A stretch of DNA of 26,500 nucleotides from a virus, in the IMG/VR virus record IMGVR_UViG_3300005731_000063, positions 1 to 26,500 of that record, one strand, 5' to 3'. How positions within the stretch are numbered: position 1 is the stretch's first letter; each line of letters begins with the position of its first letter. Shown here in pieces: positions 1-26,500 of this stretch. A model generated the notes under the pieces. That model saw nothing but the letters and a program-made list of their open reading frames with translations. It was not told where the DNA came from and did no database searches. The translations under genes were made by a program, and so were the position numbers.

Positions 1-54
1 ACATTCTATAACGCGCTACTCCCTGCGGTCGCTGCGGTTATTTCAGCGTTAGGC
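1..54 (+). other. attC-like integron recombination site, 5' end cut by window edge
   Basis: Integron attC sites are imperfect inverted repeats recognised as folded single strands by the integrase IntI. This copy begins with the last two bases of R'' (AC, 1-2). A 5-nt spacer (3-7) follows, then L'' (8-12 plus 14-16) with G13 extrahelical. A variable segment containing TCCCTGCGGTC (20-30) is next, then L' (34-41), a 6-nt spacer TTCAGC (42-47) and R' GTTAGGC (48-54), which fits the consensus GTTRRRY. L'' and L' pair as 5 bp plus 3 bp around the bulged base. The predicted crossover is between 48 and 49. Over 52 bases it matches 26403-26454 at 41 positions. The plus strand is the canonical top strand. 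Confidence 0.62.
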
Positions 55-64
55 ATAATAAAAA

Positions 65-205
65 TTATAAGAATTTGCTTATTCCTTCAAGGAATAATGC
101 CAACCAAAGGCAAAATAATGGCTTTCTCAAATCTTCATCTTTTAACTGTAATACAATGGCTATTGCCATTAAACTAATTATAATAATATCTATTCCTGTT
201 TTCAT
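65..205 (-). CDS. small two-helix membrane protein in a cassette-sized unit
   Basis: This 46-residue ORF is not a recognised family. It has a hydrophobic segment at about residues 5-19, a charged turn (KDEDLRKP, 22-29), and a second hydrophobic segment at about 30-46. That is compatible with a hairpin in the inner membrane. It lies alone between two attC-like sites (1-54 and 218-312) in a unit of about 258 bp, a normal size for an integron cassette. Many cassettes encode small membrane proteins of unknown function. It reads antisense to the cassette orientation suggested by the attC sites, so it would need its own promoter or read-through from the phage side. Plus-strand alternatives here are only 25-26 codons long and look less protein-like. 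Confidence 0.5.
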   Translation of the reverse strand: MKTGIDIIIISLMAIAIVLQLKDEDLRKPLFCLWLALFLEGISKFL

Positions 206-217
206 AATTTTAAAAGT

Positions 218-312
218 GCCTAACAATGGCTAAAGTTAATTGCCTTGCAAGGTCTTGTTATAATTCAATGACTAGTGATTAACGGCTACTAAAATTAGCC
301 TAACCGTTAACC
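218..312 (+). other. diverged attC-like site at the left boundary of the phage
   Basis: R'' is GCCTAAC at 218-224, the same heptamer as in the right-hand attC at 26398. R' is best placed at 306-312 (GTTAACC), a partial match to GTTRRRY. Between them, GGCTAA (228-233) pairs with TTAGCC (295-300), and CCTTGCAAGG (243-252) is a perfect palindrome. A second local hairpin pairs 279-283 with 306-310 and 284-288 with 296-300. GCCTAAC recurs at 298-304. The 95-bp length is within the attC range. Spacers and pairing are less regular than in the two flanking sites, so this is a weaker call. The helicase stop codon (307-309) falls within R'. Confidence 0.42.
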
Positions 313-1233
313 CCATGCAGTAGCATAATTTTCCACCATTCCAGTTTTGCTAAAGTAGCACTTTTTTTTGAAATCAAAAAATAAATCTGCGTGTCCTCTC
401 TCCCCTAATTCCCTTGGCTTCACTTTATCCAAGCTGACGCCTACATAATTATCTTCAAACGGATAACCGTCTTTATCCAGTAGCCTGTCTCCGTTCATGT
501 TAGGCGGTGGCGGTCTCCACACGCTCATCATGTTAAGCCCCTTCCTGCTCCATGCCTGACCACCCGCGATTCTATTCATCATGGTTGGGGGCTGGTATCT
601 TATCCCGTCCTTAACCACGTCATCTTGGTTTTGTGGGTGTGTGATAATGCAGTTTAGTCGGTTGTTCTTCCTTGCGTCTTCTCTAAACTCGCCTAGTACG
701 TTCTCTAAATACAAATCCCTTGCGCCTCCGTACTTGGTTATGTCATGATAGAACTCATTCCACGGGTCGCAAGTTGCGCTCCAAACTGGTTCTTTAAAGT
801 GTTCACTAGCTGCGTTTGCCGCTTCCAAAAACTCTTCAGGTGTGTTGGAGTTTGTGCCCACCAAAAAGTGAGAATGTATAAAGCCCTGAGCCGTTTTAAA
901 CCTTTCGGGGTCTATGTATCCAAATTTAAACCAACTACGGCAAAGCATTTCAGTAAGCTCCGCGTAAATATCACTAGGCTCTCCCGTTTCGGGGCTTTGT
1001 ATAAAATGCTTCCACCCGTGCAAGTGTGATAACTGAACTAGGATAAAATGCCAAAAGGTAGACTTTCCTGAGTAGGGAGGTCCATAAACGTAGAATGTGG
1101 ACTTTCGTTTGAAGGATATGTACTCATCAAACCCTTTCAGCCCTATAGTGTCCCCTCGTTGCCTTCCATGCTGGAAAAGGTGGTTGTATGCTTGGTTTGT
1201 TTCTTGATCTAGTAAAAGTGGGTGAAGTTTCAT
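307..1233 (-). CDS. RecA-fold replicative helicase, Twinkle/DnaB-like ATPase
   Basis: This 308-residue protein probably unwinds DNA at the phage replication fork. The Walker A motif is GPPYSGKST (residues 51-59). The Walker B-like strand SATCDPWNEF (152-161) and the following IITHPQ (196-201) resemble the DPWNE and histidine-strand motifs of Twinkle and DnaB-type helicases. An acidic SPETGEP segment (80-86) sits where the catalytic glutamate is expected. There is no N-terminal primase or zinc domain, so any primase must come from elsewhere. Its start overlaps the methyltransferase stop by 4 nt (ATGA), showing translational coupling. The TAA stop lies exactly at the predicted attC crossover. 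It could also be described as a generic phage AAA/RecA ATPase; the helicase role is inferred from motifs. Confidence 0.72.
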   Translation of the reverse strand: MKLHPLLLDQETNQAYNHLFQHGRQRGDTIGLKGFDEYISFKRKSTFYVYGPPYSGKSTFWHFILVQLSHLHGWKHFIQSPETGEPSDIYAELTEMLCRSWFKFGYIDPERFKTAQGFIHSHFLVGTNSNTPEEFLEAANAASEHFKEPVWSATCDPWNEFYHDITKYGGARDLYLENVLGEFREDARKNNRLNCIITHPQNQDDVVKDGIRYQPPTMMNRIAGGQAWSRKGLNMMSVWRPPPPNMNGDRLLDKDGYPFEDNYVGVSLDKVKPRELGERGHADLFFDFKKKCYFSKTGMVENYATAWG

Positions 1234-1913
1234 ATTTCTTTGTTTTCATCAAATATAGAAATTTGTTTTGTATTGTTTTGTCTGTGTATTTCCATAGCCG
1301 TTTCAAGTATTGTTCTGCCAGCTTCGTAATCAACCAGGTTTCGAGCGATTTTATCTACTCTTTGATTTCCTTTGTACTTCCTAAAATCGTAATCGTGAAA
1401 TTCGCTCAAATCACCAACTTTTGAGTGTATGAAGTTACTCGCCTTCCTTCCGTTTAAATCACTTGGTAAATTAAAGTTAGTCCAATAAAGGTGTCTATCT
1501 CTTTTCTTTGCAGGTATTAAAGGCTCGTAAAAAGGTATTACATTTTCAACACAGTATTTACCTTTAAAAAAGTGTTCTAATAACAATATTTCTTGGTACA
1601 ACTTCATATCGGGATAAGTTGCTTTAGATTTTCGCTCACCTTCGCCTGTGTTTGTTTTTCTCATACTGCTATGAGTTGGGCAAGGTGGAGAAGTCCAAAT
1701 AAAATCAAAGTCCTGGTAGTGATCTAGCAAATATTGGTGTGCGTCAGCGATAACAACCTTGTCATTTGGGAAACGTTCTTGATATAACCTTGCTAACTCA
1801 TGATCTAACTCAACCGCAGTCACCTCTATTCTTTCAGAGACCTCGTTCCATTTGTAACGATTACCTCCAAGGCAAGCGTATAAGTTCAGTATTCTGTATT
1901 TCTTTGTTTTCAT
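1230..1913 (-). CDS. DNA (cytosine-5) methyltransferase, short orphan type
   Basis: The protein would transfer a methyl group from S-adenosylmethionine to cytosine C5 in DNA. Visible motifs are a motif I-like LYACLGGN (residues 11-18), an acidic residue after the second strand (AVELDHE, 33-39), the catalytic PPC (76-78), motif VI ENV (123-125), and an RDR motif VIII (138-140). At 227 residues it is shorter than most Dcm-type enzymes, leaving little room for a target-recognition domain. The C-terminal motif X region is unusual (NLVDYEAG in place of the common GN-type motif). No restriction enzyme is encoded nearby, so it is probably an orphan that protects phage DNA or tunes replication. It overlaps the helicase gene by 4 nt. 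Confidence 0.8.
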   Translation of the reverse strand: MKTKKYRILNLYACLGGNRYKWNEVSERIEVTAVELDHELARLYQERFPNDKVVIADAHQYLLDHYQDFDFIWTSPPCPTHSSMRKTNTGEGERKSKATYPDMKLYQEILLLEHFFKGKYCVENVIPFYEPLIPAKKRDRHLYWTNFNLPSDLNGRKASNFIHSKVGDLSEFHDYDFRKYKGNQRVDKIARNLVDYEAGRTILETAMEIHRQNNTKQISIFDENKEI

Positions 1914-1947
1914 TTTAAAGCGTTTTAAGGCTATTGTTTTTTCAAAC

Positions 1948-2544
1948 CTATAACCTACCCCATGAGGCTGGTTGCTCTTTTGTTTTTACCCCGTTTCTGT
2001 CCTTCTCAGACCTTGCCCACTCGTTAGCCTTGTACGTCCAGTTTGTTATCTTGGCTCCGTTCACCATCCAGCCCTTTGCAGCGTAGTGTTCAAAAAACCT
2101 AGTTGCCACGTCTTCGGTCTGCCATTGGTATTTGTGTTTGTCTTTCAACCCTTGGAAGTAACCTTGGCACGTCAAAGCGTCCTTTGGGTTTCTAATTCCT
2201 TCACTATTCCAAACATCGTGGGGTGTTTTTTCTCTATTATCCTTATCTACATCCTTATCCTTATCCTTATTAGCTTCAATATTGCTTTCGTTTTGCTTCG
2301 GTTTTGCTTCGGTTTTGCTTCTTTTTTTCTTGCTTCCGTTCTCAAAACGCTTATTGTTTGCCTCTAGATTTGGGCGTATTAAGCACCAAATTGCCTTACT
2401 GATTCCGTCTAAGTTCGGTTCTTTGAAGTTTAGGCTGAATTCTGCAATAGCTTCGTAGATAATTAAACGATCTTGATCGGGCAAATTCGTGATAGCTTCG
2501 TGAAAGCTACGGTAGAAAATGAAAGAGTCTCTTTTTTTGTCCAT
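1948..2544 (-). CDS. DUF6291-like phage replication or primosome accessory protein
   Basis: The N-terminal 75 residues fit the DUF6291 pattern: a RDSFIFYRSFHEAI start, LPDQDRL, an EAIAEFSL helix, and LIRPNLEANNKRFENG. Such proteins are common in Bacteroidota phages next to helicase and DnaA-like genes and are thought to organise replication, though no activity is established. A lysine- and aspartate-rich linker follows (about 72-105, with DKDKDVDKDN). The C-terminal part (about 108-198) is rich in aromatic residues (WQTEDVATRFFEHY, TNWTYKANEWA) and may bind DNA or the helicase. The linker is encoded by an 11-bp tandem repeat and a hexamer-like repeat (2240-2321), which could mutate rapidly. 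Confidence 0.62.
   Translation of the reverse strand: MDKKRDSFIFYRSFHEAITNLPDQDRLIIYEAIAEFSLNFKEPNLDGISKAIWCLIRPNLEANNKRFENGSKKKRSKTEAKPKQNESNIEANKDKDKDVDKDNREKTPHDVWNSEGIRNPKDALTCQGYFQGLKDKHKYQWQTEDVATRFFEHYAAKGWMVNGAKITNWTYKANEWARSEKDRNGVKTKEQPASWGRL
2240..2321. repeat. tandem repeats in the linker of the DUF6291-like gene
   Basis: On the plus strand GTTTTGCTTCG occurs at 2290-2300 and 2301-2311, with a 10-base third copy at 2312-2321. Nearby at 2240-2265 a CCTTAT-type hexamer repeats imperfectly. The first repeat is 11 bp, not a multiple of three, so gain or loss of one copy would shift the reading frame of the surrounding gene. Confidence 0.7.
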
Positions 2545-2570
2545 TGTCTTTTTTTTGCGAATGTAGGAAA

Positions 2571-2933
2571 TTAAATTAAGGACTTTTTTGCAAGCCCTTC
2601 CAGCACTCTCCTATGAAGATTGCTTACAGATTCATCGTATTTGCATAAGAAATCAAAAGACTTAGTGTAATAGGTTATTGTTGAGTGATCTACGTTCAAT
2701 TCTTTACCTATATTAACGAAGGTTGCGCTAGTGTATTTACGCAATACATTTGCCATTATCTTTCTAGCGTCCACAAGTGGTCTCTCTCTTACTTTTGAGT
2801 ATATTTCATCCTTAGTTATACCGTGTTCGAACTCGATCACATCATAGCAAATGTCTGCTATATTTCTAAACGTTGCTGCCGTGTGTTGAGGCGACAAAAC
2901 CCCTGGCGCTGCGAAATAATTTAACATATCCAC
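2571..2933 (-). CDS. DnaA domain IV-like DNA-binding replication protein
   Basis: Residues 28-118 resemble the C-terminal origin-binding domain of DnaA: ITKDEIYSKVRERPLVDARKI (basic loop and helix, about 39-59), then INIG/KEL-type helix and the recognition motif VDHSTITYY (81-89), equivalent to the DHSTV signature that contacts the DnaA box. There is no AAA+ ATPase domain, so it may bind phage origin sites without opening DNA itself, or may act as a regulator. At 120 residues it is essentially a stand-alone domain IV. It overlaps the preceding gene; the in-frame Met3 codon would make that overlap an ATGTTAA-type junction. Role in replication is inferred from the domain and from the neighbouring helicase and DUF6291 genes. 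Confidence 0.72.
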   Translation of the reverse strand: MDMLNYFAAPGVLSPQHTAATFRNIADICYDVIEFEHGITKDEIYSKVRERPLVDARKIMANVLRKYTSATFVNIGKELNVDHSTITYYTKSFDFLCKYDESVSNLHRRVLEGLAKKSLI

Positions 2934-3256
2934 CCCCCTATCTTTAGAATGTGTTCAAAAGGCAAACATCTGTCCTCGCACTCTTTAAGGATGACGCTGC
3001 GAATATGTTCTTTAGTCACTTCCTTGCCGTCTTTAAAACGACGGTAGTACCTTTTTTTGTGGCCTTGCGGAGTTGTGATATACTGCATCTTACCGCTATT
3101 AACTGCCGTTGTACTAGCGTAGAAAGCATTAACACTGTCAATGGTGCTTTCAATCTTTTTTGCTAGTACCTTTTTAGGACTGTCTCTTTTCAATGTCATG
3201 TGTGCGCATGGCTCATAGCCAAACAAATTATACATTTCCGATTCTTCCTTTTTCAT
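2921..3256 (-). CDS. hypothetical basic protein of the replication unit
   Basis: This 111-residue protein is not recognised. A second possible start is Met8 (MYNLFGYEPC). It is basic, with a central KRYYRRFKDGKEV segment (about 68-80) and three cysteines (17, 93, 111), one of them the terminal residue. The gene is co-directional and overlaps both its neighbours by a few bases, so it belongs to the recombination and replication operon. A nucleic-acid role is plausible from the charge but not shown. Confidence 0.6.
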   Translation of the reverse strand: MKKEESEMYNLFGYEPCAHMTLKRDSPKKVLAKKIESTIDSVNAFYASTTAVNSGKMQYITTPQGHKKRYYRRFKDGKEVTKEHIRSVILKECEDRCLPFEHILKIGGWIC

Positions 3257-3362
3257 TTACCTTGTATTTTTTGTTAGTCTCCTTTCTTATCATTCTCGCC
3301 CATTCGTTGAATGTTGGACGGTTCTTTGGTGTTGCCGTTGTCAATATCCTTATAGCATCCAT
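3228..3362 (-). CDS. small ORF overlapping two neighbours in other frames
   Basis: A 44-codon frame starting at ATG 3362 gives a basic peptide with the protein-like segment PTFNEWARMIRKETNKKYKV (residues 16-35). It overlaps the zinc-binding ORF (3274-3438) by 89 bases and the next gene (2921-3256) by 29 bases, each in a different frame. Its amino-acid composition looks less random than the frame of the zinc ORF over the shared stretch. It could be a real overlapping gene, or the continuation of the zinc ORF after a frameshift. Confidence 0.42.
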   Translation of the reverse strand: MDAIRILTTATPKNRPTFNEWARMIRKETNKKYKVNEKGRIGNV

Positions 3363-3438
3363 TGTGGTATGTTTTAGCCCCTCTAGTAGTGGCGTAGGTT
3401 CTTATTGTATCTCCGCAGTAGTCGCAAGTTCTTCGCAT
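3274..3438 (-). CDS. small zinc-binding (CxxC ... HxxxC) protein
   Basis: The 54-residue product begins MRRTCDYCGD and carries CDYC (Cys5, Cys8) followed by TYHNGCY (His25, Cys28), an arrangement able to bind one zinc ion. A TIRTYATTRGAKTY stretch links the pairs, a look shared by many small phage zinc-ribbon peptides. The remainder is polar and probably disordered. The gene lies inside the recombination and replication operon, overlaps the 49-aa membrane ORF upstream in another frame, and shares its last third with the 44-aa ORF. Function is unknown. Confidence 0.55.
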   Translation of the reverse strand: MRRTCDYCGDTIRTYATTRGAKTYHNGCYKDIDNGNTKEPSNIQRMGENDKKGD

Positions 3439-3551
3439 TGGTATGTTTTTACTTGTTCCTTCAATCTGTTCACTTCCTCCGTTAGCTCTCCGACTTTAAC
3501 GGAGACTAACAGAAGAATGATAAACAGTACTAATACGTCCATCTTTTTCAT
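3402..3551 (-). CDS. small single-pass membrane protein with coiled coil
   Basis: This 49-residue ORF has a hydrophobic stretch (VLVLFIILLLVSV, residues 6-18) followed by a short charged coiled-coil-like helix (ELTEEVNRLKEQVK, 22-35). It starts with an ATGA overlap with the stop of the Rad52-like gene at 3548, a typical coupled junction. Without it there would be a gap here. It is not a recognised family; the shape suggests a small inner-membrane protein. Confidence 0.5.
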   Translation of the reverse strand: MKKMDVLVLFIILLLVSVKVGELTEEVNRLKEQVKTYQCEELATTAEIQ

Positions 3552-4117
3552 CGTCCAGAATTATCAATTTTAATACGATCTCTCCAACTACTGCCGTACT
3601 TCTTCTCTGCTCTGATCTTTACTGGTATAGTCTTCTCAAACTCTTCACCGTCACCATATTCAATATACCAGTTCCATTCATTAGGCTTCAAAAATCCCGT
3701 TGCTTTTGGCTTTCCGTTGTTGTCGTTGTACTCTTTGTCTTCAAGTATTACTTTAAGGCTTGGGAAGTCATAAAGACTACGACCAATTCCCCACATAAAG
3801 CCAGCTCTTTTGAAAGCGTCTGAATATTCACCCTTCACACCTTCAAACTCAGATGGCGTTCCATTACTCCACTTCCAAACCCAGTGTTTTTCTGTCTCTT
3901 GGAAGATACCAATACCACATTGCAAAACCCCGTTAGAGTCTCGTTTATACTCACATTGCCAGTTCATTGAACCTACTGTTGAGTCAAGAATATTCATATC
4001 AACCCTAGCATCCTTGTAAGCCAGTAGGAAGGCGTAAACGTTGTCACCCCATTTCTGTAGTCTAGAGACTTTAAAGTCTATCTCATAACTCTTTAGCGGT
4101 CTATCTAGTTTGTTCAT
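3548..4117 (-). CDS. Rad52-like (Sak-type) single-strand annealing protein
   Basis: The protein is likely a phage recombinase that anneals complementary single strands. The order YKDARVDMNILDSTVGSMNW (residues 34-53), a beta region ending QCGIGIF (67-72), then KGEYSDAFKRAGFMWGIGRS (95-114) and YDFP matches the Rad52/Sak fold: a dimer-forming helix and a conserved KGE-SDA-KRA-GIG core. A matching exonuclease is not evident, and the SSB is far away at 25 kb. At 189 residues its length is typical of short Rad52-type proteins. It overlaps the upstream gene by 4 nt (4114-4117). The family assignment is from motif recognition only. Confidence 0.72.
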   Translation of the reverse strand: MNKLDRPLKSYEIDFKVSRLQKWGDNVYAFLLAYKDARVDMNILDSTVGSMNWQCEYKRDSNGVLQCGIGIFQETEKHWVWKWSNGTPSEFEGVKGEYSDAFKRAGFMWGIGRSLYDFPSLKVILEDKEYNDNNGKPKATGFLKPNEWNWYIEYGDGEEFEKTIPVKIRAEKKYGSSWRDRIKIDNSGR

Positions 4118-4341
4118 TTGTATAATTTTAAATTGTTTCCTTTTACCATTGACACAAACATATTCAAAGAAGTAATGTAGTTCATGTCTGCATCATCCGC
4201 TTTTGCCATCTCTACAAAGCCAGCTAACCCGTGAATGGGCTTGCAAGTTATGTAGTTGGTGTTTCCTATTTGTGTTAACTCTAGCTTGTGGTTAGGCATT
4301 GCATCCCGCAAGGCTCTGACCGATTTTAAAAATGTGTTCAT
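4114..4341 (-). CDS. hypothetical 75-aa protein
   Basis: A short soluble protein of unknown family, predicted to be mostly helical at its start (MNTFLKSVRALRDAMP) and end (NMFVSMVKGNNLKLYK). It overlaps the Rad52-like gene by 4 nt, so the two are probably translated together. It has a single cysteine and no recognisable motif. Phage recombination operons often carry small partner proteins in this position, but no such role can be read here. Confidence 0.55.
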   Translation of the reverse strand: MNTFLKSVRALRDAMPNHKLELTQIGNTNYITCKPIHGLAGFVEMAKADDADMNYITSLNMFVSMVKGNNLKLYK

Positions 4342-4352
4342 AGTTTTGTTTT

Positions 4353-4559
4353 TTATTTATGTTTACAATACTCATTAACAATCTCTAAAAGATCTGGACG
4401 ACCATCAAAAAAAGCTCCAAGAAGACACAAATGCTCTGTGTTTGGCATATGTGCATGAATACCCTTGTCATCAAGTCTTAATACAATCCATAATTCAGAC
4501 TTGCTTAATCTACGAGCTATATCTAGCTGCAATGCTCTAGTGTTGTTTTTGTTTCTCAT
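4353..4559 (-). CDS. hypothetical 68-aa protein, first gene of the recombination and replication unit
   Basis: This is the first gene after the terminator at 4680-4708 and the promoter near 4629-4660, with a leader of about 60 bases. The protein has a basic start (RNKNNTRALQLDIARRLSK), then a WIVLRLDDKGIHAHM strand-like stretch and a helical end (LLEIVNEYCKHK). No family is recognised. As the promoter-proximal gene it would be among the earliest expressed of this unit. Confidence 0.55.
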   Translation of the reverse strand: MRNKNNTRALQLDIARRLSKSELWIVLRLDDKGIHAHMPNTEHLCLLGAFFDGRPDLLEIVNEYCKHK

Positions 4560-4628
4560 ACTGTTGTTTGTTTACGTGTTTTGTTTTTAAAGGTTACGCG
4601 TTAATGACTTCATTGTTTTTGAACACCC

Positions 4629-4660
4629 CAAAGATACAACCCAATAACGAACAAACCAAA
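4629..4660 (-). promoter_or_regulatory. Bacteroidota-type promoter for the recombination and replication unit
   Basis: On the minus strand a TTTG box (4660-4657) is followed by 20 bases and then TATCTTTG (4636-4629), matching the Bacteroidota -33 TTTG and -7 TAnnTTTG consensus. A second TAnnTTTG-like box (TAAATTTG, 4664-4657) overlaps the -33 element. The site lies between the late-operon terminator and the gene starting at 4559. Confidence 0.6.
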
Positions 4661-4679
4661 TTTATTTTTCATGACGCAC

Positions 4680-4708
4680 AAAAAAGGGCTAACCCGAAGG
4701 CTAACCCA
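4680..4708 (-). terminator. strong intrinsic terminator with UUCG loop
   Basis: On the minus strand GGGTTAGCC (4708-4700) and GGTTAGCCC (4695-4687) form a 9-bp stem with two G-U pairs around a TTCG tetraloop, followed by seven T (4686-4680). It lies 36 bases beyond the holin stop and would end the late transcript. Confidence 0.85.
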
Positions 4709-4743
4709 ATTCTGAAAAACAAAAAACTAAAACAAAAGAAATA

Positions 4744-5259
4744 TTATCCTTTTCGGAAGATGTCGCGGCTCTTCTCGAATCCGCGTGAGCCAAAGTACGC
4801 AATTATTACGGTAATAAGCAAGCCGTCAAGTAACTTAATATAAGAATCCTTAACATCAAAAGCCATAGGGTCTACACTATCCAACACAACCACTACCGAA
4901 AACATAAGGAGTAAATACACTAAAGTCAAGGGTCGCACGTTTTTAGATAGCCAAGAGTCTGTACTACTATCTGCCTCCCAACGCTTTGTGATCTCAGCAA
5001 CCTCAATAGTATGGTACTCGTATTCCATCCTAAAAAGTTCCTCCATGCTCTCGAACTCTTCAAGTAAATCCGCAGCATCTTGGTTGTCTGGTTCTTTATC
5101 TAAAACACCACCTAAAGCCGTGCCTACCTTCGCTACAACCGTACCCCAGGGGCCTCCTACTGCCATGCCAACGGACTCAATAACATCGGGCGCAGCCTTG
5201 CCAGCTTTCTTAACCCATTTACCGAATTTAGTGTCCTTGAATTTCTTACGATCTTTCAT
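4744..5259 (-). CDS. phage holin, 3TM/DUF3154-like superfamily
   Basis: This is probably the holin, which forms inner-membrane holes at the end of the lytic cycle so that lysin reaches peptidoglycan. A glycine- and alanine-rich amphipathic region lies at about 30-52. A charged helix (62-98) ends in ITKRWEADSSTDSWLSKNVR, characteristic of this holin group. Two clear membrane segments follow, at about 110-127 and 143-156, and then a GSRGFEKS tail. The start codon overlaps the lysin stop by one base, and an intrinsic terminator follows, so it is the last gene of the late operon. The 171-residue length fits the family. Confidence 0.78.
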   Translation of the reverse strand: MKDRKKFKDTKFGKWVKKAGKAAPDVIESVGMAVGGPWGTVVAKVGTALGGVLDKEPDNQDAADLLEEFESMEELFRMEYEYHTIEVAEITKRWEADSSTDSWLSKNVRPLTLVYLLLMFSVVVVLDSVDPMAFDVKDSYIKLLDGLLITVIIAYFGSRGFEKSRDIFRKG

Positions 5260-5687
5260 TACCAGTCTAATTTACGAACAGATAAAAGTCTGTCTATTGG
5301 GTATTTCGCAATGCAAACTTTATTCCCTTGGTTGCCTCCCAACACATAAATATCCTTCCCGTCTTCACCAATAAAGAAACCTACATGGCCCTTGGCGCTT
5401 TCTTTGGATTGCCTCCAAAACACAACTAAGTCACCTTCATCAGCCTTTCGCAAAGAAATATCCTTACCCAAGTCTAAAAAGCTACGTGCATTTAGCTTAC
5501 CAGTACCATCTACATGAGCCTCTTTCAAAACCCAATTAACAAACGCAGCGCACCACGCAGTGTCGTCGGTTTTAACCCACTTATGACCGATCTCATGGAA
5601 GTAGGATAGTATCCTATCTTCGTCGTTATCCTCACGAATCCCTATCTGACTCGTCGCAATCAGTAGTATTAGGTCGTTCAATCCCAT
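5259..5687 (-). CDS. endolysin, TIGR02594/CHAP-NlpC-like peptidoglycan amidase
   Basis: The 142-residue protein resembles TIGR02594 lysins, papain-like cysteine hydrolases that cut peptidoglycan. The probable nucleophile is Cys46 in DDTAWCAAFVNW. The catalytic histidine is His101 in AKGHVGFFIGE. GDLVVFWR (85-92) is the strand before the histidine. There is no signal peptide, so export depends on the holin encoded immediately downstream with a one-base overlap. No cell-wall-binding domain is attached. The bond cleaved cannot be read from sequence. Confidence 0.85.
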   Translation of the reverse strand: MGLNDLILLIATSQIGIREDNDEDRILSYFHEIGHKWVKTDDTAWCAAFVNWVLKEAHVDGTGKLNARSFLDLGKDISLRKADEGDLVVFWRQSKESAKGHVGFFIGEDGKDIYVLGGNQGNKVCIAKYPIDRLLSVRKLDW

Positions 5688-5757
5688 TTAGCCAATTTAT
5701 TAAACCTTCGTCTAGATCATGAAGGTGTAAGTAGTTCTCTAAGTAAAAGTCTTTCAT
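5632..5757 (-). CDS. small ORF upstream of and overlapping the lysin
   Basis: A 41-codon frame begins at ATG 5757 (MKDFYLENYLHLHDLDEGLI) and fills the gap between the spanin-like gene and the lysin, overlapping the lysin start by 56 bases. The first 25 residues look like an amphipathic helix; the end is acidic and polar. It may be a real small lysis-region gene or a leader that couples translation to the lysin. No family is recognised. Confidence 0.42.
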   Translation of the reverse strand: MKDFYLENYLHLHDLDEGLINWLNGIERPNTTDCDESDRDS

Positions 5758-5774
5758 GTAGCGAATATAAGATT

Positions 5775-6101
5775 TTACGCCCGTTCCTCCAAACGCTCAA
5801 TTCTACGCTCGTTGCTTTCGTTCTTTATTCTAACCTCGCTAAAAGCCAGTTTAATATCAGTTAAAACCTCTAACGTCTTATCCATTTTGTCAGACAACTC
5901 ATGATATTGCCCATCATGGACGCGCTCAATCTTGTCTAGCTTTTCCTCACTATGGTTCAATCTTTGCTCCATAAGGCTATGAGCCTCCCTTTGATCTGCT
6001 ATGGCTTTACGCATCCACACAATACCCAACACGATACTAACTATCAATGCGGCTATTACCGTGCCGAGAATCCCTAATATGAAGTTGCTTAACTCGTTCA
6101 T
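5775..6101 (-). CDS. N-terminal membrane anchor plus coiled coil, spanin-like lysis protein
   Basis: The 108-residue protein has one hydrophobic segment at about residues 7-29 and a long charged heptad-rich helix from 31 to 107, with repeated RLNHSEEKLDKIERV and NERRIERLEERA patterns. An inner-membrane anchor with a long coiled coil next to lysin and holin fits an inner-membrane spanin, or an XhlA-like holin helper. There is no lipoprotein partner beside it; the only lipoprotein is at 22.6 kb. The start at 6101 is supported by an AAGGAGAGGG Shine-Dalgarno-like sequence directly upstream, unusually strong for this genome. The lysis role is inferred from architecture and position. Confidence 0.6.
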   Translation of the reverse strand: MNELSNFILGILGTVIAALIVSIVLGIVWMRKAIADQREAHSLMEQRLNHSEEKLDKIERVHDGQYHELSDKMDKTLEVLTDIKLAFSEVRIKNESNERRIERLEERA

Positions 6102-6143
6102 CCCTCTCCTTCAATAATATTAATAACTTCTTTTTCTTGTCGC

Positions 6144-6686
6144 TTAAATCTGCCATCTTGGTACGCTTTTACTTTGTCCTAGTCCATCAATAGAATGTGT
6201 GCGCCTATGTATAGGGTGTTGATCTGGGAAAGTATTACTACTGTACTCTTGTAAGTCAGAACTATTCGCACACAAGTAGTTAATCAGCCTTGTAGTGTAG
6301 TTGTTTACGTTGTGCAAGGCTTTATCCTTCAACGCTTGCACTTGCTTCTGCGATGGTGGTGTAGCGTCTTGTGATATTCTAGTCACCAAACCACCATTGT
6401 CAATCTTTACCGCTAAGTGGTCGTAAACATCAAAAGCAACCTTCCAACATAATAGTTTTGGAATATACAAGTCTTTTATGATTGCGTACTTACCAGTAAT
6501 AGTATCCGCAACTGAGTCCGCTACTATCTTATCATACAAGTCTGTACCTAATACCTGCACTAAGTAAGTGTCTTGTGCCACATAGATAAAAGGGTTTATT
6601 GTCGCATCGTCAACACTCCCGTTTATAGGTGTGTACTTCTTTAATGTCTCTAAGTTTATTAGAGTCTTTTCACTAGGAATCGCCAT
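6144..6686 (-). CDS. head-tail connector or adaptor protein (DUF6712-like)
   Basis: This 180-residue protein resembles adaptor proteins of Bacteroidota phages that bind under the portal. The start (SEKTLINLETLKKYTPINGS) and the YIPKLLCWKVAFDVYDHLAV region (about 74-93) are characteristic, as is a helix-rich middle suggestive of the gp6/DnaT-like adaptor fold. The C-terminus (from about 150) is polar with several histidines and arginines. It overlaps the portal gene by 14 bases, consistent with connector genes following the portal. The family assignment rests on pattern and position. Confidence 0.62.
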   Translation of the reverse strand: MAIPSEKTLINLETLKKYTPINGSVDDATINPFIYVAQDTYLVQVLGTDLYDKIVADSVADTITGKYAIIKDLYIPKLLCWKVAFDVYDHLAVKIDNGGLVTRISQDATPPSQKQVQALKDKALHNVNNYTTRLINYLCANSSDLQEYSSNTFPDQHPIHRRTHSIDGLGQSKSVPRWQI

Positions 6687-8334
6687 TTAACTTTTCTTTT
6701 AACTTTGTGAACATCTTGGACATTAGACTAGCATGGTTAGGCATATCGTAAGGACGCTTACTCTCTACACCCTTTTCAGGCACAAAAGGATTGTTTCCCA
6801 CCTTGGTATCGTTCTCCATCTCAGGAGTTGTTGATCTTGGTTTAAACTTGCCAGCGTCAGTCTTTCTAAAGTATATTCGACGCTTCCATGTATGATGACA
6901 ATTAACACCGCCCTTGAACTCAAATATATCGTATGTACTTGCTCCTTTTGGTGCGAACTCAGAATTTATACCTGAATCACTCATTGAGCCTTTCTCACCC
7001 AGTTTTATATCCTCGTAGCGATAAACATAACCTTGCGAGGTGAGACTTACCATTTTTTTGCAAAACGCCCTCGATTTTTTACTAGCTTCACCACTATACA
7101 CATACCTCAACTTATACAATCCAGCGTCACCCCACGGGCTTTTGTCTTGTGGGTTTCTGTAGGTAGCGTCATAGAGTTTAACGGCTGACAAGCTCAACCC
7201 GTCTTTACTATGATAAAAGCCTTCGTTCTTCTCGTCCTCAATATCTTCCTCGAAATAGTCCCATTCATCGCCCATCTGCTCCCCTTTCTCGGAAACGTAG
7301 TCTATAACGAACTTCTCTAGGTCATCAGTAAAGACCGCGCTCAATTCCTCTTGTGATGTTTCACCAAAGATAGAATATACCTTTGTTAGCATATCCGCAA
7401 CGGGCTGAACTTTTCTACGGTTGAATATCTCCTTCGACTCTTCAACCTCTGTACCTCCTCCTAACTTTCCAGCAACCGCCACACCGAACATTGAAGGGTT
7501 TACAACACCGTGAGCAATCATTATCTTATCAGTACACTCCTGACTTAGGAACTCGTACTTCTTATCTTCGTCCGTAATATCGAAAGACTCAAACTCAACA
7601 CCAGTGTCAGGACCGTTATCGTAGGTAATCAACACCTTTGAGCCTTCCGTACCTACTAGAGTTCTTTCATAAGTAGCTCTATTTTGTACCTTTTCCTCTG
7701 GTGTAGGTTCTCCGCTATGATGCTTGATAGCATAAACAGGGCTGAACCCGTTTCTAATATTATTGACGTGGAACTTGGCTATACTTTGCTCCATTTCAAT
7801 CCAGTCAACACCTCCAATGTAGTCAGGTCTTGGATAGGAGTCATTACCAGCCACAAACATAAAGACGGGCATAATCTGTACGGGATTACTTACAGAGTTG
7901 AGCTTCTCGTTATAAATAGGATACTCTTCTGGCTTGTTCTGACCTCTAGCACTAGACCAGTCAAGCGAGTGCCAGACCTTTGTAGGTGTCTCTGCGTTTT
8001 CTATTCGTATGGACTCAAAAGGAATGTGCTTAACCCTTGCAATACTCTTACCGTCCAAAGCGTAATTGACTTCCAAATAAAATCCGCCTTGCTTTTTTAG
8101 GTCTAAGCATATTTCATTGTGACCCTCAATGATTGACGGGGGCGTTACTGACTGCGAAAAGTCCTGAGCTATAGAGTACACTAGGGCGTTATGCGTAACA
8201 CTACCCATATACAACTCATGGAGGTATTGAGGAAATAGGTTCTTATCTCCATAGTCTACCCACCCCTTGCGGTTGATCTTCTCCACACCCTCCTGGCGTT
8301 CGTAGCTAGACAAGTTTACAAAATCCGTAGTCAT
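6673..8334 (-). CDS. portal protein with C-terminal gp7/MuF-like domain
   Basis: This is the dodecameric ring at the capsid vertex through which DNA enters and leaves. The first 360 residues fit phage portals: a wing and clip region with SVTHNALVYSIAQDF (44-58), the stem-helix region around IMIAHGVVNPSMFG, and GGGTEVEESKEIFNRRKV. The last 170 residues are not portal-like. They contain SRAFCKKM (about 421-428) and FKGGVNCHHTWKRRIYF (473-489), a Cys plus GG-NC-H-W pattern of the SPP1 gp7/MuF minor head protein C-terminus. At 553 residues the protein looks like a portal and minor-head fusion. It overlaps the adaptor by 14 nt and the upstream gene by 4 nt. Confidence 0.78.
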   Translation of the reverse strand: MTTDFVNLSSYERQEGVEKINRKGWVDYGDKNLFPQYLHELYMGSVTHNALVYSIAQDFSQSVTPPSIIEGHNEICLDLKKQGGFYLEVNYALDGKSIARVKHIPFESIRIENAETPTKVWHSLDWSSARGQNKPEEYPIYNEKLNSVSNPVQIMPVFMFVAGNDSYPRPDYIGGVDWIEMEQSIAKFHVNNIRNGFSPVYAIKHHSGEPTPEEKVQNRATYERTLVGTEGSKVLITYDNGPDTGVEFESFDITDEDKKYEFLSQECTDKIMIAHGVVNPSMFGVAVAGKLGGGTEVEESKEIFNRRKVQPVADMLTKVYSIFGETSQEELSAVFTDDLEKFVIDYVSEKGEQMGDEWDYFEEDIEDEKNEGFYHSKDGLSLSAVKLYDATYRNPQDKSPWGDAGLYKLRYVYSGEASKKSRAFCKKMVSLTSQGYVYRYEDIKLGEKGSMSDSGINSEFAPKGASTYDIFEFKGGVNCHHTWKRRIYFRKTDAGKFKPRSTTPEMENDTKVGNNPFVPEKGVESKRPYDMPNHASLMSKMFTKLKEKLNGDS

Positions 8335-8720
8335 AACTGAATGTCTTTTTCTATTGTGCTAGCAATATCCTCGTAGTGAGTAGTGCCAGACTTAATATTC
8401 ATAGTTCCCTTCTCCAATAAACCAACAACAACCGCATCCGCATAGTCCAAGTTAGTGGCGTTTGTTTGCCCGTAGACCTCGTAATTATATTCTCCCGACT
8501 CAGTAATCAACACCGCACCGTTAACCGCGTCCAATTGGCTTAAATCAAGCACGAACTCGCTATATCTTGCAGTGTCAACCGTAGGAGAAACGATACAACT
8601 ATGATCCCCGTAGTCATTATGTATCCTCAAAAGGTAGTTTGTAAACGTTGGCACGTCTACAACACTCTCTTTTAGAGTCATTCTAACCGTGTTAGTTGTG
8701 TTTACTGTCGCTTGTACCAT
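8331..8720 (-). CDS. hypothetical structural protein between portal and tail tube genes
   Basis: The product (129 residues from the preferred start) is beta-rich and threonine-rich, with no cysteine-metal motif or membrane segment. A start at 8732 is possible, but that codon lies in the run following a terminator hairpin, so Met at 8720 (MVQATVNTTNTVRMTL) is preferred. Position and composition suggest a decoration, tail or head-completion protein. No family is recognised with confidence. It overlaps the portal gene by 4 nt. Confidence 0.55.
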   Translation of the reverse strand: MVQATVNTTNTVRMTLKESVVDVPTFTNYLLRIHNDYGDHSCIVSPTVDTARYSEFVLDLSQLDAVNGAVLITESGEYNYEVYGQTNATNLDYADAVVVGLLEKGTMNIKSGTTHYEDIASTIEKDIQL

Positions 8721-8730
8721 AAATTTACGC

Positions 8731-8764
8731 AAAAAGGCGGTAAGGGAACTTACCCAAACCGCCC
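8731..8764 (-). terminator. intrinsic terminator after the tail tube gene
   Basis: On the minus strand GGCGGT and ACCGCC (8763-8758 with 8741-8736) can pair, with an alternative inner hairpin GGTAAG-TTCC-CTTACC, followed by five T (8735-8731). It sits between the tail-tube-like gene and the next gene, so it probably lowers read-through into portal and lysis genes. Confidence 0.65.
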
Positions 8765-8786
8765 ATTTATTAGTTAGTCTTAAATC

Positions 8787-9335
8787 CTAGTATGTAGGAT
8801 TGTACGTAATAGTCGCTGAACTTAGGTTATCCATTGGATTGGTAGTAAATGCAGTCAACGCGTATGCTGGGACTCCTTCCTCACCCGTCAACGTCATTTT
8901 GTATCCGTTGAAGTCTCCCATCTCCTTTCCAGTAGAAATTTCACCACCTTCTGCTTCCAAACCTCTAGTTCGTCCGTAGCATCTTACTGCGCCATCATTG
9001 GCGTAAACAAAAGCCATAACGCGCCCCTTCAACAACGAGTCGAAGTTTAGCATATCAGCCGTTGTCTGCTCTGGAATAACAAGCTCAATAGTCTGCTTGT
9101 GAAAGTTTCCACTTCCTCCGATCTCAGGAGTCTCAGTAACCCCCAACTTCTCACCCGAAGTATTACGCACCTTATAACGATAAGCCGTGAAAGTCGCAGA
9201 CGAATCCGAAACCTCGTTAGACGTTAAAGTTAACGTGCCATCTATATCAGCAAAGTTCACTAGGAGGATTTCTTTAACCCCTCCTAGTGCCTCTGCACAA
9301 ATCTGCTCTTTTCCCGCTGTTGCTCCGCAAGCCAT
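8787..9335 (-). CDS. probable major tail (tube) protein
   Basis: The 182-residue protein is strand-rich and acidic, with a MACGATAGKEQICAEALGG start and a pattern ending in a YALTAFTTNPMDNL beta strand, as in tube proteins of Bacteroidota siphoviruses. Segments such as KQTIELVIPEQTTADMLNFD and LLKGRVMAFVYANDG fit a tail-tube beta sandwich. It follows the major capsid gene by 9 bases and is followed by an intrinsic terminator, an arrangement expected for a highly expressed structural protein. A head decoration protein is the main alternative. Confidence 0.55.
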   Translation of the reverse strand: MACGATAGKEQICAEALGGVKEILLVNFADIDGTLTLTSNEVSDSSATFTAYRYKVRNTSGEKLGVTETPEIGGSGNFHKQTIELVIPEQTTADMLNFDSLLKGRVMAFVYANDGAVRCYGRTRGLEAEGGEISTGKEMGDFNGYKMTLTGEEGVPAYALTAFTTNPMDNLSSATITYNPTY

Positions 9336-9344
9336 AGTATGCTA

Positions 9345-10334
9345 TTATGCTGCGTCTGGGTAAGCCATTACACAATCTCCCTCAACTGCAATCTGCGTTC
9401 CCGCAGCCCACTGGTAACGGATTCTCACATTGTCATCCGCAAGGGTTAGTGAAGTGTCTACCACATTCGCTTGATTAAAATCACTCAATAAATCAGTACC
9501 GAAGAACAAGTTCTCAGGGTTAGCCATCAATATAGTAGCATCTGGAAAACCAAACACACGCTCAATAGAATAACCGTTATACGTTACTGGTGCGTCCGCG
9601 TTGTTGTACTGGTTAGCCAATCCCTTATCAGCAAGGTCTTGGAAATACTTATCAAAAGACGCTGGGTTCAAGAAGATTTTCACCTTGTCGTAACGCCCTT
9701 TCAAAGCATTTGGAAGATTGTCAATACAACGCTGCATATTATAAGCCAAATCCTCAACAACTGCAAATGAAGTAATCGGTGAGGTTCCGTCTGTCTTATC
9801 CAAAAGATCAACCTTTACAGTGCTAGAAGCCGCCTCAATCTTCGCGCAAATACCATCAAAAGATGTGTAAGTTGGTGAAGTTCCTGCTGGGTCATAGTTA
9901 CCTTGCCATAGGTTGTACTCCGTTGACTCTGCAATCTTTCCCGCTACATAAAGCAAAAGGAAATCCTCGAAAGATGCTGGAATCTCAGAACCCGCGCGAC
10001 CGCTGCCAGTCTCCATTGCTGCCCATGACGCAAGGAATTGCGACTTACACAACTGAATATTGACCATCAAGTTAGTCAACGCAAGCACCTTCTCGTCAAT
10101 ATCAAGGTCATCAGCGTTTGCAAAATCACAACTGTAAGCGTCAATCAATCCACCAGTATCACTCAATACCTGCAATACATGGTTTGTCTTTACATTCTCA
10201 ACCACGGTCACTAGACCGCGCTCAATAGAGTCCGCTTGTAGCATAGCGGCTGCGATGTACCCCGCTGCTGCCTCACCAGCATAGCTAGTGCTATTTACGC
10301 CTAGACTCGAAGCTAGTTCTACTTTCTTACTCAT
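9345..10334 (-). CDS. major capsid protein, HK97-fold
   Basis: The 329-residue protein fits major capsid proteins of Bacteroidota phages. An N-arm with GEAAAGYIAAAMLQADSIER (about 20-39) leads into VENVKTNHVLQVLSD and a cysteine-containing strand region (AYSCDFANADDLD). A long middle helix carries FEDFLLLYVAGKIAE, and the C-terminal strands end in RIRYQWAAGTQIAVEGD. It lies directly downstream of the protease and scaffold gene, sharing one base with it, as in HK97-type head cassettes. No delta-domain is attached, consistent with a separate scaffold. Confidence 0.8.
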   Translation of the reverse strand: MSKKVELASSLGVNSTSYAGEAAAGYIAAAMLQADSIERGLVTVVENVKTNHVLQVLSDTGGLIDAYSCDFANADDLDIDEKVLALTNLMVNIQLCKSQFLASWAAMETGSGRAGSEIPASFEDFLLLYVAGKIAESTEYNLWQGNYDPAGTSPTYTSFDGICAKIEAASSTVKVDLLDKTDGTSPITSFAVVEDLAYNMQRCIDNLPNALKGRYDKVKIFLNPASFDKYFQDLADKGLANQYNNADAPVTYNGYSIERVFGFPDATILMANPENLFFGTDLLSDFNQANVVDTSLTLADDNVRIRYQWAAGTQIAVEGDCVMAYPDAA

Positions 10335-11452
10335 TACTTATGTATATTTAAATATGTCAATCCTTTACTTACTGCATTCGGTAGCGGCTTACTTGGTGCG
10401 CCAACCTCTGAAAGTGTCTCTTTGCGCTCAACCTTTTTAGCTGGCGTCTTTGATAGTGTCTCCTTCGCTGCTGCCAACTCCGTATCCACCTCCGCTTTCT
10501 CTGCCTTCAATGTTTCCATGTCCGCAGTCAAAGCCTCAATCTTTTCGTTGAGCGACTTGGTAGCCTTCTCAACCCCTTGCGCGATAATCTCGCTAAGTTG
10601 TGCCTCAACTTCTGTCTCTGTCATCTCTTCCTCAACTTCTTTAGTCAAGATGTCAGAAACAACGCCCTCGGCTATTACTAGAATCTCACCAGTTTCAAGC
10701 TCCCACTTACCATCTGCCATTGGCTGCATTTCACCGTCCACATCTACTTGAACCTCAACACCCATTGCGAACTCTTCCGCTGGCGTGAAGATTGTTGTGC
10801 CGTCTGCTAGTTTAGCATCAGCCAATTCAACCGCGCCAAACATCTTCTGTTTAAGCTCGGAAACTACTTTTTCAAATACTGTCTTTTTCATTGTATTATC
10901 TTCTACTTTGTATAACGTTTCGCCTTTTGATTTGTTCACGCCCTCCGTAAAATAGCCCTCTAACGAATAGCCTTTAATCCTTCCAGTCTTAACTTGTTCG
11001 TCCCAGACTACTTGATTGTTTACTTTTGAACTCATCATAATAGTCCCAACTGGATACCTCATGCCATAGAAAGCAGATTTATCCTTTTCGGGGTCTTCAA
11101 CAATCCACGCCTCTATAACACTACACCCGTTCAATACTTGTTGATGCTCAAATGTGAAGTTCTTAATGGCTAGATCGTTCATGTATATTTCTAGTGCTTT
11201 TCTAGCCGTTTCCTCAGAAAAGAACCCGTAATACTCTTCTCCGTTCTCATCAATCCTTAGTATCTGCTTTCTAGGAATCAACACCGCGCCCATTATGATT
11301 CTGCGTTCCTCATCTTGTACGGCTAGTTTGATTTGGTCCTCCGAAAAAGTCAACCACTCAGCTTCCATCGCTGGATTTTCAACTAATGAAATAGCCGTGA
11401 TACCCCGCTGCTCATCGTCCTCATTTATAATCCACTCTCTTATTTTCTGCAT
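10334..11452 (-). CDS. prohead protease fused to scaffold (XkdF-like)
   Basis: The N-terminal half (1-185) resembles XkdF-type serine proteases that mature the prohead. It has ERRIIMGAVLIPRKQILRID (49-68), His103 in NFTFEHQQ, and Ser163 in GYSLEGYF, the probable catalytic pair. The C-terminal half is acidic, with a strong coiled coil at about 286-340 (EKIEALTADMETLKAEKAEV), as expected of a scaffold. Met188 (MKKTVFEKVV, ATG 10889-10891) is a possible internal start that would yield the scaffold alone, as lambda C/Nu3 does. It shares one base with the capsid gene downstream. Confidence 0.75.
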   Translation of the reverse strand: MQKIREWIINEDDEQRGITAISLVENPAMEAEWLTFSEDQIKLAVQDEERRIIMGAVLIPRKQILRIDENGEEYYGFFSEETARKALEIYMNDLAIKNFTFEHQQVLNGCSVIEAWIVEDPEKDKSAFYGMRYPVGTIMMSSKVNNQVVWDEQVKTGRIKGYSLEGYFTEGVNKSKGETLYKVEDNTMKKTVFEKVVSELKQKMFGAVELADAKLADGTTIFTPAEEFAMGVEVQVDVDGEMQPMADGKWELETGEILVIAEGVVSDILTKEVEEEMTETEVEAQLSEIIAQGVEKATKSLNEKIEALTADMETLKAEKAEVDTELAAAKETLSKTPAKKVERKETLSEVGAPSKPLPNAVSKGLTYLNIHK

Positions 11453-11459
11453 ATCTGTA

Positions 11460-13304
11460 TTATTCTACTAATTGCGCCTGATCTTCTACTAGTTGATCTC
11501 GGCTTTGTTGGTCTGTTGTTTCTTTACTAACCACATAGGCTCTTATCGCCCCTTGTGTTTCTCCTTCTCCAATGTCACCCGTTATAGATGGGCTACTAGG
11601 TGTTGTCGTTGCTCCACTAGGCAATGAGCCACCGCCACCGCTAGGCGCACCCCCCGTTGAACCACCACCGCCATACTTGGTCTTTTTTATCTTTGCTATC
11701 TGAGCCGCCCCCGCTGCTGCCGATATAGCCGCCATGACACCACCTACAATCGCACCAAATGGCGCAGGGTAAGTACTCATTCCTTGTTGGAACGCACCTA
11801 AAGCCCCTTGGATAGTCGTTATTACTGCTTGGGCTATCTTTAACTTTTTATCGCGTTCAAAGGCTTTCTTCTTGGCTGCCTCACTCTTTTTGTCAGCTGC
11901 ATCATTAAGAGAAATCAACGCCCCTATTGCTGCGCCTGCCACATTCAAAGACGCGTTTGCTAGTGCTTGATTCTGAGCTTTTCTATTGGCTACTGACTTT
12001 GCGTTAATAGCGTCTATCTCATTTGCTTGCGCTTGTTCAATCTGAGTCATCAGACCCTTGTTGCCGTGCGCCAACTCTGCTAATGCTGCGTACTTAGCCT
12101 GGACGGCTTCAATCTCAGTCTGTCCAAGTGCTGTCAACTTTTCTTGTAACTTCTCTTGGTCAGCCTCAATCCCTTGTTCCTTCGCTAGTTGCTCAGCTTC
12201 AAATGCTGCTTGTGCATCTCTGAACTCTTTGACCGCTGCTAATCTTTGACGCGCTCCTTCCGCTTCAATAGCGTTCTTTTTATTCTGTAGTTCAATAGAC
12301 CTCGTTGTGCTTCCAGCCTCTAGTTCTGCTAAAGCAATACGCGCCTCCGCTAATCTATCCAAGTCCTCTGCGCTACTTTCGCCTAGTGCATTTTGTTGGG
12401 CTATAATAGAAACCCTTTGACGCGCTGCGCTCAACTCTCTTTCTAGTAATGACTGTTCCAAGTCAAAAGCCTTTTGCGCTGCCACTAGTCTTTCCTCTGT
12501 AGACTTGGTTACATCGTCCGCAATCAGTTTTTGTTTTTCAATTTCTGCACGCCCTTCCGCCCTTGCTACCCTTAACTCTCTTTCTACGTCTGTAAGATTT
12601 TGCAAAGCCCCCGTAAGATTGACGGCTGCGTCTGTCTCCTTGACGATTTCCTCGTACATTTCACCTAGGGCGTCAGAGTTATCCTTTATCAATCCAGCTA
12701 CTGGCACTAGACCCGTGGTTAGGTTTAATACAGCGTCACCCGCTGCCTCTGCTGCTGCTTTAAACTCACCGTCAAACAGTAGACCAAAAGCCGTACCAAG
12801 CCCTTGAACGCCTGAAATAACATCATTGACCCGATTCATGACAAACTCCTTTATCGAGTTGCCGAAATCCTTTATTGCTTGTTGTGGATTCTCAAAAGCA
12901 TTGATTAAAGTCTCACCAAAAGCTGAAAGGCGATCAGTAACAACAGAGAAAGTAGCCGATAGGCCTGACATTATACGCTCTAGCCTCTCCGCACCCCTCT
13001 TGGTACTGGTGAAATAAGCCACTAAAGAACCTAACGCAATAACTAAAAGACCTATTCCAGTTGAGGCAATAGCTGCTTTTAGCGACTTCATGCCTAAAGT
13101 CACGCCCTTGACGCCTTTTATCAACCCCTTAACCTTTGTTATAGCTCCACCCGTTAAAGAATCTATCTTACCCAAAGCCCCGCCCATTGAAGCCTCCATT
13201 TCAGAAGATGTTTCCTTGGTGGTTTTCTTTACGTCCTCTAGCTTATCAATGACATCGCCAGTCTCAGCGTCAATCTGTATGGTTATTATCTTCTTATTTG
13301 CCAT
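11460..13304 (-). CDS. tail tape measure protein
   Basis: From Met at 13304 (MANKKIITIQIDAETG) the product is 614 residues. The N-terminus with a glycine-rich helix and a hydrophobic block (GIGLLVIALGSLVAYF, about 85-100) is typical of tape measures in Bacteroidota phages. A long alanine-, glutamate- and lysine-rich coiled coil (about 240-450) follows, then a second hydrophobic glycine- and alanine-rich region (about 485-555) and a GGGGS-like linker. Tape measure length sets tail length, so a tail of the order of 90 nm is implied at 1.5 angstroms per residue. An upstream Met at 13337 exists, but the chosen start gives an ATGGCAAATAA overlap with the previous gene. Confidence 0.75.
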   Translation of the reverse strand: MANKKIITIQIDAETGDVIDKLEDVKKTTKETSSEMEASMGGALGKIDSLTGGAITKVKGLIKGVKGVTLGMKSLKAAIASTGIGLLVIALGSLVAYFTSTKRGAERLERIMSGLSATFSVVTDRLSAFGETLINAFENPQQAIKDFGNSIKEFVMNRVNDVISGVQGLGTAFGLLFDGEFKAAAEAAGDAVLNLTTGLVPVAGLIKDNSDALGEMYEEIVKETDAAVNLTGALQNLTDVERELRVARAEGRAEIEKQKLIADDVTKSTEERLVAAQKAFDLEQSLLERELSAARQRVSIIAQQNALGESSAEDLDRLAEARIALAELEAGSTTRSIELQNKKNAIEAEGARQRLAAVKEFRDAQAAFEAEQLAKEQGIEADQEKLQEKLTALGQTEIEAVQAKYAALAELAHGNKGLMTQIEQAQANEIDAINAKSVANRKAQNQALANASLNVAGAAIGALISLNDAADKKSEAAKKKAFERDKKLKIAQAVITTIQGALGAFQQGMSTYPAPFGAIVGGVMAAISAAAGAAQIAKIKKTKYGGGGSTGGAPSGGGGSLPSGATTTPSSPSITGDIGEGETQGAIRAYVVSKETTDQQSRDQLVEDQAQLVE

Positions 13305-13461
13305 AGTAGTACAGTAAGCCTCCCCAAAAAGAGACACCTAACAATATAACGAACAACCACGCGATTAATTTAGTACGCCTTTTAATGCGCCAACCCCTAT
13401 AGACTCGATTGGTCTGCATTACTTTGAGAATAAATTTTATATTTTCGTTTGGTGTTTCCAT
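13294..13461 (-). CDS. small basic single-pass membrane protein
   Basis: From the start at 13461 (METPNENIKF) the product is 55 residues, with a basic middle (VYRGWRIKRRTK) and one membrane segment near the C-terminus (LIAWLFVILLGVSFWGGLLY). An upstream ATG at 13518 would add 19 polar residues that overlap an inverted repeat. The gene overlaps the tape measure start by 11 nt, so it is translationally coupled to it. Small membrane proteins are uncommon between tail genes. It might assist DNA entry with the tape measure or be unrelated; nothing decides this. Confidence 0.5.
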   Translation of the reverse strand: METPNENIKFILKVMQTNRVYRGWRIKRRTKLIAWLFVILLGVSFWGGLLYYYGK

Positions 13462-13518
13462 GAAAAGTATTATATTTGACGTATCGGTTGGGATAGCCGA
13501 TGTATGAGTCATAGTCAA

Positions 13519-13549
13519 CCCTTACCATTATTGGTAGGGGTTTTCTTTT
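13519..13549 (+). terminator. intrinsic-terminator-like hairpin facing the plus strand
   Basis: On the plus strand CCCTTACC (13519-13526) pairs fully with GGTAGGGG (13533-13540) around ATTATT, followed by TTTTCTTTT (13541-13549). On the minus strand the same stem has a C-A mismatch and no T tract. It therefore looks able to stop antisense transcription just downstream of the 979-aa gene. A second inverted repeat, ATCGG/CCGAT, lies at 13482-13500. Confidence 0.5.
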
Positions 13550-13558
13550 GTCGGGTAA

Positions 13559-16498
13559 TCACTCAACCGTCTGCACGTAGGTTAGTCGGCAAGTCACCTT
13601 AATAGGATTGGTTACTGTGGTTCCATTGTAAGTCAGTTGAAGCCTATGCTGTGTTGTATCTGTTGCCACGTCAGTAGCAAGCGCAAATGTTCCTAGTGTT
13701 CCCGTTTGACTCTGTATAGTCCAAGCCCCCGCCTTTGCTGCAGCTCTGTCCTTGTACCAATTCGCGTTAGCCATGATGGTTTTGTAGTCTGCAAAGGCTG
13801 GTGTAGCTCCTACCCATTCCTCCACAACTATATGAGCTTGAACGCTCCACATTGTTTCGTCTGGCATATTCAAGTAAGAACCGTCTAGTAGTAGGTTCTT
13901 GCTAGTGGTAGAAGCCCATCCAGTGTCTGCTACGTGCATAAGTATCTCCCCCGTTTGGATAGCCCCTTGCAAGTCGTCCGAATCGTTGCGACCCCCGAAG
14001 TGTCTACCAGCTTCAAAAGCGTTCACATTCTGACCAGTTACCAGAAGACCGTGCAAACCTCTGTCGTCTCCCACATTATGACCTCTACCCGCTACCATTG
14101 AAGCGGTCACGTAGTCCGTTATTGTCGCGTTAATAGCGTTAATATTATTGAACGCGCTAGACTCAGGGTTTATATTATTAACGCCTTGCATGAATCCAGT
14201 AGCCCCGCGTTGTGAGTTTCTTGCAGTGCTTCCCGAATGACTGCCAACATAAGAAGGAGCTGGCAACCCAGGGTTTACAGAGTTAAAACACGCGCTACCG
14301 TCCCACGTATAGCCGTACAACTCGCAGCAAGTTTGATTACCTACGCTTGTTGCTCCTGCTGAATCCTCAAATATGATAGATAAGTCTGTGCTATTCGTAC
14401 CTATTGGCGTGTACTCGCAATCAACGGAAGAGTCCAGTATCTTGATTAGTTTTACCTTAGTACTTCCCTCGTTAGCCTTGTAGCCGTCTATCTTCTCAAT
14501 CCTCCAATATGAGTCTCTTATGAATACCTTGTCAGAGAACTTAAACGACTGTATATCTACTGCGTCAAGATTAAACCAACCCTCAAACACTCTAGAGGAT
14601 GGTGAGTATAATTGATTTATAGCATCGCGCCAATAACTGTTGTAGAGAGTTCCGTAAGGGTTTGAGTCTACGGGGTAAAAGGTAACATCTTGACCGTAGT
14701 TTAAGTCAAGGTCTGCAGTGTCTGGCTCATACTCGTTAAAGTGTGAAAAGTGATTGTATTGCGTATAGTCTGTGTAAGTCAAAGCAACGGGGTCTAGACA
14801 ATGTATAGTGTCACAAGTGACTAGCCCACAGTTGTAAACAAGATGAGGCTTGGCTTCTTTTAGCTTGTTTAATGAAGCGTCAAAAGCCTTGTGAGCTATT
14901 ATGTTGGTTCCCGATATTGGTGTTATCGGGTAAGCCGTGAACTTGGACTTTATCTTTAGTTCTCCCGTACTGAAATCATTCTCCGTGTCATCAATTAAAA
15001 ACCTCCCGTATGTTCTTAGGTTCGTGTCTTGTATGTACTTGTTAATGTAGTCAGAACCATCCGTATAGCTAAATGAATACTTTCTTTTCTGAATGTCAGA
15101 CGTTGGGGCGTGTGAGTAGTCCTTACTTAAATCTAGCTTCTTTGTCCAGTCCAAAGTATCACCACTTCCTTGGTAGTCATTATAAGGCTCAATGAGTACT
15201 TTTTTGGGATTGTTCTTGTCGGCAATCATTACTAGATTAAACATATCCACCAAGCTCTTGACAAAATCAACCTTTGTCATTTTTGGGAAGTTTGCAGCCG
15301 TATCTATAGTACCACTGCCCAAAGGGTAGGAAACATCTGTAACCTCCCATCCCGTACCTCCTAGCGTGTCAGGTGTTGAGCCTCCTAGGAATTGCCCGTG
15401 GCTATCATTGGCGTCACAATGAACTGCTAGTCTGTATGTTCTTGCAGGGTCTAGAGTTACTTCAATCTCTTGCGAAAGATGGTGTGGGTAGGCGTGGTTA
15501 ACATTCCATGAATGAACCCAGTTCCCTAGATCATCCCGAACACCGAACTGAAAGGCATACTCTGTTCCCGAAGGATAGCCAGACTCGACCTCTGTAGTTG
15601 CCCAATATCTTATGGTGTAAACCGCTAAGTTTGGCGGTGTGTAGTAATCAGCTACCGTGCCAGTGTTTATAGTGTAGTTACCGCCAGCATCAAAGAAGTT
15701 TCCCGAATCACTAAGGTTATACAATAAGCTAAGCCCTACGCCTGGGTTTTCTGTAGATGTTAATCCTACATTGAACTTAGATAACTGAGGTGACGACGTT
15801 GTTATTGGTAGTTGATTGCCACTAAATAAAGGCATAAAACAATCCGTAAAAGCCGAAGTATTTAAGAACGTGCTAGCATAAGTAAAGGTAGTATCTTCAA
15901 AAATAGCATCCAGTATTACCTTCGCCTTCATAAACGGGGTAAACGCGCCCGTTGTCCACTCCGTAGCAAAATCAGACGTTCCATTCTCGCCGTTAGCAGA
16001 CCAGTTGTGAGAACGGTCTATAATGCCGTATCGTATATCACCACTAAACAACCCACCCAAACTAGCAGCAGATATATTTGTATTGTTGTTTTCGTGATCG
16101 TATGCACTCCAATCCATATCGGACAAAAGCTCTTTTCCTAACTCACCCCAAAAGTCAACAGTCTCACCAAAAAACACTATTTCGTATTCTGGCTTGTCGT
16201 TCTGAATGATAACACGCTTGATCTGTATGTGACCATGCATTAAAGGGATAGTGTCTTCTAGTATAACCGCGCCTACCTTTCTCTTGGGGTTTATACTCCC
16301 CTCGTAGTTCACATCAAAAAACCCCTTAAAATATTCCTCATTATGTGGGCTTGCTGGGATCCTAAAAGTTTGCGAGTGATTGCCTTTAGCCGATAAAGTA
16401 GAAACGTCCCGAAAGTTGTAGGTTAACGGGACTGGATCGTTAGTCAAAAGCTCTAACGAGTGATTGATATTTTTGTCTAGTAATCTAAGAAAAAGCAT
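13559..16498 (-). CDS. large tail or baseplate protein
   Basis: The 979-residue protein belongs to a tail-protein type common in Bacteroidota phages, recognised by its first 130 residues. There a NDPVPLTYNFRDVS start is followed by KGNHSQTFRIPAS, then NPKRKVGAVILEDTIPLMHG and an EIVFFGE strand. This module probably sits at the tail tip, replacing gp27/gp44-type hubs. The middle is a long beta-rich region. The C-terminal 250 residues, with TTQHRLQLTYNGTTVTNPIK near the end, look like a separate fibre-like or adhesin part that could contact the host. It overlaps the next tail gene by 14 nt. The molecular role is inferred from position and similarity. Confidence 0.62.
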   Translation of the reverse strand: MLFLRLLDKNINHSLELLTNDPVPLTYNFRDVSTLSAKGNHSQTFRIPASPHNEEYFKGFFDVNYEGSINPKRKVGAVILEDTIPLMHGHIQIKRVIIQNDKPEYEIVFFGETVDFWGELGKELLSDMDWSAYDHENNNTNISAASLGGLFSGDIRYGIIDRSHNWSANGENGTSDFATEWTTGAFTPFMKAKVILDAIFEDTTFTYASTFLNTSAFTDCFMPLFSGNQLPITTSSPQLSKFNVGLTSTENPGVGLSLLYNLSDSGNFFDAGGNYTINTGTVADYYTPPNLAVYTIRYWATTEVESGYPSGTEYAFQFGVRDDLGNWVHSWNVNHAYPHHLSQEIEVTLDPARTYRLAVHCDANDSHGQFLGGSTPDTLGGTGWEVTDVSYPLGSGTIDTAANFPKMTKVDFVKSLVDMFNLVMIADKNNPKKVLIEPYNDYQGSGDTLDWTKKLDLSKDYSHAPTSDIQKRKYSFSYTDGSDYINKYIQDTNLRTYGRFLIDDTENDFSTGELKIKSKFTAYPITPISGTNIIAHKAFDASLNKLKEAKPHLVYNCGLVTCDTIHCLDPVALTYTDYTQYNHFSHFNEYEPDTADLDLNYGQDVTFYPVDSNPYGTLYNSYWRDAINQLYSPSSRVFEGWFNLDAVDIQSFKFSDKVFIRDSYWRIEKIDGYKANEGSTKVKLIKILDSSVDCEYTPIGTNSTDLSIIFEDSAGATSVGNQTCCELYGYTWDGSACFNSVNPGLPAPSYVGSHSGSTARNSQRGATGFMQGVNNINPESSAFNNINAINATITDYVTASMVAGRGHNVGDDRGLHGLLVTGQNVNAFEAGRHFGGRNDSDDLQGAIQTGEILMHVADTGWASTTSKNLLLDGSYLNMPDETMWSVQAHIVVEEWVGATPAFADYKTIMANANWYKDRAAAKAGAWTIQSQTGTLGTFALATDVATDTTQHRLQLTYNGTTVTNPIKVTCRLTYVQTVE

Positions 16499-17840
16499 AG
16501 GTTTGCGATACTTTAAGATTCAATGTCACATCTTTCATTTTACTTTCTAGCTCTTCATGAACCTTCATCGAGTTAGTTTCTAAAGTCACTGGAATAACGC
16601 TAACAATCTGACCGTTAGAATCTACTGATGACTCGATAAGCACAACCTCCTTGGACACCATTGCATTTTGCAATATCATAAACTCGCCCTCTGTAAAGTA
16701 GTTGCTAACCTTAATGTATTTATTTGCTCTAACACTATATTCAGCCTCTTGTCTTTCGTGACTTCCGAAGTCAAACGTAGTACCATCGTAATCACCTAAG
16801 AACGTGTTAAACTTCTTTGACGTTCTCTTTATTTCGTGTTCAGCACGCCCCGTGAATGGTAGGTAGTCGTATGTACCGAAAGAGTTCTGCCATCCTAACG
16901 TGTGCCTCTTGTGTTTACAGTTTGCATCTTCTTTAAACACCACTAGCTTAGCACCAGTCTCTACACCTCCACTAGTCTGTGGGGTTAGCACGTAGTAGTC
17001 CCAGTACAAGAAGTAAGCTGGCGATACTGCCGCCACCGATATAGCGTTGACTGCTGCTGAAATATTCGCAGGGTATGTGTCCATTATAACTAGCTTATCT
17101 TCAATATCTGTAGATGTTGGTAGTCCTGAGTGCGTTGACGAGTTTAATGTTATCGTGGTAGAACCTAAAGAACTTCCAGCAGGATTAAAGACCTCGTAAT
17201 GTATTTGATCTGTAAGGGTGTTAATACCTGGTGACGTATTTTGGTTGTTGTAAAAGCCAGTAGTTCCCCAATCTGTTTCCGCTGCTCCTATGTATATCTC
17301 ACCATGTAGACCCGTTACGCTTATGTGGTTAGGTGGTGTTTTAGTGCTTTCGATTCTGTCAGTAGCCCATCCCTTCTTTGTAGCCCCAAAGTCATCAGTA
17401 GCTAATAACTTTCCGTACCCATCGCTAGGCTTATCCCATCCGTCTATAATATGAACATCTTGGTTCTGTAGATCGGGATACTCAGTAAGAACACCTGAAG
17501 ACTCGTAAACCTCACCTACACGAACTTGAAGAAGTCTATTTATATTGTTCCCTTTCTTGAAAGCCCTTCCAGACACGTTAACCGTTCCGTGTATTGGATT
17601 ATCCGCACCCTCACTAGTCAAAGGCTTTACTAATGACTTAGCGATGTTTCCCAGATCAAAGACTAAATAGTCAGATGGGTTAGGGCTTATGTATGCTGAA
17701 TACAATTCATCAGAACCCTCGTAAACTTGTACAAAGAACTTAAAACCCGTTTCTGAAACATTGGAAGATGAGGCCGTGTAAATTATACGCTGCCCTGCTT
17801 TTAATACGTTGGCTGGTGTTTGTACTAGTGTTATTGCCAT
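16485..17840 (-). CDS. tail structural protein, baseplate-associated
   Basis: This 451-residue protein starts with an Ig-like beta module (ITLVQTPANVLKAGQRIIYT, residues 3-22, then GFKFFVQVYEG) seen at the same place in other Bacteroidota siphophages. The rest is strand-rich. Near the end, a KEVVLIESSVDSNGQIVSVI stretch is followed by MKVHEELESKMKDVTLNLKV. It has no enzyme motif. It lies between the tail-completion-like gene (sharing one base) and the 979-aa protein (14-nt overlap), so the two large proteins likely form one tip complex. No more exact assignment is possible. Confidence 0.52.
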   Translation of the reverse strand: MAITLVQTPANVLKAGQRIIYTASSSNVSETGFKFFVQVYEGSDELYSAYISPNPSDYLVFDLGNIAKSLVKPLTSEGADNPIHGTVNVSGRAFKKGNNINRLLQVRVGEVYESSGVLTEYPDLQNQDVHIIDGWDKPSDGYGKLLATDDFGATKKGWATDRIESTKTPPNHISVTGLHGEIYIGAAETDWGTTGFYNNQNTSPGINTLTDQIHYEVFNPAGSSLGSTTITLNSSTHSGLPTSTDIEDKLVIMDTYPANISAAVNAISVAAVSPAYFLYWDYYVLTPQTSGGVETGAKLVVFKEDANCKHKRHTLGWQNSFGTYDYLPFTGRAEHEIKRTSKKFNTFLGDYDGTTFDFGSHERQEAEYSVRANKYIKVSNYFTEGEFMILQNAMVSKEVVLIESSVDSNGQIVSVIPVTLETNSMKVHEELESKMKDVTLNLKVSQTYAFS

Positions 17841-18364
17841 TATCCTAAATCTTTAAACTCAATCTCTACGTCTAACTCAACCGCTTTCAATAGCGCGTCT
17901 GTCATCTGTGTGTCGTATTTCTTTAATGCTATTTCGTAGTAAGGGAACTCCTTTGTTCCATGTCGCCCTATCGACCTAGCAATAACAAAAGCCAAACCCC
18001 TTCGTGCCGACTCTGTACTTTCTGAAAAGCTACCATCCTCCTTACGTGGTCGTATTCGCTTCTTACGCATCCAATCAACCAGCTCTTGTATAGGGGGCTG
18101 CTTACCTCTTCGTCTACCATCGTGAACAATGCCAGCATACTTAGCAGCAGTACCCTTTGCGCCAAACTGAATAGAGAACCTATCCTTATTAGCTTGAAGG
18201 GTAAAGTCTAAACTTTTACGCAAGTTGTCAGAAGCTACCTTTCGCCCCGTGTAAACCCTTCCACTTCCAGCCGTTTGCTTTCGCCTAGTTCCTAGCTCTA
18301 GTTGTGCCCTCTCAACGATTAATCGTCCAAAGTGGTTAGCGGTCTTCTCTACATTATCCAGCAT
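17840..18364 (-). CDS. HK97 gp10-like tail completion or neck protein
   Basis: The 174-residue protein is basic and fits the HK97 gp10/minor tail pattern. An N-terminal helix (VEKTANHFGRLIVERAQLEL) is followed by strands ending KYAGIVHDGRRRGKQPPIQE (about 75-94). Then come WMRKKRI (98-104) and a helix ending AFVIARSIGRHGTKEFPYYE. Such proteins join head and tail or finish the tail. It shares one base with the downstream tail gene. Confidence 0.6.
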   Translation of the reverse strand: MLDNVEKTANHFGRLIVERAQLELGTRRKQTAGSGRVYTGRKVASDNLRKSLDFTLQANKDRFSIQFGAKGTAAKYAGIVHDGRRRGKQPPIQELVDWMRKKRIRPRKEDGSFSESTESARRGLAFVIARSIGRHGTKEFPYYEIALKKYDTQMTDALLKAVELDVEIEFKDLG

Positions 18365-18371
18365 CCTTGGA

Positions 18372-18650
18372 CTAATCTACTAGTGACAAGCCCGTAAACT
18401 CTGTGTAGTTCTCACGCATTAGTCTGGCGATATTAACTAAAAAGAACTGTGATATATCGGCCTTAAACTGGTCATCCATATCTAACTCGTAAACCCTGCC
18501 AATAGTATTCAAGTCATCCCAAGCCTCTACACCTAGCGTGACCGTTTCCATTACAAAATCAATCTCAATATTTATAGGCTTGCCCTTTGGATCTTCTAAG
18601 TTCACGTCTTGAACCTTAACCACTCCGCTTTTTTGGTAAACTATATCCAT
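18372..18650 (-). CDS. hypothetical 92-aa tail-region protein
   Basis: An acidic protein with a beta-rich first half (GVVKVQDVNLEDPKGKPINI) and a helical end (FLVNIARLMRENYTEF). It has no cysteine, membrane segment or known motif. It lies one base from the DUF1566 fusion gene and 7 bases from the tail completion gene, so it is a member of the tail operon. It may be a head-tail joining or terminator component; the sequence does not say. Confidence 0.52.
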   Translation of the reverse strand: MDIVYQKSGVVKVQDVNLEDPKGKPINIEIDFVMETVTLGVEAWDDLNTIGRVYELDMDDQFKADISQFFLVNIARLMRENYTEFTGLSLVD

Positions 18651-18651
18651 C

Positions 18652-20130
18652 TTAGTAGTGTTTTCTTACCATAACATAATAGTAAGTGCTATTTGTCTTG
18701 ACCAATCTATAGCCGTATATCTCAGACCCAGAACTATAATAGATATAAGCGTTGGTTGTTATTGTTGATATTGTAGAAGCCGTCCAATTTCTATTAATGT
18801 CCGTATTGTTAAAACCAGGTAACTCCGTAGAGTAAACCCCGATTGACATCAACTCGTCATAAATGTTCTTAGGCGGTATATGCCAATCTGAATAACCGCC
18901 CTGCGTTGAAGCTAGCGCACCATCTATTGCACCATCCCAATCAGTAGTAGACGATTTTATACCATACCACATATAGCCCGTTAAGTGATCTATCACTAAG
19001 CCGCTTGAAGTATTAGAGCCAGTCACCGCAGCCACTCCCGCTTCATCCGTAAACCTAGACTTGTTGCCAAAAGCATTGTTATTTTCTAGTGTTATGTATG
19101 GGTTTGCAGCACTCAAATCCAGTTTAGACTTATGAGTTGGGTAGCTAGGGTCTGTCCTATTCCAAACCCCATTTGCTATCTGCCAACCCTCGTCACCAGT
19201 CCTATAGCTTGTGGTCTGTGAAACTATAGGAGACTGATAGCATATTCCCGAAGGAGTTGGGCAAACTGGAACAGTGGGCGTTATGTTTATGTGTGTTGAC
19301 GTTTCAGCCACATCGGTAATGTCTGCGCCTACGATTTTAATAATCTTCCCTATTCTAGCACCACCACTAGATACGTCGTTTTGGTCTACGATCTTCATTT
19401 TAGGGTGAGTATATCCGTCTGGGTCGTAAGGAGTACTCAACAAAGTAGAAACAACATCGCTGCCATCTGTAGCCTTGATAGGGAAGTCTGCCAATGTTAG
19501 GTTGCTAGTTGCTGGTATGCTAGTACTCCAACTAGTGTCAGAGTTTCGTATAGTGCTATTTGGCAAAACTAAAGTACCCCCGCTAGCTACATTGACTTGG
19601 TAGGATTGATCGCTATTCTCAACAGTTGCGTCTGGGCAATCTGTAGACGTTGGTACATATCCCGTTATAGGAAGAGCGCAAGCGTCCAACTGATAAGGTA
19701 CTGTCAACCCAATACTAAGAATAGCCCCCGATAGTGTATTGGTGTTGTCCTCGTCAAAATACTCAATACCATTTGAATCAATACCCCATAATTCAGAAGC
19801 AGAGAATATAACACCGCCCGAATGAATATCGTTCAACAAATCCTCCGCACATTGCTCCATGTCGCTTTGTACTTGCACTTGGTGCCCTACCTTATCACTG
19901 CTCTCTGTTGGTCGGTCTGCGAATACTATAGAAAGGTCATAGGTTTTTTTATTGCCTTCCGCATCCAATGTAGAACCGATCTGAATAACGTGCATCAAAG
20001 GATACTCCACCCCATCAGTCTTGTCTATGTCTTCTGGTGATCCAAAGCTAAACGTATTGATAAAGTGGTGGTTTGCAGCGAATGTTTCCAAACGCTTCAC
20101 AATGTTATTTAATGTTAGTACGGTAGCCAT
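18652..20130 (-). CDS. tail protein with C-terminal DUF1566/Lcl-type domain
   Basis: The N-terminal 155 residues (VLTLNNIVKRLETFAANHHF, then YPLMHVIQIG and a QVQVQSDMEQCAEDLLNDI helix) look like the tail-terminator-type structural protein of Bacteroidota phages. After a variable beta linker, the last 95 residues match the DUF1566/Lcl_C fold: WDGAIDGALA (398-407), GYSDWHIPPKNIYDELMSI (412-430) in place of the usual GYSDWRLPT, and NWTAST (448-453). That domain is a C-type-lectin-like module found in adhesins and in targets of diversity-generating retroelements. The fusion would display it on the virion. Its start overlaps the frameshift product's stop (TAATG). Confidence 0.62.
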   Translation of the reverse strand: MATVLTLNNIVKRLETFAANHHFINTFSFGSPEDIDKTDGVEYPLMHVIQIGSTLDAEGNKKTYDLSIVFADRPTESSDKVGHQVQVQSDMEQCAEDLLNDIHSGGVIFSASELWGIDSNGIEYFDEDNTNTLSGAILSIGLTVPYQLDACALPITGYVPTSTDCPDATVENSDQSYQVNVASGGTLVLPNSTIRNSDTSWSTSIPATSNLTLADFPIKATDGSDVVSTLLSTPYDPDGYTHPKMKIVDQNDVSSGGARIGKIIKIVGADITDVAETSTHINITPTVPVCPTPSGICYQSPIVSQTTSYRTGDEGWQIANGVWNRTDPSYPTHKSKLDLSAANPYITLENNNAFGNKSRFTDEAGVAAVTGSNTSSGLVIDHLTGYMWYGIKSSTTDWDGAIDGALASTQGGYSDWHIPPKNIYDELMSIGVYSTELPGFNNTDINRNWTASTISTITTNAYIYYSSGSEIYGYRLVKTNSTYYYVMVRKHY

Positions 20131-20821
20131 TAATCCTTCAATCTGCTTAAATCGTCTAAGTACGCAATATGCAAGTGAACACGGCTGACACTCATCCTCG
20201 TAACTTCATCCATCTTCGTAAGGTCTTCGCCCGCAAGCGCGTAAATAACCCTATACGCCCCCCATTTCTTAGCAAAGTCTGAGCTTTTAACGTCTCCATC
20301 TTCGCTAGCTTCAGGATATAACTGTTGGTATTGTTTTCGTAATCTATCCCTAAATTGGATAAAAAAAAACCTGCAGCGTTCAAATATATAACGGGCAACT
20401 CTCCAAATAATTCTAAGCTAGGGTCATACTCTTCGACCTCATAAGTAGCACCAGCGTCAACCGTTATACGCCTAAAAAGAACGTTGGCAATCTTCCCCGC
20501 GTTCTTCCAGTAGCTTTCCTCTGTCTCTAAATAGTTACCCATGTCAACGTAAGCCCCGTACTCTAGTTCATGTAGATCGGGGTGCAGCCCATACATAATC
20601 CCATCATGTGTGAACTTCATAGAGTCGGCTGCCTGCCCGTTATCCATCAACTCCTCCAAATGCTCCGCGATCTTGGCCACCTCGTTCATCTTCATTTTAA
20701 GAAGCACCTCGGTATCGTTCCCGAACGCTGCTACCTTTTCAATGTCAGTGTGTGCCGTGTAGAACTTAGACGCTTGGTCTATAGTTACGTCTTGAAAGTA
20801 TTTCGGGTATTCAATCTTCAT
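20130..20821 (-). CDS. tail assembly chaperone-like protein with probable -1 ribosomal frameshift
   Basis: In the zero frame the ORF ends at 20192 (209 residues), but its last 55 residues are unlike a folded protein: basic and low in pattern. At residues 152-154 the message reads TTT TTT TTA within a run of nine T (20369-20361), containing the classical slippery heptamer T TTT TTA (20366-20360). A -1 shift yields a 230-residue product ending IQFRDRLRK, FAKKWGAYRVIYALAGED, and LHIAYLDDLSRLKD, stopping in a TAATG overlap with the next gene. Phage tail chaperones (lambda G/GT) use the same device. Position just after terminase is unusual. A homopolymer sequencing error would give the same picture. 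Confidence 0.68.
20360..20369 (-). promoter_or_regulatory. slippery sequence for -1 frameshifting
   Basis: Nine T followed by A on the minus strand, read in frame as GGT TTT TTT TTA TCC. The last seven bases, T TTT TTA, form a known -1 heptamer. The downstream -1 frame stays open for 76 codons; the +1 frame stops after five. Confidence 0.65.
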
Positions 20822-21092
20822 CTGTTATGTCTCTTCTAAATGCTTCAACTCTATAAGGCAACTCTAGTGCTGATTCAATCCCGTAGTTAGTCACTATGGC
20901 ATCGTGTAGGAACTCTATAGCGTCATCTCTAAAGGCTATCTCTGGCTTAATCTCTGACTCTTCGCAAGCTAATAAAATAGCGTCTCTCATTATAGCGCAA
21001 GACTCATAGTCCTCTGCCCTTTCAAACTCTTTGAGTATGACAACGGCGGGGTACAATCCAAACCCTATTATAGACTCTACTAGATCATCCAT
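20811..21092 (-). CDS. hypothetical acidic helical protein after terminase
   Basis: A 93-residue, strongly acidic and mainly helical protein (EFERAEDYESCAIMRDAILL, about 22-41; EIAFRDDAIEFLHDAIVTNY). It shares one base with the large terminase stop and overlaps the tail-chaperone-like gene by 11 nt, so all three are co-translated. Small acidic proteins in this position occur in many Bacteroidota phages, but no function is known to me. Confidence 0.6.
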   Translation of the reverse strand: MDDLVESIIGFGLYPAVVILKEFERAEDYESCAIMRDAILLACEESEIKPEIAFRDDAIEFLHDAIVTNYGIESALELPYRVEAFRRDITDED

Positions 21093-22312
21093 TACCCTAG
21101 TATTACTTTACCTTTGTTCAATCTGTCAAACGCATAACGCATAGCGTCAATGCAGTGGTTATACATATCTAAAGGTACGGAATCCTTACCGCTTACCCAT
21201 GTATAATTATTCAATTCTTCGCCCATCTTTTGACCCAATTCGTCATTGTGAACGATTATCTTATAGTCTTGTATCTTCTTTATCCCAGAAGTAACAGAAC
21301 CCTTACCCTTTGAGCATGGTGTTATGTTGCAATACTTCTTTAGCTCGCTTATAAGTCTAGGCTCTGCGTTGTCTCCTACAATCATTGTTCGCCCCGCAAC
21401 CTTTCTATTAACCTCACCTATCCGCGATGTGCTTGCTCCCATCTCGTAAAAGTCAACCTTAACCCTGATCTCCATTAGTTTGTTATCAACCTTCACCCTA
21501 ACTAGTGTTGTTGGGTCTGCTTTGAATCCGTAGTCCTGACCGAATATAATACTACCTGAGTCGTCAAACTCTCCATACTCCCAATTAGGGAAAATAACAC
21601 CCTCGGCTTTGTCTAGCCAACCACCAAGAATAACGTGCTTGTACTTGATAGGGTTACGCTGCTTCATGTTCTCAACCTGCGCAAGAAAGGATTCCGATAG
21701 GTTCTCTTTGTTGTCTTCGTAGGTTGTATGGATATAGCACACGTCACCCTTGACCCCGTTGAAGCCTTCAACTACTCCCATGTCCTGAAAGAATCGCTTG
21801 TATATCCAATGTGCCTTTGTTGCGGGGTTTAGGATAAGCACCACCCTGTTTTGAATACCTTTCTGGCGTATGGAAAAATCAATCTTATCAAACTGGCTCT
21901 CGTCGGTCATCTCTTCGGACTCATCCAGTACCCAAGTGGTAACGCCTTGCAAACTCTTTAGCTTTGCCGTCTGGTCTTTGCTCTGCTGCTTTATCCCTCT
22001 GAATAGAACCCGTGAACCGCTGCGCTTGTTTGTAACCTCGTTGGCTTCTATGTGGAAGTCATCATTGGCCTTCAGTATATCTATCTTCTCCGTGAACTCT
22101 GGCAACGTTGAATCCTTGCTACTGTTCATCGTGTACCTAGTGTCTAGGATGGTATGTCCTTTCTCATAGGTTAGTAGTACCTCCCAAGTCTTTTCGCTGA
22201 ATGACTTAGACGAACCACGCCCACCAGTTATAATGAAGTAACGGGTAGGCGCAGTGAATAGGGGTCTGTATTTGGGGTGTAGGTCAATCACTCTTCCTTG
22301 AATCGTATCCAA
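21092..22312 (-). CDS. terL: terminase large subunit
   Basis: The motor packages DNA into proheads using an N-terminal ATPase and cuts concatemers with a C-terminal RNase H-like nuclease. Walker A is GGRGSSKS (residues 30-37), Walker B WVLDESEE (127-134) with the catalytic glutamate, and the coupling region LNPATKAHW (161-169). The nuclease has Asp260 in FGQDYGFKADPT, Asp314 in VGDNAEP and Asp389 in HCIDAMRYA, the expected metal-binding aspartates. Its 406 residues match the family length. It overlaps the small subunit by 25 nt. The sequence type alone does not tell whether packaging is cos or headful. Confidence 0.95.
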   Translation of the reverse strand: MDTIQGRVIDLHPKYRPLFTAPTRYFIITGGRGSSKSFSEKTWEVLLTYEKGHTILDTRYTMNSSKDSTLPEFTEKIDILKANDDFHIEANEVTNKRSGSRVLFRGIKQQSKDQTAKLKSLQGVTTWVLDESEEMTDESQFDKIDFSIRQKGIQNRVVLILNPATKAHWIYKRFFQDMGVVEGFNGVKGDVCYIHTTYEDNKENLSESFLAQVENMKQRNPIKYKHVILGGWLDKAEGVIFPNWEYGEFDDSGSIIFGQDYGFKADPTTLVRVKVDNKLMEIRVKVDFYEMGASTSRIGEVNRKVAGRTMIVGDNAEPRLISELKKYCNITPCSKGKGSVTSGIKKIQDYKIIVHNDELGQKMGEELNNYTWVSGKDSVPLDMYNHCIDAMRYAFDRLNKGKVILG

Positions 22313-22587
22313 CTACCAATAGGCCTATCCTCTTCATCCACCTTGATAGTATTCTCAACCTTCTTAGGTAGAATGTAGGGAAGGAACTTAGCTAATATGT
22401 TCAGGTAAGTAGCTGCGTCCTCTTTTGCCAGCTCGTTAAATTTCTTCTCCATAACTTCGGCTTGATCTTCCATAGCGGAAACCATTAGCTCCTTGGCTGC
22501 CGTGGTGGTCTTGTTCTCAACCCCTTTGGGTCTGCCAGCCTTCTCGCATCCCTTAGTGAATCTACCGTTACTGTCTCGCTCATCCAT
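22288..22587 (-). CDS. terminase small subunit-like DNA-recognition protein
   Basis: The 99-residue protein starts with RDSNGRFTKGCEKAGRPKGV, the DUF5681-like pattern seen in small terminases of Bacteroidota phages. It continues as a helical region (TTTAAKELMVSAMEDQAEVM, then a second helix to about 75). The end carries a DEEDRPIGSWIRFKEE tail that may contact the large subunit. It lies immediately upstream of terL with a 25-nt overlap, which supports the call. It is short for the family. Confidence 0.7.
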   Translation of the reverse strand: MDERDSNGRFTKGCEKAGRPKGVENKTTTAAKELMVSAMEDQAEVMEKKFNELAKEDAATYLNILAKFLPYILPKKVENTIKVDEEDRPIGSWIRFKEE

Positions 22588-22608
22588 TTTTAACCATTTA
22601 TTTTTCGG

Positions 22609-22869
22609 CTACCACATTTCACCGCTACAATACTCATCCCCTTGGTTGGTAAAGAAGTAAGTTTGAAAACCTACATCGAATAGATCACGGTTCTTAGTAC
22701 ATTCGTTCTCTACCTCTATAGCGTAGTAAACCGCTGCTTCGTCTTCATGGAAACCTACTACTGTTCCGCATACTGAGTAACATGGCTCTACGTTGTTATC
22801 TGGCTTTACTTCCTCCTTAGTGCATGAGGCGAGTAGGGTCGTTAGTAGTATTATTGTTGTTAGTCTCAT
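22609..22869 (-). CDS. phage-encoded lipoprotein
   Basis: The first 15 residues are a lipoprotein signal peptide (RLTTIILLTTLLAS) with lipobox LLAS-Cys16. The mature part has 71 residues and four more cysteines (30, 34, 57, 83), enough for two disulfides, which suits an exported protein. Phage lipoproteins often block the receptor against superinfection (T5 Llp and related exclusion proteins) or act as outer-membrane spanins. Distance from the lysis genes and absence of a proline-rich linker favour the first reading. It overlaps the previous gene by 4 nt. Confidence 0.68.
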   Translation of the reverse strand: MRLTTIILLTTLLASCTKEEVKPDNNVEPCYSVCGTVVGFHEDEAAVYYAIEVENECTKNRDLFDVGFQTYFFTNQGDEYCSGEMW

Positions 22870-23132
22870 TCCTCAGCGTTTGAAATTACATGAATCTCTA
22901 CGTTTACTTTTTTGCCAACGTATCTACTCAATTGGTCTATGTGCTCCCTTGTTATCTTTTCAGGTATATCTATAGAGCCTCCGCAAAATGAAGCATGGTC
23001 ATCGGTTAAAGCCATCCTTTCACTTGGTACGTAAATTAATTGACATAACCCAGAGCTATCGCCATTATGCTCAAACCAATCGCCCAATTTATAGGTAACT
23101 TCTTTCTCTTCTCTCTTGTCTATTACTTTCAT
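22866..23132 (-). CDS. hypothetical 88-aa protein upstream of the lipoprotein
   Basis: A short, mildly acidic, beta-rich protein (EVTYKLGDWFEHNGDSSGLC, then LIYVPSERMALTD) with two cysteines. The last strand region (GKKVNVEIHVISN) ends with a coupled overlap of 4 nt with the lipoprotein gene, so the two may work together. No signal peptide or membrane segment is present. It follows the tRNA-like segment with a leader of about 20 AT-rich bases. No family is recognised. Confidence 0.55.
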   Translation of the reverse strand: MKVIDKREEKEVTYKLGDWFEHNGDSSGLCQLIYVPSERMALTDDHASFCGGSIDIPEKITREHIDQLSRYVGKKVNVEIHVISNAEE

Positions 23133-23155
23133 CTTATTTTGTTTTTAATTATTTA

Positions 23156-23229
23156 GAACCGTGTGCAGATTCGAACTGCTTACCCCTTTAGCACGGTTGC
23201 CACTCTACACCAATGACCAAAGCACGTTG
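23156..23229 (-). tRNA. tRNA-like sequence, degenerate
   Basis: Read on the minus strand, this 74-base stretch has a D-loop-like ATTGGTGTAGAG (23214-23203), GTGCTAA in the anticodon-loop position (possible anticodon GCT), and a good T arm (GCAG, loop TTCGAAT, CTGC). It ends CACGGTTC like an acceptor strand. The expected 5' acceptor partner is AACCGTG; the bases actually there (CAACGTG) pair only partly, and the D and anticodon stems are poor. AACCGTG does occur inside, at 23198-23192. It overlaps the end of the 72-aa gene by about 25 bases. A decayed tRNA or a captured tRNA fragment is more likely than a working tRNA. Confidence 0.35.
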
Positions 23230-23423
23230 TCGCTTGACTTGTACTCAAATCCCTCCGCGTCTGTCTTACTCATTCTCACTGATGAACCGTTAGCCGCTTT
23301 AAACGCTAGTCCCTTAGTGCTTTTTACTTCTACCACCTTGGTTCTGTTTCTCTCACCCTTGATAGTGTAGAAGATTGTCTGTCCTTCTTGTAGCTCTGCA
23401 AATGTTGTACTTGTTCCTTTCAT
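23205..23423 (-). CDS. hypothetical 72-aa protein
   Basis: A small basic, strand-rich protein (LQEGQTIFYTIKGERNRTKV, residues 11-30; KGLAFKAANGSSVRMSK) with a likely SH3-like or KOW-like barrel length, though this is only an impression. It ends within the tRNA-like segment. It belongs to the run of small genes between the sigma-like gene and the terminase. Function is unknown. Confidence 0.55.
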   Translation of the reverse strand: MKGTSTTFAELQEGQTIFYTIKGERNRTKVVEVKSTKGLAFKAANGSSVRMSKTDAEGFEYKSSDNVLWSLV

Positions 23424-23429
23424 GCTATT

Positions 23430-23594
23430 CTATTTTAACCAGTAATCAATTTCTTCTAAAGTGTATTCCTTTCCCTTTTCGGTAAGGCTTCGCACCTTAT
23501 CCTCGTTAAACATTCCTAAGTTAGGTGTTTCTCCTACAACGAATATAAAAGTATCGCTCTTAGGTCGTTCCTCTTTTATGTCTGTCTTAATCAT
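23430..23594 (-). CDS. small acidic ORF, 54 aa
   Basis: The frame starts at ATG 23594, overlapping the stop of the Cys-rich gene by 8 bases, and ends 6 bases before the next gene. The product (MIKTDIKEERPKSD, then TFIFVVGETPNLGMF and a helical KGKEYTLEEIDYWLK end) has the balance of a small folded protein. Without it the stretch would be an unusual gap in a tightly packed operon. It has no known family. Confidence 0.5.
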   Translation of the reverse strand: MIKTDIKEERPKSDTFIFVVGETPNLGMFNEDKVRSLTEKGKEYTLEEIDYWLK

Positions 23595-24015
23595 TTCGCT
23601 TCTCGTAGTTGTTTACAAACTCCTTTAGTTCTTTTAGAAAGCAGGGCTTACAGTTTTCGTCTGTCTTATTTGTACCTCCCACCATTGATAGAACTTTATA
23701 AAAATCCTTGCGCTCTTCTGCGGTTATCCTCGACTTATCTTTTAAGTTGGTAACCACTCGCTCCATCTCAGATAGTTCATACTTAGTCAAGTCTCTGCCC
23801 CATTTATTGATTGGACACCTAGCAACCTTTAGGCGTGCTTTAACACTCATAACACACCCGCACAACTCAGCTTCACCCCTTCCGAATTTAACCTTGTCGG
23901 GGTTAGGTGTTAGCCTTGTTAAGATAGTGCCGCAACTTCTTGTCGCCCTCTTGTAGTTGGGGCAATCGTGGCACTTATCCAGCCTCTTCTTGTATGTGTC
24001 TTTATTTACTAGCAT
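23587..24015 (-). CDS. Cys-rich zinc-binding protein
   Basis: The 142-residue protein has cysteines at 15, 18, 28, 52, 54 and 67 (CHDCPN, RSCGT, LCGCVM, ARCPIN) that could hold zinc, followed by a long helical part (81-110). A second CxxC is at 122 and 125 (NCKPCF). Similar Cys-rich proteins are frequent in flavobacterial phages and have no assigned function. It overlaps the sigma-like gene by 7 nt. The zinc sites and basic charge suggest nucleic-acid or transcription-machinery binding. Confidence 0.6.
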   Translation of the reverse strand: MLVNKDTYKKRLDKCHDCPNYKRATRSCGTILTRLTPNPDKVKFGRGEAELCGCVMSVKARLKVARCPINKWGRDLTKYELSEMERVVTNLKDKSRITAEERKDFYKVLSMVGGTNKTDENCKPCFLKELKEFVNNYEKRND

Positions 24016-24392
24016 TGTTTTATCTTGGCTTTTACTGATCTAATCACGCTCCAAATGTATCTACACTCCACCCCGCATATCTTCGCTATCTCTTTAGGCT
24101 TGTAGCCCTCCATTAACGATCTACTTACCTCTGCTTCGAACGCGTCTAAATTATAGTTGTTTAGGTCTAGTGGCTCACTTGGCTGCTTGCTTGGATGGAA
24201 GATTAATTCCTCTTCCTTCTTCCTTCTTATCTCGTCTATCCATCTGTTATGAATGGCTAGGTAAATATAAGAATCCAAAACCTCAACACCCTTGCGCTGC
24301 ATCTTTATATAAACGTCGTGAACATAATCTTTATACAAGGGGTCGCCTTTAGTTATCTTGAAGGCTCTACTATACCACTCTTCAACATTCAT
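24009..24392 (-). CDS. small sigma-70-like transcription factor
   Basis: Residues 18-58 resemble sigma region 2 (DYVHDVYIKMQ, then YIYLAIHNRWIDEIRRKKE), and residues 88-124 a region 4 helix-turn-helix (YKPKEIAKICGVECRYIWSV, then basic KAKIK). The order and 127-residue length recall reduced ECF-type sigma factors carried by Bacteroidota phages. It could direct RNA polymerase to phage late promoters; the adjacent zinc protein may be a cofactor. Region 2 is short, so a sigma-derived regulator is the alternative. Confidence 0.6.
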   Translation of the reverse strand: MNVEEWYSRAFKITKGDPLYKDYVHDVYIKMQRKGVEVLDSYIYLAIHNRWIDEIRRKKEEELIFHPSKQPSEPLDLNNYNLDAFEAEVSRSLMEGYKPKEIAKICGVECRYIWSVIRSVKAKIKQC

Positions 24393-24393
24393 T

Positions 24394-24912
24394 TCATCTC
24401 TCTACGAATGTAAATGTAAAAATATTTCCTGACATTAACACTACATCGATGTCGAAACTTCTAGGACTGTCTTTAATGAATACATCGCTTTCGTCGTATG
24501 GCGTTGTGTGATACCATAAAAAACTAACATCTTCACCGTTGAACTGAATAGGTGCTAAAGGGTTAAACCAGTTGTTACCCTCGCCAAACTCTCCAAACAA
24601 CTCAAACAAATCCAAAGGCAATAGGCTTGGGTTTGGGTCGGGCGTTGTTCCGTACCCAGCTATCAAGGCCATCATATCAGGAGTGTTCAATACACCGTCA
24701 CTATTCAAGTCCCATGCGGTTTTGGCTTTTGTTCCAAACAGTGATAAGAATTTCATCAACGCCTGGGAGTTTGGAAGGTATCTTATAGGGGCTTGGTAAA
24801 CTCCGTCAATCTTCGCGTTCATCTCTATACAGTAGTACCTATGAAGCTGAACCCAATCACTTAGCACTACATCTTCCTTGAACAAGGACTTAAACCAGTT
24901 AACTATTCTCAT
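24394..24912 (-). CDS. unknown protein with dockerin-like calcium loop
   Basis: This 172-residue protein contains AWDLNSDGVLNTPDMMALIA (residues 66-85), an EF-hand-like loop with D68, N70, D72 and D79 in calcium-binding spacing, followed by GYG. It matches a single dockerin or GEVED-adjacent calcium repeat. A PDPNPSLLPL linker separates it from a C-terminal beta region. There is no signal peptide. It overlaps the SSB gene by 4 nt, so it is made with an early protein. Its role is not known. Confidence 0.52.
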   Translation of the reverse strand: MRIVNWFKSLFKEDVVLSDWVQLHRYYCIEMNAKIDGVYQAPIRYLPNSQALMKFLSLFGTKAKTAWDLNSDGVLNTPDMMALIAGYGTTPDPNPSLLPLDLFELFGEFGEGNNWFNPLAPIQFNGEDVSFLWYHTTPYDESDVFIKDSPRSFDIDVVLMSGNIFTFTFVER

Positions 24913-25226
24913 TGCTTTGGTGCGTTTATGTCATCAACTACTACCTCAGTGAAGTACTTAGTTTGACCGTTTCCATCCTCGTACTTCCTATGTTTTAGCT
25001 TGCCCTCTATCGTGACGAACACGCCCTTTTTGAACACCTTCTCAGCAAAGTTAGCCTTTCGGTTGCTCACTTTAAGGTTGTGCCAGTCCGTTGCGTCCTC
25101 GTAGTTTTCACCTACTTTCTTTTGGTAGCTTGTAGCTATTGTCGCGGTAATGGTTTTACCTCCATCTTCAAAGGTCTTAACCTCGCAGTCTTGACCGATG
25201 TATCCGCTTAGTATTACTCTGTTCAT
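24909..25226 (-). CDS. ssb: single-stranded DNA-binding protein
   Basis: The OB-fold of an SSB is clear: NRVILSGYIGQDCEVKTFED (residues 2-21), TATIATSYQKK, then DWHNLKVSNRKANFAEKVFK (47-66) and VTIEGKLKHRKYEDGNGQTK. It coats single strands in replication and recombination. At 105 residues it lacks the acidic DDDIPF-type tip through which bacterial SSBs recruit partners, ending instead in DDINAPKQ. It may work with the Rad52-like annealing protein encoded in the other operon. Confidence 0.92.
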   Translation of the reverse strand: MNRVILSGYIGQDCEVKTFEDGGKTITATIATSYQKKVGENYEDATDWHNLKVSNRKANFAEKVFKKGVFVTIEGKLKHRKYEDGNGQTKYFTEVVVDDINAPKQ

Positions 25227-25227
25227 A

Positions 25228-25377
25228 TTATTGAGATCTGTAGTCTATAATCATATCTTTAACTTCCTCGCTCTTTATCCAATTATGGAACACCTCACCC
25301 TCATCCCCTCTTCGAACATCATACGCGTATTGCCTACCTGAGTACCACGCCCTTTTTAACATCTCTTCTAATTCCAT
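25228..25377 (-). CDS. small ORF directly upstream of ssb
   Basis: A 49-codon frame from ATG 25377 (MELEEMLKRAWYSGRQYAYD) to TAA 25228 lies one base before the SSB start. The product is acidic and helical, ending VKDMIIDYRSQ. Codon use and spacing match its neighbours and it fills an otherwise empty 168-bp gap. No function can be given. Confidence 0.55.
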   Translation of the reverse strand: MELEEMLKRAWYSGRQYAYDVRRGDEGEVFHNWIKSEEVKDMIIDYRSQ

Positions 25378-25394
25378 GCTTTATTGCTTTTGTT

Positions 25395-25820
25395 TTATAA
25401 GTATTGCTTTTGTTTCGATATCTCGTTATCGTATTCTATTTTATTTTGCTTGTACTCCATTGGAGTTGGTAAGTAGCAGTTATGAGTCTGTGAGAAGTTC
25501 CTAACGTGTTCAATGAATAGGTTGATCTCTGGGTTATTGAAGGTTGCTATACTTCTGTACGTCTGAAAACCTCTAACACTCTTGATGATCCATCCATAAG
25601 AAACCATATTCCCCGCACTATACTTCATCACTTGCTTAACCTCGTCCAGCGTCAGGCCAAAGTGAATCGCTGCCATACTCAATATAGCGTGAAGATACGC
25701 ATTTTGACTAACACTTTTGCTCTTTTTCTTCTCTGTTATTTCCACAATCGCCTCGCGGTCAATCAGTTGTTGCAATCGCTTAATAGCTTCTATTGCTTGT
25801 GTTTTAGTGTTGTATTTCAT
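25395..25820 (-). CDS. NinB-like recombination accessory protein
   Basis: The 141-residue protein has a lysine-rich first third and then SVSQNAYLHAILSMAAIHFG (57-76) followed by LTLDEVKQVMK, close to the QNxYLH and LDEVK pattern of NinB-like proteins. Further on, SYGWIIKSVRGFQTY and LFIEHVRNFSQTHNCYLPTP complete a pattern seen in Bacteroidota phages. NinB of lambda binds single-stranded DNA and stimulates recombination. Its nearness to ssb fits. It overlaps the HTH gene by 4 nt. Confidence 0.58.
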   Translation of the reverse strand: MKYNTKTQAIEAIKRLQQLIDREAIVEITEKKKSKSVSQNAYLHAILSMAAIHFGLTLDEVKQVMKYSAGNMVSYGWIIKSVRGFQTYRSIATFNNPEINLFIEHVRNFSQTHNCYLPTPMEYKQNKIEYDNEISKQKQYL

Positions 25821-26002
25821 TTCTTCCGTTTTACTATTACTTCATAACCTACCGCCTCCGCGTACTTAAAAAGCGTACTCATTGCTGAGTCTCTACCCTT
25901 CTCGAATCCATCAACACTTAGGTTGTGTGCTATGTGAGTTTTTTTTACCCCTTGTTCTTTTCGGGCTTGCGTCAGTTCTTTTACTATCTGTTCTTTTTCC
26001 AT
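25817..26002 (-). CDS. small HTH transcriptional regulator (XRE-like)
   Basis: From Met at 26002 the product is 61 residues: EQIVKELTQARKEQGVKKTH leads into IAHNLSVDGFEKGRDSAMST and LFKYAEAVGYEVIV, the standard XRE helix-turn-helix order with the FEKG turn. A longer frame from 26086 adds 28 residues that are not family-like, although it would overlap the upstream stop. It may control early genes or a lysogenic state. No divergent repressor/Cro arrangement is present. Confidence 0.6.
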   Translation of the reverse strand: MEKEQIVKELTQARKEQGVKKTHIAHNLSVDGFEKGRDSAMSTLFKYAEAVGYEVIVKRKK

Positions 26003-26075
26003 ATTGATTTTTTTAAATAACGTTGTAGCCAGTACTACTTTTGTTACTTTTTCTAACGATGGTTTATTATTTCCG

Positions 26076-26378
26076 TTACCCACCATTAAGGATATTGCTT
26101 ACAATAAACTTCAATGCAGGTTTCTTCCATTTGTTTTGCTTTCTTATAAGTAGCTTATTAGCTTTAGGGAAAAAGTCAATTACCCCATATTTAGAATCAA
26201 ACGTATAGCTTCCATTATATCTTTTGGTTACTTTTGTTTGTTCTTGTAGCTTTTTAAGCCAAGTTTCCTCAAACTTTTCTTTTCGTTCTGCTCTAAGTAC
26301 TTTGGTATATTTCCCTAAAGCTGCCAAGTCATTATCTGTTTGCTCGGCTTCTATTCTAAGTCTTTTTGATTCTTTCAT
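26076..26378 (-). CDS. hypothetical basic protein, first gene of the phage
   Basis: The 100-residue protein begins with a charged helix (KESKRLRIEAEQTDNDLAAL) and continues with GVIDFFPKANKLLIRKQNKW (65-84), a motif repeatedly met in small early proteins of Bacteroidota phages, after a TKRYNGSYTFDSK strand. No activity is known to me. It is the first phage gene, with its start only 20 bases from the attC at 26398, so its promoter must lie within or beyond the attC. Confidence 0.6.
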   Translation of the reverse strand: MKESKRLRIEAEQTDNDLAALGKYTKVLRAERKEKFEETWLKKLQEQTKVTKRYNGSYTFDSKYGVIDFFPKANKLLIRKQNKWKKPALKFIVSNILNGG

Positions 26379-26397
26379 ACTATTAAATTTAAACGTT

Positions 26398-26456
26398 GCC
26401 TAACATTCCATGAGTCGTAATTCCCTGCGGTCACTACGCTCATTTCAGCGTTAGCG
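26398..26456 (+). other. attC-like integron recombination site at the right boundary
   Basis: R'' is GCCTAAC (26398-26404), spacer ATTCC, L'' ATGAG-T-CGTA (26410-26419) with T26415 extrahelical, and L' TACGCTCAT (26435-26443), pairing perfectly as 5 bp plus 4 bp. The spacer TTCAGC (26444-26449) and R' GTTAGCG (26450-26456) follow; the last two bases of R' depart from GTTRRRY. The order R''-5 nt-L'' with an extra base-L'-6 nt-R' is the arrangement of the aadA-type attC. The hairpin core TCCCTGCGGTC (26422-26432) also occurs in the left copy. The predicted crossover is 26450/26451. Confidence 0.68.
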
Positions 26457-26500
26457 TTCATTTTCCTGACGCACTAAATCTTCAATAGCATCTTGTTCAT
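26451..26500 (-). CDS. C-terminal end of a further gene beyond the attC
   Basis: The frame ending in TAA (26453-26451) gives a 15-residue terminus ending in VRQENER; its start lies outside the window. The stop codon is formed by the first bases after the predicted attC crossover, as for the helicase gene at 307. It is probably the reverse-oriented gene of the next cassette. Function cannot be read from so little. Confidence 0.4.
   Translation of the reverse strand, partial: EQDAIEDLVRQENER

Follow-up and report, generated by a model that had tools for sequence, protein, structure and literature searches.

The window, a stretch of 26,500 nucleotides making up the entire 26.5 kb IMG/VR record, most plausibly represents an ordinary tailed flavobacterial phage carrying a small array of swappable integron-type cassettes, with the contig opened inside this array; we assign this reading a probability of roughly 80%. 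Flanked by the ATPase gene (307-1233) on one side and the gene at 26076-26378 on the other, the array would occupy part of the early region. It would comprise three or more attC-type sites, a complete cassette with a 46-aa ORF and the terminal part of a second cassette. The contig of a circular or permuted genome would have been opened within the repeat-rich array, giving the phage the look of one giant cassette; indeed, any array-bearing circular or permuted genome opened inside its array yields exactly the observed picture. Each cassette would be a small unit with a single ORF, encoded on the bottom strand of attC. An IntI/Xer-type recombinase, provided in trans by the host or a co-infecting phage, would exchange the cassettes at the G^TT core. 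Such swapping would let sibling phages gain and lose accessory genes, e.g., DNA methyltransferases.

Phage genome in the window

The genes assigned by PHROGs and Pfam are all encoded on the minus strand:

307..1233 (-): ATPase/helicase-like phage protein, 308 aa (phrog_5482, E=2e-21)
1230..6101 (-): early and lysis genes, i.e., DNA methyltransferase, Erf-like annealing protein, holin and endolysin (PHROGs, Pfam PF00145)
6144..22587 (-): packaging, head and tail genes (PHROGs; collinear relatives in P12024L), including:
6673-8334 (-): portal (PHROGs)
9345-10334 (-): capsid-like (PHROGs)
10334-11452 (-): protease (PHROGs)
11460-13337 (-): tape measure (PHROGs)
21092-22312 (-): TerL (PHROGs)
22609..26378 (-): early genes, i.e., sigma-70-r2-like, SSB, NinB-like, small HTH-like and ORFs of no assigned function (PHROGs, Pfam)
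26451..26500 (-): 3' end of another reading frame (...EQDAIEDLVRQENER*), a gene cut by the contig end (sequence)

The region between the left and right sites is a tailed phage; a phage had been predicted there. Portal, capsid, protease, tape measure and holin are collinear with P12024L, as are the head, tail and lysis genes with both Nonlabens phages of the Inhavirus type, P12024L and P12024S, and TerL is about 51% identical. After joining of the window ends, the gene order equals the circular order of P12024L (MTase-helicase-sigma-TerS-TerL), from which we infer that the ends join through the array. The Inhavirus pair differs from the window in size (35.7 kb), in its replication genes and in the position of its cassette cluster, with the tape measure gene on one side and the protease gene on the other; the array in the window lies beside the helicase. 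The window is probably most or all of the genome of a probably virulent phage of a flavobacterium, a distant relative of P12024L/S. The genome may be less complete than it looks: the phage unit measures 26.1 kb compared with 35.7 kb in P12024L/S, and neither a primase nor an exonuclease was recognized in the window, so that the record may lack some of the genome.

The absence of an integrase, transposase or other recombinase inside the phage was confirmed, as PF00589 had no match in the window and none was found among the proteins scanned. Likewise, no intI with an attI adjoining the array was found within the window; an intI could sit in unsequenced DNA past the contig ends.

The stop codon of the 308-aa ATPase gene lies inside the R' core of the left attC-type site, and its homologues have a C-terminus longer by about 20-30 aa. 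The viral contigs contained no close relative of the protein, and a search for the leftover C-terminus beyond the right site found none there; shortening of this gene through cassette insertion is a possibility. On the other side, a gene had been proposed to start beyond the right site; instead, the minus-strand frame ends there with its stop within the attC core, and it has no relative in the loci compared.

attC-type sites and the 46-aa cassette

Sites were detected by our own R/L-box scan and by our own covariance model built from the sites of other phages:

1..54 (+): third attC-type site, broken by the contig end inside R'', 79% identical to 26403-26454
49..306 (+): small cassette in the canonical attC frame, from G^TTAGGC (48/49) to G^TT (306/307), with fixed ends common to 36 complete phage-contig units
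65..205 (-): 46-aa cassette ORF, a small hydrophobic protein, with leader GTTAGGCACTTTTAAAATTATG and trailer TAATTTTTATTATGCCTAAC
216..314 (+): left attC-type site, R'' GTGCCTAAC, R' GTTAACC, crossover G306^T307
26398..26456 (+): right attC-type site, R'' GCCTAAC (26398-26404), R' GTTAGCG (26450-26456), crossover 26450/26451

The right site and the site at the contig end share the attC architecture R''-L''-L'-R' with 5/6-nt spacers and one extrahelical base. Between its outer boxes, the right site reads on the plus strand spacer ATTCC, L'' ATGAGtCGTAAT including one extrahelical base, L' ACTACGCTCAT and spacer TTCAGC; it scores 14 in the scan, with 0.03 such matches expected per shuffled window. 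The end site consists of L'' ATAACgCGCTAC with an extrahelical G, L' GCTGCGGTTAT, spacer TTCAGC and R' GTTAGGC (48-54), scoring 15 on the minus strand after the missing R' bases were supplied. Stem changes between the two compensate each other (ATGAGtCGTA / ATAACgCGCT). The extrahelical bases place the attC polarity on the plus strand, so that the phage genes and the 46-aa ORF on the minus strand are antisense to attC. Exact searches of the viral and genome contig collections for the right-site repeat gave no match, and the sequence type to which the right site and the end site belong was met nowhere outside the window. Neither of the two convincingly matched the phage covariance model, and the Rfam search returned no meaningful match. 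As energy folding of single sites was not significant, the evidence for the structure comes from covariation, box architecture and complementarity.

The left site is degenerate, lacking a clear extrahelical base, and weak on its own (0.45 chance matches per window at its scan score; stem p=0.07). It is the best match of the covariance model in the window (E=0.019) and shares 81-87% identity, over about 80 bp, with sites of other phage contigs (L036, L044, L048, L051). Thus, both attC-like sites predicted to bound the phage genes proved real, while the third site at 1-54 had been missed. The predicted cassette-like unit to the left of the phage was also recovered, holding the antisense 46-aa ORF, which has no Pfam match, and the left site, with R' and R'' complementary at 5/6 positions. 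Its leader is identical in phi18:3 and common to about 20 other IMG/VR contigs; together with the left site it matches the Cellulophaga phages phi17:1 and phi18:3. The sites at 1-54 and 216-314 lie near each other, as the definition of a CALIN (at least two neighboring attC sites) demands; the site at 26398-26456 is near them only if the contig ends join.

An assembly chimera, in which a phage contig was joined at attC repeats to integron cassettes of another organism, rendering one or both ends false, has to be considered, since the contig end falls within an attC-type site and the two end sites resemble each other at 79% identity, a similarity known to lead to misassembly. Weighed against the membership of the left cassette in a phage-type family, the ATPase stop codon seated in the attC core and the undisturbed phage gene order, we regard such an artifact as quite unlikely.

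Related cassettes and their exchange in other phages

The cassette family with fixed ends, including the 46-aa cassette, extends to about 60 phage contigs and to isolated phages of Cellulophaga, with the leader pattern matching 21 and the trailer pattern 53 stretches of viral contigs; the trailer, i.e., the fixed 3' end, was present in none of 399 Flavobacteriaceae genomes. In 36 complete units of 166-326 bp the ends are fixed while the ORFs are mostly unrelated. Across 611 kb of phage loci of relatives, 200 sites were counted (about 15 expected). Own-cassette complementarity of at least 5/6 was observed for 47 of 95 neighboring pairs compared with 6% at random (permutation p<5e-5), and the stem outperformed shuffles at 20 of 22 leader-selected sites. 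The complete genomes of the isolated phages phi17:1, phi18:3, P12002L and P12024L/S contain like sites and cassettes inside. Model matches in P12024L lie at 35078-35208 (E=9e-4) and 33096-33150 (E=0.008); the sites of P12002L fit the model as well, but four of them were part of its training set.

What sibling phages gain or lose relative to each other, as their comparison revealed, is small cassettes and not phages. P12024L and P12024S differ at one core, which hosts a 38-bp mini-unit in the former and an 889-bp insert with a DNA methyltransferase in the latter, at 96.6-99.4% identity around it. Two phage contigs (L064 and L085) share an identical 359-bp block between unrelated flanks, and this block starts and ends where cassette borders are predicted. 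The sequences of phi18:3 and phi19:3 part precisely at the CTAAC of the array end. In all three comparisons, the exchange borders coincide with the GTT core. Judged by sequence comparison, these phage sites behave like integron attC sites, showing both own-cassette complementarity and exchange at the GTT core.

The hairpins could alternatively be attC-resembling RNA elements or terminators between phage genes, given that G-U pairs favor folding of the coding strand and that the loop CGTTTTAATG is common to many short sites. Against this stand the own-cassette complementarity, the exchange borders and the extrahelical bases, as well as the recombination of one of two tested attC sites of P12002L with IntI1 (PMC9892861), and we hold this to be the least credible of the alternatives.

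The original prediction took the whole phage as one giant cassette, entering or leaving a host chromosomal integron through attC recombination by the host integrase. attC sites with crossovers at 306/307 and 26450/26451 on both sides, the missing phage integrase, attC-like arrays with an IntI-like recombinase in some flavobacterial chromosomes, and the report by Qi et al. (PMC9892861) that a prophage of Vibrio excises at a pair of attC sites speak for it. In contrast, every relative examined has small cassettes inside a phage and never a phage inside an array, the adjoining cassette belongs to the phage-type family, the trailer of which occurred in none of the 399 Flavobacteriaceae genomes, the record includes no host flank, and nothing found is specific to movement of a whole phage. 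R' and R'' of the phage unit are not complementary (GTTAACCCC versus TTGCCTAAC, 2/6 outer positions; random mean 2.16), a weak check because scores of 3 or below also occur in 39 of the 95 real pairs. We therefore consider this reading improbable, and similarly doubt that attC is the only attachment site of the phage, with a 26-kb cassette moving into or out of a host or phage-borne array via a host IntI-like recombinase. From the proposed combination of phage, attC and host IntI, the attC-type sites and a recombinase in trans are retained, the phage itself as a cassette is not.

Candidate recombinases and relation to known systems

The phage encodes no recombinase itself and the exchange pattern of its relatives is that of integron recombination, so the enzyme is most naturally sought in trans; an IntI/Xer-type enzyme is what we infer. 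Candidates are IntI-like recombinases without the I2 region, which adjoin some arrays in a few of these phages, and those of some flavobacterial chromosomes (G015, G031), located within tens of kb of attC-like arrays. The arm-type recombinase beside the phi18:3/phi19:3 array was rejected as IntI-like, matching only XerD at 29 bits, and is probably the ordinary integrase of these phages. Apparent TIGR02249 matches in 100 of 100 Flavobacteriaceae genomes were discarded, too, with no match at the cut-off and control genomes matching as well; most TIGR02249-type loci have no array nearby.

Phage-borne attC arrays are already known as CALINs in virulent phages, notably Polaribacter phage P12002L (Qi et al. 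2023, PMC9892861), and share with the present array attC sites and cassettes without intI in lytic phage genomes as well as DNA methyltransferase cassettes. Unlike those, the arrays described here feature a family with fixed leader and trailer, ORFs antisense to attC, a spread over about 60 viral contigs and visible exchange between siblings; the main text of that study names no Cellulophaga phage. Sedentary chromosomal integrons (e.g., of Vibrio) resemble the present arrays in being built of small units with one ORF each, in the R''-L''-L'-R' sites, in own-cassette complementarity and in the G^TT crossover. They differ in that the present arrays are located in phages, have ORFs antisense to attC, lack a canonical IntI and often show cores GTTANNN or GTTGNNN rather than GTTRRRY. 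In the Vibrio anguillarum prophage Va_90-11-286_p16 (PMC9892861), attC sites likewise bound phage DNA; this prophage, however, is temperate with a complete integron, intIA and 68-bp perfect bounding repeats, whereas the window has neither integrase nor host flank. New are the antisense cassettes with fixed ends, the distribution of these cassettes across phages of Bacteroidota, the natural exchange between siblings and the I2-less IntI-like recombinases beside some arrays.

Should the reading hold, a pool of plug-in cassettes with standard ends would be common to many phages infecting Flavobacteria and related Bacteroidota. Integron-type recombination, in place of slow mosaic evolution, would then be the route by which they swap small genes, including DNA methyltransferases that likely protect against restriction, and P12024L and P12024S, near-identical lytic phages of one host strain, would provide a ready natural experiment for cassette gain.

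Phage genome and attC-type sites of the window

The window is the entire IMG/VR record (26,500 bp, linear class) and, except for a small cassette-like unit at the left end, consists of a tailed phage whose main genes run on the minus strand. The phage genes encode TerL, portal, a capsid-like protein, protease, tape measure, holin, endolysin, Erf, SSB and a NinB-like protein, in addition to a cytosine methyltransferase and an ATPase/helicase-like protein. In agreement with the original observation of no recombinase inside, a tyrosine recombinase was not found in the window. The nearest isolated relatives by TerL are the Nonlabens phages P12024L and P12024S (51-52% identity), and P12024L has its structural genes in an arrangement collinear with that of the window. 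Joining the window ends yields the order methyltransferase, helicase/ATPase, early genes, sigma-like, TerS and TerL, i.e., the circular order of P12024L; thus, the contig opening falls within the early region. The following elements were considered:

1-54, plus polarity: third attC-type site, R'' cut by the contig end
65-205, minus: 46-aa ORF of the left-end cassette (49-306)
216-314: left attC-type site
24394-24912: 172-aa protein in which a dockerin-like stretch (WDLNSDGVLNTPDMMALIAGYG) was recognized by eye, Pfam match none
26398-26456, plus polarity: right attC-type site

The attC-like right site proposed earlier was confirmed; its attC architecture is complete, and its score would be reached only 0.03 times in each shuffled window. 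The left site also stood; it is weak alone, yet a covariance model derived from 18 sites in other phages has its top window match there (E=0.019). The stem of this model shows covariation, with 18 cells changed on both sides compared with 6.2 in shuffles (0 of 500 as high), which is supporting rather than independent evidence, since the model sites were picked for having a stem. Overlooked previously was the third site, 79% identical to the right site with compensating stem changes. An extrahelical base in the plus-strand L'' of both the right and third sites sets the attC polarity to plus, the genes consequently being antisense to attC. The coding strand of the window genes is therefore the attC bottom strand, the strand integrases are known to use.

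Bounding sites had led to the proposal that the whole phage is one giant integron cassette. This requires a host integron adjoining the window, of which the record shows no trace, and a phage carrying cassettes is the simplest reading.

A cassette family with an integron signature

Searching with the left-end DNA matched the Cellulophaga phages phi17:1 and phi18:3, the latter sharing the window's layout of a stop codon in R'', the site, GTTAGGCACTTTTAAAATTATG, a small hydrophobic ORF and TAATTTTTATTGTGCCTAAC. Among viral contigs, the leader pattern occurred in 21 stretches and the trailer in 53. Together the patterns delimited 36 complete units, each 166-326 bp long and holding an ORF of roughly 43-94 aa, while two others were out of frame. 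Pfam matches were almost absent among ten cassette ORFs tested, and the trailer was found in none of 399 Flavobacteriaceae genomes. The longest phage array in this analysis, on a 93-kb phage contig (L082, IMGVR_UViG_3300025839_000011), holds >20 attC-type sites in 14.6 kb.

Within 611 kb of phage loci, 200 sites scored at least 10, compared with 2.4 per 100 kb in shuffles drawn from three of these sequences. In 47 of 95 pairs of neighbours, R' of one site was complementary to the next R'' at 5 or all 6 outer bases, versus 6% at random (permutation p<5e-5), part of this set being selected by a pattern containing one R''; the same complementarity was present with many different core sequences in L095, L060, L082 and other loci. 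Such a pattern is the classical signature of integrons, in which R' moves together with the cassette that follows it. For leader-picked loci only, an unbiased check, the stem was better than 95% of shuffles in 20 of 22 sites.

In many phages, the hairpin loop CGTTTTAATG recurs across short attC-type sites with different stems (e.g., L052 1410-1465 and L048 430-480), which suggests one ancestral short site.

Cassette exchange and candidate recombinases

An identical 359-bp block is common to two phage loci (L064 and L085), where it ends at the predicted cassette borders between unrelated flanks; L067/L068 and L035/L051 gave a similar but inexact picture. Cassettes of phi18:3 (14.4-16.65 kb) and phi19:3 (15.4-16.4 kb) are entirely different within conserved flanks, the regions being otherwise about 95% identical, and identity starts exactly at CTAAC of the array end. 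The near-identical lytic phages P12024L and P12024S, from one host strain, are 96.6-99.4% identical either side of one differing core, with borders at GTTG/CAAC cores (GTTG, not GTTA):

P12024L 33.38-33.52 kb: 38-bp unit GTTGTGGTG...CACCACAAC
P12024S 32.56-33.56 kb: 889-bp insert carrying a further site plus a gene for a DNA methyltransferase, between GTTGTACAT and GTGTACAAC

A PF00589 match was obtained in five of 50 cassette-bearing phage records, many of them fragments. Three of the five (the L042, L045 and L085 records) encode recombinases of 267-274 aa that lie about 2 kb or less from the array, on the cassette coding strand. IntI/XerA-like phage recombinases of this size and placement, without the I2 region, are:

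L042 9879-10691
L096 3477-4280
L095 2549-3373

The L042 enzyme scored 154 bits with TIGR02249 (below the cut-off of 265) and 183 bits with XerA; it can be aligned to IntI4 outside the stretch from residue 181 to 266, which includes the I2 part. It is 69% identical to that of L085, both being 41-42% identical to a chromosomal recombinase of the Flavobacteriaceae genome G015. This IntI-like enzyme of 376 aa lies in a region (C20 70596-95471) that also holds seven one-orientation site-like elements spread over 22 kb, with 6/6 complementarity in both pairs close enough to check. In a second flavobacterial genome (G031:C1 1171-1211 kb), one-orientation attC-like sites lie within tens of kb of an apparently broken IntI-like recombinase. 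None of 100 Flavobacteriaceae genomes contained an integron integrase above the curated cut-off. IntI-like enzymes such as the L042/L085 type may act in trans on the cassettes.

Integron cassettes in phages

CALINs in virulent phages were established by Qi et al. 2023 (PMC9892861), who also demonstrated IntI1 activity on one of the two P12002L sites they tested and a Vibrio prophage flanked by attC sites, so that this kind of phenomenon is already known. Compared with the open-licence literature, what appears to be new is the family of standardised antisense cassettes, how widely it occurs among Bacteroidota phages, and the natural exchange of cassettes between sibling phages.
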